Shown here piece after piece: positions 1 to 64,000 of a stretch of 64,000 bases of DNA (position 1 is its first letter; every line of letters starts with the position of its first letter). The DNA comes from Micromonospora sp. MH99. Its GTDB lineage: Bacteria; Actinomycetota; Actinomycetes; Mycobacteriales; Micromonosporaceae. The translations under genes and the position numbers were made by a program. The DNA lies in the NCBI RefSeq assembly GCF_021442385.1, contig NZ_MUZA01000005.1, positions 110,700-174,699 on the forward strand. Reading direction: 5' to 3'. The notes below the pieces were generated by a model, which worked only from the letters and a program-made list of their open reading frames with translations, was not told the origin of the DNA and searched no databases.

Positions 1-1
1 C

Positions 2-100
2 CCCACCTACCTCGCGGACCTGCTGCTCGCCGAACTGTTCGTCGAGCCGACGACCGGCCGGTCGCTGGACGCCGCGCTGCGCGAGACCTTCCCCGCCTAG
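2..100 (+). CDS. C-terminal end of an unidentified protein (partial)
   Basis: An open frame enters from the left edge and stops at TAG 98-100, giving 32 residues that contain LADLLLAELFVEPTTG. The codons have the strong third-position G/C bias of real genes here. The stop overlaps the stop of the convergent acetyltransferase by a few bases. Too little remains to name a family. Confidence 0.5.
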   Translation, partial: PTYLADLLLAELFVEPTTGRSLDAALRETFPA

Positions 101-546
101 CTCGTGGATCGGGGCGGACGGGCGAGGTACGCGGTCTTGACGTCCGCCGAGAACCCGCAGGCGCGGTAGAAGGCGTGCGTCGACGGGTCGCGCGAGCCCG
201 TCATCAGCATCGCCTTGTAACAGCCGGCGTCCCACGCCGCCTGGAGCGTGCCGGCCATGATCTGCCGGCCCAGACCGGTGCCGCGCCGGGACTCCTCGAC
301 GACGACGTTCTCGATGACGGCGTAGGGCGACGCCGACCGGCTGATGTTGGGGATCACGTTGAGGTACGTCGTGGCGACGACGACCCCGTCCCGTTCCAGG
401 ACGAACAGGTGCAGCCCCGGTGAGCCCACGATCTGCGCAAAGGCCGCCTCGTCGGATCCGTCGTCCACCACCGGATCGTCCGGGTTCAGCTGCCGGTAGA
501 GGCGGATGATCTGCGCGAAGTCATCGGGCCGGGCCGCACGGAACAT
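97..546 (-). CDS. GNAT family N-acetyltransferase
   Basis: The protein starts MFRAARPDDFAQIIRLYRQL, the usual beginning of a GNAT fold in which the first strand is followed by a substrate-side helix. The acetyl-CoA pyrophosphate loop is visible as RRGTGLGRQIM and the C-terminal strand as ACGF. About 149 residues is normal for a single-domain enzyme. An ATG eight codons upstream (570) would overlap the LysR gene, so the internal ATG at 546 is preferred. The acceptor cannot be read from sequence. It lies 13 bp downstream of the LysR gene on the same strand and may be co-transcribed. Confidence 0.85.
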   Translation of the reverse strand: MFRAARPDDFAQIIRLYRQLNPDDPVVDDGSDEAAFAQIVGSPGLHLFVLERDGVVVATTYLNVIPNISRSASPYAVIENVVVEESRRGTGLGRQIMAGTLQAAWDAGCYKAMLMTGSRDPSTHAFYRACGFSADVKTAYLARPPRSTS

Positions 547-559
547 GCCCCGAGCGTAG

Positions 560-1459
560 TCACCAGCCACCCTTGCCCGCGGACCCGCGGCCGGCCGCCT
601 GCGCCTGCCGCGCGGCGAGGTCGACGAACTCCCGCACCAGCGGTGATCGATTGTCCTCGGCCCAGGCCAGGCACACCTGGTTGGGCCCGAGGTCGTCGAC
701 GGCCACGTGGGCGACGTCCGGTCGGGTGTAGAACGTCGCGATCGACAGCGGCAGGATCACCATTCCCGCGGCCGCGGCGACGTGTTCCAGCTTCTCCTCG
801 ACGGAGGACAGCACGGGCCGGGGGCGGGGATCGCTGTCGCTCGGACGGTTCGGCAGGTCCCGCCACTCGGGCACCACGTCCGGGTCCTGGAGAAGCCGTT
901 CCTCGACCAGCTCGGCGAGGTCGACCGACTCCTTGCCGGCCAGACGGTGCTCGCGAGGCAGGACCACGACCCGCGGTTCGCTGAACAGGGGGCGCAGGCT
1001 CAGGCCGCGCTTGTCGACCGGAAGGCGTACGTAGCTGACGTCGGCGCGTCCCTCGCGTACCACGTCGGCCTGATCGCGCGGGGAGGTGCGCACCACATCG
1101 ACGGACAGGTCGGGGTGCCGCTCGGCGATCGCGCGAGCCTCGGCGGTGACGATGATGCCGGGCATGAACGCGATGGTGAACGTCGACCTGCCGTGCGCGG
1201 CCCGTTGCACCCGTCGGTGCAGTGCCTCGGCCGAGGCGAGCAGCGGACGGGCGTCGGTCAACAGTTGACGACCGGCCTCGGTCAGTACGGTGGAGCGGCG
1301 GTCCCGGACGAACAGCTCGGCGCGAAGTTCCTGCTCGAACGCCCGGATCTGGCGCGACAGGACCGGCTGGGCGATGTGCAGCCGCGCCGCGGCCCGCCCG
1401 AAGTGCAGCTCCTCGGCGACCGCCACGAAGTAGCGGAGCTTGCGCAGATCGACATCCAT
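560..1459 (-). CDS. LysR family transcriptional regulator
   Basis: The 299-residue protein opens with DLRKLRYFVAVAEELHFGRA and continues through a LysR winged helix-turn-helix (RLHIAQPVLSRQIRAFEQEL), followed by a periplasmic-binding-like co-inducer domain. The frame is open further upstream, but family alignment fixes the start at ATG 1459 (MDVDLRKL). It is divergent from a short-chain dehydrogenase 144 bp away, the classic LysR arrangement, so it probably controls that gene and itself. The ligand is unknown. Confidence 0.9.
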   Translation of the reverse strand: MDVDLRKLRYFVAVAEELHFGRAAARLHIAQPVLSRQIRAFEQELRAELFVRDRRSTVLTEAGRQLLTDARPLLASAEALHRRVQRAAHGRSTFTIAFMPGIIVTAEARAIAERHPDLSVDVVRTSPRDQADVVREGRADVSYVRLPVDKRGLSLRPLFSEPRVVVLPREHRLAGKESVDLAELVEERLLQDPDVVPEWRDLPNRPSDSDPRPRPVLSSVEEKLEHVAAAAGMVILPLSIATFYTRPDVAHVAVDDLGPNQVCLAWAEDNRSPLVREFVDLAARQAQAAGRGSAGKGGW

Positions 1460-1602
1460 CCGTTCCCCCGTCCGCCCCCGCATGCGACCTGTCCGACGAT
1501 ACCCTCCGGGCATCACAGCAGGTGAAAGAGGTCTTGGACGTGGGCGACGGAGTCGGCGCATGGTGGGAACCGTCCCCACCACAGATCCGAAAGGACACGA
1601 TC

Positions 1603-2322
1603 ATGAACCTCAGCGACAAGCGCGTCGTCGTACTCGGCGGAACATCGGGAATCGGGCTCTCCACCGCCGTCCGGGCCGCCAGCGAGGGCGCCCAGGTCGT
1701 GGTCGCCTCCCGCAACCAGAGCAGCGTGGACCGCGCCCTGGCGACCCTGCCGACCGGCGCCCAGGGGTACGTGGCCGACCTGACCGACCCCGCCGACGTG
1801 GCCCGACTGTTCCAGGACATCGGCCCGTTCGACCACCTCGTCTACACCGCCGGCGAGCCACTCGCGCTGATGTCCGTCGACGCCCTCGACCTCGCCGCCG
1901 CTCGTGCCGCCTTCGACCTGCGGTACTTCGGCGCCCTGTCCGCTGTCAACGCGGCGCTGCCGCACCTGCGGCCCGGTGGGTCGATCACCCTCACCACCGG
2001 CACCGCCAACCATCGGCCGAGTGCCGGCTGGACGGTCCCGTCCAGCATCACCGGGGCGATCGACGCCCTGGTCCGCGCGCTCGCCGTCGAACTCGCCCCG
2101 ATCCGGGTCAACGCCGTCTCGGCCGGCGTGATCCGCTCGCCACTGTGGGACTCCCTGACGGAGGAGACCCGAGAGCAGATGTACGCCCAGCTCGGCGAGT
2201 CACTTCCGCTGGGTCGGGTGGGCGAGCCGGAGGAGGTTGCCGAGACGTTCGTCTATCTGCTGCGGGCGACCTACAGCACCGGCACGGTGGTGACCATCGA
2301 CGGCGGCACCCTGGTCTCCTGA
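1603..2322 (+). CDS. Atypical short-chain dehydrogenase/reductase (SDR)
   Basis: A 239-residue Rossmann-fold protein. The nucleotide-binding glycine motif GGTSGIG is near residues 12-18, and an SDR C-terminal strand pattern (IRVNAVSAGVI) and a closing TIDGG motif are present. AAAGGA precedes the ATG at good spacing. The usual YxxxK catalytic pair is missing: the expected segment reads AGWTVPSSITGAIDAL, without Tyr or Lys in register. It therefore belongs to the atypical SDRs whose chemistry is uncertain. It is divergent from the LysR regulator, its likely controller. Confidence 0.85.
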   Translation: MNLSDKRVVVLGGTSGIGLSTAVRAASEGAQVVVASRNQSSVDRALATLPTGAQGYVADLTDPADVARLFQDIGPFDHLVYTAGEPLALMSVDALDLAAARAAFDLRYFGALSAVNAALPHLRPGGSITLTTGTANHRPSAGWTVPSSITGAIDALVRALAVELAPIRVNAVSAGVIRSPLWDSLTEETREQMYAQLGESLPLGRVGEPEEVAETFVYLLRATYSTGTVVTIDGGTLVS

Positions 2323-2383
2323 GCCCGACCCCGCAGAGTCGACAGTGGAGCGGCCCCGCACCACAGTGCCGGACCGTCGCCGG

Positions 2384-3109
2384 TCAGGAGCCCGACGGGC
2401 CCCGGTCGTCGAACTCGTAGGTGGTGGTCAGGGCCTCCGGCAGGTCGGGGACGAGGGCGTTCGTGCCGTCGACGACCTGCACGTAGCGCCTGCCCTGAAG
2501 GATCGAGTAGCTGCCGTCGGCGACCCGGTCGATGATGAAGAGCTGCGTCGCCGCGTCCGGGTCACAGGCGCGGGCACGGACGCTGCCCGGCGCGGCGTCG
2601 TGCACGACGGTCATGCAGACCTGGCCGGCTCCGGCCGGGGTGGCCGCCTCGATCCGGAACGCCTTTCCCGCCGGACGCAGGACCCACAGCGCCCGGTCGT
2701 CGACGCCCGCCCCGGCGGTGGCCCGTACGCGGTCGCCGTCCGGGTCGGTCGCCAGCGCCGCCCCGCCGAGGCCGGGAACCACGATCCGGACCTGTCGGCG
2801 ACCGGCGAGGATGTCCTGCGGTCCCGCCGGTGCGGTCTGGCTCGGGGTGGTCTCGGCCGGGGTGGTCTCGCTCGGGGTGGGGGGCGACACCACGCCCGCC
2901 GGGCCACCGGTCGGCGTCGTGACGTCGGCGCGTACCCGCAGCACTGTGGTGCCGACGGTCGCGACCAGCACGGCCAGCCCCACGCCGGTGACGGCCGCGC
3001 GACGCCGCCGCCGGTCGCTGCGCCCCCGCAGCGTCGACGCCGGGGGCAGGGTGGTGACGCGTCGGACCTCGTCGACTATCGCCCGCAGGTCGTCGTGCGG
3101 ATCAGCCAT
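2384..3109 (-). CDS. Single-pass membrane protein, probable partner of the upstream ECF sigma factor
   Basis: The 241-residue protein has a short cytoplasmic N-terminus (MADPHDDLRAIVDEVRRV), an Arg-rich stop, one membrane helix at about residues 38-58, a Thr/Pro-rich linker, and an extracytoplasmic domain with two cysteines. Its start overlaps the sigma-factor stop by 8 bp, so the two are translationally coupled. The layout matches proteins that accompany SigE-like (SigE_fam) sigma factors in actinomycetes. It may act as an anti-sigma or signal sensor, but no zinc anti-sigma HxxxCxxC motif is present. Confidence 0.7.
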   Translation of the reverse strand: MADPHDDLRAIVDEVRRVTTLPPASTLRGRSDRRRRRAAVTGVGLAVLVATVGTTVLRVRADVTTPTGGPAGVVSPPTPSETTPAETTPSQTAPAGPQDILAGRRQVRIVVPGLGGAALATDPDGDRVRATAGAGVDDRALWVLRPAGKAFRIEAATPAGAGQVCMTVVHDAAPGSVRARACDPDAATQLFIIDRVADGSYSILQGRRYVQVVDGTNALVPDLPEALTTTYEFDDRGPSGS

Positions 3110-3602
3110 GGGAGGTTCCCTCCTGGTTCGCCTCGGTCAGCAACCCGGCCATCGCGCGGCGACCACGGGCGAGGTACGTCTTGACGGTCCCGACGGGCGC
3201 CCGCATCTCGGCTGCCACCTCGGCGACACTGAGGTCGTTCAGGTGGTGCAGCACGACGGCGCGGCGCTCGTTGGCGCTGAGCCGTTGCAACGCCTGGATC
3301 AGCGCCACGTGGTCCTCGCTGAGGCCGGGCACGCTCACCTCGACGGCGGCCCGGTGGTGGGCACGGATCCGGTTGAACGTCTTACGCCAGCTGCTCACCG
3401 CCGCCCGGGAGGCCACCGCGCGGACCCACGCCTCCGGGCTGTCCGCCTCCCGGACGGTGTGCCAGCGCTGCCAGGCCCGCATGAACGCCTCCGCGACGGC
3501 GTCCTCGGCCTCGCTGCGGTTGCCGGTCAGCGCGTAGACGTGACCCACGATCCGCCCGGCGCAGGCGGCGTAGAGGGCATCGAACTCCTCAGCATCACGC
3601 AT
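3102..3602 (-). CDS. ECF-type RNA polymerase sigma factor (SigE family)
   Basis: The 166-residue protein has region 2 (DALYAACAGRIVGHVYALTG, then AEDAVAEAFMRAWQRW) and region 4 with a helix-turn-helix (LSVAEVAAEMRAPVGTVKTYL). This size and order are typical of the actinobacterial SigE-family ECF group. The start is ATG 3602, just before the conserved MRDAEEFDALY. It is the first gene of a two-gene operon with the membrane protein and is divergent from a secreted S8 protease. A Crp-type palindrome lies between them. Confidence 0.88.
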   Translation of the reverse strand: MRDAEEFDALYAACAGRIVGHVYALTGNRSEAEDAVAEAFMRAWQRWHTVREADSPEAWVRAVASRAAVSSWRKTFNRIRAHHRAAVEVSVPGLSEDHVALIQALQRLSANERRAVVLHHLNDLSVAEVAAEMRAPVGTVKTYLARGRRAMAGLLTEANQEGTSHG

Positions 3603-3692
3603 CCGACCTGCGCCCCTCCGAAGCCTTGTCCCCCTGGTCACCGCGCATGGAACTCGCCGCGTCGATCCGGCCGCCCCTCGGCGGGGTCGGTT

Positions 3693-3708
3693 TGTGACCA
3701 CGGTCACA
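3693..3708. promoter_or_regulatory. Perfect Crp/GlxR-type palindrome TGTGA-N6-TCACA
   Basis: The sequence TGTGACCACGGTCACA has 7-bp perfect arms around AC and exactly fits the cAMP receptor family consensus TGTGA-N6-TCACA used by actinobacterial Crp/GlxR. It sits about 78 bp before the protease start and 91 bp before the sigma-factor start, so it could serve either promoter. Binding is inferred, not shown. Confidence 0.6.
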
Positions 3709-3785
3709 CCCGCGAAGATCAACCGGCGGGCGGGTCCAGGCGTCATCGTGCCGTCCCGGGAGACGCCCGTGGCGGAGAGGACGAT

Positions 3786-6700
3786 GTGCGACGACGTCAA
3801 CGACGCGCCCTGACGGCCGGGGTGCTCGCGACAGCACTGGTCGCGGCGGGCCTGACGGCCAACCCGGCGAGCGCGCAGGTGCGGCCGGCGGCCACCGTCT
3901 CCGGCACGCCCAGCAGGCCCGGCACGCCCGGCACCTTCACGTTGATCACCGGCGACCGGGTGTCCGTCGACGCGGCCGGCCGCCCGGCGATCGAGCGGGG
4001 AACGGGACGGGCCGCGATGCGGTTCGTGAGCAGCCGCGAGGGTGGCCACCAGTTCGTCATCCCGGTGGACGCCATGCCGCTCCTGCGCGACGGGCGGCTC
4101 GACCGGCGGCTGTTCGACCTCACCACGCTCGCCGAGTTCGGCTACGACGACCGGGCGGCCGAGTTGCCGCTGCTGGTGGCGTACCCCGGAAAGAGCGCCG
4201 CGGGGGCGCGGACCGCTACCGTCGGCGGCGACGGGCGTGTGCGGGCCGACCTGCCCGCCGCCCACGCCCTCGCGGTGCGGGCGGGCCGCGACGACCGGGT
4301 GACGCTGTGGTCGTCGCTCACCCGGGGCACGTCGATGGCGCGCACGCTCACCGACGGGGTCAGCGCCATTTGGCTCGACGGCAAGCGGCGGGTGACGCTG
4401 GACCGCAGCGTGCCGCAGATCGGCGCCCCGGCGGCCTGGCAGGCCGGCTTCGACGGCACCGGCGTCACCGTCGGCGTGCTGGACACCGGCATCGACGCCA
4501 CCCACCCCGACTTCGCCGGGCACCTCACCGAGGTCCGGGACTTCACCGGCGGCGGCGACCCCGCCGACGCCGTCGGTCACGGCACCCACGTGGCGTCGAC
4601 GATCGTGGGCAGCGGCGCCGCGTCCGGTGGCCGGTACCGGGGCGTCGCGCCGGGCGCGAAGCTGCTCGTCGGCAAGGTCTGCGCCACCACCGAGTGCCAG
4701 GACTCGGACATCATCACCGGCATGCAGTGGCTCGCCCCGCAGACCAGGGTGGTCAACCTGAGCGTGGGCGGCGACGACACGCCCGGCCTCGACCCCCTGG
4801 AGACGGCGGTGCAGGACCTCAGCCGCCAGTACGGCACGCTGTTCGTGGTCGCCGCCGGCAACGAGGGCAAGCCGAAGTCCGTGTCCTCGCCGGCGTCCGC
4901 CGACGACGCGCTCGCCGTGGCGGCCGTCGACGCCGACGACCAGCGGGCGTACTTCTCCAGCCGGGGCCCGCGCGTCGGCGACAATCACATCAAGCCCGAG
5001 ATCAGCGCGCCGGGCGTCGACATCGTCGCGGCGGCCCCCGGCGGCGACTACGCCACCATGTCGGGCACGTCGATGGCCACCCCGCACGTGGCGGGCAGCG
5101 CCGCGATCCTCGCCGGCCAGCACCCGGACTGGACCGGCCCGCAGCTCAAGGCCGCGCTGATGGACTCGGCCAAACCGACCGGCGCGGACACCCTCTACGA
5201 GCAGGGCGCCGGCCGGGTCGACATCGCCCGCGCGGTCGCCCAGCCGGTCGCCGCCGACGTGGCCGCCATCGACTTTCCCGTCCAGCGCTGGCCACACGCC
5301 GACGACACCCCCGTCACCCGGGTCGTCGGCTACCGCAACACCGGCGCCGCGCCGGTCACCCTGTCGCTGACCGTCGCCCCCGCGCCGGCCGGCATGCTCA
5401 GCGTCAGCCCGACCACGCTCGTGGTGCCGGCCGGCGGACGGGCCGAGGCCACGATCACCGTGGACACCCGGGTCGACGCCGCCGACGGCGTCTACCAGGG
5501 CGCGGTGGTCGCCACCGGCGCCGGCGACCTGCGGGTACGCACGCCGTTCGCCCTCAACCGCGAGATCGAGAGTTACGACGTCGCGCTCCCCCACACGGGT
5601 CGGGACGGGAAACCGGCCACCGAGTACACGACAGTCGCGGCGAACCTCACCACCGGCGAGTTCAGCACCCTCACCGCCGAGCCGGGCGGCGGCACGCTGC
5701 GGCTGCCCGTCGGCCGCTACGCGCTCTACAGCACCATCCACGAGGGAAGCGCCTCGACGCTGCTCGTCCAGCCGGTCCTGGACGTCCACGGCCCGGTGAC
5801 CGAGGCCGTCGACGCCCGTACCGCCAAGCCCGTCGCACTGACCGTGCCGCAACGCGACGCCGCGCCCACCGCGATCAACGTGAGCGCGAACTGGGACGAC
5901 GGCTTGCGCTACCCGGGCGTCCAGCTCAGCGGGGTGTCATTCGCGGACGTGTTCTTCGGCCGGATCGGACCCGCCGTCGCCGCCCCCGAGTTCGCCGCGA
6001 CGCTCGGCGTCGGGCTCGGCCGCCCCGGTCGGGACGGGACCTTCCGCAACAGCCCCTACACGTACGACCTCGCCTACGTCCGCCAGGGCGACATGTTCAC
6101 CGGCCTGTCGACGAAGCTGACGCCGAAGAACCTCGCCACCGTCGACGTGACCTATCGCCGCCAGTCGACAACGGCGACGGCGGTCCGCTTCCACCGCGCG
6201 GCGGCGGCCGGTGGATCCGGCCCGATCGGGTCGCACACGCCCATCGACCTGCCCTTTCACGGCACGGAGTACTACAACACCGACGGCGGCCTCACCTGGA
6301 CCTCCACGTTCGTCGAGGGCGACAACTCCACCATGCAGGAGTCGTCCCTCCAACCGGGACGGACGTACACCCAGACCTGGAACGCGGCACCGTTCGGCCC
6401 GTCGGTGACCCAGGCGCCGACCCTGAGCCCCCTGGGGTACGCGGGACGCGACGGCGACACCATCTCGATCGCGTCGCTGCCCCTGTTCGGTGACGCGACC
6501 GGCCGCCCCGCCAGCCGCGACGACCTGCCGGTCGAGGTGCGGCTGTTCCGCAACGGCACCCGGATCGGCACGTCGGACAGTCCGTGGGCGGAGTTCACGG
6601 TGCCCGCCGGCAAGGCCGACTACCGGCTGGAGGCGACCGCCCGGCGCGGCGCCCCGGACACGCTGTCGACGTCGGTCACGGTGGCCTGGACGTTCACCTC

Positions 6701-7034
6701 CGCGCACACCTCGGCGCCGCAGCGGCTGCCGCTGACCACGGCCCGCCCGACGCCGAAGCTCGACGACATCAACACCGCCCGCGCGGGGCGGGTCATGCCC
6801 GTCGCTGTCAGCCTGGACCGGCAGGCCGGCTCGTCGGCAGCGGCCAACCGGACGCTCGGCGTCGCCGCGTCCTTCGACGACGGCGCAACGTGGGTCGCGC
6901 TGCCGGTGCGGCACGGCGTCGCCCTCGTCACCCACCCCCGTCGGCCCGGTTTCGTCGCGCTGCGCGTGACGGCGACGGACACCGCCGGCAACACGGTGAC
7001 GCAGACGGTGCTGCGGGCCTACCGCACCGCGTGA
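3786..7034 (+). CDS. Secreted S8 family (subtilisin-like) serine protease
   Basis: The 1,082-residue preproprotein starts at GTG 3786 behind GGAGAGGA. A Sec-type signal peptide follows (Arg-rich start, hydrophobic core LTAGVLATALVAAGL, cleavage near PASA). A propeptide precedes the peptidase S8 domain. The catalytic residues are visible as Asp233 (VLDTGIDATHPD), His265 (GHGTHVAS) and Ser429 (SGTSMATPHVAG). The remaining ~620 residues contain an Fn3-like stretch and beta-rich domains seen in large actinomycete subtilases. It probably acts outside the cell on peptides or proteins. It is divergent from the ECF sigma operon. The frame runs open upstream, but the signal peptide and ribosome site fix this start. 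Confidence 0.92.
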   Translation: MRRRQRRALTAGVLATALVAAGLTANPASAQVRPAATVSGTPSRPGTPGTFTLITGDRVSVDAAGRPAIERGTGRAAMRFVSSREGGHQFVIPVDAMPLLRDGRLDRRLFDLTTLAEFGYDDRAAELPLLVAYPGKSAAGARTATVGGDGRVRADLPAAHALAVRAGRDDRVTLWSSLTRGTSMARTLTDGVSAIWLDGKRRVTLDRSVPQIGAPAAWQAGFDGTGVTVGVLDTGIDATHPDFAGHLTEVRDFTGGGDPADAVGHGTHVASTIVGSGAASGGRYRGVAPGAKLLVGKVCATTECQDSDIITGMQWLAPQTRVVNLSVGGDDTPGLDPLETAVQDLSRQYGTLFVVAAGNEGKPKSVSSPASADDALAVAAVDADDQRAYFSSRGPRVGDNHIKPEISAPGVDIVAAAPGGDYATMSGTSMATPHVAGSAAILAGQHPDWTGPQLKAALMDSAKPTGADTLYEQGAGRVDIARAVAQPVAADVAAIDFPVQRWPHADDTPVTRVVGYRNTGAAPVTLSLTVAPAPAGMLSVSPTTLVVPAGGRAEATITVDTRVDAADGVYQGAVVATGAGDLRVRTPFALNREIESYDVALPHTGRDGKPATEYTTVAANLTTGEFSTLTAEPGGGTLRLPVGRYALYSTIHEGSASTLLVQPVLDVHGPVTEAVDARTAKPVALTVPQRDAAPTAINVSANWDDGLRYPGVQLSGVSFADVFFGRIGPAVAAPEFAATLGVGLGRPGRDGTFRNSPYTYDLAYVRQGDMFTGLSTKLTPKNLATVDVTYRRQSTTATAVRFHRAAAAGGSGPIGSHTPIDLPFHGTEYYNTDGGLTWTSTFVEGDNSTMQESSLQPGRTYTQTWNAAPFGPSVTQAPTLSPLGYAGRDGDTISIASLPLFGDATGRPASRDDLPVEVRLFRNGTRIGTSDSPWAEFTVPAGKADYRLEATARRGAPDTLSTSVTVAWTFTSAHTSAPQRLPLTTARPTPKLDDINTARAGRVMPVAVSLDRQAGSSAAANRTLGVAASFDDGATWVALPVRHGVALVTHPRRPGFVALRVTATDTAGNTVTQTVLRAYRTA

Positions 7035-7039
7035 CCGGT

Positions 7040-7073
7040 GGAGTCCGGGATGACCGCCGTCGCCCCGGACTCC
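7040..7073. terminator. Hairpin between convergent genes
   Basis: Arms GGAGTCCGGG (7040-7049) and CCCGGACTCC (7064-7073) form a 10-bp stem with a 14-nt loop just after the protease stop. There is no T-run, as is common for GC-rich actinomycete terminators. It can serve both the protease and the convergent gene. Confidence 0.5.
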
Positions 7074-7101
7074 CCCGCCGGCTGTGGGCGGCCCGCGGCC
7101 T

Positions 7102-7692
7102 TCAGGAGTCGGCCGGCACCCCCGCGTCGAGCTGGCCGATCATCGGGGCCAGAAGCTCGTTGAGCTCCCGGGCCAGCACCGTTACCGCCCTGCGCGCCGC
7201 GGCCGCCACCTGATCCTGCGGCCCGGCGGGCGCCGGCGGCAGATCACCGAGCGGGACCGGCGCCTCGACCTGGAGCAGCGCGCGCAGGTGCGGGTTGCGC
7301 GTCACGTCCTGCTCCGACGGGGTCGTGTACTGGCCGAACAGCTGCGGCCAGTCCTGCCAACCCCGGTCGCGCTGCCACTGTTTCGTCCAGGTCAGCTCCG
7401 CCGGCCAGCGGGAGATCACCGTCACCGCGCACACCATGCCCCCGTCCCACGGGCTGCGCGTGCAGGACGCCGACAGGATCCGCCGGTGCCAGCGGACGTA
7501 ACCCGGCTCCAGCTCACCCGCGATCCGCCACGCGGTCGCCGCGAAACTCACCGGCGCGATGTCGTCCCAGCTGGGAGCGAACTCGTCGATCCGCCTCAGC
7601 ACCTCGGCCTCGTAACGGCCGCGACCGTCGACGCCGTGCTCCCGGTCGAAGTTCTCGTCGAGCCAGAAAGCGCGCGGTTCCGGCATGGTCAT
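7102..7692 (-). CDS. Hypothetical protein, 196 aa
   Basis: A soluble, tryptophan-rich protein (FAPSWDDIAPVSFAATAWR, later WTKQWQRDRGWQDWPQLFG) with no signal peptide or membrane helix. I do not recognise a family. Codon bias is normal and the reading is uninterrupted. The start is MTMPEP, with ATG at either 7692 or 7686; the second sits better behind GGGG. It is convergent with the protease and stands alone. Confidence 0.6.
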   Translation of the reverse strand: MTMPEPRAFWLDENFDREHGVDGRGRYEAEVLRRIDEFAPSWDDIAPVSFAATAWRIAGELEPGYVRWHRRILSASCTRSPWDGGMVCAVTVISRWPAELTWTKQWQRDRGWQDWPQLFGQYTTPSEQDVTRNPHLRALLQVEAPVPLGDLPPAPAGPQDQVAAAARRAVTVLARELNELLAPMIGQLDAGVPADS

Positions 7693-7864
7693 CCCCGTTC
7701 ACAGCGGCCACCTCTTCGGACATCGTAGGGACCGCACGCTCCGGCGTGGCGAATGTTCGCTCTCAGCGGCACGCTCCCGCCTCCCGACGCCGGCCGGCTC
7801 CGCCACGCGTTTGCTGCTAGCGTGACCCGGCTTCGACACCATGATCACGGGGGAACGACCAGGC

Positions 7865-8551
7865 ATGAACTGTGCGCGGTGCGGACAAGCGCTCGATCAT
7901 CCCGGGCAGGGACACAGCTGCGTCGGCGGCCCCGACCCCGTGGCCCGGCCGCCCGCGGGCTGGCGGGCAACCCTGTGGACGCTGGTCACGCTCGCCGGGG
8001 CGTTCGCCGCGCTCTCGCTGCTCCGGGCCGCGATCGACGCCGACGTGATCAAGTCGCCCGGCGCGGGTGCCCTCACCGCGCTCTCGATCGTCGTGCCGCT
8101 GGCGCTCTTCTTCGCCTTCCTCGCCTGGTCGAACCGCACGAAGAGCGCCGTCGAAGCCCACGGGGGCACGCTCGCCGCCGTCCGCAACTGGGCTGTCGCC
8201 GGGGGGTCCCTCCTGCTCTTCCTGTCGTACCTGCTGCCGATGAAGACGCCTGTGGCGTTCCATCTCGTCCGGGCGCTGGCCGCGCTCCTCGTCATCGTCG
8301 GCGCGTGGATCCTGCACCGCCGGGTGGAACGACTGCTCGCCGAACCGGCGGCCCCACCTGCCGCCGTCCGTCCCGACGGCCCGCAGGGCGCGGGCGAGCG
8401 CGGCCACCTGCCGCAGCAACGAGGCGTGTCGACCACCGGGATGCCGCTGTCCCCTGAGCCGCAGCCCGAGGACTGGAACGCCGCCCTCTGGGACCCGGAG
8501 GTGCAGCGGGACATCGAGGCGCGGCAACGCCGCAGCAGCCCGCCGGCCTGA
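7865..8551 (+). CDS. Four-helix membrane protein with N-terminal zinc-ribbon-like motif
   Basis: The 228-residue protein begins MNCARCGQAL and continues with HSC, a small metal-binding-like knot. About four hydrophobic helices follow, near residues 35-55, 68-88, 105-125 and 133-150, then a hydrophilic tail rich in Pro and Gln. GGGGGAA about 9 bp upstream supports ATG 7865 over an upstream ATG at 7841. Function is not known. It may be a generic integral membrane protein of the type often found singly in actinomycetes. Confidence 0.7.
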   Translation: MNCARCGQALDHPGQGHSCVGGPDPVARPPAGWRATLWTLVTLAGAFAALSLLRAAIDADVIKSPGAGALTALSIVVPLALFFAFLAWSNRTKSAVEAHGGTLAAVRNWAVAGGSLLLFLSYLLPMKTPVAFHLVRALAALLVIVGAWILHRRVERLLAEPAAPPAAVRPDGPQGAGERGHLPQQRGVSTTGMPLSPEPQPEDWNAALWDPEVQRDIEARQRRSSPPA

Positions 8552-8624
8552 CCGGGGCACCAGACGCGACCTACGGACAAGCCCGACCGACGGCCACCCG
8601 CACGATCACGCCCAGGAGCAGACC

Positions 8625-9359
8625 ATCGACACTCCCGAGACGATCACCCTGTGGCAGCCCACCGGACAGGCCGAACTCGACCTCGTGGCGGCGTCCGGGT
8701 GGCGTGCCTGGCCACCACGTCTTCCCGACCAGCCGATCTTCTACCCGGTGCTCAACCGCTGGTACGCCACGAAAATCGCGCGGGAGTGGAACGTTCCCGC
8801 CGGGGGCGTCGGATACGTGACCCGGTTCGACGTCCAGCGGTCGTACCTGGACCGTTACGACGTCCACCAGGTCGGCGGCCGGGACGTCCTGGAGTACTGG
8901 ATCCCCGCCGAGGAGCTTGACGCCTTCAACGACCACATCGTCGGCGCGATCGTCGAGGAGGCCGACTACCGCGGCCCGGTGGACGACCAGGAGTTCACCG
9001 ACGCCGAGGTGGCGCTGGGTCGTGCTCTGCCCGCCGCCTGGCGCAGCTATCTGCAGGGTGGGTCGTGGTTACGACGAGGCTGGATGACCACCGGCGCCTA
9101 CGTCTGGCTCAACACGCCCCGCCAGACGATCGAGCTGGGGGACGTGTCCGGCGACGACACCCACCCGGGTATCGCGATCATCGGCGGTGACGGCGCCCGG
9201 GAACAGCTCGTGCTCGACCTGCGAAGCGAGACCATGCCGGTGCTGCTGGTGGACCTCACGAGCGGTGGCTGGGACAGCGCCATCCGGCAGGCCGACGACG
9301 TGAGCGAGTTCGTCAGTCGCGTCGAGGCGGGCACCTTCGAATTCACCTTCGCCGGGTAG
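8625..9359 (+). CDS. SMI1/KNR4 (SUKH) domain protein, apparent ATC start
   Basis: The C-terminal half (EFTDAEVALGRALPAAWRSY, then GIAIIGGDGAREQLVLDL) is a SUKH/SMI1-KNR4 fold, a family common among immunity proteins of contact-dependent toxins. The N-terminal ~100 residues (TLWQPTGQAELDL, ASGWRAWPPRLPDQPIFYPV) form a second conserved actinobacterial domain. No ATG, GTG or TTG precedes this domain in frame. AGGAG (8614-8618) is followed six bases later by ATC 8625, so I place the start there. The first orthodox start, GTG 8685, would remove 20 residues of the conserved domain. Confidence 0.7.
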   Translation: MDTPETITLWQPTGQAELDLVAASGWRAWPPRLPDQPIFYPVLNRWYATKIAREWNVPAGGVGYVTRFDVQRSYLDRYDVHQVGGRDVLEYWIPAEELDAFNDHIVGAIVEEADYRGPVDDQEFTDAEVALGRALPAAWRSYLQGGSWLRRGWMTTGAYVWLNTPRQTIELGDVSGDDTHPGIAIIGGDGAREQLVLDLRSETMPVLLVDLTSGGWDSAIRQADDVSEFVSRVEAGTFEFTFAG

Positions 9360-9380
9360 CGGCGGAGTCGGACCGCGTCC

Positions 9381-9809
9381 TCAGCCGACGAACACACAGA
9401 AGGGGTGGCCGGCCAGGTCGGCGTACACCCGCAGTGGCTCGTCGGGGTCGTCGATGCGGTCGTACCGCAGGCGACCGCCGAGGCGCAGGACGCGTTCGTG
9501 CTGGACGAGCAGCTCCTCGACGGATCCCACGGTCAGGTCCAGGTGCAGTTGCTGGGGGACCTTGTTGTCCGGCCACGTCGTCTCGGGCAGGTGATCCACC
9601 TGCTGAAACGCCATCTGGGGAGCGCCCTCGGGAGTCCTGAGCACCAGCCACTCGCGTCCGCGCGGATCATCCTGCCCCGGCCCTGGCGGCTCGTCGCCGG
9701 GCCGGTAGACCAGACCCAGGAACTGCCGGTAGAACTCCGCCAGCGACCTGGCGTCGGTGCAGTCGAGCACCACCTGGTGCAGCTTCGGCACGCTCTCCTG
9801 GTCGACCAT
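9381..9809 (-). CDS. VOC family (glyoxalase-like) protein
   Basis: The 142-residue protein has the VOC beta-alpha-beta-beta-beta repeat, with LHQVVLDCTDARSLAEFYRQ at the start and HLDLTVGSVEEL at the second module. The closing strand DLAGHPFCVFVG is typical of Glyoxalase_6-type proteins. GGAGG lies upstream of ATG 9809. Substrate is unknown. It may be a lyase, a dioxygenase or a drug-binding protein. It is convergent with the SUKH gene. Confidence 0.85.
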   Translation of the reverse strand: MVDQESVPKLHQVVLDCTDARSLAEFYRQFLGLVYRPGDEPPGPGQDDPRGREWLVLRTPEGAPQMAFQQVDHLPETTWPDNKVPQQLHLDLTVGSVEELLVQHERVLRLGGRLRYDRIDDPDEPLRVYADLAGHPFCVFVG

Positions 9810-9896
9810 CCTCGATCACCTCCGGCGCCCATTCTGCTGGCGCCGTGCGACACCCGCATCCGGGAGCCGCACGATCGCCTGTGCGAGGCTTGCGCG

Positions 9897-10391
9897 GTGA
9901 CCGACTTCGACATCCGCGCGGCCACCCCGGCCGACGCCGACTTCCTGGTGGACATGCTCGTCGAGGCCGTCAACTGGCTACCCGAGCGCGACTGGCCGCG
10001 CGAGCGGATCCTGGCCGATCCCGCGCTGGCCCACTACGTCACGGGGTGGATGCAGCCCACCGACGTCGGCGTGGTCGCGGTCGACCCCGCTGACCGGCCG
10101 CTCGGCGCCGCCTGGTTCCGCCACCTGAGCGCCGAAGATCCCGGCTACGGGTACGTCGCTGACGACGTGCCGGAGCTGACCATCGGAGTGCTCCGAGCCT
10201 GGCGAGGGCGGGGTGTCGGCCGGGCGCTGCTGCGCGCCGTCCTGGACGCCGCCCGGGACCGCGGCATCCGTACCGTGCCGCTGAGCGTGGAGCGGGCGAA
10301 CGCGGCCGTCCGTCTCTACGCGTCCGAAGGGTTCCGCACGGTCGAGTCGTTCGAGAACGCGGACACCATGGTCGCCGAGGTCGGAACCTGA
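9897..10391 (+). CDS. GNAT family N-acetyltransferase
   Basis: The 164-residue GNAT protein starts at GTG 9897 (MTDFDIRAATPADADFLVDM). The acetyl-CoA loop reads RGRGVGRALL and the C-terminal motif is ANAAVRLYASEGF, typical of amine or peptide-terminus acetylation. It is convergent with the VOC gene at 10402. The acceptor is not predictable. Confidence 0.87.
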   Translation: MTDFDIRAATPADADFLVDMLVEAVNWLPERDWPRERILADPALAHYVTGWMQPTDVGVVAVDPADRPLGAAWFRHLSAEDPGYGYVADDVPELTIGVLRAWRGRGVGRALLRAVLDAARDRGIRTVPLSVERANAAVRLYASEGFRTVESFENADTMVAEVGT

Positions 10392-10401
10392 CTCTCGCGG
10401 C

Positions 10402-10842
10402 TCAGTCGAGGTGTTCGGCCAGCCCGACGATGATGCCCTCCGGGCCACGCAGGTAACAGAGCAGGAAGATGTCCTCGTACCGCTCGACGTCGCCGACGAG
10501 TTCGGCCCCGTGGGCGCGCAGCCGGGCGATGACGTCCTCGATGTCGTCGACGGCGAACATGATCCGGCGAATCCCCAGCGTGTTCGCGGGCGCGTTCTCC
10601 GGTGCCTGGCTGATCGCCTTCGGCGTGTGGAACATCGCCAGCTCGACCTTGCCGTGACCGTCCGGGGTCCGCAGCATCGCCACCTCCTGCCGGACGTCGT
10701 CGATGCCGATCACACGCTCCACCCACCGCCCCTCGACCGGCCCCCTGCCCTCCAACTCCATGCCGAGTTCGACGAAGAACGCAATGACAGCGTCAAGGTC
10801 GTTGACAACAATGAGGACGTTGTCCATCCGCTGGATCGCCAT
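10402..10842 (-). CDS. VOC family protein
   Basis: The 146-residue protein opens MAIQRMDNVLIVVNDLDAVI and has two VOC modules, the second beginning RRIMFAVDDIEDVIARL and ending LRGPEGIIVGLAEHL. ATG 10842 sits behind AGGAG, although the frame stays open 27 codons further upstream. The family includes glyoxalase I-like lyases, but metal ligands are not certain here. It is convergent with the GNAT gene. Confidence 0.85.
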   Translation of the reverse strand: MAIQRMDNVLIVVNDLDAVIAFFVELGMELEGRGPVEGRWVERVIGIDDVRQEVAMLRTPDGHGKVELAMFHTPKAISQAPENAPANTLGIRRIMFAVDDIEDVIARLRAHGAELVGDVERYEDIFLLCYLRGPEGIIVGLAEHLD

Positions 10843-10960
10843 GCTGAATCTCCTCGCTCTGGTGCGCCGCCGTGGTCGCATCCTCCCCTGAGACGAAGCC
10901 GCCAGGGCGTTCTCGACACGCAATGGCGGCCTGGCTGGCAGGTCGCATCCCCGGATCGAC

Positions 10961-11446
10961 CTACCGAGGTGATCTCAGCCCGAGCGCGCTGTGTTCGACG
11001 ACCCCCGCGGGCAGGTCGGCGCGTCCCGACTCCTGAGTGGTCAGCGCCACCAGCTCGGCGCGTAGGTCGACGGCAGGTTCACCGAGCACGATCCCGCTGA
11101 GCACCAGCTCCACCATCACGCGGTCGTACTGATCCGAGCGGCGGCGGTAACGCGACGGATCGGACTCCACCACCAGCGCGGAGATGCGCCAGCCCCCGCC
11201 GGGCACGGGCGAGAAGGACGCTTCGTAGATTCCATTACCGGTCCAGCTGCGGTGCAGGAACGCGACCTCGTCCTCGACGAACACGTTCCACTTCTCGTCC
11301 ATGTCGCGAGCCTGGTAACCGAGCGCGATCCGCTTCCACTGCTCGTCGGACCAGGTCCGCTCAGGACGTGTCGCCACCGACATCGGCGCCACTATCGGCG
11401 AGACACGGCGCAGCGACGACCGGGTGACCGGGTCAGGTTCGATCAT
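10961..11446 (-). CDS. Hypothetical protein, 161 aa
   Basis: A soluble protein with a charged centre (WKRIALGYQARDMDEKWNVF, then VEDEVAFLHRSWTGNGIYE). The regular strand and helix pattern suggests a small alpha/beta fold. I do not assign a family. A start at MSVATRPERTW (11383) is also possible, since the first 21 residues look less conserved in character. It is divergent from the PCD-VOC gene across about 80 bp. Confidence 0.6.
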   Translation of the reverse strand: MIEPDPVTRSSLRRVSPIVAPMSVATRPERTWSDEQWKRIALGYQARDMDEKWNVFVEDEVAFLHRSWTGNGIYEASFSPVPGGGWRISALVVESDPSRYRRRSDQYDRVMVELVLSGIVLGEPAVDLRAELVALTTQESGRADLPAGVVEHSALGLRSPR

Positions 11447-11529
11447 CAGCAGATCCTACGAGTCCCATCGATGATCGCCGCCAGGCGACCGGACTCCGGT
11501 TGCGGGCGTCCGATGTTACGTTCGCTGCC

Positions 11530-12171
11530 ATGACGCGGCAGATCACGGCCAGCGAGTTCCACGCGGCCGAGGGTGTGCAGGACTGGCGCTCCCTGTACCA
11601 CCTGGTTTCGGCCCACTTCCCCACCGGCTCGTTGACCGGGAGCATCGCTCTCGTCGAGGAGATCGGCCGGCTCACCGACGAGGCCGAGCAGAAGATTCTG
11701 ACCATCGACGTACGCGGCGCCGGCGTCACCGTGTCCCTGTCCCGGCGCGATGCCGGGCTGGCCCGGCGGATCTCGGCCGCCGCCAGGGAGCGGGGCCTGT
11801 CCGCCGATCCGACCGCCGTGCAGGTCATCAACCTCACCCTCGACGCGCTCGTCGGCGCCGACGTGCTGCCGTTCTGGCGTGCGGTGCTCGGCTACTCCCA
11901 GATCGGCGACGACTACCTCTACGACCCGTCGCGCCGCGGCCCCGGCTTCGGCCTACAGCAGATGGACGAGCCCCGCCCGCAGCGCAACCGCATGCATCTC
12001 GACATCGCTGTTCCGCACGACCAGGCCGAGGCGCGCATCGCCGCCGCCCTGGCCGCCGGCGGCCACCTGGTCTCCGACGCGCACGCGCCGATGTGGTGGA
12101 TTCTGGCCGACGCGGAGGGCAACGAGGTGTGCGTCGCCACCTGGGTCGGCCGCGACCGCACAACGCCCTGA
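11530..12171 (+). CDS. PCD-like domain fused to a VOC (glyoxalase-like) domain
   Basis: The 213-residue protein starts MTRQITASEFHAAEGVQDWR. Residues 1 to about 95 resemble pterin-4a-carbinolamine dehydratase, and residues ~100-213 form a VOC domain (LDALVGADVLPFWRAVLGY, QRNRMHLDIAVPHDQAEARI). The His-His-Pro site of active dehydratases is not present: the segment reads DEAEQKILTIDVRG. The N-terminal domain has therefore probably lost catalysis and serves as a binding module. A close paralogue lies at 13956-14651. A TACGTT box just upstream would give a leaderless message. Confidence 0.8.
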   Translation: MTRQITASEFHAAEGVQDWRSLYHLVSAHFPTGSLTGSIALVEEIGRLTDEAEQKILTIDVRGAGVTVSLSRRDAGLARRISAAARERGLSADPTAVQVINLTLDALVGADVLPFWRAVLGYSQIGDDYLYDPSRRGPGFGLQQMDEPRPQRNRMHLDIAVPHDQAEARIAAALAAGGHLVSDAHAPMWWILADAEGNEVCVATWVGRDRTTP

Positions 12172-12228
12172 GCTGCGGCCCGAAGGCACGGGCCCCACCC
12201 GCTTTTGGGTTCCCCATAGGGTCGGGGC

Positions 12229-12888
12229 ATGACGCCAGCCCCTGCCGCCACCGCCTTCGACTCGCTCCGCCTCGACGCCGTGCCCGACCAGCAGACGCTG
12301 CGCCAGGCCTACGCCCTACCCAGCGAGGCTGCCGTACGGAAACAGATGACCGAACTCACCGCGCAGACCCGAGCGTTGATCGGCTGCGCATCGCTGGTCC
12401 TGGTCGCGAGCGTGGACACCGAGGGCAACTGCGACGTCTCCCCGCGCGGCGGCCCCGCCGGGTTCGTGGCCGTCCTGGACGCACGGACGCTGGCGATACC
12501 GGACGCGACCGGCAACAAGCGCCTGGACACTCTGCAGAACGTCATCGCCACCGGACGGGCCGGACTGCTGTTCATCATCCCGGGGCGCACCACGACGCTT
12601 CGGGTCAACGGCCGGGCCTGCGTCTCCACTCGCCCCGACCTGCTGTCACAGCTGACCGCCGTGGGCAAGCCGCCGGCCAGTGCGCTGGTGGTGGGAATCG
12701 ACGAGGTCTACCCGCACTGCCCCAAGTCGCTCCTGCGCACCGACGTCTGGGAGCCCGACCGGTGGCTGCCAGCGGACGCGCAGCCGACCTCGGCCGAGGT
12801 GACGCTGGCCCAGCTACGGATGCCGGAGCTGACGATCGCCGACATCGAGCAGGCCGAGGCGGACGCGCTGAAGTACCGGTACGAGTGA
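12229..12888 (+). CDS. Pyridoxamine 5'-phosphate oxidase family (split-barrel flavoprotein)
   Basis: The 219-residue protein has a flavin split-barrel core: LVLVASVDTEGNCDVSPRGG, LAIPDATGNKRLDTLQNV and RAGLLFIIPGRTTTLRVNG. These are hallmarks of the MSMEG_1061/PPOX subgroup. It likely binds FMN or F420 and reduces a small molecule rather than making pyridoxal phosphate. It follows the PCD-VOC gene by 58 bp on the same strand and may share its transcript. Confidence 0.85.
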   Translation: MTPAPAATAFDSLRLDAVPDQQTLRQAYALPSEAAVRKQMTELTAQTRALIGCASLVLVASVDTEGNCDVSPRGGPAGFVAVLDARTLAIPDATGNKRLDTLQNVIATGRAGLLFIIPGRTTTLRVNGRACVSTRPDLLSQLTAVGKPPASALVVGIDEVYPHCPKSLLRTDVWEPDRWLPADAQPTSAEVTLAQLRMPELTIADIEQAEADALKYRYE

Positions 12889-12940
12889 CAAGCCGTCCGA
12901 CCGTTACCGTGCATTCCCCGCCCACGGCAAGAGGACAACG

Positions 12941-13294
12941 ATGGACAACCGGACGGACCCGATCGGGATCATCGCCCGGGTCTCAGAGAACGACGGCAAG
13001 CAACGCGCCTTCGAGGTCTGGCTCTACAAGGCCCAGAAGGAAGGCTGGCCCGTCACGGTGGAGTCGACCGCCGTCGACCAGCCAGGCGACGGGTGCGGAG
13101 TCGTCGACATCGAGGGCCTGAAGTACCGGGTCCGCCACGCGAAGCGAGTCCGGCAGCGAGTCGCCATCGTGCCGGCAGGGCGACATCTGATCGCCGCCGC
13201 CGTCAACCTGACCACGGGCGACTCCGACGGCATCACCTGGACCTGGGAGTTCGGTCACGCGGCCTGGGCTGAGCCGATGATCGAGGAACACTAA
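12941..13294 (+). CDS. Hypothetical protein, 117 aa
   Basis: A small soluble, basic-centred protein (FEVWLYKAQKEGWPVTVEST, later KYRVRHAKRVRQRVAIVPAG). It looks like a beta-rich domain. No known family is recognised. GAGG precedes ATG 12941. Same strand as the PPOX gene with a 52-bp gap. Confidence 0.55.
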   Translation: MDNRTDPIGIIARVSENDGKQRAFEVWLYKAQKEGWPVTVESTAVDQPGDGCGVVDIEGLKYRVRHAKRVRQRVAIVPAGRHLIAAAVNLTTGDSDGITWTWEFGHAAWAEPMIEEH

Positions 13295-13382
13295 CGCGGG
13301 CAGCATCACCACCGAGCCGGTGGCACGCTCCATCCCCTTTGGCTCTGGCGAGTTTGTCCCATCCCTGTGCTCTACTCCCGCC

Positions 13383-13895
13383 ATGCATGTCGTCGTCACG
13401 GGCGCACTCGTTGAAAACGGCTCGGTCCTGCTCGTACACCGCAGGCCTACCAAACGGGCCTACCCCGACGTCTGGGACCTGCCCGGCGGGCTGGTCGAAG
13501 CGGGTGAGTCGGAACTACAGGCCCTCGCGCGCGAGATGCACGAGGAACTCGGTGTGCACATCGTGACGGAGTCCGCCGCACGGGTGGGCGTCGTGCATGA
13601 CGGCACTGGTGCGGACGCCCTTCACGCGGGCGTCTGGCACATCGGGGACTGGGCCGGCACTCCGACCAACCGCGCACCCGAGGAGCACGACGACATGGCG
13701 TGGTTCGCGATCAGCGAGCTGGCCGGCCTTCCGCTCGCGCATGGCGTCCTGGCGGCAATGGTCCATGCTTTGCCTGAGTTCGAGTGCGACCGCAGGCAGT
13801 CGGATGTCACCGACGGCGACCAGGACGACCGAGGAACAAGGTCCGCCTGTCGTGCCTGCGCTGGGACGGGTTCGTCAGAAACGCGGCAGGCCTAG
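13383..13895 (+). CDS. Nudix hydrolase
   Basis: The Nudix box is intact: GGLVEAGESE followed by REMHEELGV matches G-x5-E-x7-REUxEExGU, which binds Mg2+ and cleaves nucleoside-diphosphate-linked substrates. The protein is 170 residues, starting at ATG 13383 (MHVVVTGALVENGSVLLVHR). The last ~35 residues are low-complexity Asp/Arg-rich and lie outside the domain. The substrate could be an oxidised nucleotide or a cofactor. Standalone gene, convergent with the next. Confidence 0.9.
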   Translation: MHVVVTGALVENGSVLLVHRRPTKRAYPDVWDLPGGLVEAGESELQALAREMHEELGVHIVTESAARVGVVHDGTGADALHAGVWHIGDWAGTPTNRAPEEHDDMAWFAISELAGLPLAHGVLAAMVHALPEFECDRRQSDVTDGDQDDRGTRSACRACAGTGSSETRQA

Positions 13896-13955
13896 GGTTT
13901 CCGGCGCCGCCGTAGCTGTCCCCGACGGCTTTCGAGGCGTACGCGTCAGCCCGGT

Positions 13956-14651
13956 CTATGAGTCGTCCCGGCCCTGCCAGGTCGTCACACACGCCTCGTT
14001 ACCCTCGATATCGGCGAGAACCCAGAATGCGGGGGCATGGGACGCGGATACCAGTCGACCGCCGGCGGCCAGCGCGGCTTCGATCCGCCGTGGCGCCTCG
14101 TCGTGCGGGACACAGACGTCCAAGTGGATGCGATTCCGGTCCGGGCGTGGCTGATCCATGTGCTGAAACCAGATCGCCGGACCCTGCCCGACCGGGTCGA
14201 CGATCGGATCCGTCGGACCGTCGGCTCCCGCCTCATCCGTGTAGCCCAGCACGGCCTTCCAGAACGGCCGGACCGCCGCGATGTCGAGCGCGTCGATAGC
14301 GATCTCCACCAGCTGGACCGACCGCGGCGCTCCCGTACCAATCTCAGGTTCCGTCCGGAGCCCGACGATCCGCATCGCGGCGGAAAGCCGATGCGCGAGG
14401 TCGACATCGCAAGCGGTAAGCGCCGCCTGATCCAACGACTGCAGAGTCAGGACCACCCGGTCCGGCCGGATGTCAGCGCGTAGGTGCCGATCGGCGTCGC
14501 TACCGCACGCCGCCACCGCGCGAGCCACCACCTCGGTTGCCTGGACCAATGAACCGACGGGAACCGAGGTGCGCAACGCGCCCAGCAAATACCGCCACCC
14601 CTGGTCGCCTACCGCGTCCGAGGCCGCCCGCCGCCCCAGTGCCCGTTCCAT
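13956..14651 (-). CDS. PCD-like/VOC fusion protein, paralogue of 11530-12171
   Basis: The 231-residue protein has the same two-domain architecture as the gene at 11530. The PCD-like part ends VDLAHRLSAAMRIVGLRTEP and the VOC part contains AVRPFWKAVLGY, PDRNRIHLDVCVPHDEAPRR and ADIEGNEACVTTWQGRD. The VOC halves are clearly similar and the PCD halves have drifted. The dehydratase His motif is absent here too (SDADRHLRADIRPDRV). Start is ATG 14651; upstream sequence in frame does not resemble the family. Opposite strand to its paralogue, so not a simple recent tandem duplication. Confidence 0.8.
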   Translation of the reverse strand: MERALGRRAASDAVGDQGWRYLLGALRTSVPVGSLVQATEVVARAVAACGSDADRHLRADIRPDRVVLTLQSLDQAALTACDVDLAHRLSAAMRIVGLRTEPEIGTGAPRSVQLVEIAIDALDIAAVRPFWKAVLGYTDEAGADGPTDPIVDPVGQGPAIWFQHMDQPRPDRNRIHLDVCVPHDEAPRRIEAALAAGGRLVSASHAPAFWVLADIEGNEACVTTWQGRDDS

Positions 14652-14784
14652 GTAGGCATCCTCACATGCGCGCCTGGAGGGGGAGTTCCGCACCGCTGGC
14701 AAGTGCGGCGCCAGGAAGAAGAACGGCCAGCGTTGCGGGAACGCCACGGGTGGCGGTCGCTGCGCGCCACCAGAACAGACGTGC

Positions 14785-15453
14785 GTGGCACGTAATGGGG
14801 AGGACGACCGTGAGCGCGCCTGGCAGGGTGAACTGGTGCCGGATATCGACCCCACTGACGCGGAGTACCTCCGCGAGATAGAGCTCCTTGCCAATGACGT
14901 CGTCGATCGGGCGCTGGACGAGGGCTGGCTGAGCTTTGATCCCGATCCTGACGATGCGACGCCTCTCCAGCGTGCCGTCAACGCGCTGGGACGCCAGCTG
15001 CGGCACTACCACTTCGAGGATGACGGCTGCGTCGATCCGGACGCCCCGCTGGTCGGTCTGGCCGGAGCACTCCTGGTTCGTCCCACGACCGTCCTGAGCG
15101 AGCAGGAGTACATCGACATCTGCGAGCGACTCGGCGTTGAGGCACGGCCGCAGGGGTGGGCGTTGTGGCACACCTGGGATCAGAAGGGCCGACGGATCAC
15201 CATGGTCACGACGAGGATCAGCACCACTGAAGGAATGCTGCTGGTCTGGTCGAAAGGCCGCCATATGGTCCCGATCAAACCGCCACGTGCCGCGGTGGCA
15301 GCCACCGTCAGGGGTTGGCTTGGACCGGCGGTCGAATCTCCCGGATACGCGGCCGAGACGGGAGTAACGGAAGGGGCCGTCGCTGGTTCCGTGCCACCGC
15401 GCTCGACAGGTGGGTCTACAACGGCCCCGTCGAGCCACAGAGGACGACCGTAA
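14785..15453 (+). CDS. Hypothetical protein, 222 aa, at the left chromosomal border of the AICE
   Basis: An acidic soluble protein (IDPTDAEYLREIELLANDVV, later CERLGVEARPQGWALWHTWD). The last ~40 residues are Ser/Thr/Gly-rich and disordered-looking. No family is recognised. The start is unclear: GTG 14785 has no good ribosome site, and an internal GTG near VPDIDPTDAEY is an alternative. The stop at 15451-15453 is 2 bp from the left attachment repeat, so this was the neighbour of the metH 3' end before integration. Confidence 0.55.
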   Translation: MARNGEDDRERAWQGELVPDIDPTDAEYLREIELLANDVVDRALDEGWLSFDPDPDDATPLQRAVNALGRQLRHYHFEDDGCVDPDAPLVGLAGALLVRPTTVLSEQEYIDICERLGVEARPQGWALWHTWDQKGRRITMVTTRISTTEGMLLVWSKGRHMVPIKPPRAAVAATVRGWLGPAVESPGYAAETGVTEGAVAGSVPPRSTGGSTTAPSSHRGRP

Positions 15454-15455
15454 TT

Positions 15456-15491
15456 GCAGGTCAGCGAGGCTGCGGCCGTCACTTGGCGTTG
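15456..15491. other. attL of the AICE
   Basis: This 36-bp stretch matches 29308-29343 in direct orientation. The last 16 bases, CCGTCACTTGGCGTTG, are identical in both copies. The preceding 20 bases share GCAGGTCAG and CTGCG at the same register, with mismatches between. On the minus strand the core reads AACGCCAAGTGA, the metH end Asn-Ala-Lys-stop. Sequence left of the core should be original chromosome and sequence right of it should be element. Confidence 0.8.
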
Positions 15492-15850
15492 TATTGACGA
15501 ACGACGGGGGCGTAGTCGATCAAAGCGGACGACTAGACTCCTGAGCTGCTGTGACGCCTGGCATTGATAGTCAGCGTTGGGCACTGCGGGTTTCCCTCTG
15601 ACGGCCTAGAAACGGCATGATCTTGGTCCTCGACTGCCCTAGCGGCGAGGTCCGGATCCCTCGCTTGTAAGTTCTGAATGCTCTGTCTCTGAGCGTCCGG
15701 GTGCATCCGTCACCTGGGACAGCCGTACGTCAACGATCAGGTACGGCTGCCCCCGTCATGTCCCGTTGCTGTCGCGAGCCTCCGAACCATCAAGCGCTTT
15801 CGCTCAGGCCAATGGTCACCCGCTGGCTACGCGGGCGCTACCAAAGCTGC
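15492..15850. other. Non-coding left end of the AICE
   Basis: No convincing gene. Sequence just inside attL may carry arm-type integrase sites, but I see no clear repeat set. The one obvious structure is the hairpin at 15720-15749. Base composition is less GC-rich than the flanking chromosome. Confidence 0.4.
15720..15749 (-). terminator. Hairpin downstream of the lipoprotein gene
   Basis: CAGCCGTAC (15720-15728) pairs with GTACGGCTG (15741-15749), a perfect 9-bp stem with a 12-nt loop, about 100 bp after the stop of the leftward lipoprotein gene. A terminator is the simplest reading. It lacks a T-run. Confidence 0.35.
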
Positions 15851-16273
15851 TCACGGGCTTGCGCTTCCACTCGTCGTGGGCTGCAAGCTCGGCGCGTTGA
15901 CCGGGGGCAGGCTGTTTGGCCGGTCCATGCAGCCGTTGATGAACGACAGGCGTCGTCGCTCCTGGAAGTCAACGTCATTGGCGCGGTTGTTGCTGGGTTT
16001 GTTCATGTCGTTCTCAGCGTCCTTGGCCCCGCTGGTGACCCATGAGCTGTCACAGGACGCCTCGTCAACGACGGTCCCAGTCTTCTCCATCGACTTCCGG
16101 CTGGTCTTGCCTTGCTCGTACACGGCGTCAATCGCCTCAGCCCGGTCTTCGAAGCTGTCCCCGCTGTCCACTATGTCGCCAATCGTCGAACATCCGACGA
16201 GAGCCGTCATGAGGGCAGCTGCGGCAAGTCCAGTCACCACGCGTCTCCACATGAGGACGGAGTGTATCGACAT
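15851..16273 (-). CDS. Small predicted lipoprotein (AICE cargo)
   Basis: The 140-residue protein starts MSIHSVLMWRRVV and has a membrane segment ending in a lipobox (MTALVGCS), so the mature N-terminal Cys should be lipidated and anchored outside the membrane. The mature part is charged and helical, with a later Cys (ASCDSSW). No family recognised. It is divergent from the membrane coiled-coil gene over 330 bp. It could be an exclusion or surface function of the element. ATG 16252 is an alternative start. Confidence 0.65.
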   Translation of the reverse strand: MSIHSVLMWRRVVTGLAAAALMTALVGCSTIGDIVDSGDSFEDRAEAIDAVYEQGKTSRKSMEKTGTVVDEASCDSSWVTSGAKDAENDMNKPSNNRANDVDFQERRRLSFINGCMDRPNSLPPVNAPSLQPTTSGSASP

Positions 16274-16400
16274 GACTCTGTCGAGCGCTTCCCCTGATTG
16301 AAGGTCAGTACTGGTGAGCTGACAGGCCAGACCACGGTCCAGACGGCCCGACCACGGCACGAACTCGGGGAGTTGAAGCGGAACATGGAGCCGCTGTCCC

Positions 16401-16465
16401 GCCACCAACGTGAACAGCCGGCGACACCTGCTCACAGGGCGTCTCGGGCTGCCATCGTTGGTGGC
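16401..16465. repeat. 10-bp inverted repeat in the divergent intergenic region
   Basis: GCCACCAACG (16401-16410) and CGTTGGTGGC (16456-16465) are exact inverted copies 45 bp apart in the 330-bp gap (16274-16603) between the lipoprotein and coiled-coil genes. They may be a pair of operator half-sites for looping, or the base of a weak hairpin. No clear promoter consensus is visible in the gap. Confidence 0.35.
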
Positions 16466-16603
16466 TGATTGACGACGTTTGACAGTGTCTTGTGCCCCCT
16501 GTGCGCCCCGACCTTCATGTCAGCATCGCCGCTGACGCCTTCCCGACAGGAGGCCGCCGTTGTCGGGGTGTCGGAGCATCGGCGCAGGAGACATCATGGC
16601 CTA

Positions 16604-17395
16604 ATGCTTCTCGCCCTCATGGCTCCCCCTCCTTCCCCAGCTAGCACCGGTCCCCAGATCACCCCGGGGGACTGGCTCGGTGCAGCAATCGGCCTTGCTT
16701 CATTCCTTGCCACTGCTCTGCTTGCATTCCTGATATATCGGCTACAGAGGCGAGATATTGAGCGAGACAATGCCGAGAACCGACGCGTCGCTATGATAGA
16801 GCAGGAAGCGCAGGAGCGACGCGATGCACAAGAAAAAGCAGAACGCGAGCAGCAAAAGCGCAGGGACGAAGATGCGCAGAGGCGTGCCGAGGATCAGCGG
16901 CGAGCCGATGAAGCACAGCGCAGGGCCGATGAGGAGCAGCGAGAACTTCGGCGCGCTCGGCGGGAGAGACATCAGGCCGACTATCAGCTGGCGGCGAGCG
17001 CACTACACGACCTAGGGAAGGCGTTTGAAATTCCGGCAATGAATGACCCCTATGCGGGCGCATTGCTAACCAAGGGACACATGCAGGCGGCCAAGGTGCC
17101 GGCAGCCAAGGAAGCCCTCCACCAGGTCGCCGCTACAGTTACGACGCTTAAGGAGCCTTTGAAATCCCTGGCCCACCTTGCGGATAAGTTCCTCCACTGC
17201 GCCGTCAGAACAGACGAGGAAATTAAGCAATTACTGTCCCGGCCATCCGAGCAGCAGACCGATAAACCTCAAATTTGGCAGAACGTTTACGCGCAGGAGA
17301 TTTTTCGAGGAATAATGCAGAGGGAGGTCGCGAATCGCGGTGAGGTAATGATACAGGCGGCCCGCAAAGCAATGGAGAAGGAGTGGGGCTCGTGA
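16604..17395 (+). CDS. Membrane-anchored coiled-coil protein (AICE cargo)
   Basis: The 263-residue protein has one membrane helix (WLGAAIGLASFLATALLAFL, about residues 24-44). A long highly charged coiled coil of Arg/Glu/Gln repeats (~50-130) and a C-terminal helical domain follow. There is no enzyme motif. AGGAG 13 bp upstream supports ATG 16604; ATG 16619 is possible. Codons carry noticeably more A/T at third positions than neighbours (many AAA, AAT, GAA), indicating recent acquisition. It is separate from the core AICE genes and may be a membrane-associated effector or defence protein; that is inference only. Confidence 0.7.
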   Translation: MLLALMAPPPSPASTGPQITPGDWLGAAIGLASFLATALLAFLIYRLQRRDIERDNAENRRVAMIEQEAQERRDAQEKAEREQQKRRDEDAQRRAEDQRRADEAQRRADEEQRELRRARRERHQADYQLAASALHDLGKAFEIPAMNDPYAGALLTKGHMQAAKVPAAKEALHQVAATVTTLKEPLKSLAHLADKFLHCAVRTDEEIKQLLSRPSEQQTDKPQIWQNVYAQEIFRGIMQREVANRGEVMIQAARKAMEKEWGS

Positions 17396-17455
17396 TCTTG
17401 GCTCCGCCCAGCGTCATCCCGATGCTCCTATGGATGTCAAGCTGCGTCGACCGTC

Positions 17456-17641
17456 TCACCGGCGGAGCTTGACCCTTCGTCCCGAAGGAACGATCAACGG
17501 CCGTCGAGCTGAGGTTGCACACCCGGTTAGCTCCTCCCAGCGTCCACAGGCGTCCACGGCCGTCCACAGTCGCTCGCCGTCGTCGTCACCCAGATAGCCA
17601 CTCAACAGCTCCGCACCGGCGGTCAGCGCTGCGAGGTCCAT
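17456..17641 (-). CDS. Possible small protein, 61 aa
   Basis: An open frame encodes MDLAALTAGAELLSGYLG, an acidic stretch, then a basic tail (SGRRVKLRR). Composition is protein-like, but no ribosome site precedes the ATG and no family is recognised. It lies in the 365-bp space between the coiled-coil gene and the 57-aa gene. It may equally be a remnant. The overlapping plus strand carries three spaced CGTCCAC repeats. Confidence 0.3.
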   Translation of the reverse strand: MDLAALTAGAELLSGYLGDDDGERLWTAVDACGRWEELTGCATSARRPLIVPSGRRVKLRR

Positions 17642-17642
17642 T

Positions 17643-17672
17643 TTGTGGGGTCAGTGGCGAGTCGGTTACTAT
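17643..17672 (+). promoter_or_regulatory. Candidate promoter of the 57-aa gene
   Basis: A -35-like TTGTGG (17643-17648) and a -10 TACTAT (17667-17672) are separated by 18 bp, a good match to the main actinomycete housekeeping promoter. The predicted transcript would begin near 17679 and have an ~80-nt leader. Confidence 0.45.
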
Positions 17673-17708
17673 GGGCGACGGCGCAATCTGCGGCTGACCT
17701 TCCGGACG

Positions 17709-17743
17709 GTTGGGGGCTAGGGGAGGACCCTAGCGCACAACCC
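17709..17743 (+). promoter_or_regulatory. Leader hairpin before the 57-aa gene
   Basis: GGTTG (17709-17713) pairs with CAACC (17739-17743), and CTAGGG (17718-17723) with CCCTAG (17729-17734), around a GAGGA loop with internal bulges. It ends a few bases before the ribosome site AAGGAGG (17750-17756), so it could affect initiation or mRNA stability. Riboswitch-type recognition is not claimed. Confidence 0.4.
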
Positions 17744-17760
17744 CACGGAAGGAGGTTTTC

Positions 17761-17934
17761 ATGATCGCGCCTGAGGAAGACCAGCGGTCGGGCTCCCTTG
17801 TGGTCCTGGCCCTGGTCTGCGAGGTGGTCGCCAACTTTAAGGAGGCGACCGGCAAGGACGAGTTCAATCTTTCTGAACTCGTCCTGCTCGTGCTGGTACT
17901 TGTCGTCAGCTTTGCCGGCGGTGACAAGAACTAG
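17761..17934 (+). CDS. 57-aa protein with hydrophobic C-terminal segment (AICE cargo)
   Basis: The ORF begins MIAPEEDQRSGSLVVLAL and ends in a hydrophobic run (SELVLLVLVLVVSFAG) followed by GDKN. A very strong AAGGAGG sits 5 bases before the ATG. The gene has its own candidate promoter, a structured leader and a downstream hairpin, so it looks like an independent mini-cistron. The tail could insert in the membrane. No family known to me. Possibilities include a small membrane regulator, an entry-exclusion protein or a toxin-like peptide; none is supported beyond the hydrophobicity. Confidence 0.6.
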   Translation: MIAPEEDQRSGSLVVLALVCEVVANFKEATGKDEFNLSELVLLVLVLVVSFAGGDKN

Positions 17935-17947
17935 CGATCCACCTGTG

Positions 17948-17981
17948 GTCGGGGAGTTCGTGAACCTGCGGGCTCCCCGAC
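17948..17981 (+). terminator. Hairpin after the 57-aa gene
   Basis: GTCGGGGAG (17948-17956) and CTCCCCGAC (17973-17981) form a perfect 9-bp stem with a 16-nt loop, 13 bp after the stop codon. It is a likely terminator of the mini-cistron. Confidence 0.5.
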
Positions 17982-18560
17982 TGCTGTCTGAACTTGATAG
18001 ATGTAACCACTACTAAGACAACACAATAACACGGATGAGGTTACGCCATCCCGTCTGCCGCCGACCCGCCCTCCTGGGGAGCGGTCCGCCGACCGGTCCG
18101 CCACGTCAAGACGGCCTTGACGCACGTTCGGACGCTGGCGGGCCGGTTGGTGGTCTGCTCGGCTCGCCCGGGTCGTCGGCTGGCGGGATGGCCCTGTGCA
18201 ACCACCCACGGACCGCGACGCGCCGACGAACCCCCGACCATCTCGGAGTCGTTGCGCCCCCGCCGGAGGCGCGGTAACCGCGACCAGCTCGCCGCCGCGA
18301 CCGCCGCGCGGACCGGCGTGCCCTTCCCTGCGCCGCGCCGATCGGGCGCGGTGCCCGGCCGGCTGCCGGCCCACCAACATCAACCACCCTCGGCACCACC
18401 GTCAGCGGCGGCCCCCGGGCTTCCCGCTCTCCGCGCCAGCCGCCGGGCGTTCTGCGTGGCCGGAGTCGGAGCGCCAGCGGAGCGACGGACGCGCGCCCAG
18501 GCGGCGGCGCGTGCGGCCCGTCTCGGGCCGCCTTGAAGACGTACAGAAACTTTGAACCAT
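17982..18560. other. Gene-free GC-rich stretch inside the AICE
   Basis: After an A/T-rich patch (17990-18040) the sequence becomes extremely GC-rich. Open frames exist in several phases on both strands, but all read as Arg/Pro/Ala-rich low-complexity protein with no ribosome sites or domain-like segments. I see no gene. It may be decayed sequence. Confidence 0.4.
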
Positions 18561-18576
18561 ATCGACGGCAGCCGGC
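18561..18576. repeat. Left 16-bp direct repeat flanking the nested element
   Basis: ATCGACGGCAGCCGGC is repeated exactly at 19601-19616. The two copies directly abut the inverted-repeat element between them, as a target duplication or an excision site would. Confidence 0.7.
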
Positions 18577-18588
18577 TGCCCGGTCTGG

Positions 18589-18631
18589 GGACCTGCGTGA
18601 CACGTCGGTATCAGGACCTACGTGACACTCC
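18589..18631. repeat. Left terminal inverted repeat with two internal modules
   Basis: The modules GGACCTGCGTGACAC (18589-18603) and GGACCTACGTGACAC (18614-18628) occur at a 25-bp period. The 43-bp block is inverted at 19546-19589 with a few mismatches and one single-base gap. Confidence 0.7.
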
Positions 18632-18800
18632 GGTCAGTGCTGACGCACACGAGCCGCTCTCGGTTAGGCGTTAGCGCGTCAGGAAGCGGCACAACTGCCG
18701 CACGGCGGAGTCAGATGATTACCCAGCTCGATCATCCGTCTCATGAGCAATGGGACATCGGTAGGAGAGTCGGACGCACAGCTGCCAGCCTGCTAAGTGG

Positions 18801-19454
18801 CTACGCCACGGGCAGCCCGAGGTCGACCAGGACCTTGACGAGTTGAGCGTCGGGTGCCTCGCCATCAGATCTCGGCTCGTCCGCTTGCTGCGGAAGTCGA
18901 AGACTCTCCGGTCGACCCGAATAGCTCCACGCCGGCTTCACCGAGGGGACCCGCTTCCGGCTGTGCTGTGCAGCCTCCTCGCATGCGGCGATCTCAGCTT
19001 CTCGCTGGTCCGTCAACCAAGGCGGCAGCGCTGGCTCAGCTGGCAGCAGGTCCAGCAATGCGGTCCGCGGATCGTTGAGCCGTCGATGAACGACGCAACC
19101 GCGCAGCCACAGCAGCGCCGCTCGGTCGTGCTTGCCAGGGAGCCAGAGGCCGATGGCCAGATCGATGGCATGGACAGCATCCCGGGCCTTACCGCTGAGG
19201 AGGGCGGAGGCGACGTAGATGAGCCAAGGCTCGATGTGGCTGCCTCCTCCGGATCCGACCCAGCCCTTCGCCCAGCTGTGGGCGCCGCGCCAGTCACCGG
19301 CCTGAAGACAAGCTACGGCTTGTTCGCGGAACTCTGATGCGGCTGGCGGCGTTGCTGCCTGCGGCTGGCGTGACACCTGCTCATTATCCCTCGGCGAAAA
19401 GGACTCTTGCCCCGGCGTCCAGACCCAGCCCGCCCATGAGCTCGTGCACTCCAC
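18801..19454 (-). CDS. TPR-like hypothetical protein carried by the nested element
   Basis: The 217-residue protein has helical pairs resembling tetratricopeptide repeats (FREQAVACLQAGDWRGAHSW, AVHAIDLAIGLWLPGKHDRA, then LLWLRGCVVHRRL). A disordered Ser/Pro region and a short C-terminal helix follow. No signal or membrane segment and no transposase motif. The start is uncertain: GTG 19454 lacks a ribosome site and the first ~45 residues look unstructured. It is the only coding frame inside the inverted repeats, so it is passenger cargo. Confidence 0.5.
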   Translation of the reverse strand: MECTSSWAGWVWTPGQESFSPRDNEQVSRQPQAATPPAASEFREQAVACLQAGDWRGAHSWAKGWVGSGGGSHIEPWLIYVASALLSGKARDAVHAIDLAIGLWLPGKHDRAALLWLRGCVVHRRLNDPRTALLDLLPAEPALPPWLTDQREAEIAACEEAAQHSRKRVPSVKPAWSYSGRPESLRLPQQADEPRSDGEAPDAQLVKVLVDLGLPVA

Positions 19455-19545
19455 CCGATCCGAACCTGGTCCGTGTGCGGCAGCCCGCCGCGAACCTTAC
19501 CGGCCCCACGACCGCCGGCCGATCCCGAGCGCAGATCATCTAGCC

Positions 19546-19589
19546 GGATGTGTCACTCAGGTCCTGAGACCGATGTGTCACGTACGTCC
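19546..19589. repeat. Right terminal inverted repeat with two internal modules
   Basis: GTGTCACTCAGGTCC (19550-19564) and GTGTCACGTACGTCC (19575-19589) mirror the left-end modules at the same 25-bp period. Confidence 0.7.
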
Positions 19590-19600
19590 TGAGACTCGAC

Positions 19601-19616
19601 ATCGACGGCAGCCGGC
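19601..19616. repeat. Right 16-bp direct repeat flanking the nested element
   Basis: Exact copy of 18561-18576, two bases before the stop codon of the leftward cupin gene at 19619. The insertion is therefore immediately downstream of the cupin gene. Confidence 0.7.
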
Positions 19617-19618
19617 CG

Positions 19619-20032
19619 CTAGATCGTCTCCGCCATCTCATACGGGTGCGTGTCGGCTGGGTCGTACGGCCGGTTGGCCAGTTCCACGGCCTGTGAATGC
19701 TCCAACGCGTAGTAGACGTGCGCACACCTCGGCTGCACCGTCACCAGGTCCCCCGGCTCAAGCGTCATCGTCGCTCGCTCACCAGAGTCCAGGTCGTGGT
19801 ACACCGCCCGGACTCGTCCGCTGATCAGATACAGCGTCTCTGTCTTGTGGGCGTGGTAGTGGTTGCCGCGAGGCTTCGTGGCGTCTGGCTGGAACTCCAG
19901 GTAGGCGAGGAACTGGTAGCTGTCACCGTTGACCACCTGGGCCAGCTCTCCGGCCGGGGACTGGATTCGTCCGCCTCCAGCGGGGATCGGTGGCGTCGTC
20001 ACTGGAAGCCGCCGTAGCTGCACCTTGTCCAC
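19619..20032 (-). CDS. Cupin domain protein (AICE cargo)
   Basis: The 137-residue single-domain cupin has motif 1 near GNHYHAHKTETLYLISGRVR (His, His, Glu metal-type ligands) and motif 2 near EPGDLVTVQPRCAHVYYAL. The fold is used by sugar-nucleotide epimerases, isomerases and binding proteins; which applies here is not clear. A weak GTG start at 20032 is used. It is convergent with the nested element and lies 62 bp downstream of the HTH regulator on the same strand. Confidence 0.75.
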   Translation of the reverse strand: MDKVQLRRLPVTTPPIPAGGGRIQSPAGELAQVVNGDSYQFLAYLEFQPDATKPRGNHYHAHKTETLYLISGRVRAVYHDLDSGERATMTLEPGDLVTVQPRCAHVYYALEHSQAVELANRPYDPADTHPYEMAETI

Positions 20033-20094
20033 GCCCTGATGGTAGGCGGTCGACCCTCGGTCACCCCGTCAAGAGAGCCCCACGGTCGGTCGAG

Positions 20095-21012
20095 TCAGGC
20101 TGTTAGCTCCTTGGCCAAGTGGTCCAGGTCCACGTCATCGGAGCCTGCCCACAGTTGCTCAACTGCTGCGAGGTACTTGCGGATCAGGGGTGTCGGCTCG
20201 TCCGGGTCGAACTCGTACTCGTAGACGGGCGAATCGGCCGCGTCGACCAGCGGCAGGTAATGGATGAGGCGCAGCCACCCGTCGACCAACAGGATGTTGA
20301 GGCTCGGCGGCCCGGGGTAGGTCCGGGCCTGCACCTGCTCGGCCGCGAACCGGTGCTGCACGGCTCGTGATCGATGGCGGGCGCAGGCGTAAAGGACATC
20401 GTCGATCTCGCCCGACTGTCGGATGCTTGGGCAAAGGCGCCGGGTGAGTTCACGCTCCTTCATCAGCGGTCCCTCGGGGTCCGAGACGACAACCCGGAGG
20501 GTGGCCCCTTGAATGACTGCATCACGTACGGCTGACTGGTACTGGGAGACCATCGCGTTGTAGCCGGTATGCGCTGCGAAGAAGATGCTGCGTGCCGCTC
20601 TAATGCGCTGTGCAACAGATCGGTTGTCCTCCTCGGTCAGGTCTAGATGGATTCTCAGTCCCTGTGCCGTCAACCCCTCGTCGGCCGCCGTCTCCGCAGC
20701 GCTCGACGTAACGGCGGAGTCATTCACCTCTGGTCCCCACGGCTCGAAAAGCTGCTCGGCCGACCACTCCGGGAACATCGCCTCCAATACCCGGCAGTGA
20801 TCCGGGTACGGCATTTTTTTCACGCTGCCAGACAGCCAGCGGTGTAGCTGGGCCCTGCTCGGCCACCGCCCGACTAGCCTCCGGTCGACCGTGCCGGCCG
20901 CTCGGTCGTACTCGTGGCAGAACGTCCTGTAGGTCTGCCAGTGCCGCTGCTGGATCAGCACTTTTAACCGTGTCTGCTCGCCCGTCGCAGGCTCAGCCCC
21001 AGTGACCTTCAT
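20095..21012 (-). CDS. AICE HTH regulator with C-terminal sensor-like domain
   Basis: The 305-residue protein starts MKVTGAEPATGEQTRLKVLI. A Xre-like DNA-binding region around SRAQLHRWLSGSVKKMPYPD is followed by a C-terminal domain (ARSIFFAAHTGYNAMVSQYQ, then RVVVSDPEG) found in regulators next to actinomycete transfer modules. It is divergent from the 106-aa gene and probably represses or activates the transfer/replication operon through the intergenic repeats. Base composition is lower in GC than flanking chromosomal genes. Confidence 0.7.
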   Translation of the reverse strand: MKVTGAEPATGEQTRLKVLIQQRHWQTYRTFCHEYDRAAGTVDRRLVGRWPSRAQLHRWLSGSVKKMPYPDHCRVLEAMFPEWSAEQLFEPWGPEVNDSAVTSSAAETAADEGLTAQGLRIHLDLTEEDNRSVAQRIRAARSIFFAAHTGYNAMVSQYQSAVRDAVIQGATLRVVVSDPEGPLMKERELTRRLCPSIRQSGEIDDVLYACARHRSRAVQHRFAAEQVQARTYPGPPSLNILLVDGWLRLIHYLPLVDAADSPVYEYEFDPDEPTPLIRKYLAAVEQLWAGSDDVDLDHLAKELTA

Positions 21013-21077
21013 GCATGGACGTTAGCACAGATGCGACAGAGATGAGACAGCACGAGAATCAGAAGTCTTAGATGTGA

Positions 21078-21096
21078 TACCGATGCCGTACCGATG
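21078..21096. promoter_or_regulatory. Direct repeat TACCGATG x2 in the regulator/transfer-operon intergenic region
   Basis: TACCGATG occurs at 21078-21085 and 21089-21096, an 11-bp period and so one helical turn, in the 166-bp gap between the divergent regulator and the AICE operon. This spacing suits a dimeric operator. A further pair, GCGACAGA and GATGAGACAG, lies nearer the regulator. Confidence 0.45.
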
Positions 21097-21178
21097 AAAC
21101 ACCCTCACGAGTGATGCTGACTTCAGCAAGAGAGCAGTCGTCCAAAGGGGACGCGCTCATGACCCTCGGAGGTATCTC

Positions 21179-21499
21179 GTGAAGTTGTACGTGGACACCC
21201 AGAGCAAGCAGGTCCAGGTGACGAAGGACCCGGAGCCGAAGAACGACCAGAACGGCAATCAGCGGTCGGAGAAGAACACTGGCCGGCTCATGTGGTCGAC
21301 CCAGGTCTTCGTTCTCGACGAGACTGGCGGCGAGATCATCACCATCACCACGGCGGGTGAGAAGCCGAGCGTGACGGTGGGACAGCTCGTCGCTGTCGAG
21401 CAGTTGGAGGCCATTCCGTGGGCGACCAACGGGCGCAACGGCGTCGCGTTCCGTGCGATCACGCTGAAGCCGAAGGCTGGTAACTCGGCGGCCAAGTAG
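21179..21499 (+). CDS. Conserved AICE protein upstream of the FtsK-type translocase
   Basis: The 106-residue protein begins MKLYVDTQSKQVQVTKDPEP and contains WSTQVFVLDETGGEIITITT, a pattern I recall from proteins just upstream of FtsK/TraSA genes in many Streptomyces and Micromonospora elements. It looks like a small beta-barrel, perhaps DNA-binding. GGAGG (21168-21172) precedes GTG 21179. A 7-codon ATG frame (21159) ends on this GTG and may couple translation. Confidence 0.75.
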   Translation: MKLYVDTQSKQVQVTKDPEPKNDQNGNQRSEKNTGRLMWSTQVFVLDETGGEIITITTAGEKPSVTVGQLVAVEQLEAIPWATNGRNGVAFRAITLKPKAGNSAAK

Positions 21500-21594
21500 G
21501 TCCCTCGCTCACCGCGCTGTGTGAGCCCTGGTGTCTGACGCACGAAAGCGGCCTAACGGTCCGCTGATCTGAGATCCACAGGTCCGGGAGTGGT

Positions 21595-21677
21595 TCCGAC
21601 TCCTATATTCCCGGCCCGTCACCACCAGCGGTGGTGGCATCCCCGCAAGAGCTGGCGCGGGGTCGGTCCGACTCCTA
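21595..21677. repeat. Repeats and palindrome before the transfer genes; candidate cis-acting transfer locus
   Basis: TCCGACTCCTA is present at 21595-21605 and 21667-21677 in direct orientation, 72 bp apart. Between them CACCACC (21620-21626) and GGTGGTG (21630-21636) form a tight palindrome around AGC. The 239-bp gap has no gene. FtsK-type Tra proteins of actinomycete plasmids act on repeated short motifs close to tra, so this is a reasonable place for that site. Confidence 0.35.
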
Positions 21678-21738
21678 CATCTGCCGACCCCGTGCCCAGC
21701 AACTCATCCAACCCAACTCGCGATTGGGAGGACTCGTC

Positions 21739-22662
21739 GTGTCCAAGTCTAGCCCCCGCCGCCCCTTCGGGCGGAACACCGCAACGGTGACGGTCATCGA
21801 GGCCAAGGTCCACCGTTCCTCCGCCCGTAACGCCCGGTTGGCGTTCGTCCTCACGGCGGTCATCGTCGGCCTGCTGTCGGCCGTGGTGGCCGCTTCCTCC
21901 ATTCACCCGATCCTCGCCGTGTTCGTCGGCGCGCTCATCGGCGTACCGACCGGCGGCCTCGCCTGGGTGCTGGTGCGGATCTGGCCGGTGATCCGGCTGC
22001 TGTGGTGGTGGAGCACCGAGATCGTGCTCTCGGTCCTGCTGCTCACCTTCTGGGTCCAGCTCGCCAACCACACCCCAACCGTGGTGACCCTTACCGTGGT
22101 CGCCCTGGTCGTCGGCGTCCCCGCCGCCATCCCCGCCGCCCGCCGGCAGGCCATCGCCTGGACCTGGTGCTTGATCGTCAGGCACCGGCTGCGCGTGTGC
22201 TTCGCGCAGTTCATCATCGCCAACCAGTCCGGTTCGCTGCCGCTGATCCTGTGGGCACGCCCCACCCCGGTCGGTGAGCGGGTCTGGGTCTACCTGCGCC
22301 CCGGCCTGTCCATGGCCGACCTGGAAGGCCGCCTCGACAAGATCGCCGTCACCTGCCACGCCTCAACCGCCCTGGTCGAACGCGCCTCCGACGGTAACGC
22401 CGCCTACCTGCGGTTCGACATCAAACGCCGCGAAGTCCTCACCGCCCAGGTGAACTCGCCGCTGGTCGACGTCATCAACCCGGACACCCCCACCGCCGAC
22501 CGGCCCACGCCGGTCATCCCCACGGCGCTGGACCTGCCCGACGTCGACGCACCCACCATCACCCTGCCGGCCCAGCCCAAGAAGCCGGCCACCACCGCCA
22601 ACGGCAGCAAGCCCGCGGCTTCCTCGGCAACCGACGCCGAAGACGTCTCCGACTGGATCTAA
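21739..22662 (+). CDS. Membrane and sensor half of a split FtsK/TraSA-type transfer protein
   Basis: The 307-residue protein starts at GTG 21739 behind GGGAGGA. About four membrane helices (AFVLTAVIVGLLSAVVAAS, ILAVFVGALIGVPTGGLAWV, VLSVLLLTFWVQL, VVTLTVVALVVGVPAAIP) are followed by a cytoplasmic domain (GERVWVYLRPGLSMADLEGR). That domain matches the region preceding the ATPase in TraSA/FtsK-like proteins. It ends in a Pro/Thr tail without a Walker motif. The ATPase is the next gene, 86 bp downstream, so the anchor and motor are separate polypeptides. Confidence 0.75.
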   Translation: MSKSSPRRPFGRNTATVTVIEAKVHRSSARNARLAFVLTAVIVGLLSAVVAASSIHPILAVFVGALIGVPTGGLAWVLVRIWPVIRLLWWWSTEIVLSVLLLTFWVQLANHTPTVVTLTVVALVVGVPAAIPAARRQAIAWTWCLIVRHRLRVCFAQFIIANQSGSLPLILWARPTPVGERVWVYLRPGLSMADLEGRLDKIAVTCHASTALVERASDGNAAYLRFDIKRREVLTAQVNSPLVDVINPDTPTADRPTPVIPTALDLPDVDAPTITLPAQPKKPATTANGSKPAASSATDAEDVSDWI

Positions 22663-22748
22663 CCCACCCCGAACACCTGGACGCGGGGAGCCGCTTACGG
22701 CTCGTTCGTGTGGCTTCCCGCGCCCACTACCGCCCAAGGAGGGCACCC

Positions 22749-23618
22749 ATGACCACCACGACACCCGCCGCCGTTGGCGCGGTTCCGGTGGGGCCTGGCC
22801 TGTCGATGTTCGACCCCATCTTCGTCGGCATCGACGAGTTCGGTCAGCCCGTCTACATCACCCTCGCCTACCGCAACCTCCTCGCCGGAGGCGAACCCGG
22901 CGGAGGCAAAAGCGGCCTCTTGAACTGCATCGCCGCACACGCCGCCCTCGCCATCGACAGCCGCCTCGTGCTGCTCGACGGCAAGCTCGTCGAACTCGGC
23001 CAATGGGAAGACTGCGCCGACGCCTTCATCGGCCCCGACATCACCGCCGCGCTGACCGTCCTGCGACGGCTCCAGCAGGTGATGAACAACCGCTACGCCT
23101 GGCTCCGCGCGCACGGGCGCCGCAAGCTCACCGCCGCCGACAACCTGTCGGTCATCACCGTCCTGGTCGACGAGATCGCGTTCTACTCCGCCACCGTCGG
23201 CAGCAAGCAGGAACAGGAAGAGTTCGTGGCGCTCCTGCGTGACCTGGTCGCCCGGGGCCGCGCCGCCGGCATCCCCGTCGTCGCCGCCACCCAACGGCCG
23301 TCCTTCGACATCATCCCCACGTCGCTGCGGGACCTGTTCGGCTACCGGGCCGCGTTCCGCTGCACCACCCCGAACAGCTCCAACATCGTCCTTGGTCACG
23401 GATGGGCCGAGCAGGGCTACTCCGCTACCGACATCTCACCCAGCAACCAGGGCGCGGCCTACCTCATCGCCGAAGGCGGCATACCCCGCCGCATCAAAGT
23501 CGCCTACCTCTCCGACGCCCAGATCGCGGGCATCGCGGACTACGCCGCCTGGATCCGCCGACCCGGCGGACTCGCCATCTCGGCCGGCTCCCCCTCCGGG
23601 TGGGAGGCCGTGGCATGA
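22749..23618 (+). CDS. FtsK/SpoIIIE-type DNA translocase ATPase domain (TraSA-like)
   Basis: The 289-residue soluble ATPase has Walker A in GEPGGGKSGLLN (about residues 50-60) and Walker B in VITVLVDEIAFYS. Sensor-type segments VARGRAAGIPVVAATQRPSF and RDLFGYRAAFRC follow. AAGGAGGG precedes ATG 22749. It would pump double-stranded DNA between mycelial cells, as in pSAM2. It lacks the membrane anchor, which the preceding gene provides. No gamma-like FtsK DNA-recognition helix is obvious. Its stop overlaps the next ATG (ATGA). Confidence 0.88.
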   Translation: MTTTTPAAVGAVPVGPGLSMFDPIFVGIDEFGQPVYITLAYRNLLAGGEPGGGKSGLLNCIAAHAALAIDSRLVLLDGKLVELGQWEDCADAFIGPDITAALTVLRRLQQVMNNRYAWLRAHGRRKLTAADNLSVITVLVDEIAFYSATVGSKQEQEEFVALLRDLVARGRAAGIPVVAATQRPSFDIIPTSLRDLFGYRAAFRCTTPNSSNIVLGHGWAEQGYSATDISPSNQGAAYLIAEGGIPRRIKVAYLSDAQIAGIADYAAWIRRPGGLAISAGSPSGWEAVA

Positions 23619-23824
23619 CCACCCGCGAACGCGCCTACGCCAAGGCCAACAACCAGCGCGCCGCCCAGTTCACCGAACTGTGGATCGTCGGGCGTCCCGA
23701 GGACATCGCGGTGATGGTTCGCGCCGCCTCGGCCAGCGGCCGACTCGTCTACCTGTCCCCGCCGACCCCGATGGGCGGCGACGACACCCGCCACCGCCGC
23801 TACCTGCGGCTACGCACTCACTAA
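23615..23824 (+). CDS. Small conserved AICE protein, 69 aa
   Basis: The ATG overlaps the translocase stop (ATGA). The protein, starting MTTRERAYAKANNQ, contains FTELWIVGRPEDIAVMVRAA and a basic end (DTRHRRYLRLRTH). It looks like a small alpha/beta protein of unknown role, kept directly after the translocase gene. Confidence 0.6.
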   Translation: MTTRERAYAKANNQRAAQFTELWIVGRPEDIAVMVRAASASGRLVYLSPPTPMGGDDTRHRRYLRLRTH

Positions 23825-23909
23825 TCGGCCGACAGGACCGGGATTTCGCCTGGCAGCAACTGCCGGTCCTGCCGACCTCCACCAACAACCTCGAAAGGAC
23901 GTGGTTGCC

Positions 23910-24350
23910 ATGAAGGCTACCCACAACCCACCCACCACCGTTGAGGTCACACCTGCTGACCTGCTGCGGATGGCCGCCCTCTACCTGCGCCGGCACGGCT
24001 GGCACCAGGGCACCTACTACGCCAAGAACCCCGACACCCTCACCCCGCCGGCCTGCGCCGCCGGGGCCATCGGCATCGCCTGCGCCGGACACCGCGTCGA
24101 GCACTTCTCCCAGCTCGACCCCGACGCCCTCGCCGACTACCTGACCGCCCTGGGCGTGTTCGTCGACTACCTCGACACCACCGCCCCGGTCTTCTTCATC
24201 GACGAGGACGGCTACCTGCTCGACGAGCACACCTCTCCCTACTCGTGGAACGACGACCCGACCCGCACCGCCGAGCAGGTCATCACCGCCCTCCAGGCGG
24301 CTGCCACCGAGTGGGACTCCCTCCGCGCCGCCGGAGGTGAGAACGCATGA
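23910..24350 (+). CDS. DUF6197-like protein
   Basis: The 146-residue protein has a helical start LLRMAALYLRRHGWHQGTYY, then PPACAAGAIGIACAG, and a C-terminal WNDDPTRTAEQVITALQAAA. This is the pattern I associate with the actinobacterial DUF6197 family, of unknown function and common on mobile elements. ATG 23910 has AAAGGA at 10-bp spacing; GTG 23901 is the alternative. It is translationally coupled to the next gene by ATGA. Confidence 0.65.
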   Translation: MKATHNPPTTVEVTPADLLRMAALYLRRHGWHQGTYYAKNPDTLTPPACAAGAIGIACAGHRVEHFSQLDPDALADYLTALGVFVDYLDTTAPVFFIDEDGYLLDEHTSPYSWNDDPTRTAEQVITALQAAATEWDSLRAAGGENA

Positions 24351-24649
24351 ACACCGTCAAGAAGCCCTTGACGCCCAACTTGCCCCGACAGCGACGTCGG
24401 GACGTCGTCGAGAACGACGCCTTCGGCGCGTTCGCGCGGCGCATCATCCGCGCCCACGGCCGCCGCGTCGCCACCGGCGACGTCGAAGCACTCCGCGACC
24501 TCATCGCCCTCTCATCGGTCATCGACGAGGCGATCGGGGAAGCCGTGATCGGCCTTCGGGCTTTCGGCTACTCCTGGGCCGAGATCGGCTCCCGCCTCGG
24601 CATCTCCCGCCAAGCCGCCCAACAGCGCTGGGGCGGTGACAAGCCATGA
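24347..24649 (+). CDS. Small helix-turn-helix protein
   Basis: The 100-residue protein ends in a sigma-region-4-like helix-turn-helix (YSWAEIGSRLGISRQAAQQR). The N-terminus is basic and helical (FGAFARRIIRAHGRRVATGD). It starts at an ATGA overlap with the previous stop and may regulate the element or act in partition. Part of the compact AICE operon. Confidence 0.7.
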   Translation: MNTVKKPLTPNLPRQRRRDVVENDAFGAFARRIIRAHGRRVATGDVEALRDLIALSSVIDEAIGEAVIGLRAFGYSWAEIGSRLGISRQAAQQRWGGDKP

Positions 24650-25050
24650 CCAACCTGCGCAGCGTCGATTTGGACAACCTGGCCGAGCGCACCGGCATCC
24701 GGGTCGAGTTCTACGACCCCCTCGGCACCCGCTACGGGTTCCCCACCTTCCCCTACCACTGCGCACCCACCGGCCTGGCCACCCTGCGGCAACTCCGCGC
24801 CGCCGGCCTCCGACCTGGAGGGCATGACCCGGTCGCGCAGATCTATTGGCGGCACCACTCCAACCGGCGGGTCGCCTACCTCTACCGCCTTGACCTCGCC
24901 GCACCGAAGCGCACCGCCACGCCCGCCCAGCGGGAGGCCATCGCGAAAGCCCTGCTCGCCCGCCGGACCTGCCGGCACTGCGGACAGGTGAAGCCCTACT
25001 ACATCCCCCGCCGCTACGGCTGCTGCCTCGACTGCCACGGAGGCCACTAA
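24646..25050 (+). CDS. RRQRL-motif zinc-binding protein
   Basis: The 134-residue protein contains ATLRQLRAAGLRPGGHDPVA, the motif naming the RRQRL family seen in streptomycete mobile elements (here RQLRAAGL). A C-terminal zinc knot follows (CRHCG, then CCLDC). Stop and start overlap both neighbours (ATGA before, TAATG after). The family is frequent in AICEs but its role is unknown. Confidence 0.75.
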   Translation: MTNLRSVDLDNLAERTGIRVEFYDPLGTRYGFPTFPYHCAPTGLATLRQLRAAGLRPGGHDPVAQIYWRHHSNRRVAYLYRLDLAAPKRTATPAQREAIAKALLARRTCRHCGQVKPYYIPRRYGCCLDCHGGH

Positions 25051-25763
25051 TGCCCGCTAACGCTCCGGCCAGCGCCGGCACCCGTCTGGAGGGCCTGGTC
25101 CTGGTCCTCATCCTCATCGTCGTCGGCGGCTCCGCCGGGGCCGCCTCGTTCACCCACGTCCACGACTGGACCATGGCCAACAGCCCCGAGAACACCCCGG
25201 GATGGTTCGGCTGGGCCAACGCCGTCATCTCCGAACTCGTCCCCATCGCCGCCCTACTCACCATCCGCCGACGCCGCCGGACCGGCGCTCCCATCGGCTA
25301 CCCGATGGTCCTGCTCATCGCCGCCGCCGGCCTCTCCCTCGCCGCGCAACTCGCCGTTGCCAAGCCCGGCCCGTCCGGGTGGCTCCTGTCCGCCGTTCCC
25401 GCGCTGGCGTTCATGGCCCTGGTCAAACTCGTCCTCGCCCCCGCAAAGGCGGGAACCACCGCCGCCGCACCGACCCCCGCGCCGGTCGAGCCGATCCGGG
25501 TCCAGGTGGCCGAGCAGGTCACCACCGAACCCCCGGCCGCCATCACCCACGCGCCGGCCGTCACGCCGGAACCCGTCACCGTGCCGGCCTCGGAGCCGGT
25601 CGACGTCCCCACCCACCTGCTGCCCACCGCCCGTTTCGCGGCCGTGCAGCACGAACAGGCCACCGGCCACCCCATCACGCCGGACGAACTGGCCGACCGG
25701 CTCGACATCACCCCGGCCGTCGCCGGACAACTCCTGACCACCATCAGCGGCGGTATCCGATGA
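25050..25763 (+). CDS. DUF2637 membrane protein, SpdB-like spread protein
   Basis: The 237-residue protein has four membrane helices in the first ~135 residues (VLVLILIVVGGSAGAASFTH, the region SELVPIAALLTI, PMVLLIAAAGLSLAAQLAV, WLLSAVPALAFMALVKLVLA). These fit the DUF2637/Spd family. A long Pro/Ala/Thr/Val cytoplasmic part and a short C-terminal helix-turn-helix-like segment (PDELADRLDITPAVAG) complete it. Spd proteins are linked to spread of transferred DNA along the mycelium and pock formation. It starts on TAATG. Confidence 0.78.
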   Translation: MPANAPASAGTRLEGLVLVLILIVVGGSAGAASFTHVHDWTMANSPENTPGWFGWANAVISELVPIAALLTIRRRRRTGAPIGYPMVLLIAAAGLSLAAQLAVAKPGPSGWLLSAVPALAFMALVKLVLAPAKAGTTAAAPTPAPVEPIRVQVAEQVTTEPPAAITHAPAVTPEPVTVPASEPVDVPTHLLPTARFAAVQHEQATGHPITPDELADRLDITPAVAGQLLTTISGGIR

Positions 25764-26026
25764 CCATCGTCTTGGTCGATATCGAGCAGGTCACCCACAC
25801 CTGCCCCGCCTACCCCGGCCCGCACCCCTTCGACACTCGCCGGACCGTCGTCGACGTCATCCCCGGCGGACCCTGCCGGGCACCGGTCACCATCCGCTGC
25901 GGCGACACCACCGTCACAATTCCGTGCCGCCGGCACGAACCGGCCAAGCGCCAATGCGGCGCCTGCCGAGTCATCGTCACCGAACACACCATCACCACCC
26001 GCCACCTCGACGAGGTCGGCGGCTGA
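25760..26026 (+). CDS. Small Cys-rich AICE protein, 88 aa
   Basis: The protein starts MTIVLVDIEQVTHTCPAYPG and has two further Cys clusters (TIRCGDTTVTIPCRRH, then KRQCGACRVIV), suggesting zinc binding. It overlaps the previous stop as ATGA and the next ATG as TGATG, so it is translated in series with repSA. Function unknown. Confidence 0.6.
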   Translation: MTIVLVDIEQVTHTCPAYPGPHPFDTRRTVVDVIPGGPCRAPVTIRCGDTTVTIPCRRHEPAKRQCGACRVIVTEHTITTRHLDEVGG

Positions 26027-27816
26027 TGGCCTCGACGCTGGACCTCACACCCCGAGCCTCGGCCCGGGGTGTGGGCTCGAACGCCGACACCATCGCGCCC
26101 GTCTACGACTACACCGCCGAAGGTTCCGCCTTTCACCGCGCCACTCAGCCGGACTACTTCGGGTGGCTGGAACACGTCCGCGCTGCCGCCGGCTGCACCC
26201 GCCCTATCCGCCTCGCCGGCAGCCTCTACACCGTCGAGCAGGGCACCGGACGGGTCCTGGACCAGCGGCACACCGACGCCATGCCCGACGCCGCGATCTA
26301 CACCGCCTGCGGCAACCGCCGGTCAAGGGTCTGCCCCTCGTGCGCGCAGACCTACCAACGCGACGCCTTCCAACTGCTTCGCGCCGGACTCGTCGGCGGC
26401 AAGGGCATCCCCGACACGGTTGCCTCGCACCCCGCCGTGTTCGCCACGTTCACCGCACCATCGTTCGGGACCGTGCACGCACGGGTGGTCAAGCGCCACA
26501 CCTGCCGCAACCGCCGCCGCTGCGACTGCCGCGCCGAACCCTGCCACGCCCGCCGCGACACCGGCCTCTGCCCCCACGGTCGTCCCGCCGTGTGCTGGGC
26601 ACGCCACGAAGCCACAGACACCGCACTCGGGCATCCCCTGTGCCTGGACTGCTACGACCACGACCACCAGGTCGTCTGGAACATCTTCTCCGGCGAACTG
26701 TGGCACCGCACCAAACAAGCCGCGGAACGATGGCTCGCCACACTCGCCCGCCGCCGAGGCATTCCCCGCGTCGAGATAGTCACCGCCTCCGGCAACACCC
26801 GCAAGATCCCGCCGGTCCGGCTCTCACCCGGCAAGGTCGCCGAACTCCAAGCACGCGGAGCGGTCCACTTCCACGCCATTGCCCGCCTCGACGGCGTCGA
26901 CGGCCAGGACCCCAACGCCGTCGTACCCCCACCCGCCGGATTCGGCGTCGACGAGCTGGTCGACACGCTCCGGCACGCCGCCCGACACGTCACCTTCCAC
27001 ACCCCCACCCACCCGGACCGGCCCGAGGGCTGGCCGATCACCTGGGGCGAGCAGGTCGACCTGGAACCCATCGCCGCCGACGGCACAGGCGAGGTCACTG
27101 ACGGGATGGTCGCGGGTTACCTTGCCAAGTACGCCACCAAGAGCACCGAGGCCACCGGGCACACCTCAACCCGCCTGACCGCCGACACCATCGGCGACTA
27201 CGCCAACCCCGACGGCGACCACACCGCCCGCCTCATCGACGCCTGCTGGCGCATCGGCCGACCCACCAGCACACCCATACCCCTGTCTGAGCGGCCCCGG
27301 GAACCACGGCCACGGCCCGGCTTCGTCGACCGCTGGGAATGCCCCGACTGCGGGACCCGCACCCGCTACCCCGCCTGCCCCGTCTGCATCGCACACCGTC
27401 AAGCCACCCTTGACGCCCAACCGGCCAGCAGACCACAAGCGACCAATCCCTACGCCCGGCTACGTCGATGGGCTCACATGCTCGGCTACGGCGGCCACTT
27501 CCTCACCAAAGGCCGCCGCTACTCAGTGACCTTCCAGTTCCTGCGCGACACCCGCGTTGCCTTCCGCCGCCACGAGCACCAGGACCATGCCGACGAGCAG
27601 CCCGGCACCCTCCGCGCCGTCGACCACCTCGACGACGACACCACGCTCGTGGTCGGCACCCTCACCTTCGCCGGCGTCGGCTGGCACACATCAGGTGACG
27701 CCCTGCTCGCCAACACCGCCGCCGCCCTCGCCCGCGAACGACGAACCACCGGCCGCGAAGAACTCGCCCACCAACTCAGCACCATCCCCGCCGACACCGT
27801 GCCGGCTGCTGCCTGA
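26026..27816 (+). CDS. repSA: RepSA-type rolling-circle replication initiator
   Basis: The 596-residue protein starts at ATG 26026. It has Cys clusters near residue 95 (CGNRRSRVCPSCAQTY), a second Cys-rich region (CRNRRRCDCRAEPC) and the HUH metal motif in AVHFHAIARLDG. The catalytic Tyr lies in GYLAKYATKS, and a zinc ribbon follows (CPDCGTRTRYPACPVC). These match pSAM2 RepSA, which nicks the element's origin and starts rolling-circle replication of the excised circle. The double-strand origin may lie within repSA, as in pSAM2, but I cannot identify it. It is the last large gene before xis and int. Confidence 0.92.
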   Translation: MASTLDLTPRASARGVGSNADTIAPVYDYTAEGSAFHRATQPDYFGWLEHVRAAAGCTRPIRLAGSLYTVEQGTGRVLDQRHTDAMPDAAIYTACGNRRSRVCPSCAQTYQRDAFQLLRAGLVGGKGIPDTVASHPAVFATFTAPSFGTVHARVVKRHTCRNRRRCDCRAEPCHARRDTGLCPHGRPAVCWARHEATDTALGHPLCLDCYDHDHQVVWNIFSGELWHRTKQAAERWLATLARRRGIPRVEIVTASGNTRKIPPVRLSPGKVAELQARGAVHFHAIARLDGVDGQDPNAVVPPPAGFGVDELVDTLRHAARHVTFHTPTHPDRPEGWPITWGEQVDLEPIAADGTGEVTDGMVAGYLAKYATKSTEATGHTSTRLTADTIGDYANPDGDHTARLIDACWRIGRPTSTPIPLSERPREPRPRPGFVDRWECPDCGTRTRYPACPVCIAHRQATLDAQPASRPQATNPYARLRRWAHMLGYGGHFLTKGRRYSVTFQFLRDTRVAFRRHEHQDHADEQPGTLRAVDHLDDDTTLVVGTLTFAGVGWHTSGDALLANTAAALARERRTTGREELAHQLSTIPADTVPAAA

Positions 27817-27838
27817 CACCTCGCCTACGGGAGACGAC

Positions 27839-28030
27839 ATGACCACCGCGCAACCGCTCAAGCTTTGGACCGTCGAAGACGTGTCGGCATACCTCGGCGT
27901 CCCGATCCAGACTCTCTACACCTGGCGCAAGCGCCGCATCGGTCCGCCCGCCGGCCGCGTTGGTCGGCATCTGCGCTACGACCCTGACGTGGTGCGGGCG
28001 TGGTTCGCCGACCAGTCCAAGGCGGCCTGA
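27839..28030 (+). CDS. xis: Excisionase (Xis), MerR-like HTH
   Basis: The 63-residue protein (TVEDVSAYLGVPIQTLYTWR, then GRHLRYDPDVVRAWF) is a winged HTH_17-type excisionase. Xis bends DNA at the attachment sites and directs Int towards excision. It lies 22 bp after repSA and 1 bp before int, the conserved AICE order. Confidence 0.9.
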   Translation: MTTAQPLKLWTVEDVSAYLGVPIQTLYTWRKRRIGPPAGRVGRHLRYDPDVVRAWFADQSKAA

Positions 28031-28031
28031 G

Positions 28032-29273
28032 ATGGCTCACATCGTCGACCGCTGGTACAAGACGGTTGTCGGCCCGAACGGCAAGTCCCGCCAGGAGCCA
28101 AGGCCGGAGTGCGGACAGGGGATGCGCTATCGCGTCCGGTACCTCGCTCCGGACGGCAAGGAGAAGTCGCACTCGTTCCCCGACAAGAAGAAGCGCGAGG
28201 CACAGGCGTTCCTTGCCAACGTCCAGGCCGACATCCTCAAGGGCACCTACGTCGACCCCGACGCCGGCCGCACCACCTTCAAGCAGTACGCCGACGAATG
28301 GCTTGCCGCCGCGACGACTGACCTACTGACTCGCGACCGGCTTGAGTACGAACTCCGGCTGCACGTGCATCCGGTGCTCGGGCATAGGCCGATCGCGTCG
28401 ATCCAGCCGGCGACGATCCGAGCATGGGCGCGTGGGATGCAGGAGAAGGGACTGTCCGCCGGTTACCGCCGCGTTCTGTTCAGCGACGTGTCGATGATTC
28501 TAAACGCCGCTGTAGACGACAAGAAGATCGTCAGCAATCCGTTTGCCGCCAAGAGCATCCAAAGACCCCGGCATGTCCCCACTAAGGTCCAGCCGTGGTT
28601 AGTCGACAGGCTCACCGCGTTCCGCGCGAAACTGCCGGACCGCTACCGAGTCACCGTCGACCTGGGCGCAGGTTGCGGACTGCGGCAAGGAGAGATTTTC
28701 GGCGCAAGCCCTGAAGACCTGGACGCGACCCGGCCAATCTTGCGAGTCGTCCGTCAGATCAAGCTCGTGCGCGGCGTCCTCATCTTCGCCCCGCCCAAGG
28801 GCGGCAAGACGCGGGAGGTTCCCCTCCCAGCCTCCGTAGCTCGCCGCCTGGGCGACCACGCCCAGCGGTACCCGCCTGTAGAGGTCACCTTGCCATGGGG
28901 CTCCCCCACTGGCGACCCCATGACCGTCATGCTCTACCTGACGACTGCTGACGGCTTGCCGCTCAGCCGTTCGAAATTCAACCCCGGCGTCTGGAAGCCC
29001 GCAATCCGTGCCACGGGCGTTCCCGACGACCGCCACAACGGCATGCACGTTTTGCGACACACCTATGCCTCGGTGCTTCTGGACGCCGGAGAGAGCATCA
29101 AGGCCCTGTCGATGTACCTCGGTCACGCTGACCCGGGATTCACCCTGCGGATCTACACGCACCTTCTGCCGACCAGCGAGGACCGTACGCGCCGAGCCAT
29201 CGATGCGGCCTTCGGTGAGGACCCATCAGATGCGGACGGCCCGGATGCCGTTGACGGCCTGGAGACGGCATGA
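28032..29273 (+). CDS. int: Tyrosine site-specific integrase
   Basis: The 413-residue phage-type integrase has an N-terminal arm-binding region, a core-binding helical domain (TFKQYADEWLAAATTDLLTR) and a catalytic domain. Catalytic residues are visible: Arg in GCGLRQGEIFG, Lys in PPKGGKTREV, His and Arg in HVLRHTYAS, His in YLGHADPGF, and Tyr in LRIYTHLLP. Start ATG 28032 is one base after the xis stop. It should recombine the CCGTCACTTGGCGTTG core in the metH 3' end. The gene is intact. Confidence 0.93.
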   Translation: MAHIVDRWYKTVVGPNGKSRQEPRPECGQGMRYRVRYLAPDGKEKSHSFPDKKKREAQAFLANVQADILKGTYVDPDAGRTTFKQYADEWLAAATTDLLTRDRLEYELRLHVHPVLGHRPIASIQPATIRAWARGMQEKGLSAGYRRVLFSDVSMILNAAVDDKKIVSNPFAAKSIQRPRHVPTKVQPWLVDRLTAFRAKLPDRYRVTVDLGAGCGLRQGEIFGASPEDLDATRPILRVVRQIKLVRGVLIFAPPKGGKTREVPLPASVARRLGDHAQRYPPVEVTLPWGSPTGDPMTVMLYLTTADGLPLSRSKFNPGVWKPAIRATGVPDDRHNGMHVLRHTYASVLLDAGESIKALSMYLGHADPGFTLRIYTHLLPTSEDRTRRAIDAAFGEDPSDADGPDAVDGLETA

Positions 29274-29303
29274 TCATGGTTCAGTGGCCCTCTAGGCGAC
29301 CTG

Positions 29304-29329
29304 GGGCGCAGGTCAGGGCACCTGCGCCC
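29304..29329. terminator. Hairpin at the metH/int junction
   Basis: GGGCGCAGGT (29304-29313) and ACCTGCGCCC (29320-29329) form a perfect 10-bp stem with loop CAGGGC, two bases from the metH stop and 30 bp from the int stop. It can terminate both converging genes. By the att logic it is element DNA and has replaced the chromosomal terminator of metH. Confidence 0.6.
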
Positions 29330-29343
29330 GTCACTTGGCGTTG
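29308..29343. other. attR of the AICE, overlapping the metH stop codon
   Basis: Direct copy of 15456-15491. The 16-bp identical core (29328-29343) covers the metH end read on the minus strand as C AAC GCC AAG TGA CGG. metH is complete on the right-hand side. Confidence 0.8.
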
Positions 29344-32300
29344 AAGTAGCTCGCTTCCGGGTGGTGGACCACGATGGCATCGGTGGCCTGCTCCGGCATC
29401 AGCTGGAACTCCTCGGACAGCTCCACGCCGATCCGCTCCGACCCCAGCAGCTCCACGATCTTCGCCCGGTCCTCCAGGTCGGGGCACGCCGGGTAGCCGA
29501 ACGCGTACCGGCAGCCCCGGTAGTCGTTGCGCAGGATGCCGGCCAGGTCCGTCGGGTCGTCGTGGCCCAGCGGACGCCCGTCGGGCAGGGTCAGCTCGGC
29601 GCGGATGCGCCGGTGCCAGTACTCGGCCAGGGCCTCGGTGAGCTGCACGGACAGCCCGTGCACCTCCAGGTAGTCGCGGTACTCGTTGCGGGCGAACAGC
29701 TTCGCCGCGTACTCGCTGACGGGTTGCCCGACGGTGACCAGTTGCAGCGCGACCACATCGAGCTGGTCGCCCTTGGGCTTGAAGAAGTCGGCCAGGCAGA
29801 GCCGTCGCTCCTGGCGCTGGCGGGGGAAGGAGAACCGGGCGCGCTCCGCGTGCCCGTTCTCGTCGAGCACCACCAGGTCATTGCCTTCGGAGTACGCGGG
29901 GAAGTAGCCGTACACCACAGCCGCTTCGAGGATCTGGTCGGCGATCAGCCGGTCCAGCCAGTACCGCAGGCGCGGGCGACCCTCGGTCTCCACCAGCTCG
30001 TCGTACGACGGGCCGTTGCCGCCGCGGGCGCCGTTGAGCCCCCACTGCCCGCGGAACGTGGCCCGCTCGTCGAGCAGCGCCGCGTAGTCGGCCATCGGCA
30101 CACCCTTGACCACCCGGGTGCCGAAGAACGGTGGGGCGGGCACCTCCACGTCCAGCGCCACATCGGAGCGGACCGACGAGTCGTGCAGCTCCGGCAGGGA
30201 CTCGGTGACCATGGACCGCTGCCGTTCCCGGCGGGCACGACGGGCCGCCAGGGCCGCTTCGCGCTCCGGGTCGATGACCGGGGCGCCTCCGCGCTTGGCC
30301 GTCATCACCTTGTCCATCAGGGACAGACCTTCGAACGCGTCCCGCGCGTAGTGCACCTGCCCGGGGAACATCGACCGCAGGTCGTCCTCGACGTACGCGC
30401 GGGTCAGCGCCGCCCCGCCGAGCAGGACCGGCCAGCGCTCCGCGACCCCGCGCGTGGCCATCTCGGCCAGGTTTTCCTTCATGATGACTGTGCTCTTGAC
30501 CAGCAGCCCGGACATGCCGATCGCGTCGGCGCGGTGCTGCTCGGCGGCGTCGAGGATGGCGCTGATCGGCTGCTTGATACCGATGTTGACGACCTCGTAG
30601 CCGTTGTTGGACAGGATGATGTCCACGAGGTTCTTGCCGATGTCGTGCACGTCGCCGCGCACGGTGGCCAGCACGATCCGGCCCTTGCCGCCGTCCTCGG
30701 TGGTTTCCATGTGCGGCTCCAGGTACGCCACAGCGGTCTTCATCACCTCGGCGGACTGGAGCACGAACGGCAGCTGCATCTGCCCGGAGCCGAACAGCTC
30801 ACCGACGACCTTCATGCCGTCCAGCAGGATGTCGTTGATGATCGACAGCGGGGACCGGCCGCCGGCCATCGCCTCGTCCAAGTCGGCCTCCAGGCCGTTG
30901 CGCTCACCGTCGATGATGCGCCGCTTGAGCCGCTCGTCCAGCGGAAGCGCCGCCAGCTCCTGCGCCCGGGTGGCCCGCGCGCTGGTCACGTCGACGCCCT
31001 CGAAGAGCTCCAGGAAGCGCTGCACCGGGTCGTACCCCTCGCGACGCCTGTCGTAGACCAGGTCCAGCGCGACCTCGCGCTGCTCGTCGGGGATCTTCGA
31101 CATCGGCAGGATCTTGCTGGCGTGCACGATTGCCGACGTCAGGCCGGCCTGCACGCACTCGTGCAGGAACACCGAGTTGAGCACCTGGCGGGCCGCCGGG
31201 TTGAGGCCGAAGGAGATGTTCGAGATGCCCAGGGTGAAGTTGACCCCCGGGTAGCGGGTGGAGATCTCCCGGATCGCCTCGATCGTCTCGAGGCCGTCGC
31301 GGCGGGTCTCCTCCTGACCGGTGGCGATGGGGAACGTCAGCGCGTCGATCAGGATGTCGGCGCGGTCCATGCCCCACCGGCCGGTCAGGTCGTCGATCAG
31401 CCGCGCCGCGACCCGGACCTTCCACTCCTTCGTACGCGCCTGGCCCTCCTCGTCGATGAGCAGCGCCACCACGGCGGCGCCGTGCTCGCGCACGACAGGC
31501 ATCACCCGCGCGTAGCGGGAGTCGGGGCCGTCGCCGTCCTCGAAGTTCACCGAGTTGACCACGCAGCGGCCGCCGAGCATCTCCAACCCGGCCTCCACCA
31601 CGTTCGGCTCGGTGGAGTCCAGCATGATCGGCAGGGTGGACGCGGTGGCGAACCGGCCGGCCAGCTCGCGCATGTCCTGGGTGCCGTCGCGGCCGACGTA
31701 GTCCACGCACAGGTCCAGCAGGTGCGAACCGTCGCGCGCCTGGCTGCGGGCGATCTCCACACAGGCCCGCCAGTCACCGGCGAGCATCGCCTCCCGGAAC
31801 GCCTTGGAACCGTTGGCGTTGGTCCGCTCCCCCACCATCAGCACCGACGCGTCCTGAGCGAACGGCACCGGGTGGTAGACCGACGAGACACCCGCCTCGT
31901 GCTGGGGCTCGCGCGTCGGGGCGGTGACGCCGTGCAGACGCTCGGCCAGCACCCGGATGTGCTCCGGCGTGGTGCCGCAGCAGCCGCCGACGAGCCCCAC
32001 GCCGTACTCGGTGATGAACCGTTCCAGGGCCTCGGCCATCTCCACGGGACTCAGCGGGAAGTGCGCGCCGTCGGCGGTCAGCACCGGCAGGCCGGCGTTC
32101 GGCATCACCGACACCGGGATGCGGGAGTGCTGCGACAGGTAGCGCAGGTGCTCACTCATCTCGGCCGGGCCGGTGGAGCAGTTGAGGCCGATCAGGTCCA
32201 CCCCGAGCGGCTCGATCGCCGCCAGGGCCGCGCCGATCTCGCTGCCCACCAGCATCGTGCCGGTGGTCTCCACCGACACCTGACAGATGATCGGCACCTG

Positions 32301-32846
32301 CCGGCCCAGCTCGGCCATCGCCCGCTTCGACCCGACGACCGCCGCCTTGACCTGCAACAGGTCCTGGCAGGTCTCGATGATCAGAGCGTCCGCGCCGCCG
32401 ACGATCAGACCGGCGGCGTTCTCCTGGTAGGCGTCGCGCAGGGTCGCGTAGCCGGCGTGCCCGAGGGTCGGCAACTTGGTGCCCGGCCCCATCGAACCCA
32501 GCACGAACCGGGGCCGGGCCGGGGTGCTGGCCGCGTCGGCCGCCTCCCGGGCGATCCGGGCGCCGGCCTCGGCCAGCTCCCGGATGCGGTGCGGGATGTC
32601 GTACTCACCGAGGTTGGCCAGGTTGGCGCCGAAGGTGTTGGTCTCCACGCAGTCCGCGCCGGCGGCCAGATAGGCGTCGTGCACCCCCCGCACCACGTCG
32701 GGACGGGTCACGTTGAGGATCTCGTTGCACCCTTCGAGCCCGTCGAAGTCGTCGAGCGTGAGGTCAGCGGCCTGCAACATCGTGCCCATCGCCCCGTCGG
32801 CGATGAGGATCCGATCGGCCAGCACATCAAGCAACGAAGTCCGCAC
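29331..32846 (-). CDS. metH: Cobalamin-dependent methionine synthase
   Basis: The 1,171-residue enzyme transfers a methyl group from methyltetrahydrofolate through cobalamin to homocysteine. The homocysteine domain has zinc cysteines in LIGLNCSTGPAEM and GGCCGTTPEHI (near residue 287). A pterin-binding domain follows (ANGSKAFREAMLAGDWRACV). The B12 domain has GDVHDIGKNLVDI (near 730; His is the lower Co ligand). The S-adenosylmethionine activation domain closes the protein at HHPEASYFNAK. Its last codons are the AICE integration site and are intact. No cobalamin riboswitch is recognisable in the 260 bp upstream. Confidence 0.97.
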   Translation of the reverse strand: MRTSLLDVLADRILIADGAMGTMLQAADLTLDDFDGLEGCNEILNVTRPDVVRGVHDAYLAAGADCVETNTFGANLANLGEYDIPHRIRELAEAGARIAREAADAASTPARPRFVLGSMGPGTKLPTLGHAGYATLRDAYQENAAGLIVGGADALIIETCQDLLQVKAAVVGSKRAMAELGRQVPIICQVSVETTGTMLVGSEIGAALAAIEPLGVDLIGLNCSTGPAEMSEHLRYLSQHSRIPVSVMPNAGLPVLTADGAHFPLSPVEMAEALERFITEYGVGLVGGCCGTTPEHIRVLAERLHGVTAPTREPQHEAGVSSVYHPVPFAQDASVLMVGERTNANGSKAFREAMLAGDWRACVEIARSQARDGSHLLDLCVDYVGRDGTQDMRELAGRFATASTLPIMLDSTEPNVVEAGLEMLGGRCVVNSVNFEDGDGPDSRYARVMPVVREHGAAVVALLIDEEGQARTKEWKVRVAARLIDDLTGRWGMDRADILIDALTFPIATGQEETRRDGLETIEAIREISTRYPGVNFTLGISNISFGLNPAARQVLNSVFLHECVQAGLTSAIVHASKILPMSKIPDEQREVALDLVYDRRREGYDPVQRFLELFEGVDVTSARATRAQELAALPLDERLKRRIIDGERNGLEADLDEAMAGGRSPLSIINDILLDGMKVVGELFGSGQMQLPFVLQSAEVMKTAVAYLEPHMETTEDGGKGRIVLATVRGDVHDIGKNLVDIILSNNGYEVVNIGIKQPISAILDAAEQHRADAIGMSGLLVKSTVIMKENLAEMATRGVAERWPVLLGGAALTRAYVEDDLRSMFPGQVHYARDAFEGLSLMDKVMTAKRGGAPVIDPEREAALAARRARRERQRSMVTESLPELHDSSVRSDVALDVEVPAPPFFGTRVVKGVPMADYAALLDERATFRGQWGLNGARGGNGPSYDELVETEGRPRLRYWLDRLIADQILEAAVVYGYFPAYSEGNDLVVLDENGHAERARFSFPRQRQERRLCLADFFKPKGDQLDVVALQLVTVGQPVSEYAAKLFARNEYRDYLEVHGLSVQLTEALAEYWHRRIRAELTLPDGRPLGHDDPTDLAGILRNDYRGCRYAFGYPACPDLEDRAKIVELLGSERIGVELSEEFQLMPEQATDAIVVHHPEASYFNAK

Positions 32847-33016
32847 CCGTTCAGGTTAGTGCGGTCCTGCGCGAACCCGAGCGCCGTCCGGGCCCGATCC
32901 CATATTGTGTCGGGCGGATCACGCTGTCCGGTTCGCCGCCGTATGCCCGGTCGTGGACCGGGCGGACCGGCGCGGCCGACGGGCCGCATCCCTGCCCGGC
33001 ACGTAGGCTGGCGGAC

Positions 33017-33112
33017 GTGAAGGACAACAGGGACGCCACCGTGCACCACGGCCCGACGACCGGGCGCGGTCCCGGTGTCGGCCGCGACGAGCAGGGTGAG
33101 GTGACGGCGTGA
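33017..33112 (+). CDS. Possible 31-codon upstream ORF
   Basis: A GTG-initiated frame (VKDNRDATVHHG...) ends at TGA 33110-33112, overlapping the PAC2 start as GTGA. It may be a leader peptide that couples translation, or chance. No ribosome site is seen. Confidence 0.2.
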   Translation: MKDNRDATVHHGPTTGRGPGVGRDEQGEVTA

Positions 33113-33978
33113 CCGAGTTCGACGGACTGCCGGTACTGCGGTCCCCCGTGGCCATTGCCGCATTCGAGGGCTGGAACGACGCCGCCGACGCGTCCACCGC
33201 GGCCGTCGAGCACCTGGAACAGGTCTGGAACGCGCGGCAGATCGCCGAGCTGGACCCGGAGGACTTCTACGACTTCCAGGTCAGCCGGCCCACCATCACC
33301 ATGGCCGACGGGGAGACCCGCCGGGTGGAGTGGCCGACGACCCGGTTCATGGTCGCGAGCCCCGAGGGCACCGAGCGCGACGTGGTGCTGATCCGGGGCA
33401 TCGAGCCGAGCATGCGGTGGCGGACGTTCTGCGAGCAGGTTCTGGAGATCTGCCACAGCCTGGAGGTGGAACGGGTGGTGCTGCTCGGCGCGTTGCTGGC
33501 CGACGTGCCGTACACCCGGCCGTTGCCGATCAGCGGCAGCGCCTCCGACGCGCAGGCCGCGGAGCGCTACCAGCTCACCCCGACCCGCTACGACGGGCCG
33601 ACCGGCATCGTCGGCGTGCTGCACGACGCCTGCGCCCGCGCCGAGGTCGACGCGGTGTCGTTCTGGGTGCACGTGCCGCACTACGCCAACAACCCGCCCT
33701 GCCCCAAGGCCACCCTCGCGCTGCTGCACCGGGTCGAGGAGGTCGTCGACCTGCCGGTGCCGATGGCCGACCTGGCCGAGGAGTCCGCCGAGTGGGAGCA
33801 GCGGGTGCGCAGCGCCGCCGAGCAGGACGCCGAGCTGGGCGAGTACGTCCGCGAGCTGGAGGAACGGGTCGGCGATGAGGGCATCACCCCGTTGACCGGC
33901 GACGAGATCGCGCAGGAGTTCGAGAAGTACCTGCGGCGTCGGGGCGGTTCGGCAGGCCCCACCGCCGGCTCCTGGTAG
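33109..33978 (+). CDS. PAC2 family protein
   Basis: The 289-residue protein (LPVLRSPVAIAAFEGWNDAA; DVVLIRGIEPSMRWRTF; LEVERVVLLGALLADVPYTR) matches the PAC2/proteasome assembly chaperone-like family, common next to proteasome or mycothiol genes in actinobacteria. Function is not settled in bacteria. GTG 33109 lies behind GGGTGAGG. It is divergent from metH and followed by a strong terminator. Confidence 0.88.
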   Translation: MTEFDGLPVLRSPVAIAAFEGWNDAADASTAAVEHLEQVWNARQIAELDPEDFYDFQVSRPTITMADGETRRVEWPTTRFMVASPEGTERDVVLIRGIEPSMRWRTFCEQVLEICHSLEVERVVLLGALLADVPYTRPLPISGSASDAQAAERYQLTPTRYDGPTGIVGVLHDACARAEVDAVSFWVHVPHYANNPPCPKATLALLHRVEEVVDLPVPMADLAEESAEWEQRVRSAAEQDAELGEYVRELEERVGDEGITPLTGDEIAQEFEKYLRRRGGSAGPTAGSW

Positions 33979-33991
33979 CACCGTTCACGGC

Positions 33992-34023
33992 GGGCCCTCG
34001 GACCTTTTGTGGTCCGGGGGCCC
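33992..34023 (+). terminator. Rho-independent-like terminator of the PAC2 gene
   Basis: GGGCCCTCGGACC (33992-34004) pairs with GGTCCGGGGGCCC (34011-34023) with one T-G wobble, loop TTTTGT, then GTTTT. It is the most classical terminator in the window. Confidence 0.8.
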
Positions 34024-34100
34024 GTTTTGGCGTGTCCGGGGTGGCGTCGTCACACCCTCTAAGGCATCCTAGGAACCTAGATGTGATCAAGGAGGCGGGT

Positions 34101-34892
34101 GTGCAGATCAACCCCGGCGCGGCCGAGTTCCCCCACCGGCAGATCGCCGCGCAGCTCAAGGCCCAGGTCCGCCGCGGTGACTGGGCGCCTGGCGAACGCC
34201 TACCGTCCATCCCGGCCATCGCCGAGATGTTCGGCGTCGCCAAGCAGACCGTGCAACGCGCCGTCGACCAGCTGCGGGTCGAGGGCATCCTGATCACCAA
34301 ACCCGGCTCCGGTACGTACGTCCGGGGCACCCGGCGCCGACTCAACCGGCTCTCCCGGGGCCGGTACGGCGGTTTCCGGGGCTATCACACGGACCTCGCC
34401 GCCCGGTATCGCCAACAACTCGTCTCCGTCGGCCGCGCCCCCGCGCCCGCCGAGGTCGCCGACGCGTTCGGCGTCTCCGACGGCACGGACCTGCTCTGCC
34501 GCCGCCACCTCGTGCGCACCGACGACTCCCCCGTCGAGGTGGGCGCCTCCTGGTTCCTGCCCGCCGACACCGCCGGCACCTCGCTGGAGCGCGCCGAGGC
34601 GTTCGGCCGGCCGCTCTACCAGGAGGCCGAGGAGGCCACCGGCCGGCGGTACGTCTCGGCCACCGACACGATCAGCGCCCGCCAGCCCAGCCGGGAAGAG
34701 GCCGAGACCCTCCAGATCCGGCCCGACACTCCGGTCCTGCACCTGCTGCACGTCGCGTACGACGCGAATCGCAAGCCCATCGAGGTGGCCCAGGCGACCT
34801 GGCCCGGCCCGATGACCACCCTCACCGAGGAGTACAAGATCCCCGGCCCAACCCCCGACCCGGAGCCCGACCCCGGCCTGGTCCTGGGCTGA
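34101..34892 (+). CDS. GntR/HutC family transcriptional regulator
   Basis: The 263-residue protein has a GntR winged helix (RQIAAQLKAQVRRGDWAPGE, PAIAEMFGVAKQTVQRAVDQ, GSGTYV) and a UTRA ligand domain (RRHLVRTDDSPVEVGASWF, later PDTPVLHLLHVAYDANRKPI). AAGGAGG 5 bases upstream fixes GTG 34101. Directly before it CTAGGAACCTAG (an inverted repeat on a -10-like patch) may be its own operator. The ligand is unknown; UTRA domains often bind sugar phosphates or histidine-pathway acids. Confidence 0.88.
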   Translation: MQINPGAAEFPHRQIAAQLKAQVRRGDWAPGERLPSIPAIAEMFGVAKQTVQRAVDQLRVEGILITKPGSGTYVRGTRRRLNRLSRGRYGGFRGYHTDLAARYRQQLVSVGRAPAPAEVADAFGVSDGTDLLCRRHLVRTDDSPVEVGASWFLPADTAGTSLERAEAFGRPLYQEAEEATGRRYVSATDTISARQPSREEAETLQIRPDTPVLHLLHVAYDANRKPIEVAQATWPGPMTTLTEEYKIPGPTPDPEPDPGLVLG

Positions 34893-34933
34893 CCCTGCTC
34901 CCACCCCCCGCACCCGCACCGCCCCGCCCCGCC

Positions 34934-35001
34934 GATCTTGCACTTTCTGTCGCCACTTTGCCCCGATAGGCAACCTTCGTCACGACAGCAAGTGCAAGAT
35001 C
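34934..35001. repeat. 19-bp inverted repeat, REP-like
   Basis: GATCTTGCACTTTCTGTCG (34934-34952) and CGACAGCAAGTGCAAGATC (34983-35001) are inverted with one mismatch and a 30-nt loop. I recall very similar GATCTTGCACTT palindromes scattered between Micromonospora genes, so this is probably a dispersed extragenic repeat. Confidence 0.65.
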
Positions 35002-35027
35002 GACGCAGAGGTGTGGCGGTCGCGTCA

Positions 35028-35100
35028 TCGATCATGGAGTTGTGGTGCCTCGCATAGCGGGCACAGCACCGCACACCGGCCACCACAACTCCATGATCGA
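35028..35100. repeat. 20-bp perfect inverted repeat
   Basis: TCGATCATGGAGTTGTGGTG (35028-35047) and its exact reverse complement (35081-35100) enclose a 33-nt loop. It lies 26 bp from the previous palindrome; together they fill much of the gene-free space 34893-35241. Confidence 0.7.
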
Positions 35101-35110
35101 CGCCCGGTGG

Positions 35111-35220
35111 GCGTGCGAGGCGCCCCACGGGCGTGCGAGGCGCCCCACGGGCGTGCGAGGCGCCCCAAGGGCGTGCGAGGCGCCCCAAGGGCGTGCGAGG
35201 CGCCCCACGGGCGTGCGAGG
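35111..35220. repeat. 20-bp tandem repeat, 5.5 copies
   Basis: The unit GCGTGCGAGGCGCCCCACGG is repeated at exact 20-bp spacing (35111, 35131, 35151, 35171, 35191) plus a half unit at 35211. Two units have AAGG instead of ACGG. It ends ~21 bp before the mshC stop codon. Units are contiguous with no unique spacers, so this is not a CRISPR array. Confidence 0.85.
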
Positions 35221-35241
35221 GCTCGCGGGGGCGGGCTGCTG

Positions 35242-36480
35242 TTAGAGGTGGATGCCCAGGAGGGCATCGACCGTCTTGGCGAAGAGGGCCGGCGCTTCGG
35301 TGTCGTCCGTGGCGCCGGACAGGGTCGCGTCGGCCCAGCGGTCGGCAACGGCCAGGGCGCCCGGGGTGTCCAGGTCGTCGGCCAGGCGCTCGCGTACCCC
35401 GGCCAGCAGCTCGGCCCCGGACGGCCCGGCGGGCGCGGCGGCGGCCCGCCGCCAGCGGTCCAGGCGCTCCTGCGCGGCCGTGAGCAGCTCGTCGGTCCAC
35501 GTGCGGTCGCCGCGGTAGTGCCCGGAGATCAACGCCAGCCGGATCGCCATCGGGTCGACCTTGTCGGCGCGCAGCCGGGACACGAAGACCAGGTTGCCGC
35601 GCGACTTGGACATCTTCTCGCCGTCCAGGCCGATCATCCCCGCGTGGACGTAGTGCTCGGCGAACGGCGCCTGGCCGGTGAGCCGCTCGGCGTGCGCGGC
35701 GGACGCCTCGTGGTGCGGGAACAGCAGGTCGTTGCCGCCGCCCTGCACGTCGATCCGGTCGCCGAGCAGGTTCAGCGCGATGACCGCGCACTCGATGTGC
35801 CAACCGGGGCGGCCCGGGCCCAGCTCCCCGCCCGGCCAGGACGGCTCACCCTCGCGGGCGCCACGCCACAGCAGCGGGTCGAGGGGGTCGCGCTTGCCGG
35901 CGCGGTCCGGGTCACCGCCGCGCTCGGGGAAGATCTCCAGCATCTGCTCGCGGGTCAGGTTGGACTCGTAGCCGAACCGGCCGGTGGCGGAGATGTCGAA
36001 GTAGACGTCGCCGGTGCCGTCGTCGAGCCGGTACGCGGCGCCGTCCTTGAGCAGCACCTCGACCTTGTCGGCGATGTCCGGGATCGACTCGACGGCGCCC
36101 ACGTAGTGCTCCGGCGGGATGATCCGCAGCGCCTCCATGTCCTCGCGGAACAGCGCCGTCTCCCGCATCGCCAGGACCACCCAGTCCTCGCCGTCGCGGG
36201 CGGCCCGCTCCAGCAGCGGGTCGTCGATGTCGGTGACGTTCTGCACGTAGCGAACGGGGCGGCCGGCGTCCCGCCACATCCGCTGCACCAGGTCGAACGT
36301 GATCATGGTGGCGGCGTGGCCGAGGTGCGTCGCGTCGTACGGGGTGATGCCGCAGACGTACATGCTTCCCGCGTCGGCCGGCTCGCTCGGGTGGACACCC
36401 TGCCGCGCCGAGTCGTACAACGCCAGCGGCTCGCCCCTGCCCGGCAGCCGTGGCACCTCGTGTCCCGCCCAAGACTCCAT
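35242..36480 (-). CDS. mshC: Cysteine:1-D-myo-inosityl 2-amino-2-deoxy-alpha-D-glucopyranoside ligase (mycothiol synthesis)
   Basis: The 412-residue CysRS-like enzyme joins cysteine to GlcN-Ins using ATP, the third step of mycothiol synthesis. It has [18 protein letters not shown] (HIGH motif), zinc-type [14 protein letters not shown], the class-I signature KMSKSRGN, and no anticodon domain, which separates it from CysRS. It begins [14 protein letters not shown]. Part of a conserved actinobacterial group with the next three genes upstream. Confidence 0.95.
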
Positions 36481-36546
36481 GGCTTCAGCCTAACCAGCCC
36501 TCAGGCGGCACCGGGCCGCCCCACGGGTGATCAAGATGACAGCGGG

Positions 36547-37365
36547 TCACATGGGCGGCCAGGGCACCGCCGGCCAGTCCTCCGGCGGCTGCGGGAAGCG
36601 CCCGGTCTTGCGCAGGACGTCGATGCGAGAGGCCAACTCGGCGATCTCGCTGATCGTCAGGTGATCGGCCAACTCGTCGCCGAGCGCCCCGGCGACCTGC
36701 CCGGCGAGCCCGTCGAGCATTTCCACGGCGTCCGGCGGCAACTGCTTGCCCGCCCAGCCCCACAGCACCGTCCGCAGCTTGCCCTCGACGTGGAAGCTCA
36801 CCCCGTGGTCCACGCCGTAGATCCGGTCGTCCGAGCCGACCAGCACGTGGCCGCCCTTGCGGTCCGCGTTGTTGATCACCGCGTCGAGCACCGCGAGACG
36901 GGCCAGCCGCGGGTCGTCGGCGTGGGCGAGGGCGTACGCGACGCCGTCGTCGTCCCGCGCCGCCGCGATGGGGTGCCAGCGGGGCGGCAACTCGTCGGCC
37001 GGCACGAACCCGACGAGCGGCTCGGCGTCGGCCGGCTCGTCGATCCAGAGCTGGCACGAGCCGGGGCCGAACGGCCCGTCGCGCAGCACGGTGGGCGGCA
37101 CCAGGCCCCAGCCGGTGGCGTCGGAGACCAGGAACGCCGACACCTCCCGCCCGGCGAGGGTGCCGTCCGGGAAGTCCCACAGCGGCCGCTCGCCGCGCAC
37201 GGGCTTGTAGACACAGCGGGCCGTGACGCCGTCGAGGGTCAGGATGCCCCGCAGGGTGGTGTTCGACGCGTCGACCAGCCGGCCCTCCAGGTCGAGCGTG
37301 CCGTCGCGCAGCAGCCGCAGCGCGGCGTCACCGTCGCGTAGGGGTTCGAGGCCGGACAAGGTCAC
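36547..37365 (-). CDS. SCO1664 family protein
   Basis: The 272-residue protein has a kinase-like fold region around DAVINNADRKGGHVLVGSDD and IYGVDHGVSFHVEGKLRTVL (PI3/PI4-kinase-type catalytic loop and DHG). It matches the family named after SCO1664, which sits beside mshC in many actinobacteria. The start GTG 37365 overlaps the DUF3090 stop as GTGA, which fixes it. Substrate unknown. Confidence 0.87.
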   Translation of the reverse strand: MTLSGLEPLRDGDAALRLLRDGTLDLEGRLVDASNTTLRGILTLDGVTARCVYKPVRGERPLWDFPDGTLAGREVSAFLVSDATGWGLVPPTVLRDGPFGPGSCQLWIDEPADAEPLVGFVPADELPPRWHPIAAARDDDGVAYALAHADDPRLARLAVLDAVINNADRKGGHVLVGSDDRIYGVDHGVSFHVEGKLRTVLWGWAGKQLPPDAVEMLDGLAGQVAGALGDELADHLTISEIAELASRIDVLRKTGRFPQPPEDWPAVPWPPM

Positions 37366-37949
37366 CGGTGGTAACCGTTGTGCCGCGGGCACAGGTGCCC
37401 GGCGGGATCCAACGGCTGGCCGCACAGGGGGCACGGCGGCCGGCCCGCGTTGACCACGCGCCGGGCCCGCTCGATGAACTGGCGGGTGGCCTGGGGGGTG
37501 AGCCGGACCCGGAGCCGGTCCAGGTCCTCGTCCGGCTCCTCGTCCTCGTCCTCGTCGTCTTCGTCGTCCTCGTCGCCCAGCTCGACCTCGGGCTCCACCT
37601 CGCCGGCGGCGATCGCCTCGATCACCACGGTCGCGGTGTCCACGTCGAAGGCCAGCCCGAGGGTCCCGACCCGGAACTCCTCGTCGACCGGAGTGTCCAG
37701 CGGCTCGTTGTCGCCGATCACCGGCGCCAGCTCGGGCAGGTCCACCCCGAAGCGACGCTGCGCCTCGGTGAGCAGCTCCTCCAGCTTCTCGGCGAGCAGG
37801 GACACCTGGACCTTCTCCAGCGCGACGCTGACCAGCCTGCCGCCGCCGCGGGCCTGCAGGAAGAACGTGCGCTCCCCCGGCGGCCCGACGGTCCCGGCGA
37901 CGAACCGCTCCGGCGGTTCGAAGGCGTGCACCTGGTGGGTCATACCCAC
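37362..37949 (-). CDS. DUF3090 family protein
   Basis: The 195-residue protein (HQVHAFEPPERFVAGTVGPP; GERTFFLQARGGGRLVSVAL) has an acidic Asp/Glu run in the middle and a zinc-ribbon-like end (CPLCGQPLDPAGHLCPRHNG). It is a standard DUF3090 member kept next to the SCO1664 and phosphomutase genes. The starting Met is at 37949 or 37943. Confidence 0.88.
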   Translation of the reverse strand: MGMTHQVHAFEPPERFVAGTVGPPGERTFFLQARGGGRLVSVALEKVQVSLLAEKLEELLTEAQRRFGVDLPELAPVIGDNEPLDTPVDEEFRVGTLGLAFDVDTATVVIEAIAAGEVEPEVELGDEDDEDDEDEDEEPDEDLDRLRVRLTPQATRQFIERARRVVNAGRPPCPLCGQPLDPAGHLCPRHNGYHR

Positions 37950-38058
37950 GACCCTATCCGGCCCGCCATGGCATCGCGCACCCCACCGACCCTAATCACC
38001 GTGCGGCTCGCCACGCCCGGCGGACCACCCCTCGCACCCGGGCGTGGCGGACGTCGGC

Positions 38059-38772
38059 TCACCGGCCGGCCCCCGCGCCGCCGCCCACCGGCGCGTCGGA
38101 GTCGGCGGCGCTCGCCGCCGCCCGGGTCGCCCGGCGGCGCTTGCGGGGCGGCGGCGCCAGTGCGGCCAGGTCGCCACCGGTGTCGTTGAGCCGCAGCAGG
38201 AACGGCCGCAGCGGGGTGTACCGGATCGCCGTCACCGACGCCGGGTCGGCCACGATCCGCTGAAAAAGATCAAGGTGTACGCCGAGCGCGTCGGCCACGA
38301 TCGCCTTGATCACGTCGCCGTGGCTGCACGCCAGCCAGACCGCCTCCGAGCCGTGCTCGGCAGTGATCCGGGCATCCCAGGTCCGCACCGCCGCGACCGC
38401 CCGTGCGGCCATCGCCGCCATCGCCTCACCCTCGGGGAAGACCGCGGCGCTCGGGTGCTGCTGGACGACCGGCCAGAGCGACTCCTTCGCCAGCTTCTTC
38501 AGTGGCTGCCCCTCCCAGGCTCCGTAGCCACACTCGATCAACCCGTCCTCCACGATCGGGGCGGCGTCGGGCAGCGCCAGCTCCAGGGTCTGCCGGCACC
38601 GGATGAGCGGGCTGGTCACCACCGCGGCCAGCGGCACCCGCCGCAGGCGCTCGCCGACCGCCGCCGCCTGGGCCCGGCCCGTCTCGTCCAACTCGACCGG
38701 CTGACGGCCGGCCAGGCCGCCGTCGGCGTTCGCGGTCGTCCGGCCGTGTCGCAGAAGCAGAAGGGTCGCCAC
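38059..38772 (-). CDS. Histidine phosphatase, MSMEG_4193 family
   Basis: The 237-residue protein has the phosphoglycerate-mutase-like RHG signature (TLLLLRHGRTTANADG), the second His in LACSHGDVIKAIV, and Glu in ECGYGAWEG. The C-terminus is Arg/Ala-rich. GTG 38772 starts it. Located upstream of DUF3090 in the same conserved group, so the whole set may relate to mycothiol or inositol phosphate metabolism; that is inference. Confidence 0.9.
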   Translation of the reverse strand: MATLLLLRHGRTTANADGGLAGRQPVELDETGRAQAAAVGERLRRVPLAAVVTSPLIRCRQTLELALPDAAPIVEDGLIECGYGAWEGQPLKKLAKESLWPVVQQHPSAAVFPEGEAMAAMAARAVAAVRTWDARITAEHGSEAVWLACSHGDVIKAIVADALGVHLDLFQRIVADPASVTAIRYTPLRPFLLRLNDTGGDLAALAPPPRKRRRATRAAASAADSDAPVGGGAGAGR

Positions 38773-38938
38773 GGGGACCACCCTATGACCTGCGCCCGAC
38801 CGGACGTCGCCGGCGGCGGGGAGCGTGTCCGGGCCGCCGCTGTCGGGCTGGACGAAAAGGGGATGAAGCAGCAGCGTGGCCGTAAAATACGGTATGCCTG
38901 GTGTGTCCGGGTCCGCGCTACCGGAGGTGGGGAACGCG

Positions 38939-39658
38939 ATGGGCGACTCGACCTCCGGACAGCAGTCGGACCCGCAGGACGCGTCCCGGGAGTTCCGGTA
39001 CCCGCTGCTGGTCCTCGCCCTCACCACCGGGATCGCCGGCTTCGTGGACGCCTTCGCGTTCCTGCGCTACGGCGCGTTCGTCGCCAACCAGTCGGGCAAC
39101 GCCGTCCTGCTCGGCATCGGCCTGGCCGGGCGGCACGCCGCCTGGCCCGAGTCGGCGGCGTCACTGATCGCGTTCGCCGCCGGGACGGGCGTGGTCTCCC
39201 AGGTACGGGCGGCGCGGAGCCGATGGTCGCCGTCCTACCGGGGCCTCGGCTGCGCCGTGGTCGCCCTGGCGCTCTGGGCGGTGCTGAACGTCCTGCTGCA
39301 CTACGGCCGTCACGGCGGGTGGCCACGGATCGCGCTGGCCGCCGCCGGCGGTCTCGCCATGGGCGCCCTGGCGACCCTGTTCGTCCGCACCGCCGGGATC
39401 ACCACCGCCATCACCTACCAGTCCGGCACGGTGGACAAGATCGGTGAACGCATCGGTCGTTGGTTGGCCGGACCGGACACCGGCAGGAGGCGGGCCCGCC
39501 ACGGCACCTTCCTCGGGCTCCTGGCCCTGACCTGTTACGCCGCCGGTGGTGGCCTCGGCACGATGGCGCAGGAACAACCCCTCTGGGTGCCGGCGTGGGG
39601 AGCGCTGGGCCTGTCCGCCCTCGCGTTCCTGGTCCGCTCCGGACGGGCCCGCACCTGA
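38939..39658 (+). CDS. DUF1275 (YoaK-like) membrane protein
   Basis: The 239-residue protein has about six membrane helices (LLVLALTTGIAGFVDAFAFL; VANQSGNAVLLGIGLAG; CAVVALALWAVLNVLLHY; ALAAAGGLAMGALATLFVR). The ITYQSGTVDKIGERIG loop is typical of YoaK/DUF1275. GGTGGGG before ATG 38939 decides the start. Function is unknown; some relatives have been linked to transport or energy metabolism. It is convergent with amt, stops two bases apart. Confidence 0.85.
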   Translation: MGDSTSGQQSDPQDASREFRYPLLVLALTTGIAGFVDAFAFLRYGAFVANQSGNAVLLGIGLAGRHAAWPESAASLIAFAAGTGVVSQVRAARSRWSPSYRGLGCAVVALALWAVLNVLLHYGRHGGWPRIALAAAGGLAMGALATLFVRTAGITTAITYQSGTVDKIGERIGRWLAGPDTGRRRARHGTFLGLLALTCYAAGGGLGTMAQEQPLWVPAWGALGLSALAFLVRSGRART

Positions 39659-39660
39659 CC

Positions 39661-41319
39661 TCAGCGCACGTCGGTCGCGAGCTGGACGTCCTGCACGAAG
39701 CCGTCCGACCGCTCGGCGCCGTACCGACCCAGCACGTCCAGCACCGCGGCCACCGCCTCGCGCTCCACCACCACCTCGACCCGGGCCCGGCCCACGAGAT
39801 CCTGGTCCTGCCAGTAGCCCCGGGGCAGCGAACGGGCTGTCGGTTCGGCGGTGGAGACCGTCGCGTCGGAGAGCACGATGGAGGTGGCTCCCGCGCCGAC
39901 CAGGGCGTCGCGAAGCTCCCGGGTCGTCGGCAGCAGCGTCGGGTCGACCGTCGCGGTGACCAGCCGGGCGTTCTGGACCGGCCGGGTGGGCCGTTCGGTG
40001 GCGCGTCCCGCTCCCCGCTGGCGGCGTTGCGGCGCCCCGCTGCCGTTGAGACCCGCCACGCCGCCCAGGTGGTAGGCGTCGGCGTCCTGCTGGGCGTGGT
40101 CGAGGTTGTCCTGCACGTCGGCGGGGGCACGCAACCCGAGCACGGCCTGCACAGCGGCGGCGATCGCCCAACTGAGCACGAACGAGAACGCCACCACGGT
40201 GACCACGCCGACGATCTGGTGCCACAGCAGGGATCCGCCGCCGCCGAAGAAGAGCCCGTCCTTGCCGAGCGGGTTGATGCCGCTGTCGCCGAAGAAGCCG
40301 ACCAGCAGCGAGCCGAGCATGCCGCCGACGAAGTGGACCGCGAGGACGTCCAGCGCGTCGTCGAGCCGCAGCAGGTACTTCAACCGCAGCGCGAAGTGGC
40401 AGACGAATCCGGCGATCGCGCCGATGGCGATGGCGGAGACCGTGTTGACGTACCCGGCGGCGGGGGTGACCGTCGCGAGCCCCGCGACCGCACCGGAGAC
40501 GCCACCCACGACGGTGCTGTGGCCGTCCTTCACCCGCTCCGCGACCAGCCAGACGAGCATTCCGGCGGCGGCCGCGAGATGAGTGTTGATCAGCGCCTGG
40601 GCGGCCAGACCGTTGGCCTGGAGTCCGTCGCCGCCGTTGAAACCGAACCAGCCGAACCAGAGGATGCCCGCGCCGAGGATGGTCAGCGGGATCGAGTTGG
40701 GCGGGGAGGCGGTGCGTGGCCAACCGCGCCGGCGCCCGACGACCAGCAACGTGCCCAGCACGGCGGCGCCCGCCGAGGCGTGCACGACCATCCCACCGGC
40801 CCAGTCCTGGGTGCCGAACCTGGCCAGCCAACCGTCGGGGTGCCAGAGCCAGTGCGCGACCGGCGCGTAGACCACGATGGACCAGATCGCCAGGAACGCG
40901 ACCCAGCCGGCGAACTTGAGCCGGCCCGCCGTCGCGCCGGTGACGAGCGCGGGGGTGATCACCGCGAACATCATCTGGTACGCGACGAACGCCAGGGTCG
41001 GAATGGTCACCTGACCGGCGATGACGTGCAGGTGGGGCGCGGGCGGCACCCGCAGGTCGGTCAGGCCGAAGAGTTCGAGGTTGCCGAAGAGGCCGGTGCC
41101 GGCGTCGTCACCGAAGGCGATGGTGTAGCCCACCAGGACCCAGGTCAGGCTGACCACGCCCAGCGCGATCATGTTCTGCTGGAGCATGGCGAGCACGTTG
41201 CGGGTGCGGACCATCCCGCCGTAGAAGGCGGCCAGGCCGGGAGTCATGAACAACACCAGGCCGGCGCAGACGAGCACCCAGGCGGTGTCGCCCGAGTTCA
41301 CCGCTTCCTGAGCGAGCAT
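39661..41319 (-). CDS. amt: Ammonium transporter with C-terminal PII-like domain
   Basis: The 552-residue protein is longer than a normal Amt (400-450). Residues ~1-415 are the AmtB channel with eleven helices, including FMTPGLAAFYGGMVRTRNVL and the pore-type ILWFGWFGFNGGDGL. After a Gln/Arg-rich linker, residues 450-552 resemble GlnK/PII: NARLVTATVDPTLL at the start and RARVEVVVEREAVAAVLDVL followed by GFVQDVQLATDVR. The T-loop is short and atypical. It follows the urea channel by 26 bp and ends the urease operon, so it moves ammonium made by urease. Confidence 0.9.
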   Translation of the reverse strand: MLAQEAVNSGDTAWVLVCAGLVLFMTPGLAAFYGGMVRTRNVLAMLQQNMIALGVVSLTWVLVGYTIAFGDDAGTGLFGNLELFGLTDLRVPPAPHLHVIAGQVTIPTLAFVAYQMMFAVITPALVTGATAGRLKFAGWVAFLAIWSIVVYAPVAHWLWHPDGWLARFGTQDWAGGMVVHASAGAAVLGTLLVVGRRRGWPRTASPPNSIPLTILGAGILWFGWFGFNGGDGLQANGLAAQALINTHLAAAAGMLVWLVAERVKDGHSTVVGGVSGAVAGLATVTPAAGYVNTVSAIAIGAIAGFVCHFALRLKYLLRLDDALDVLAVHFVGGMLGSLLVGFFGDSGINPLGKDGLFFGGGGSLLWHQIVGVVTVVAFSFVLSWAIAAAVQAVLGLRAPADVQDNLDHAQQDADAYHLGGVAGLNGSGAPQRRQRGAGRATERPTRPVQNARLVTATVDPTLLPTTRELRDALVGAGATSIVLSDATVSTAEPTARSLPRGYWQDQDLVGRARVEVVVEREAVAAVLDVLGRYGAERSDGFVQDVQLATDVR

Positions 41320-41345
41320 GGGAGCTCACCTCTCCTTTCGGTACG

Positions 41346-42371
41346 TCAGACGGTGCGTCTCACCTCGGTGAGGATGGACTCCTTGACGCGTTCGTGGTTG
41401 GGTACCGGCGCGAAGTGCCGCCTGGGCAGCAGCAGCAGCCAGGTGGCGATGTTGAACGGCCCGGTCAGCACCGGAATGCCCAGCGGGGTGAGGACCGTCG
41501 CCAGGGCCAGTTGGACGAAGAGCGTCAGCGCGATGCCGAAGAGGGTGTAGAGGGTGACCATCGCTCCGGGACGGTGCAGCACCGCGCCCACGGCGATCGC
41601 CGTCAGCACCGCGTTGAAGCCGAACAGGCCCTTGTCCAGGGAGGACGCGTCGGCGCCGAACCAGAGCGCCAGCAGGGTCGCGCCGACGGCGCCGATCACC
41701 GCGAACAGCGCCGACCAGCGGGAGTTGACCAGCAACGCGACCAGGATGATCAGACCGGTGACCCAGCTGTCGATCAGGTAGACCTGGGACACACCGCGCA
41801 GGAAGGTGGGGATCAGGTCCCAGTCGAAGCGGCCCCCGGTCAGTTGCGCCGCACCGGGGAACATGGGCTTCAGCTTGGTGAGCACGGTGAACCTGTCGAA
41901 CTGGTAGGCGGCCATCAGCAGGACCCAGGTGGTCAGCACGAACGGCATGGTGAACGCGGTCAGCCCCCAGGTCTTGAAGATCGCGTTCAGGGCCAGGGTG
42001 ACCACCGTCGTGGCGATCGCGCCGAGCACCAGGTAGAGCCACATGAGCGGTCGGTCGTCGAGGAACGTCGGGACGGCGATGCCGGTCAGGAACGGGCTGA
42101 AACCGAACAGTCCCTTGCGTAACGAGGGCTCGTCGACCCGCAGGGCGACGGCCGTGGCGGTGCCGACGACGAGACCGAGGACCGCTCCTCCGAGGATCCG
42201 CGGTTGCCCGTTCTCGAAGGCCCCCCAGGCGACCGCCACGAGGACGAGCAGGCCGGTGAGCGGGTTGTTCTGCAGGACGACCTGCGCGGGCCCGCGCAGG
42301 CAGGCGTCGACGAACCCGATGAACGGGTTGCGGTCACTCAGCCTGTCCCAGCCCTGGGTCACGCTCGTCAC
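41346..42371 (-). CDS. Urea transporter (UT family)
   Basis: The 341-residue protein has ten helices in two repeats typical of UT proteins, with FIGFVDACLRGPAQVVLQNN, PLTGLLVLVAVAWGAF and the second-half LPLGR-like region LFGFNAVLTAIAVGAVL. It should be a passive urea channel. It lies 19 bp downstream of ureD in the operon. Similar channel genes are called yut or utp in other bacteria; no symbol is given because the subgroup is unclear. Confidence 0.87.
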   Translation of the reverse strand: MTSVTQGWDRLSDRNPFIGFVDACLRGPAQVVLQNNPLTGLLVLVAVAWGAFENGQPRILGGAVLGLVVGTATAVALRVDEPSLRKGLFGFSPFLTGIAVPTFLDDRPLMWLYLVLGAIATTVVTLALNAIFKTWGLTAFTMPFVLTTWVLLMAAYQFDRFTVLTKLKPMFPGAAQLTGGRFDWDLIPTFLRGVSQVYLIDSWVTGLIILVALLVNSRWSALFAVIGAVGATLLALWFGADASSLDKGLFGFNAVLTAIAVGAVLHRPGAMVTLYTLFGIALTLFVQLALATVLTPLGIPVLTGPFNIATWLLLLPRRHFAPVPNHERVKESILTEVRRTV

Positions 42372-42390
42372 GACATTCTCCTCGGATGCG

Positions 42391-43308
42391 TCATCGCCAG
42401 CTGAACGTCGGCGGGAAGGTGCGGCCGGTCACCTCTTCACGGGCGGCCACGCAGAAGGCGCGGACCGCGGCACGAACCGGCTCGGTCTCCTGCCCGAGGA
42501 CCTTGAACATGAGGCCGGCGTCGTTCGGCAGCCGACTGACGGCGCTGGCCAGCGGCGTCTGCTCGTCCCAGACCGGCGTCGCGGTCCGTTCGAAGACGCG
42601 GGCGGCCCGCTCGGCGCTGGTGAGCAGCACGACGTTGCCGAAGATGTGGAAGCGGTCCAGGACCCCGAGCCGCGCCACCGGGAACCGGCCGGGGGCCGCC
42701 ACGAACTTCTCCACGAACAACCGCCGGCCGTCCGGACGCTCGGCCCGCAGACAGGAGGAGAAGAGGTCGTACGCGAAGAGTTCGCCGTCGCGGTAGTACT
42801 TCCGGCCGGGTTGCAGGATCTCGCCGTAGAGCATGGTGGCGCTCTCCGGGAGCCGCACCTCGGTGTCGGTGACGAACCGGCTGCCCCGGTACGGGATCGT
42901 CGGCTCCGGGAGGTATTCGAGATAGGTGTCCTCGGCCAGGGTGAACCGCTGGATCTGCGAGCCGTAGTTCGCGTCCATCTCCTGGATCTTGGTGGCGGCC
43001 TGCGTGACCAGGTGCGCCTGGCTGCCCGGCGCCAGGTCGACGTCCAGGTGCAGGCGGTCGCCCTGCAGCACACCGCCGGAGGTGGTGAGGATCATGACGC
43101 AGGGCAGCTGCGGCATCTCCTCGTCCCAGTAGAGGGCCCGCTGGACGAGCAGGGGCGACTGCCGGTAGAGGTCGTGCAGGATCGTCCGCTCGCCGCGCCG
43201 CTCGAACCCGAGACGCAGGATGCCGACCTTGCCGTTGGACGCCGCGGGCAACTGGGCCGGTTGGTCCTGGTACGGCTCCAGTTCCCGCGCGCTGTCCAGT
43301 GTGATCAT
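42391..43308 (-). CDS. ureD: Urease accessory protein UreD
   Basis: The 305-residue protein contains [40 protein letters not shown] and [15 protein letters not shown], matching UreD/UreH, which forms the scaffold with UreF and UreG on apo-urease for nickel delivery. It overlaps the ureG stop by 4 bp (ATGA). Confidence 0.92.
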
Positions 43309-43934
43309 GCTACCACTTCGGCGTCGAAGAGCGCGTTGCGACGGATCAGCGACACGAGTTCGTCGATGCCCTCGCCGGTCTTGCAGTTGGTGAACACGAC
43401 GGGCTTGCCGTTGCGCATCAGGTCCGCGTCGCGCGCCATGACGTCGAGGTCCGCCTCCACGTAGGGGGCGAGGTCGGTCTTGTTGATCACGAGGATGTCG
43501 GACTTGGAGATCCCCGGACCGTTCTTGCGCGGGATCTTGTCGCCGGCCGCCACGTCGATGACATAGATGAAGAAGTCGACAAGCGCGGGACTGAACGTCA
43601 GGGTGAGGTTGTCCCCGCCGCTCTCGATGAGCACCACGTCGCTGTCCGGGAAGCGGGACTCCATGTCCTCGACCGCGGCCAGGTTCATGCTCGGGTCCTC
43701 CCGCACTGCGGTGTGCGGGCAGGCACCGGTCTCCACCCCGAGGATCCGCTCCTCGACCAGGACCCCGGTCAGGGCGCGGCGTACGTGCTTCGCGTCCTCG
43801 GTGGTGACGACGTCGTTGGTGATCACCAGTACGCGCAGTCCGTTGTCCACGAAACGGGGCACGACAGCCTCGATGATCGCGGTCTTGCCGCTGCCCACCG
43901 GGCCGCCGACGCCGATACGACTTGCCGACTTCAT
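43305..43934 (-). CDS. ureG: Urease accessory GTPase UreG
   Basis: The 209-residue GTPase has the P-loop in [12 protein letters not shown], the metal-binding CPH motif in [14 protein letters not shown], the Walker B-like [11 protein letters not shown] and the base motif [15 protein letters not shown] hydrolysis drives nickel insertion into urease. It starts 59 bp after ureF. Confidence 0.95.
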
Positions 43935-43993
43935 GATGTGACCTGTCCTTCTCGAAGGCGTTTCTGGTGCGGGAGGATGCGGATGTTCGGCTC

Positions 43994-44671
43994 TCAGCTC
44001 ATGAACATCCGCACGTGGACGTGCTGGTGCGCGGCGGCCAGGACGTCGAGGTGCGGCCCGAAGGTCTGCATGTCGTCGAGGTCGGCGGTGCGCACGTCGC
44101 GGTAGTCGTCGGTGACCTTCTCGTTGACCGCGAACAGGATCGACTGCGCGTCGAGATGGTCGACCCGCATCAACCGGATGGCGGCGCTGAGCACCGTCGA
44201 GGCCGCGCCGTACTGGTGGGCGGCGAACGCGTCCTCCTCGGGCACGCCGAGGTCGGCGAAGACCACCCCGAGCGCGACCGGGTAGGTGACCGGCACGCCG
44301 CCGGCCGACTCGCTGAGGCGCTTCTTGAGCAGGGTCTCCCCGACGATCCGGGTCGCGGCTTCGGCCAGCTTGCGTCCCATGCGTACGGACATGGTCCGCA
44401 TCTCTTCGTTGATTTTGCGGAGGTAAACGGCCTCGTCGGCCCGCCGGATCCGGTCGAGGTCCCCCGCGCCGGCGGCCCGGTGACCGGCGAGCAGCGCGAC
44501 CCCGTCCCCGGTGGCGGCGAGCCGGGTGACCGTCCGGACGTAGTCCTGCAGGGTCGTCCGGTCGTGGACGACACCGTGCTCGACGGCCATCTCCAGGCCG
44601 CTGGAGAAGGAGAAGGCGCCGACCGGGAAGACCGAGTCGCCGAACTGGAGCAGCTTCAGGGTTTCGGCCAT
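43994..44671 (-). CDS. ureF: Urease accessory protein UreF
   Basis: The 225-residue all-helical protein ([31 protein letters not shown] segment; [17 protein letters not shown]) matches UreF, which regulates UreG GTPase in the maturation complex. ATG 44671 is used. A GTG three codons upstream is possible. Confidence 0.92.
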
Positions 44672-44693
44672 GGTGCGCACCGTGCGGCCCCGC

Positions 44694-45257
44694 TCAGTTG
44701 AGGTCGGCGGGGAGGTGGGAGTGCGGCGTCGAGTCGGCGCCGCCGAACAGCCGCCGCGACTCGTGCGGCGCGAGGTACGCGATGACCTCGGTGCCGGGCA
44801 CGAACTCGTGGGTGATCCCGGTGAAGGCGTGGGTGCGCATCACCGAGTCCATCACCTTGCGGTCCACCGTCAGCGGGACGTACATCTTGGTGCCCTTGAC
44901 CACGGCCGGCCAGTGCTGGTTGCCGATGGCGTGACCCAGCTCGACGGCCGAGCGGATGAGCAGCTCAGCCGACTCGCCGCGCAGCTGGTCGAGGTGGACC
45001 ACCATCACCTCGCCCAGCTGCACCCGGGCCACCACCGCCGTCGCGGTGAGGTCGTCCCAGGCCAGGACGTCGCCGTCGCGCAACCGGACCCCACGCGCGA
45101 GCGCGACCGACAACTCGGCCCCGGAGCTGGTCATCTTGCGGATGCGGCTCTTCTGGGCGTCCCACTGGTCGAGGACCAGGTCGTCGATGCGCGCTTCCTT
45201 CAGGCGGAGCGTCCAGTCCGGCTCGTTCATGTTGCCCAGCACCGTCTCGACGAGCAC
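44694..45257 (-). CDS. ureE: Urease accessory protein UreE (nickel chaperone)
   Basis: The 187-residue protein (WTLRLKEARIDDLVLDQWDA; RLRDGDVLAWDDL; RVQLGEVMVVHLDQLRGESA; GHAIGNQHWPAVV) has the UreE peptide-binding and metal-binding domains. The His of GHAIGNQHW is the conserved metal ligand. The His tail is short (PHSHLPADLN). AAAGGAG precedes GTG 45257. Confidence 0.9.
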   Translation of the reverse strand: MLVETVLGNMNEPDWTLRLKEARIDDLVLDQWDAQKSRIRKMTSSGAELSVALARGVRLRDGDVLAWDDLTATAVVARVQLGEVMVVHLDQLRGESAELLIRSAVELGHAIGNQHWPAVVKGTKMYVPLTVDRKVMDSVMRTHAFTGITHEFVPGTEVIAYLAPHESRRLFGGADSTPHSHLPADLN

Positions 45258-45319
45258 GGGCCTCTCCTTTCGGTAGGTGTGCCGGGACCAGCCACCCACG
45301 AGGCGGTCCCGGCGGGGGG

Positions 45320-47038
45320 TCAGCTAAAGAAGTAGAGCTGGCTCAGCGGCAGGTTCCGGGCCGGCGGCACCGTCGCGTGCACGCCGTCCATCTTCACGGC
45401 GAAGGTCTCCGGATCGACCTCGAGCTTGGGAAGCCGGTCGTTGCGGACCATGTCCCGCTTCGTGAGCCCTCGGGTGCGGTACACGGGCATGACCTGCCGT
45501 TGCAGGCCGAGCTGCTCGGCGATGCCGGCCTCGTGCGCGGCCCGGGACACGAAGGTCACGCAGGTCTTGGCCAGCTGGCTGCCGAACGCGGCGAACGACG
45601 GCCGGTAGTAGACCGGCTGCGGTGTCGGCAGTGACGCGTTCGGGTCACCCATGATCGACCAGGCGATCATGCCGCCCTTGAGCACGAGCTTCGGCTTGGC
45701 CCCGAAGAACGCCGGCTCCCAGAGCACGAGGTCGGCCATCTTGCCCGGCGTGACCGATCCCAGCACGTGCGAGATCCCCTGGGTGATGGCTGGGTTGATG
45801 GTCATCTTGGCGACGTACCGCAGCACCCGGAAGTTGTCGTTGGCGCTGGAGTCCTCGGCGAGCTTGCCGCGGGCGGTCTTCATCTGCCCGGCGAGCTGGA
45901 TGGTGCGCAGCCAGGTCTCGCCGACGCGCCCCATGGCCTGCGAGTCGCTCTGCATCATCGAGATGACGCCCTCGTCGAGCAGGACGTCCTCGGCCGCGAT
46001 CGTCTCGGTGCGGATCCGGCTCTCCACGAAGGCCACGTCCGAGGGGACCTGTGGGTTGAAGTTGTGACAGACCATGATCATGTCGTACAGCTCGGACTGG
46101 CTGTTGATGCCGTACGGCACCGTAGGCGTGGTCGAGCTGGGCAGCACGTTCATCTGGCCGGCGACCTTGATGACGTCCGGCGCGTGGCCTCCACCGGCGC
46201 CCTCGGTGTGGAAGGTGTGGATCGTCCGGCCCTCGAACGCGGCGATGCTGTCCTCGAGGTATCCGCTCTCGTTGAGAGTGTCGGTGTGGATGCTGACCTG
46301 CACGTCGAACTCGTCGGCGACGTCCAGGCAGGCCCGGATCACCGCCGGCGGGGCGCCCCAGTCCTCATGGATCTTGAAGCTCGGCGCACCGGCCATGATC
46401 TGTTCCACCAGCGGCGCGCGGCCGGTGCTGTTGCCCTTCGCCATCAGGCCGATGTTGATCGGGATGCTCTCGAAGGCCCGCATCATCGCCTGGATGTTCC
46501 AGGGGCCGGGGGTGATGGTGACGCCGTTGGTGCTGTCGGTCGGGCCGGTGCCACCACCCCACAGGGTGGTCACGCCGTTGCTCAGGGCGGCCTGCGCCTG
46601 CAGCGGCGTCACCAGGTGCACGTGCGTGTCGATGCCCCCGGCGGTCAGGATGAGGTGCTCGCCGGAGATGGCCTCGGTGCCCGGACCGGTCACCAGCTCG
46701 GGGGTGACCCCGTCCATGATGTTCGGGTTACCGGCCTTGCCGATGCCGGCGATCTTGCCGTCCTTGACCCCGACGTCGGCCTTCACCACGCCGAGCGTCG
46801 CGTCGAGGATGGTCACGTTGGTGATGACCAGATCCAGGCCACCCTGCGCGTTGGTGTACTGGTTGTTGACCCCCATGCCGTCGCGCAGCGTCTTGCCCCC
46901 GCCGTACATCACCTCGTCGCCGAGGACCCGCAGGTCCTTCTCGATCTCGATGTAGAGGTCGGTGTCGCCGAGCCTGATCTGGTCACCCGTCGTGGGGCCA
47001 TACATGCCGGAATACTCTTGCCGCGAAATCTGGCTCAT
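45320..47038 (-). CDS. ureC: Urease subunit alpha
   Basis: The 572-residue catalytic subunit hydrolyses urea to ammonia and carbamate. Nickel ligands are in [13 protein letters not shown]. The carbamylated Lys is in [10 protein letters not shown], and His ligands are in [10 protein letters not shown] and [13 protein letters not shown]. The flap Cys-His is in [10 protein letters not shown], where the second His of the usual CHH is Asn. The Asp ligand is in QSDSQAMGR. Length is normal. It lies between ureB and ureE. Confidence 0.97.
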
Positions 47039-47086
47039 CGAATCATCTCTCCTGCCCGAGGCTGGCAGCCCTGCGGGATAGCGGAT

Positions 47087-47548
47087 CTACTGTTTCTTGC
47101 CCTTGGGGCTGTCCTGCTGCTCCGGGGCGAACTTGAAGCCCCGGGTCTTGGCGTTGTGGATCGCCTCGGTACGGTCCGGCCGGTAGCTGGGGGTCGACTC
47201 GCTGCCGCTCCACCCCTGCACCAGGCCGTTGAATCCGTAGACGCGCTGCTGCCCGCCGAAGGGGATGAGCTCGACAGTCTTCTTGTCGCCCGGCTCGAAG
47301 CGGATGGAGGTCGTCGCCGGGATGTTCAGTCGCCTGCCGAAGGCGGCCTCACGGTCGAAGGCGAGCATCCGGTTGGCCTCGAAGAAGTGGAAATGGGAGC
47401 CGATCTGGATCGGCCGGTCACCGGTGTTGTGGACGACGACCTCGGTGACGGGCCGCCCCGCGTTCAGCTCCAGCGGTTGATCGCTCAGCACGTAGCCCCC
47501 GATGGGTCGCACGTGCTTCGAGTTGGGGCCGGGATGTTGCGTGGCCAT
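47087..47548 (-). CDS. ureB: Urease subunit beta
   Basis: The 153-residue subunit ([60 protein letters not shown]) has a C-terminal extension of about 40 residues beyond the usual ~105, ending in a Lys/Gln-rich tail. GGAGCAGGAA upstream supports ATG 47548. It is 44 bp after ureA. Confidence 0.95.
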
Positions 47549-47592
47549 TTCCTGCTCCACCTTCCTGGAGATCGCCTCTGGGCTGGCTGCGC

Positions 47593-47895
47593 CTAGCGGA
47601 TCGGTGAGTGCACGGTGACCAGGCGCGAGCCGTCGGTGAAGACCGCCTCGACCTGGATCATGGGCAGCATGTCCGGCACGCCCGGCATCACGTCGTCGGC
47701 GCTGAGGGTGCTGCGGGCGTCGTTCATGACCTCTTCGACGGTCTTGCCCTCCCGGGCCCCCTCCAGGGCCGCGGCGCAGATCACCGCCACGGCCTCGGGG
47801 TGGTTCAGCTTGATCCCCCTGGCCTTGCGGGCGTTGGCGACGATGGCCATCGAGAGGATCGTCAGCTTGTCGAATTCCCTTGGTGTCAGATGCAC
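47593..47895 (-). CDS. ureA: Urease subunit gamma
   Basis: The 100-residue subunit ([60 protein letters not shown]) is full length. GTG 47895 behind AAGGA is the family start; the frame stays open further upstream. First gene of the nitrogen operon. The 5' region 47980-48020 is A/T-rich with CCGTTTTGGACGG, an inverted repeat, and may carry the promoter. Confidence 0.95.
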
Positions 47896-48069
47896 GTTCT
47901 GGTCCTTCGCGACGGTCGGTCGGGAGCCGCCAGCCCGCCGAGCGGATTCGCCCCGGGGTGAGCACCAACGCTCCACCCGAATGAACTTATTTGTCCACTA
48001 AATCCGTTTTGGACGGCTTTACGGGAACCGTACGCCCGATCCCCTGCGTCGCGGGTCAGAAGCCGAGAA

Positions 48070-49527
48070 TCACGCCGTACCGGCCGACCGGTCGTCGCGA
48101 CGGTGCGGCCGCCGGGCACGCGCGTCGGTCTGCCACATCCGCTGAATCTGTTCGAGGGTCTTGCCCTTGGTCTCCGGCAGGTACCGCCAGACGAACACGA
48201 AGCCGAGCACACAGGTGCCGGCGAAGAGCGCGAACACGCCCGACCTGCCCAGGGCGTCGAGCATGCTCAGGAAGAACTGCGTGATCAGGTACTCGGTGCC
48301 CCAGTGGGTGGCGGAGGCGATCGCGACGCACCGGCCCCGGATGCGACCCGGGAAGATCTCGTTGATGACCGTCCAGGCGGTGGGCCCGATGGACATCGCG
48401 TAGAACGCCACGAACATGACCACGCCGATCAGCAGGAAGATGCCCGCGTCGGTGGGATGGTGCCCGGTCGCTCCGGCGCTCTGCGCCCCCGGGGCCATCC
48501 GGGCGAAGCTGAAGCTGACCACCACGAGCGAGACCGCCATGCCCAGGAGCCCGACCAGCAGCAGCGGCCGGCGACCGAGCCGGTCCAGGAAGGCGACCGC
48601 GACAAGCGTGAAGAGGGAGTCGACACCGCCGATCGCCCAGGTGGTCGCGGCCAGTTGCGCCTGCGGGGTGTGGAACCCGGCGGACGAGAAGATCTCATCG
48701 GCGTAGTAGATGATCCCGTTGATCCCGGTCAGTTGCTGGAACAGCGCCATGCCGACACCGAGCACCAGCGGACGCCGCCACTGTGGCGACAGCACCTCCC
48801 GCCACCCCGCCTTGCCGGCCGAGAGGCTCTCCTCGATGGCGTGCAGCCGCTGGGGCACCTTCGGCTGCGGCACTGTCGCCCGCAGGGACGCCTCCGCCCG
48901 GCGCCGGTCCCCCCGTCCGAAGTACCAGACCGCCGAGTCGGGGATGACCGTGGTGACCAGAGCGAGGGCCACGCCCAGCAGGGAGGCCGCCGCCAGCAGG
49001 TAACGCCAGGAGGTGCCGGCCTCGAACAGCTCGTCCGCCAGGTAGCCGATGAAGATGGCGAACGTGGTGGAGAACTGGTAGATCGCCAGGAGACTGCCGC
49101 GGATCCGTTCCGGCGCGGCCTCCGCCGCGTACATCGGGCCGGCGACCGAGGCCACGCCGATGCCCAGCCCCAGGATCAACCGCGCACCGAACATGACCCC
49201 GATGACCGGCGCCACCGCCTGCACGACGGTGCCCACCGCGAACGTGGCGGCGGCGACCCAGAGCGCCCCCCGCCGACCGATCCGGTCCGCCAGGTGACCG
49301 CCGAGCAACGCACCCACCAGCGCCCCGGGCGTCACCCAGCTCGCCGCCACCTCGACGGCGAAGGTGTCCGCGTGGAAGGTCTGGCGGATGTCGCGCAGCG
49401 CGCCGCTGATGATGCCCTGGTCGTAGCCGAAGAACGCGCCGGACAGCACCACTATCGACACGACAGCGACGAGGTTGCGCCTCGGCGGCAGCCCCCGGCC
49501 GCGCTTCGGGCCAGCACTGGCAGTCAC
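48070..49527 (-). CDS. MFS sugar porter
   Basis: The 485-residue protein has 12 membrane helices. Sugar-porter signatures are present: GYDQGIISGAL in helix 1, DRIGRRGALW between 2 and 3, PMYAAEAAPERIRGSL, QQLTGINGIIYYADEIF in helix 7, DRLGRRPLLLVG, and the exit motif LPETKGKTLE. It is a proton-coupled sugar or polyol importer; the substrate is not predicted. It lies 174 bp upstream of ureA on the same strand but is separated by an A/T-rich promoter-like patch, so it is probably independent. Confidence 0.9.
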   Translation of the reverse strand: MTASAGPKRGRGLPPRRNLVAVVSIVVLSGAFFGYDQGIISGALRDIRQTFHADTFAVEVAASWVTPGALVGALLGGHLADRIGRRGALWVAAATFAVGTVVQAVAPVIGVMFGARLILGLGIGVASVAGPMYAAEAAPERIRGSLLAIYQFSTTFAIFIGYLADELFEAGTSWRYLLAAASLLGVALALVTTVIPDSAVWYFGRGDRRRAEASLRATVPQPKVPQRLHAIEESLSAGKAGWREVLSPQWRRPLVLGVGMALFQQLTGINGIIYYADEIFSSAGFHTPQAQLAATTWAIGGVDSLFTLVAVAFLDRLGRRPLLLVGLLGMAVSLVVVSFSFARMAPGAQSAGATGHHPTDAGIFLLIGVVMFVAFYAMSIGPTAWTVINEIFPGRIRGRCVAIASATHWGTEYLITQFFLSMLDALGRSGVFALFAGTCVLGFVFVWRYLPETKGKTLEQIQRMWQTDARARRPHRRDDRSAGTA

Positions 49528-49663
49528 TGTCGCCCCCTCCGACGCGAGCCACCGACAGATCCCACCCGGCGAGACAGCCCGATATCATCAGGATAGGTGC
49601 GCTAAATGGCTTGCGTGCACAACGGGGGAAACGACCGGTTTCGCCGGCCCGTGGACAGGGACC

Positions 49664-49695
49664 GGCCCCCACCCCATTCGCGCGGGGTGGGGGCC
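49664..49695 (-). terminator. Strong hairpin after uppP
   Basis: GGCCCCCACCCC (49664-49675) and GGGGTGGGGGCC (49684-49695) form a 12-bp perfect stem, extendable by two pairs, with loop ATTCGCGC, 14 bp after the uppP stop. Confidence 0.7.
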
Positions 49696-49708
49696 GGGCG
49701 CGGTCAAC

Positions 49709-50545
49709 TCAGGTGGCGCTGATCGCGCCGGTCAGCAGGAGAGCGAGAACCAGGGTGCCCAGCGCCACCCGGTACAGCACGAAGACGTACAGGGTGTGGT
49801 GGGCGACGTAGCGCAGCAGCCAGGCGATGGCCGCGTAGCCGATACCGAACGCGATGACGGTGGCCACGATCGTCTGGGCCACGGTGGGCACGGACGTGCC
49901 CGGGGCGGACGGTTCGAAGACGTCCCCGAGGCTGAACACGCCGGACATCACGACCGCCGGGATGGCCAGCAGGAACGAGTAACGCGCCGCCGCCTCCCGC
50001 GTCAGGTTGAGCAGCAGGCCCGCGGTGAGCGTCCCGCCGGAGCGGGACACGCCCGGGACCAGCGCCATCGCCTGGGCGAAGCCCATCACGATGCCGTCCT
50101 TCATCCGGAAGTTCTCCAGGGTGCGGGTCTGCCGCCCCCAGTACTCCGCGAACGCCAACACGAACGCGAACACGATCAGCGTGGTCGCCACGACCCACAG
50201 GTTGCGTCCGGCGGTCTTGATCTGGTCCTTGAACACGAAACCGAACAGCCCGATCGGGATCGAGCCGACGATCACGTACCAGCCCATCCGGTAGTCGAGG
50301 CTGGAGCGCACCGACTTGTCGCGCAGCCCCACCAGCCAGGTACGGGTGATCCGCCAGATGTCCTTCGCGAAGTAGATCAGCACGGCCGCCTCGGTGCCGA
50401 GCTGGGTGACGGCGGTGAACGACGCGCCGGCGTCGCGGTCGAAGAAGATCGCCGAGGTGATCCGCAGATGCCCCGACGAGCTGACCGGCAGGAACTCGGT
50501 CAGCCCCTGGACGACGCCCAGGACGATGGCCTCGATCCAGGTCAC
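49709..50545 (-). CDS. uppP: Undecaprenyl-diphosphatase
   Basis: The 278-residue integral membrane phosphatase recycles undecaprenyl diphosphate, the lipid carrier for peptidoglycan. Active-site segments [17 protein letters not shown] and [20 protein letters not shown] are intact, and about eight helices are seen. GTG 50545 overlaps the LLM oxidoreductase stop as GTGA. Inhibition by bacitracin-type compounds acts on this step in other bacteria. Confidence 0.95.
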
Positions 50546-51594
50546 TCGCCGACTCCGGAAAGGTCGAGCGCCTCGGCGACCGTACGCAGGGTCTGCACGC
50601 CGGTGTCCCGGTCGGCCACGAACAGGGTCACCGACAGCGTGGTGACGCCGGAGGCGGCGTACTCCCGCATCCGCTCGGCGATGCGCTCCTTCGGGCCGAG
50701 CAGCGAGGTGCGGTCGATGAACTCCATCGGCACCGCGGCGGCCGCGTCGCGCTGCCGCTTGGCCAGGTACAGGTCCTGCACCTCGCGCGCGGCGTCGCCG
50801 TAACCCATCCGGGTGGCGAGCTGGTTGTAAAAGTTCTGCGTCCGGCTGCCCATCCCGCCGACGTAGAGCGCGGCGTACCAGCGCACCAGCTCGGCGCAGG
50901 AGGCCACGTCATCGCCGACGACGACCGGCACGGAGGGCACCACGTCGAAACCGGCCAGCTCCTTGCCGACCTTGGCCCGCCCGGCGGCCACGGCGGCGAG
51001 GTGCTCGTCGGCGAACTCCGGGGCGTAGAACACGGCGAGCCAGCCGTCGGCGATCTCGCCGGCCAACTCCAGGTTCTTCGGCCCGACAGCGGCCAGGTAG
51101 ATCGGGATGTGTTCGCGGGGTGGGTGGAAGCTCAGCCGCAGCGCCTTACCGGGACCGTCGGGCAGCGGCAGGGTGTAGTGCTCGCCGTCGTACGCCACCT
51201 CCTTGCGGGCCACGGCCAGCTTGACGATGTCGACGAACTCCCGGGTCCGGCCCAGCGGCTTGGCGAACCGCACCCCGTGCCAGCCCTCGGAGACCTGCGG
51301 GCCGGACACGCCGAGGCCCAGCCGGAACCGGCCGCCGGAGAGCGCGTCGATGGTGGCGGCCGTCATCGCGGTGGCGGCCGGCGTACGGGCGGGGATCTGC
51401 ATCACCGCCGCGCCCACGTCGATCCGCTGCGTCTGGCCGGCCATCCAGGCGAGCATGCTGGGCGAGTCGGAGCCGTAGGCTTCCGCCGCCCACACCACCG
51501 AGTAGCCGAGGCGATCCGCCTCCTGGGCCAGCGCCAGGTGGTCGGCGGGTGTGCTCCACGCTGTCTGATATCCAAGACTGAGCCCGAGTCGCAC
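50542..51594 (-). CDS. LLM class F420-dependent oxidoreductase
   Basis: The 350-residue TIM-barrel enzyme of the luciferase-like family opens [20 protein letters not shown] and contains [40 protein letters not shown] and [20 protein letters not shown]. This subgroup uses F420 in actinobacteria. GGGGGAGG precedes GTG 51594. It is coupled to uppP, an arrangement I recall as common in actinomycetes. Substrate unknown. Confidence 0.9.
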
Positions 51595-51780
51595 TGGTCC
51601 TCCCCCATCCGTGGCACAGGTCGCACCAGGTTACGCAATGCCGAAAACGGACCCTGTCACCGGCTCACCGCCATTGGTCCCCGCCCGTCGCGGTGCCCGA
51701 CGGAGGCGGAACCGGCAGAACCGGCAGAGATGACGGGAGCGAGGATATCCGTGGCGGCGGGTTCGAAATAAGGTTCACCC

Positions 51781-52752
51781 ATGCAACAGCGACCGCTCGG
51801 CCGAAGCGGGCTGGCGGTTTCGCGGCTCGCGCTCGGCACCATGACCTGGGGCCGGGACACCGACGCCGACGATGCGGCCGCCCAGCTGAAGAGTTACCTG
51901 GACGCCGGCGGCAACCTGATCGACACCGCCGACGTGTACGGCGACGGCGACGCCGAGTCGGTGATCGGGTCGCTGCTGGGCACCCTCGTTCCGCGCGACG
52001 AGTTGTTGATCGCCACCAAGGCGGGGCTGCGGCCCGGCAGCGGTCGGCGTCGTGACGGCTCCCGGAGCCACCTGCTGCGCACCCTGGAGGCGTCGCTGCG
52101 CCGGCTCGGCACGGACCACGTCGACCTGTTCCAGGTGCACGGGTACGACCCGGACACCCCGCTGGAGGAGACCCTCGCGGCGCTGGACCACGCGGTGGCC
52201 AGCGGGAAGGTCCGCTACGTGGGGGTGTCGAACTTCTCCGGCTGGCAGACCGCGCGGGCCGCCGCCTGGCAGACGGCCTGGCCGGGCCGGGCGCCGGTGG
52301 TCGCCGCCCAGGTCGAGTACTCGCTGCTGGAGCGGGGCGTGGAGCGGGAGGTGCTGCCGGCGTGCGACGCGCTGGGCCTCGGCGTGCTGCCCTGGTCGCC
52401 GCTGGGTCGGGGCGTGCTCACCGGCAAGTACCGGCACGGCCGGCCGGCCGACTCGCGGGCCGCCTCGCCGCACTTCGAGCGGTTCGTCTCCACGTACCTG
52501 GAGCCGCGCTGCTCGAGCATCGTGGAGGCGGTGGCGACAGCGGCCGGCGGCCTGGGGGTGTCGCCGCTGGAGGTGGCGCTGGCGTGGATCCGGGACCGAC
52601 CGGGGGTGACCGCGCCGATCCTCGGCGCCCGGACGGTGGGGCAGTTGCTCGGCGCGTTGCAGGTCGAGCGGATCACGCTGCCCGAGGAGATCACCACGGC
52701 GCTGGACGACGTCTCGTCGGTGCCCATCGGCTACCCCGAGCGCGACGGCTGA
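51781..52752 (+). CDS. Aldo/keto reductase
   Basis: The 323-residue NADPH-dependent enzyme has the catalytic tetrad in IDTADVYGDGDAESVIG (Asp, Tyr), LIATKAG (Lys) and FQVHGYDPD (His). KVRYVGVSNFSGWQ and the nucleotide segment TAPILGARTVGQLLGAL are present. It reduces aldehydes or ketones. It is divergent from the LLM oxidoreductase. Confidence 0.92.
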   Translation: MQQRPLGRSGLAVSRLALGTMTWGRDTDADDAAAQLKSYLDAGGNLIDTADVYGDGDAESVIGSLLGTLVPRDELLIATKAGLRPGSGRRRDGSRSHLLRTLEASLRRLGTDHVDLFQVHGYDPDTPLEETLAALDHAVASGKVRYVGVSNFSGWQTARAAAWQTAWPGRAPVVAAQVEYSLLERGVEREVLPACDALGLGVLPWSPLGRGVLTGKYRHGRPADSRAASPHFERFVSTYLEPRCSSIVEAVATAAGGLGVSPLEVALAWIRDRPGVTAPILGARTVGQLLGALQVERITLPEEITTALDDVSSVPIGYPERDG

Positions 52753-52916
52753 CGCACGGGCGCGCGCACCGGGGCCGGGAGCTGACCGGCGACGCCCGCG
52801 GACCGCGACGAAGACCACGCGCGGGCGCCCGGGGCGGCACGAACCACGCACGGCAGCGGCGTTGGTCACCCCGGAGGGGGTGGCGGACGGCCGCTGGGCT
52901 GGGCAGCATGGACGGC

Positions 52917-53108
52917 ATGGACTACGAGTACGCGCCGCTGCGGCTGCCGCCGAACGTCGACCGGTTGACCGCCGCGGCGCAGTTGGCGATCCAGGCCGAG
53001 TTCTCCGGATGGGAGTTGGCTCGGGTGCGGCTGTTCCGTGACGGCACGCGGCAGGTCATGCTGCGCCGTCGGCGGGTCAACCAACCGCAGCCGGGCCTGT
53101 CGTACTGA
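52917..53108 (+). CDS. DUF5703 family protein
   Basis: A 63-residue protein (MDYEYAPLRLPPNVDRLTAA; EFSGWELARVRLFRDGTRQV) matching the short actinobacterial DUF5703 family. ATG 52908 (MDG) is an alternative start. It is followed by a 16-bp terminator. Function unknown. Confidence 0.8.
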   Translation: MDYEYAPLRLPPNVDRLTAAAQLAIQAEFSGWELARVRLFRDGTRQVMLRRRRVNQPQPGLSY

Positions 53109-53135
53109 CGCCGGGCCGGGACGGGCGGCGACACG

Positions 53136-53173
53136 CCCGGGGCCCGAACCGCGAACGGTTCGGGCCCCGGGCC
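53136..53173. terminator. 16-bp hairpin between convergent genes
   Basis: GCCCGGGGCCCGAACC (53136-53151) and its perfect complement (53158-53173) enclose loop GCGAAC. It serves DUF5703 and the convergent gene at 53233. Confidence 0.75.
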
Positions 53174-53232
53174 TCACCTGGCCTCGTGCCTGGTCCCCGT
53201 TCGCGCGAGGCGCAGGCGCACCGGCGACGGGC

Positions 53233-53892
53233 CTAGTGCTGGTGCCCGGCGTGGTCGTGGTCGTCGTCGAGCTCCAGGAACGGGTGCTCGTCGAGTCGGC
53301 CGACGAGCCGGTCGTCACTCGCCGGCTGGAACGGGCCGACGGCGTCGTCATCGTCGAACGACTCCAGGTCCACGGGTGTGCCCACCTCGCTGACCATGAC
53401 CACCCCGTCCAGGGGTTCCAACTCGGGGACGTCCAGCGCGCCGAGCGAGCCGTCGCCGCTCTGCAGCAGCTCCAGCACCGCCTCGCCGACGCCCTCCACC
53501 GGCGCCGGCTCGTCGTCCTCCGGGGTGCCCTCGCGTCGGGCCGCCTCGGCCGCCCGCAGCAGCGCGGCGATGCTCGGCACCCGGTAGTCGCGACGTTGAC
53601 GAACCGAGATCACCCGCGGATGGGGGTCGCTGGCCTCGGCGCCCTCACCGCCGAAGCGCTCGTCGGCCTCGTCCGGGTCGATCGAGTCGACGTCCCACGG
53701 GGTCACCTCGCCGAAGGCGTCGAGGAGTTGCTCGTCGTAGGCGAAGGACGCGTTGTTCAACGCCACGTACGCCTGCCAGACGTCGTCGTCGTCGACGCGG
53801 CCCTGCGCGGCGCGTACGGCGGCCAGGTGGTGGCGGGCCGCTTCGATCACCCGCTCGAGAGCGGCGTCCAGCTCACCGTGCTGGTCGGTCAT
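53233..53892 (-). CDS. Conserved hypothetical acidic protein
   Basis: The 219-residue protein begins MTDQHGELDAALERVIEAAR and contains DDDVWQAYVALNNASFAYDE and RQRRDYRVPSIAALLRAAEA. It ends in an Asp/His-rich tail (LDDDHDHAGHQH) that could bind metal. It is strongly acidic, with no membrane segment. It lies 58 bp downstream of the M20 peptidase gene. I do not name a family. Confidence 0.65.
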   Translation of the reverse strand: MTDQHGELDAALERVIEAARHHLAAVRAAQGRVDDDDVWQAYVALNNASFAYDEQLLDAFGEVTPWDVDSIDPDEADERFGGEGAEASDPHPRVISVRQRRDYRVPSIAALLRAAEAARREGTPEDDEPAPVEGVGEAVLELLQSGDGSLGALDVPELEPLDGVVMVSEVGTPVDLESFDDDDAVGPFQPASDDRLVGRLDEHPFLELDDDHDHAGHQH

Positions 53893-53950
53893 GTGGGGCA
53901 GTCCCTTCACGATGGGGAGATAACGCGCCGGGTGCAGCTACCGGACACGG

Positions 53951-55279
53951 TTAGCAGGAGCGGAGGAACCGGTCGAGAACCCGCACGCCGAACTGTAGTC
54001 CGTCGACCGGAACGCGCTCGTCGATGCCGTGGAACAGCGCCGAGAAGTTCAGGTCGGCGGGCAGGCGCAGCGGCGCGAACCCGAAGCAGCGGATGCCGAG
54101 CTGGGAGAACGCCTTCGCGTCGGTGCCGCCGGAGAGCATGTACGGAACCGGCCGCGCGCCCGGGTCCTCGGCGCGCAGGGCCGCCGACATGGCCTCGACC
54201 AGGTCGCCGTCGAAGGTGGTCTCCAGCGCCGGCTGCCGCTGGACGTACTCGATGGCGATGTCCGGGCCGACCAGCTCGCGCAGCTGCCGCTCCAGCAGCT
54301 CGGACTGGCCGGGCAGGCTGCGGCAGTCGATGGTGGCGGTGGCGCGGCCGGGGATGACGTTGTCCTTGTAACCGGCGCTGAGGCGGGTGGGGTTGGCGGT
54401 GTTGCGGATGGTCGCCCCGATGATGTTGGCGATCGGGCCGAGCTTGGCGATCGCCGTCTCCGGGTCGTTCGGGTCCAGCTCGATGCCGAGCAGATCCGAG
54501 ACCTCCTCCAGGAACGCCCGTACGGTGTCGGTGACCACCACCGGGAAGCGGTGCCGGCCGATGCGGGCCACGGCCTCGGCGAGAGCGGTGACCGCGTTGT
54601 CGTCGTGCACCATCGACCCGTGCCCGGGGCGGCCCTTGGCGTGCAGCCGCAGCCAGTCGATGCCCTTCTCGGCGGTCTCGATGAGATACAGCCGCTGGCT
54701 GTCGTTGACCGAGTAGGAGAAGCCGCCGACCTCGCCGATCGCCTCGGTGCAGCCGTCGAAGAGGCCGCGGTGGTTCTCCACCAGGAAGCGCGCGCCGTAG
54801 TCGCTGCCCGCCTCCTCGTCGGCGGTGTACGCGAGAACGATGTCGCGCGGGGGCCGTACGCCGGTGCGCTGCCAGTGCCGCACCACGGCGAGCACCATCG
54901 CGTCGAAGTCCTTCATGTCGATGGCGCCGCGGCCCCACAGGTAGCCGTCGCGCTCCTCGCCGGAGAACGGGTGCACGGACCACTCGTCGGCGTCGGCGGG
55001 CACCACGTCCAGATGGCCGTGCACCAGCAGCGCGCCCCGACTCGGGTCGGCGCCGGGGATGCGGGCCACCACGTTGGCCCGGCCGGGCGCGGACTCGTGC
55101 AGGACCGATTCGACGCCCACCTCGGCGAGTTTCTCCGCCACGTACTCGGCGGCGCGGCGCTCGCCGACGCTCGTGGCGTTGTCACCCGTGTTGGTGGTGT
55201 CGATGCGCAGCAGGTCGCGGCAGAGGTCCACGACCTCCGCGCTGGGGTCCGGTCGGGCGGAGGCGGCGTCGCTCGTCAT
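53951..55279 (-). CDS. M20 family metallopeptidase (dipeptidase/deacylase-like)
   Basis: The 442-residue protein has the M20 metal site in LVHGHLDVVPADADEW (His, Asp), GRGAIDMKDFDAM (Asp) and YTADEEAGSDYG (Glu pair), with a dimerisation domain and the C-terminal His in SALFHGIDERVP. It probably cleaves small peptides or N-acyl amino acids. ATG 55279 (MTSDAASARPDP) sits behind GGGGC; upstream in-frame sequence is not family-like. Confidence 0.92.
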   Translation of the reverse strand: MTSDAASARPDPSAEVVDLCRDLLRIDTTNTGDNATSVGERRAAEYVAEKLAEVGVESVLHESAPGRANVVARIPGADPSRGALLVHGHLDVVPADADEWSVHPFSGEERDGYLWGRGAIDMKDFDAMVLAVVRHWQRTGVRPPRDIVLAYTADEEAGSDYGARFLVENHRGLFDGCTEAIGEVGGFSYSVNDSQRLYLIETAEKGIDWLRLHAKGRPGHGSMVHDDNAVTALAEAVARIGRHRFPVVVTDTVRAFLEEVSDLLGIELDPNDPETAIAKLGPIANIIGATIRNTANPTRLSAGYKDNVIPGRATATIDCRSLPGQSELLERQLRELVGPDIAIEYVQRQPALETTFDGDLVEAMSAALRAEDPGARPVPYMLSGGTDAKAFSQLGIRCFGFAPLRLPADLNFSALFHGIDERVPVDGLQFGVRVLDRFLRSC

Positions 55280-55453
55280 CGCCCCTTCATACCAGTCCGC
55301 GGTGACCGGCGGGCCGGCGCACCGGCGTGCCGGGGCCGGGCATTCACCTCGGCGGATCCGCGTCCCGGTTTCGCGGCGTCCGCGTTCGGGTACCGCCGCC
55401 CACGACCGCACATCCCCTGCCGGAGCTTCCGCCCGCCAGTCGAGGAGGGCACC

Positions 55454-56068
55454 ATGTCCGCCGTCCCCCTGCCCCCGTTGCCGCCCGCGCCCGTGTCCGT
55501 GTCCGAGGAGGGTTACCGGCCCGGTGGCCGCAGCATCGCCGACATCGTGGACCGCGAACACCGGCAGCTGCTGGCTCTCGTGGACCAGTTGACCGGCCCG
55601 GACGCCACGCCGCAGGAGGGGCTGGCGGTGCTCACCGCCGCGCTGTCACGACACGTCTCCGCCGAGGAGCAGTACCTACTGCCGGCGGTACGGGCGGCGC
55701 TGCCGGCCCGCGCCGACCGGGTGGACGCGGAGATCGACGCCGACGCCGCGCTGCTGGCGGCCCTGAAGGGGCTGTCCGACGAGACCCTGACCGAGGTCGC
55801 CGAGCGGGTCCGCCGCCACGTCGACGGGGTGGGCGCGCTCGTGGTCGAGTTGCGCGCGGTGGCCACCTCCGAGGAGCTGATCCGCCTGGGCAACCGGTTG
55901 GAGATCGCCGAGGAGGCCGCGCCGACCCGGCCGCACCCGGGCACGCCGGCCACGCCGCCCTGGAACCGGATCGTCGAGCCGGCGGTGGGCGTGGTGGACA
56001 AGGTCCGCGACGCGGTCACGCGGCGGCCGACGTACCTGGCGGACCTGCCGGAGCCGCCGCGCGACTGA
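55454..56068 (+). CDS. Hemerythrin HHE domain protein
   Basis: The 204-residue protein has His/Glu positions of an HHE four-helix bundle (SIADIVDREHRQLLALVDQL; LSRHVSAEEQYLLPAVRAAL; VAERVRRHVDGVGALVVEL). A Pro-rich C-terminal part follows (NRIVEPAVGVVDKVRDAVTR). It may bind a di-iron centre or oxygen/NO. GAGGAGGG precedes ATG 55454. Confidence 0.85.
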   Translation: MSAVPLPPLPPAPVSVSEEGYRPGGRSIADIVDREHRQLLALVDQLTGPDATPQEGLAVLTAALSRHVSAEEQYLLPAVRAALPARADRVDAEIDADAALLAALKGLSDETLTEVAERVRRHVDGVGALVVELRAVATSEELIRLGNRLEIAEEAAPTRPHPGTPATPPWNRIVEPAVGVVDKVRDAVTRRPTYLADLPEPPRD

Positions 56069-56156
56069 CAGCGCGGGCCGCGCCACTAAATGCATTCAAC
56101 GTCACCGATCCGCTTGGCCTCTTCCGCAGGCTGCGGCGTGGTCCTACCGTCACCGT

Positions 56157-57128
56157 ATGAACCTGGAGCTGCGACACCTGCGGGTGGTCTGCGCGATCGC
56201 GGAGACAGGGAGTGTGACCAAGGCGGCGTCGGCGCTCGGGCTCGCCCAGCCGGCGCTGACCGCCCAGCTTCAGCGGATCGAGCGGACGCTGGGGGGGCCG
56301 CTGTTCGACAGGGATCGGCGCGGCGCCCGGCCCACCGCGCTCGGTGAGCTGGTGCTCGCCCGCGCCCGGGTGCTGCTGCCGGCGATGAAGGGCCTGCAGG
56401 ACGAGGCGGCACGGCTCGCCGGCGCGGGCGCGGCGCCCCGCTGCTACCGCCTCGGCGGGGTGAACAGCCCGATCCTGGGCCGGTTGGTGCACCGGCTGGC
56501 CGCCGAGCAGCCACCGGCCCAGATCACCACGTACGCCTCCTGGTCGGTGGACGAGCTGGCGCAGTTGGTGGCCGGTGGGCGGTTGGACTTCGCCCTCACC
56601 GGTGTGTGCGGCGACGCCACCCCGTCGGCCGCGTTCGGACTGAGCTGGCGGGAGGTGGCCATCGACCCGGTGCTGGTGCTGCTGCCGGAGACCCACCCGC
56701 TCGCGGCGCGGGCCGAGGTGCGCCTGGCGGACCTGGGCCACGAGCAGTGGGTGGCCGCGCCGGGCGACGGTTGCTTCGGCGACTGCTTCGCCGCCGCGTG
56801 CGCCCGCGCCGGCTTCACCCCGCGCAAGGTGTACGAGACCGACATCCGTGGCTGCGTCGATCTGGTGGAGGCGGGCGTGGCGGTGGCCCTCTGCCAGGCG
56901 ACGTTCCGCCCCGTCGGCGGCCTGGTCACCCGCCGGCTGGCCGGTGTTCCGCTGCGCTGGCGGCTGCTGCTGGGGTGGCATCCGGACTCGCCGGCCGCCG
57001 GGGACGCGGAGCTGCTGCTGGCCACGGCCAAGGCGGCGTACACCGACTCGCTGGCGCCGCACCCCACCTACCTGGACTGGCTGGTGCGCAATCCGGCTTT
57101 CGGCGTCCGGCAGCCCAGCGAGGTGTGA
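56157..57128 (+). CDS. LysR family transcriptional regulator
   Basis: The 323-residue protein has the LysR HTH (LELRHLRVVCAIAETGSVTK; LGLAQPALTAQLQRIERTLG) and an effector domain (WSVDELAQLVAGGRLDFALT). Cys residues in DGCFGDCFAAACARAGF are unusual and might sense redox. Neighbours do not reveal the target. It is convergent with the flavoprotein gene. Confidence 0.9.
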   Translation: MNLELRHLRVVCAIAETGSVTKAASALGLAQPALTAQLQRIERTLGGPLFDRDRRGARPTALGELVLARARVLLPAMKGLQDEAARLAGAGAAPRCYRLGGVNSPILGRLVHRLAAEQPPAQITTYASWSVDELAQLVAGGRLDFALTGVCGDATPSAAFGLSWREVAIDPVLVLLPETHPLAARAEVRLADLGHEQWVAAPGDGCFGDCFAAACARAGFTPRKVYETDIRGCVDLVEAGVAVALCQATFRPVGGLVTRRLAGVPLRWRLLLGWHPDSPAAGDAELLLATAKAAYTDSLAPHPTYLDWLVRNPAFGVRQPSEV

Positions 57129-57143
57129 GGGCGCACGAGCGTT

Positions 57144-58298
57144 CTACCGGTGCGCGGCGACCGGTTCCTCGTCCCCACCCGAGGGCGTGGCGGACCGGGG
57201 CGTGAAGAAGCGGACGAGGTCGTCCGCCGCCGTCGGGGACAGCATCATCGCCTGCACTCGCGCGCACATCTCGGCGATCGGCTGGATCCTGGTGAACATC
57301 GCCTCCTCGTACACCCGGATCGCCGCGTCCGGGTCGGCGGGGTTGGCGGCGAGTTCGCGCGCGAGTTCGGTGGCGTCCAGCATGGCCTGGTTGGCGCCCT
57401 CGCCGACGGGCGGCATGAGGTGCGCGGCGTCGCCGAGAAGGGTGACTCCCGGTTGGTGTGCCCAGCGCGCGCCGACCGGCATCGCCGTGACCCGGCGCGG
57501 CGTCGGCGCGCTGTCGGCGGCGTCGATCAGGGCGGTGAGACGGGTGTCCCAGCCGTCGAACAGGCCCAGCAGGGCACGCTTGTCCCGGTAGGCGTCGAGG
57601 TCCCGGTCGTCGGCGGGCAGGGAGATCCCGACGCGGATGCTGCCGTCGCCGAGGCGTTGCGCCGCGAGGATCTGGCGCACGCCGACGCACCAGAGGTTTC
57701 CCGGGCCGACCAGCTCGGCGAGATCGGGGTGGCGTCGGTCGGCGTCGTCGATGGTCAGCTCCACGTGGCTGGACACGTGGGACAGGCCCGCGTCGGTCAG
57801 CAGCGCCCGGACGACGGAGCGTGCGCCGTCCGCGCCGACGAGGATGTCGCAATCGGCCCGGTGGCCGCCGTCGAAGGTCAACCCGAAGCCCCCGCCCGGT
57901 CGGGCCGTGGCCGCGACGAGGCGGCGCCGCCACACCACCGCGTCGGGCGGCAGCGAGTCGAGCAGAAGATCACGCAGGACGGTGCGGTCGATCTCGGGGC
58001 GGCCGGCGAACGAGCCGGGTCGGGGCGTGTGGTGCACGAGGGTGCGCCCGGCCGGGTCGAGGATGCGGTGCTCCTCGCCCTCGGGCCGGGCCTCGGACCG
58101 GAACCGGTCGTCGAGACCCGCCTCGGCGAGGGCCAGTTGCCCGGACTCCGGGTGCAGGTCGAGCATTCCGCCCTGGGAGCGCGCGGTGCGACCGGCCTCG
58201 CGTTCGTAGACCACCGCGTCGATGCCGTGCCGGTGCAGGATCCGTGCCAGCGTCAGGCCACCCAGGCCACCACCGGCGATCGCCAGTCGCTTCGTCAT
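57144..58298 (-). CDS. FAD-dependent monooxygenase, TetX-like
   Basis: The 384-residue flavoprotein has the FAD motif IAGGGLGGLTLARILHRHG, the DG motif DILVGADGARSVVRAL and the GD motif VTLLGDAAHLMPPVGEGANQA. These belong to the PHBH/TetX class. The opening RSQGGMLDLHPESGQLALAE recalls tetracycline destructases, but drug activity cannot be claimed from this. ATG 58298 is chosen. It is divergent from a TetR regulator with a shared operator. Confidence 0.88.
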   Translation of the reverse strand: MTKRLAIAGGGLGGLTLARILHRHGIDAVVYEREAGRTARSQGGMLDLHPESGQLALAEAGLDDRFRSEARPEGEEHRILDPAGRTLVHHTPRPGSFAGRPEIDRTVLRDLLLDSLPPDAVVWRRRLVAATARPGGGFGLTFDGGHRADCDILVGADGARSVVRALLTDAGLSHVSSHVELTIDDADRRHPDLAELVGPGNLWCVGVRQILAAQRLGDGSIRVGISLPADDRDLDAYRDKRALLGLFDGWDTRLTALIDAADSAPTPRRVTAMPVGARWAHQPGVTLLGDAAHLMPPVGEGANQAMLDATELARELAANPADPDAAIRVYEEAMFTRIQPIAEMCARVQAMMLSPTAADDLVRFFTPRSATPSGGDEEPVAAHR

Positions 58299-58303
58299 GC
58301 CTT

Positions 58304-58340
58304 TACCGTACACTGTATTGCGTGGATACATCGTACGGTA
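58304..58340. promoter_or_regulatory. Large composite palindrome between the TetR and monooxygenase genes
   Basis: Outer arms TACCGTAC (58304-58311) and GTACGGTA (58333-58340) and inner arms TGTAT (58314-58318) and ATACA (58326-58330) share one exact centre. The 37-bp operator covers the TetR GTG start (58322) and begins 5 bp before the monooxygenase ATG. A -10-like TACACT (58309-58314) would give a leaderless tetR message. Confidence 0.75.
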
Positions 58341-59065
58341 GTGAGGTCGTGCCCGTCTGGGAACGTCCCGAGCCCCAACCCCGGGCGACGCCGGTGCCGT
58401 TGAGCCGCGCGAAGATCGCCGCCACGGCGATCCGTCTCGCCGACGCGCACGGCCTCGACGGACTGTCGGTGCGCAAGATCGCCAAAGAGCTCGGTGTCGG
58501 TCCGATGCGGCTCTACGACTACGTCGCCACCAAATCGGAGCTGCTCGACCTGATGGTCGACACGGTCTACGCCCGGATCGCCGAGACCGGCGAGCACTCC
58601 GGGTGGCGGGCCACCGTGCTTGCCGTCTTTCGGCGGACCCGCGCCGCCGCCCTCGACCACGAGTGGTTCGCCGACCTGCTCGGCGGACGGCCACACCTGG
58701 GCCCGCACGCGCTCGCCGTGGGCGAAACGACAGCCGCGGCCCTCAGCCAGGCCCCCGGCATACACGGCATCGACGACCTTCAGCGCGCCCTGGGCGCCCT
58801 CAACGCCTTCGTCGGCGGCGCCCTGCGCCGAGAGGTCACCGAGCGACGCACCGCCCGCTCCACCGGCACCGAGTTCAGCGCCTGGCAGACCAGCCTCGGC
58901 CCCTACCTGACCCGCATGCTCGACACCGGCCGCTACCCCACCGTCACCCGGCTCGTCATCGAGGGCGCCCACCTCAGCGCCGAGGAGACCTTCAACCACA
59001 ACCTGACCACCATCCTGGACGGCATCACCGGCCACCCCCACCCGACCGGCGGTACGGGCGGGTAG
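58322..59065 (+). CDS. TetR family regulator
   Basis: The 247-residue protein has HTH (LSRAKIAATAIRLADAHGLD; LSVRKIAKELGVGPMRLYDY) and a TetR_C-type ligand domain (HEWFADLLGGRPHLGPHALA). The start is probably the GTG inside the operator; GTG 58349 is the alternative. It likely represses itself and the monooxygenase until a small molecule binds. Confidence 0.88.
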   Translation: MDTSYGSEVVPVWERPEPQPRATPVPLSRAKIAATAIRLADAHGLDGLSVRKIAKELGVGPMRLYDYVATKSELLDLMVDTVYARIAETGEHSGWRATVLAVFRRTRAAALDHEWFADLLGGRPHLGPHALAVGETTAAALSQAPGIHGIDDLQRALGALNAFVGGALRREVTERRTARSTGTEFSAWQTSLGPYLTRMLDTGRYPTVTRLVIEGAHLSAEETFNHNLTTILDGITGHPHPTGGTGG

Positions 59066-59145
59066 TCCCGGCGACGCGACCCGGACGCCGCCTACTGGCA
59101 GGTCGGTGGCGGTGCGAACGGCCGCTGTCGGGGTATCTGGCGGAC

Positions 59146-59391
59146 ATGACCGATCTCTACCCGCCCGCCGACGACCGGGAACTGCTCCGCCAGGCCGCCG
59201 CCGCGCACACCGCCGCCACCCGCCAGGTGGAGGCGTTCCTGCGCCGGCTGCCGGAGGTGCCCGACCCGGCCGACGTCACCGAGTACGCCAACCTGCTCAC
59301 CCGGGAGGACCAGACCCGGGGCGAGCGCGACGCCGCCGCCGACGCGGCGGGACTGACCATCGGCAGCCTGGAGTCCGACCAGGGCCAGTAG
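59146..59391 (+). CDS. Hypothetical protein, 81 aa
   Basis: A short acidic helical protein (DDRELLRQAAAAHTAATRQV; TRGERDAAADAAGL). No family recognised, no strong ribosome site. Followed by a strong terminator. Confidence 0.55.
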   Translation: MTDLYPPADDRELLRQAAAAHTAATRQVEAFLRRLPEVPDPADVTEYANLLTREDQTRGERDAAADAAGLTIGSLESDQGQ

Positions 59392-59401
59392 TGGCACAAA
59401 A

Positions 59402-59430
59402 CGGTGCCGCCCCGAGCCGGGGCGGCACCG
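59402..59430. terminator. 12-bp hairpin between convergent genes
   Basis: CGGTGCCGCCCC (59402-59413) and GGGGCGGCACCG (59419-59430) pair perfectly around GAGCC. It can serve the 81-aa gene and the DUF3140 gene. Confidence 0.75.
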
Positions 59431-59446
59431 TCGCGTGGGACGTCGC

Positions 59447-59797
59447 TCAGCGTTCGACGAGCGGATCGTGACCGAGGTCGAGCAGCGAGTGCCGCCACTC
59501 GTCGTCGGCGTTGCCCCGTCGGGGCTTGGCGTCCATCAGCTCGCGGATCCGCTCGACCGCCTCCCGCATCACCTCGATGTCCTCCGGGGTCAGATCGACC
59601 TTGCGCTTGTTGAGCACCTTGAGGATCTCCCGTCCCGGCTGGGGCAGGTCGAGGTCCGGGTTCGGGCTGAACGACTCCTCGCCGGAGCCCCGGGTCAGCA
59701 GCCAGGTGCGCAGCTGCTCCGACGGGACGTTCACCTCGGCGTGGAAGTCCTCCCAGAGCACTTCCACCTCGGGGTCGAGCCGCGTGTCGCGTACCAT
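59447..59797 (-). CDS. DUF3140 family protein
   Basis: The 116-residue protein (EVEVLWEDFHAEVNVPSEQL; LKVLNKRKVDLTPEDIEVMR; RHSLLDLGHDPL) is a standard DUF3140 member, a family often beside stress genes. GGAG precedes ATG 59797, which overlaps the stop of the upstream small gene (ATGA). Third gene of the clpC-type operon. Confidence 0.88.
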   Translation of the reverse strand: MVRDTRLDPEVEVLWEDFHAEVNVPSEQLRTWLLTRGSGEESFSPNPDLDLPQPGREILKVLNKRKVDLTPEDIEVMREAVERIRELMDAKPRRGNADDEWRHSLLDLGHDPLVER

Positions 59798-60015
59798 CAG
59801 GTCTCCTCTCGACGATGGTGACCCGACGTCTCCGGGTCGTCCTGGTCGGTCTTCGGATGCAGGCCCTCGGCGGGCACCCGCGTGCGGCGCGGGTTCGCGG
59901 TCGGGGGCGCCAGGATCGGGTCGGGATGCTCGTCGTCGTCCTCGTCCCGGTGCTTCGCGGACCCGGCTTGCTCGTGCGGGTCCTCGTGGTCGTCCCGTCG
60001 CGCCGGCCCGGTCAT
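59797..60015 (-). CDS. Small hydrophilic protein between clpC and DUF3140 genes
   Basis: A 72-residue, Asp/Glu/Pro/His-rich, probably disordered protein. Its ATG overlaps the clpC stop and its stop overlaps the DUF3140 ATG, both as ATGA. This chained coupling argues that it is real despite its odd composition. Function unknown. Confidence 0.6.
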   Translation of the reverse strand: MTGPARRDDHEDPHEQAGSAKHRDEDDDEHPDPILAPPTANPRRTRVPAEGLHPKTDQDDPETSGHHRREET

Positions 60016-62567
60016 CGGGGGTGCGTTGTCGTGGCGGCGGTGTACCCCCGCTCACCTGCGGTCACGTCAAAGGTAAGCTGCCCGTCGCGGGCGTCCACGG
60101 TGACCTTCTGCCCGGGCGAGATCGCCGACTCCAGCAGCATCCGCGACAGGTGGTTGTCCACCTCCCGCTGGATGACCCGGCGCAGCGGGCGGGCCCCGAA
60201 CTCCGGCTGGTAGCCGTGCTCGGCCAGCCAGTCGATGCCGGCGTTGGTGAACTCCACCTGGATGTCCTGGGCGTGCATCCGGCGGCGGGTCTCCTCCAGC
60301 AGCAGCGCGGTGATGTCGCGCAACTGCTCGGCCTCCAGCCGGCGGAAGATGATGACCTCGTCGATACGGTTGAGGAACTCCGGCCGGAAGTTCTCCTGGA
60401 GGCGGCGCATCAGGCGTTCGCGCAGCTCGTCGTTCTCCTGCTCGCTGCCGGGTGCGCCGGTGCCGAACCCGACGGCCCGCTGCGCCCCGGTGATCAGCTC
60501 GGAGCCGAGGTTGCTCGTCATGATCAGGACGGTGTTCTTGAAGTTCACCGTGCGGCCCTGACTGTCGGTGAGCCGCCCGTCGTCGAGCACCTGGAGCAGG
60601 ATGTTGAACACGTCCGGGTGGGCCTTCTCGATCTCGTCGAGCAGCACCACCGCGTACGGGCGGCGGCGCACCGCCTCGGTGAGCTGACCGGCCTCCTCGT
60701 AACCGACGTACCCGGGCGGGGCGCCGACCAGCCGGCTGACCGTGTGCCGTTCCTGGAACTCGCTCATGTCCACCCGGACCATCCGGTCCGCCTCGCCGAA
60801 CAACGCCTCGGCCAGCGCACGGGCCAGCTCGGTCTTGCCGACGCCGGTGGGGCCGAGGAACAGGAAGCTGCCCATCGGGCGCTCCGGGTCGGCCAGCCCG
60901 GCCCGAGATCGGCGCACCGCCTCGGCCACCGCGGTGACCGCGTCGTCCTGGCCGACCACCTTCTCGTGCAGATGGCCCTCCAGGCGCAGCAGCCGGTCGC
61001 GTTCCTCCTCGGTGAGCTGGCTGACCGGGATGCCGGTGGCCCGCGAGACCACCTCGGCGATCTCCTGCGGGCCCACCTCGGGCACCTGCGAGGACGAGCC
61101 CTCGGCGCCGGTCGCGCGGCGCATCTCCTCCTCCAGCTCGGAGATCCGGTCCCGCAGCGCCGACGCCCGTTCGTACTGCTCGTCGGTGACTGCCTGCTCC
61201 TTGTCCCGGCGTACGTCGTCGAGCTCCTGCTCCAGCTCCCGCACGTCGGAGGCCGGGGTGCGGGTGCGCAGCCGGACCCGGGCGCCGGCCTGGTCGATCA
61301 GGTCGATGGCCTTGTCCGGCAGGAACCGGTCGGTGACGTACCGGTCGGACAGCTCGGCGGCGGCGACCAGCGCCTCGTCGGTGAAGCGCACCTGGTGGTG
61401 GGCCTCGTACCTGTCGCGCAGGCCGCGCAGGATGGCGATGGTGTCGTCGACGCTGGGCTCGGGCACCAGCACCGGCTGGAACCGCCGGGCCAGCGCGGCG
61501 TCCTTCTCGATGCTCTTGCGGTACTCGTCGAGCGTGGTCGCGCCGATCACCCGCAGTTCACCCCGCGCGAGGGCGGGCTTGAGCATGTTGGACGCGTCCA
61601 TTCCGCCCTCGCTGCCGGCCCCGCCGGCGCCGACCAGGGTGTGGATCTCGTCGAGGAAGATGATCAGCTCGTCCCGGTGCGCCCGGATCTCGTCGATCAC
61701 CTTCTTGAGGCGTTCCTCGAAGTCGCCCCGGTAGCGGGTGCCGGCGACCAGGCCGGCGAGGTCGAGTTGCACCACGCGCTTACCGAGCAGGGTCTGCGGC
61801 ACGTCGCCGTCGCAGATCCGCTCGGCCAGACCCTCGACGATCGCGGTCTTGCCGACACCGGCCTCGCCGATCAGCACCGGGTTGTTCTTGGTCCGCCGGG
61901 ACAGGATCTCCACCGCCTGCTCGATCTCGTCGGCCCGCCCGATCACCGGGTCGATCTGGTCGGCGCGGGCCAGGTCGGTGAGGTCCTGCCCGTACTGGTC
62001 CAGGGTGGGGGTGCCGCGGTCCGGCTTCGGCCCGGTCATCGGGCCGCGTTCGGCATTGGCGGCCTGCAACGACTCGGGCTGGATCCGGCCGGCCGCCAGC
62101 ATCCGTCCTGCCGGCGACTCGGGATTGAGCGGCAGGGCCATCAGGATGTGCTCGGGGCCGATGTAGTTGGCGCCCATCGCCCGGGACAGCTGGTGGGCGT
62201 CGAGCAGCGCCCGTTTGGCGGCCGGGGTCAGCGACAGGTTGGGCGGTACCTCCCCGCGCGGTGCGCCGTCGCCCTTGCCGCCCAACGCGTTGAGCAGGGT
62301 GTCCGGGTCGGCGCCGGCGCGGCGTACCAGGTCGCGCAGGGGTTCGCGTTGCAGGGCGGCCCAGAGCAGGTGGTCGGTGTCCAGGTCGTTGCTCTGCCGT
62401 TGCGCGGCGCGGCGGGCCGCGTCGGCCAGCATCTCCCGCGCGTCGGCCGTCATCAGTCGGGTGATGTCGACCCGGTGCGGCGGTCGGCGTCCTCCCTCAC
62501 CCCGGCCGAAGTACCGGGCCAGGAATTCGTCCCACGGGTCGGAGCCGAGGTCACCGGGTCCCATCAT
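60012..62567 (-). CDS. ATP-dependent Clp protease ATP-binding subunit, ClpC type
   Basis: The 851-residue AAA+ unfoldase has an N-terminal Clp_N repeat region, AAA1 with Walker A in [18 protein letters not shown], and a middle UVR-like coiled region ([20 protein letters not shown]). AAA2 follows with Walker A in [18 protein letters not shown] and Walker [19 protein letters not shown] tripeptide (RAVGFGTG) is the ClpP-docking type, so ClpC rather than ClpB. GGAGG supports ATG 62567. Actinomycetes often carry a second ClpC-like protein; which one this is cannot be decided. Confidence 0.9.
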
Positions 62568-62707
62568 GTCTGTCCTCCGCAGTCGGGCGCGGCACGGTCG
62601 CCAGGGGCTACCCGGCGCTCGGCCCGACAAACGCCGCACGTGGCGGCGCACACCGCGTTGTGGAGTGGCACCCGGCCGGCGCCGGCCACGGGTGGCAGGC
62701 TGACGCC

Positions 62708-63088
62708 ATGACTGAGAACCCGCTGCTGATCGTGGACGGCGCCAACGTGGTGGGCTCCCGCCCGAACGGGTGGTGGCGGGACCGGGCCGGGGCCGCCGCC
62801 CGGCTGCGGGACTCCCTGGCCCCGGTGGCCGCCACGGGCCTGCCCGCCCGTCTGACCGCCCCGGTCGAGGTGGTGCTCGTGGTCGAGGGCGCCGCCCGGG
62901 ACGTGCCCGGCACCGACGACGTCCGCGTCGTCTCCGCCCCCGGCTCCGGCGACGACACGGTTGTCGAACTGGTCCAGGCGGCGCCGCAGCGCCGTCGGCT
63001 GGTGGTGACCGCCGACCGGGAGCTGCGCGAGCGGGTGACCGCCCTCGGCGCGGAGGTGTACGGGCCGCGCTGGCTCCGCGATAATTGA
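62708..63088 (+). CDS. NYN/PIN-like nuclease-fold protein
   Basis: The 126-residue protein begins MTENPLLIVDGANVVGSRPN, the VDGxNV motif of NYN (YacP-like) domains, with later acidic positions in SAPGSGDDTVVEL and VTADRELRERV. The fold suggests RNA cleavage. ATG 62708; divergent from clpC. Confidence 0.75.
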   Translation: MTENPLLIVDGANVVGSRPNGWWRDRAGAAARLRDSLAPVAATGLPARLTAPVEVVLVVEGAARDVPGTDDVRVVSAPGSGDDTVVELVQAAPQRRRLVVTADRELRERVTALGAEVYGPRWLRDN

Positions 63089-63098
63089 GAAGTTCTCA
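63086..63098. promoter_or_regulatory. Palindrome TGAGAAGTTCTCA
   Basis: A perfect 13-bp dyad (TGAGAA, G, TTCTCA) at the stop codon of the NYN gene and about 145 bp before the next gene. A second imperfect dyad, GAACACCGCC with GGCGGATGTTC, is at 63161-63183. Both may be operators for the small-gene pair downstream. Confidence 0.4.
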
Positions 63099-63240
63099 TA
63101 CTGGGACTCCCACAGAACGGACTCCCGGCACTTCAGGGGGGTTAACGGTCAGTCGGGCAGGAACACCGCCAGGGCGGATGTTCTCCCACCGACGCCAGTA
63201 AGCTCTAATGGAGATCTCCCCGCCCCCAGGAGGTTCCGCC

Positions 63241-63501
63241 GTGGCGAGCGTCGCCGAGCTGAAGGCTGCCATCGATGTCGCCCTCCAACAGATCGGCGAC
63301 GGGCAGACAGCCGTCCAGGCGGCCGGTGAGAAGCTCGCCGAGGCGCAGCAGACCCTTGCCGGCGCGCTGGAGGGCAGTGGGCACGAGACGGTCGAGGCGG
63401 CCCAGGCGTCGCTGACCCAGGCCAGCCAGGAGCTGGAGGAGTGCCTCGCCGCGACACTTGTCGCGGTCGAGCAGGCGCAGCTCTACGTCTCCACCCTGTA
63501 G
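63241..63501 (+). CDS. Small helical protein, 86 aa
   Basis: An all-helical Ala/Glu/Gln-rich protein (SVAELKAAIDVALQQIGDGQ; AEAQQTLAGALEGSG; LTQASQELEECLAATLVAVE), reminiscent of small Micromonosporaceae DUF6244-type or ESX-like helical hairpins, though no WXG motif is present. AGGAGG supports GTG 63241. It precedes a larger partner gene by 6 bp. Confidence 0.65.
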   Translation: MASVAELKAAIDVALQQIGDGQTAVQAAGEKLAEAQQTLAGALEGSGHETVEAAQASLTQASQELEECLAATLVAVEQAQLYVSTL

Positions 63502-63507
63502 GCCACC

Positions 63508-64000
63508 GTGTCCATCATCGAGGACATCGGCGGCCAGGTCCGCGCGGCCAGCGAGGAGTTCCCGGTGGGCCTGCTCGGGCAGGCGCTGGAGAAGTTCGGC
63601 CTGGCCGCGGAACGGCTGCGCTGGGTCCGACAGGAGTCGGCCAACCCGATGGGGGTGCCCGAGCTGTCCGCCGCGACTGAGCACGCCGAGAGCGCCAACT
63701 ATGCGCTGCGGGTGGCGCAGGAGCAGCTGTCGGCGTATCTGGCCGCGATCGGGCTGGCCGCCGACGGCGCCCCGGCGCCCCGCCCGCAGCAGCGCGACCC
63801 GCGCCACGACGCGCCCCCGCCGCACGGGCCGACCACTGTGGCGCCGGAGCAGGCCGAACAGGTGCGGATGCGTCGCTGGTGGTCGGTACGGGTGGCCGAG
63901 TTGACCGGCGGGCGCGACGGCGGCCCCGACGAGCCCGACGAACGGCTGCGCGACTCGCAGGAGCTGCTGCGCCGGGTCGTCGGCGGGGTGCGCGCCGGCG
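63508..64000 (+). CDS. Partner protein of the 86-aa helical gene, N-terminal part (partial)
   Basis: GTG 63508 opens a frame that runs off the window: VSIIEDIGGQVRAASEEFPV, then KFGLAAERLRWVRQESANPM, a helical region, a Pro/Gln/His-rich linker and WWSVRVAELTGGRDG. Only 164 residues are visible. The coupling to a small helical protein resembles actinobacterial secreted-protein or toxin loci, but the C-terminus, which would decide, lies outside. Confidence 0.6.
   Translation, partial: MSIIEDIGGQVRAASEEFPVGLLGQALEKFGLAAERLRWVRQESANPMGVPELSAATEHAESANYALRVAQEQLSAYLAAIGLAADGAPAPRPQQRDPRHDAPPPHGPTTVAPEQAEQVRMRRWWSVRVAELTGGRDGGPDEPDERLRDSQELLRRVVGGVRAG

Follow-up and report, generated by a model that had tools for sequence, protein, structure and literature searches.

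A 13,852-bp segment bracketed by two direct repeats next to the methionine synthase gene metH of Micromonospora sp. MH99 is, by the features that can be read in its sequence, an AICE. Its presence there is very probably best explained by insertion into the metH 3' end driven by its integrase, with recognition of arm sites and half-sites, a target set by the lineage of the integrase, and a switch of the overlap sequence that led a sister lineage to another gene, smr. The window analysed is a stretch of 64,000 nucleotides (contig NZ_MUZA01000005.1, positions 110,700 to 174,699), to which all window coordinates refer. New here are the metH site, the GACGGC arm code and the likely switch between metH and smr; AICEs in protein-coding genes have already been published. 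The element family likely shows how such elements change their docking sites, and site change by a tyrosine integrase is made testable by nested metH and smr lineages that have their arm repeats in common and resemble each other in the half-sites but not in the overlaps.

The original prediction had described 36-bp direct repeats that enclose a pSAM2-type element. Only the 16-bp core is exact, whereas the whole 36 bp are just 86% identical. The core occurs twice in the entire genome (6,859,410 bases, both strands; reversed-pattern control, 0), and genes for RepSA, an FtsK-type protein and int lie between the two copies, such that the enclosed element itself was confirmed. Its G+C content is 66.8%, compared with 71.3–71.5% in the flanks. 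Read on the minus strand, the right core, which follows 54 nt past the end of int, is the Asn-Ala-Lys-stop of metH. The gene is intact (TIGR02082, 1448.7 bits vs. a cut-off of 1010.85), its protein ends with YFNAK, and because the repeat holds Asn-Ala-Lys-stop, metH reads to an unchanged end. These are the final three residues in 117 of 118 metH copies of the genus, the window's included, with NAR in the remaining one (121 genomes; three without a match to the metH end were excluded). Both the restoration of the entered gene and the identity of the metH 3' end as attB are borne out. Given this conservation of the metH end in the genus, the integrase might serve as a neutral docking tool in actinomycetes.

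The features by which an AICE is recognized in sequence were found: a RepSA initiator, an FtsK/SpoIIIE protein, an integrase gene with an xis-like gene beside an att site, and direct repeats at both ends, one of them at a restored gene end (Table 1). The NCBIfam model for RepSA matches the initiator below its cut-off, and the same holds for FtsK and plasmid TraB models and the FtsK/SpoIIIE-type protein, which is likely the transfer protein (Tra). The helix-turn-helix protein encoded directly before int may act as excisionase. The solved structures nearest to Int by sequence are tyrosine recombinases (e.g., 6emy, E 2.9e-10). The left part of the element consists of cargo, with ORFs mostly of unknown kind; PADLOC, run on nine proteins, returned no match.

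Table 1. Features of the metH-associated element and its attachment sites (window coordinates).
Feature	Position	Strand	Evidence or remark
Probable remnant of the int-proximal arm of an older element, left of attL	15442..15475	+	G280 match
attL core CCGTCACTTGGCGTTG	15476..15491	+	exact repeat, unique pair in genome
attL half-site ACTT	15481-15484	+	
attL predicted overlap GGCGTTG, then TATT	15485-15491	+	
Predicted P' arm-type repeat GACGGCCTAGAAACGGC	15600..15616	+	108 nt right of core
Cargo ORF, 308 aa	16469..17395	+	MAP17 match under curated cut-off
Cargo: cupin-domain protein, 137 aa	19619..20032	-	PF07883
Cargo ORF, 305 aa	20095..21012	-	no family match
Conserved backbone ORF, 106 aa	21179..21499	+	
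Conserved backbone ORF, 343 aa	21631..22662	+	no family match
FtsK/SpoIIIE-type DNA translocase	22710..23618	+	PF01580, E 3.7e-11, 43.3 bits, cut-off 24
DUF6197 protein	23901..24350	+	PF19698
RRQRL-motif zinc-binding protein	24646..25050	+	NF041638
RepSA-type replication initiator	25924..27816	+	PF20199, E 1.3e-140
xis-like small helix-turn-helix protein	27839..28030	+	HTH_17, E 6.2e-12
int, tyrosine recombinase, 413 aa from ATG at 28032	28032..29273	+	PF00589, E 5.6e-14
Predicted P arm-type repeat GACGGCCTGGAGACGGC	29253..29269	+	in int 3' end, codes DGLETA
attR core	29328..29343	+	exact repeat
metH, methionine synthase, intact, 1171 aa	29331..32846	-	TIGR02082
attR half-site ACTT	29333-29336	+	
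attR predicted overlap GGCGTTG	29337-29343	+	
attR half-site AAGT inside metH	29344-29347	+	

With pSAM2-type AICEs the element shares RepSA, an FtsK-type Tra, a small helix-turn-helix gene followed by int at one end, a similar size, and an attB located at the 3' end of a gene, which insertion restores. In contrast, AICEs with tyrosine integrases mostly use tRNA genes according to the available text of PMC3218068, and the element sits at metH; the window contains no tRNA gene, and the tRNA attB that is usual for AICEs is not found here. The record NC_006910.1 (11,188 bases), which we take to be pMR2, an AICE of Micromonospora rosaria, is likewise a tyrosine-integrase element from the same genus, but its integrase is only 26% identical to that of the window. 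The size of the record fits PMC3364876.

Some match to int was present in 297 of 300 genomes of the family Micromonosporaceae, and full-length homologues with at least 65% identity were found in 14 of them, spanning three genus groups. Ten of the 14 adjoin the stop codon of metH and four that of a gene for an Smr-domain protein (smr); no tRNA gene lies beside any of the 14. Both cores were located for 12 elements, comprising all ten at metH and two of the four at smr, while no left core was found for the other two smr elements (one lies at the start of its contig, the other showed none). Exact repeats of 13–22 bp delimit seven metH elements, and the cores of the other three match at 12 of 13 positions; they span 12.2–16.8 kb, with the exception of the degenerate element in G241 (3.6 kb). 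The expectation that int homologues always abut metH therefore holds for ten of the closest 14, but not for the four at smr or for more distant homologues, which lie at other genes. In turn, a tie between this integrase group and protein-coding sites is evident from the same 14 loci, and the anticipated spread across species is seen in the ten genomes from three genus groups that carry metH elements with both cores.

For the wider integrase family, 229 relatives were obtained from the genome collection, and the 80 best ones were used. Conserved types of downstream genes encode a CAP-domain protein, a type I glutamine synthetase (glnA), a phosphoglyceromutase (gpm) and a murA-like protein, and yajQ lies at the opposite end of its elements. 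When exact repeats of at least 14 bp were sought in 74 loci of up to 10 kb each, repeats at both ends holding the CDS 3' end were found in four, all of the CAP group. Because this procedure gave left ends in these four CAP loci only, longer stretches were examined. In the first set of nine, both ends were seen for gpm (2/2), glnA (1/3) and the murA-like gene (1/2, 11 bp only), and for none of the icd and MBOAT stretches; repeats at both ends with the CDS 3' end were also present for gpm in three of nine further loci and for yajQ in three of three. Another 12 stretches yielded six credible left ends (three pmt, two rnpB and one near a TPP riboswitch) and six without any. Three elements are delimited by repeats of 62–88 bp that include the end of pmt, a gene for a protein mannosyltransferase; a Pfam match identified it in one of them, and sequence similarity in the others. 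rnpB (RF00010) was detected in three of four stretches from one clade of Micromonosporaceae, and in two its 3' end is overlapped by repeats of 65 and 30 bp (L292: repeat 6217–6281, rnpB 5833–6245; L293: repeat 4603–4632, rnpB 4214–4631, when turned to the int strand). Neighbouring icd, nusG and MBOAT genes were not counted as targets because they had no credible left ends. Integrase homologues beside tRNA genes, which would have spoken against the original prediction, were looked for with ARAGORN on the int side of the elements, from 200 nt before to 1500 nt after the end of int as far as the sequence of each locus extended, and in 111 int loci (six genomes twice) a single tRNA gene appeared, at a distance of 1.47 kb (L039). 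The family avoids tRNA genes in the loci examined, yet it is not restricted to protein genes because of the rnpB sites. The genome of strain MH99 also has a yajQ element (C65).

A phylogenetic tree was calculated for 97 of 105 integrases, eight being excluded because the aligned part contained stop codons or frameshifts. A target was given to 67 of the 97 by a downstream peptide or core at no more than 1.6 kb, or for yajQ by the att repeat, and the 30 integrases without an assigned target were excluded from the count of label changes. The seven labels (metH, smr, yajQ, glnA, gpm, murA-like and CAP) change six times, which is the minimum for seven targets, as opposed to a mean of 41.1 after shuffling. 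In a careful tree of 30 of the 97 rows, smr forms one clade (100/99) nested in the metH group, and a constraint that keeps metH as one clade costs 19.9 log units (p-AU 0.029; this test was picked after the tree had been seen). The backbone behaves differently: nine backbone proteins of a yajQ element (L156) are 86–97% identical to those of the window, compared with 57% for int, whereas the smr elements share 79–82% identity with the window in int and only 40–45% in RepSA. Read together, these comparisons indicate that the gene entered tracks the integrase lineage, whereas replication and transfer genes are exchanged between elements.

According to the available text of PMC3218068, tyrosine-integrase AICEs overwhelmingly use tRNA 3' ends, the pSLS subfamily being an exception, and the available part of PMC9513070 gives 36 tRNA, 14 protein-coding and one intergenic site for 51 AICEs, with rlmN among the CDS sites. 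The metH element shares its location outside tRNA genes with the pSLS subfamily (PMC3218068) and with these CDS insertions (PMC9513070). The idea of a protein-coding attB as the mark of a distinct integrase class can be retained in the form of an integrase group tied to such a site, and CDS sites of AICEs are already on record in both papers. No correlation of integrase sequence with site is described in the available part of PMC9513070 for its own set; here, in contrast, the target follows the clade. The available text of PMC3218068 and PMC9513070 does not name metH, smr, glnA, gpm or rnpB as sites, methionine and glnA are absent from the main text of PMC12884075 as far as it was available, metH as attB is named in no title or abstract found in the open-licence literature, and rnpB had no mention in the literature among the matches listed. 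A parallel is offered by streptococcal ICEs, which reside in the 3' ends of the housekeeping genes rplL, guaA, rpsI and lysS (PMC4701971, available text): their integrases also mostly group by insertion locus and their direct repeats also derive from the CDS 3' end, although conjugation machinery, phylum and genes are different.

The attB sequences read ACTT-GGCGTTG-AAGT at metH and ACTT-CCAGCGG-AAGT at smr. This reading of half-sites is based on metH and smr alone, and the cores at glnA, CAP, murA-like and gpm genes lack the full pair. On the element side, TATTGA stands right of the core in four metH elements (window, G233, G177 and G281) as well as in the two smr elements with both cores; the other six of the ten metH elements have CTGG, GCTG, CAAT or CACT instead of TATT. 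ATTT replaces the left half-site in G281 and, for G253, in its left copy. The genome of strain MH99 has 17 occurrences of ACTTN7AAGT, two of which are the metH and smr ends (the reversed pattern, not a like-for-like control, has 57). Because the attP cores have similar half-sites and diverge in the 7 bp that these enclose, the smr lineage likely moved away from metH through a change of the 7-bp overlap while its half-sites were kept. A changed or exchanged core-binding part of int, rather than the overlap alone, could also have led to smr. Integrase genes have indeed been swapped between backbones and the smr integrases differ from that of the window at 18–20% of residues, but they are nested in the metH group across the whole alignment and the TATTGA right of the core is shared by the four metH elements and the two smr elements named above, so we regard this origin as rather unlikely.

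In all 22 delimited elements (those lacking an identified left core and the degenerate 3.6-kb element of G241 were excluded), GACGGC is found 105–120 nt to the right of the left core, in most cases near 107 or 118 nt and frequently in pairs spaced 11 bp apart; between one and three further copies precede the right core by 40–96 nt, at the 3' end of int. Its density is 13.6 per kb in one arm and 7.7 per kb in the other vs. 1.09 per kb inside the elements; the estimate of chance for the arm repeats is post hoc and counts related elements as independent. The motif is located at 15600, 29235, 29253 and 29264 in the window. We predict that these repeats are the arm sites of the integrase; they would help to locate the far ends of elements with short direct repeats. 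pACPL, a tRNA-Pro AICE, has pSAM2-like arm repeats, GTCACCCAGTTAGT, in the available text of PMC3364876, in contrast to the GACGGC of the family described here. In G233, int-derived and arm-like pieces are present left of attL.

The sequence of events that we propose starts with the tyrosine integrase, which likely recombines the attP core with the matching metH 3' end, resulting in insertion. It is predicted to bind the GACGGC repeats that flank attP and would act on a weak pair of half-sites, ACTT and AAGT in attB and ACTT and TATT in the attP of the window element, between which the 7-bp overlap GGCGTTG would have to match the chromosome. In the sister lineage the half-sites would have been kept and the overlap changed to CCAGCGG, redirecting the element from metH to smr. 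For the window element, its excision and transfer, the binding of Int to the arms and the precise point of crossover are likewise proposed.

Element-free neighbourhoods were encountered in two relatives, G205 and G187, in which the left flank (window 5211–12888 and 3910–12888, respectively) is matched in four blocks with 88–94% identity and in the same order, on to metH. Both lack the element and have a single copy of the core (at most one mismatch); relatives without the element that keep both repeats, the opposite case, were not found in this comparison. The 2.6 kb left of the core are not common to the window and G205 or G187, and because the last few kb before metH differ, these genomes show an element-free neighbourhood and not a letter-exact scar. 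A joined-flank search in 121 genus genomes gave no junction-spanning match among the matches listed, and the comparison of gene order was used in its place; the 2.7 kb left of attL returned only scattered pieces from 41 genomes. The predicted empty site is thus present at the level of gene order and core number but not as an exact-flank junction.

Another relative, G280, has two copies of the core and an int tail at metH. Because of this tail and the second core 2.4 kb away, we read the locus as a decayed copy of an element. Window positions 15442–15491 are 92% identical over 50 bp to the metH-adjacent stretch of G280 (L159). The remaining 20 bp of the 36-bp repeat look like the int-proximal arm of an older element, which likely occupied the site before the present one. 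Among the 118 metH ends of the genus (window included), eight have a full integrase of the same family and two a full but distant one (35–38% identity), 32 have an int-like fragment within 400 nt (some are only 15 to 25 aa and may be due to chance, two are near-full with 37% identity at about 340 nt), five have an int tail only, and 71 are without any trace at the sensitivity used, one int-like match being present elsewhere in the 0.8–14 kb examined around them. Since the distant integrases and the two near-full fragments are located there, another integrase lineage uses metH as well. Entry could proceed through att remnants of earlier elements, plain metH now being a rare target, as fragments or tails without a full int at 37 of the 118 ends, the arm like that of G280 in front of the left core of the window, and the pieces in G233 would suggest. 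We consider this route unlikely with regard to the 71 ends without trace, and in any case the core is the same in remnant and plain metH, and both routes use the metH codons. That the repeats arose by chance beside an inherited island is highly improbable: cores of 12–16 bp may occur randomly in long searches, but this one is present just twice in 6.86 Mb, the same core marks both ends of elements in ten genomes from three genus groups, arm repeats stand at a near-fixed distance, and no element-free relative examined keeps both cores around unrelated DNA.

As a broader and tentative proposition, which we hold to be possible though slightly short of an even chance, one AICE integrase family with a fixed GACGGC arm code (at about 107 and 118 nt) may have colonised at least nine conserved non-tRNA gene ends, including metH, glnA, gpm, yajQ, smr, pmt and rnpB, by switching the 7-bp overlap between near-constant half-sites while the backbone was freely exchanged. 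A free circular Streptomyces record, NZ_CP107792.1 (L283), encodes an integrase of the family with 48% identity about 2 kb from a junction that has a CDS-like end and paired GACGGC at 168 and 179; the ends of the record repeat each other.

Besides the integrase of the window's element, metH is also adjoined by full-length integrases in two relatives (locus L120 in genome G153 and locus L239 in genome G134), and since these proteins share only 35-38% identity with it, the metH site may be used by a second integrase lineage too. The DNA preceding metH appears to be hypervariable. A segment of the window to the left of the element is not common to G205 and G187, two element-free relatives that are otherwise colinear with the window.

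The strain's own genome contains a second AICE with a similar backbone (L155), which is located at the 3' end of yajQ, carries an 18-bp repeat and encodes an integrase 57% identical to that of the window's element. In loci L292 and L293, the elements have integrases from a clade related to the window's and sit at the 3' end of rnpB (RF00010), which encodes the RNase P RNA; their repeats measure 65 bp and 30 bp, respectively. A further family member, in locus L286, has a 13-bp core and arm repeats (GACGGC, predicted integrase arm sites), and its site lies near a TPP riboswitch and not at the 3' end of a coding sequence.

Coordinates of the window segments and of the other elements
Feature	Location	Coordinates	Remark
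Segment left of element	window	12889-15475	
Cargo ORF	window	16469-17395	MAP17 match, sub-threshold
Second AICE	L155	G000:C65:74500-94400	own genome
Core and arm repeats	L286	around 9331 and 18711	turned to int strand
rnpB site	L292	5833-6281	
Junction	L283	18200-260	

The Streptomyces plasmid record NZ_CP107792.1 (L283), circular and 18.4 kb in size, looks like a free AICE; the end of a pmt-like coding sequence stands beside arm repeats at its junction, and about 65 bp are common to both record ends.
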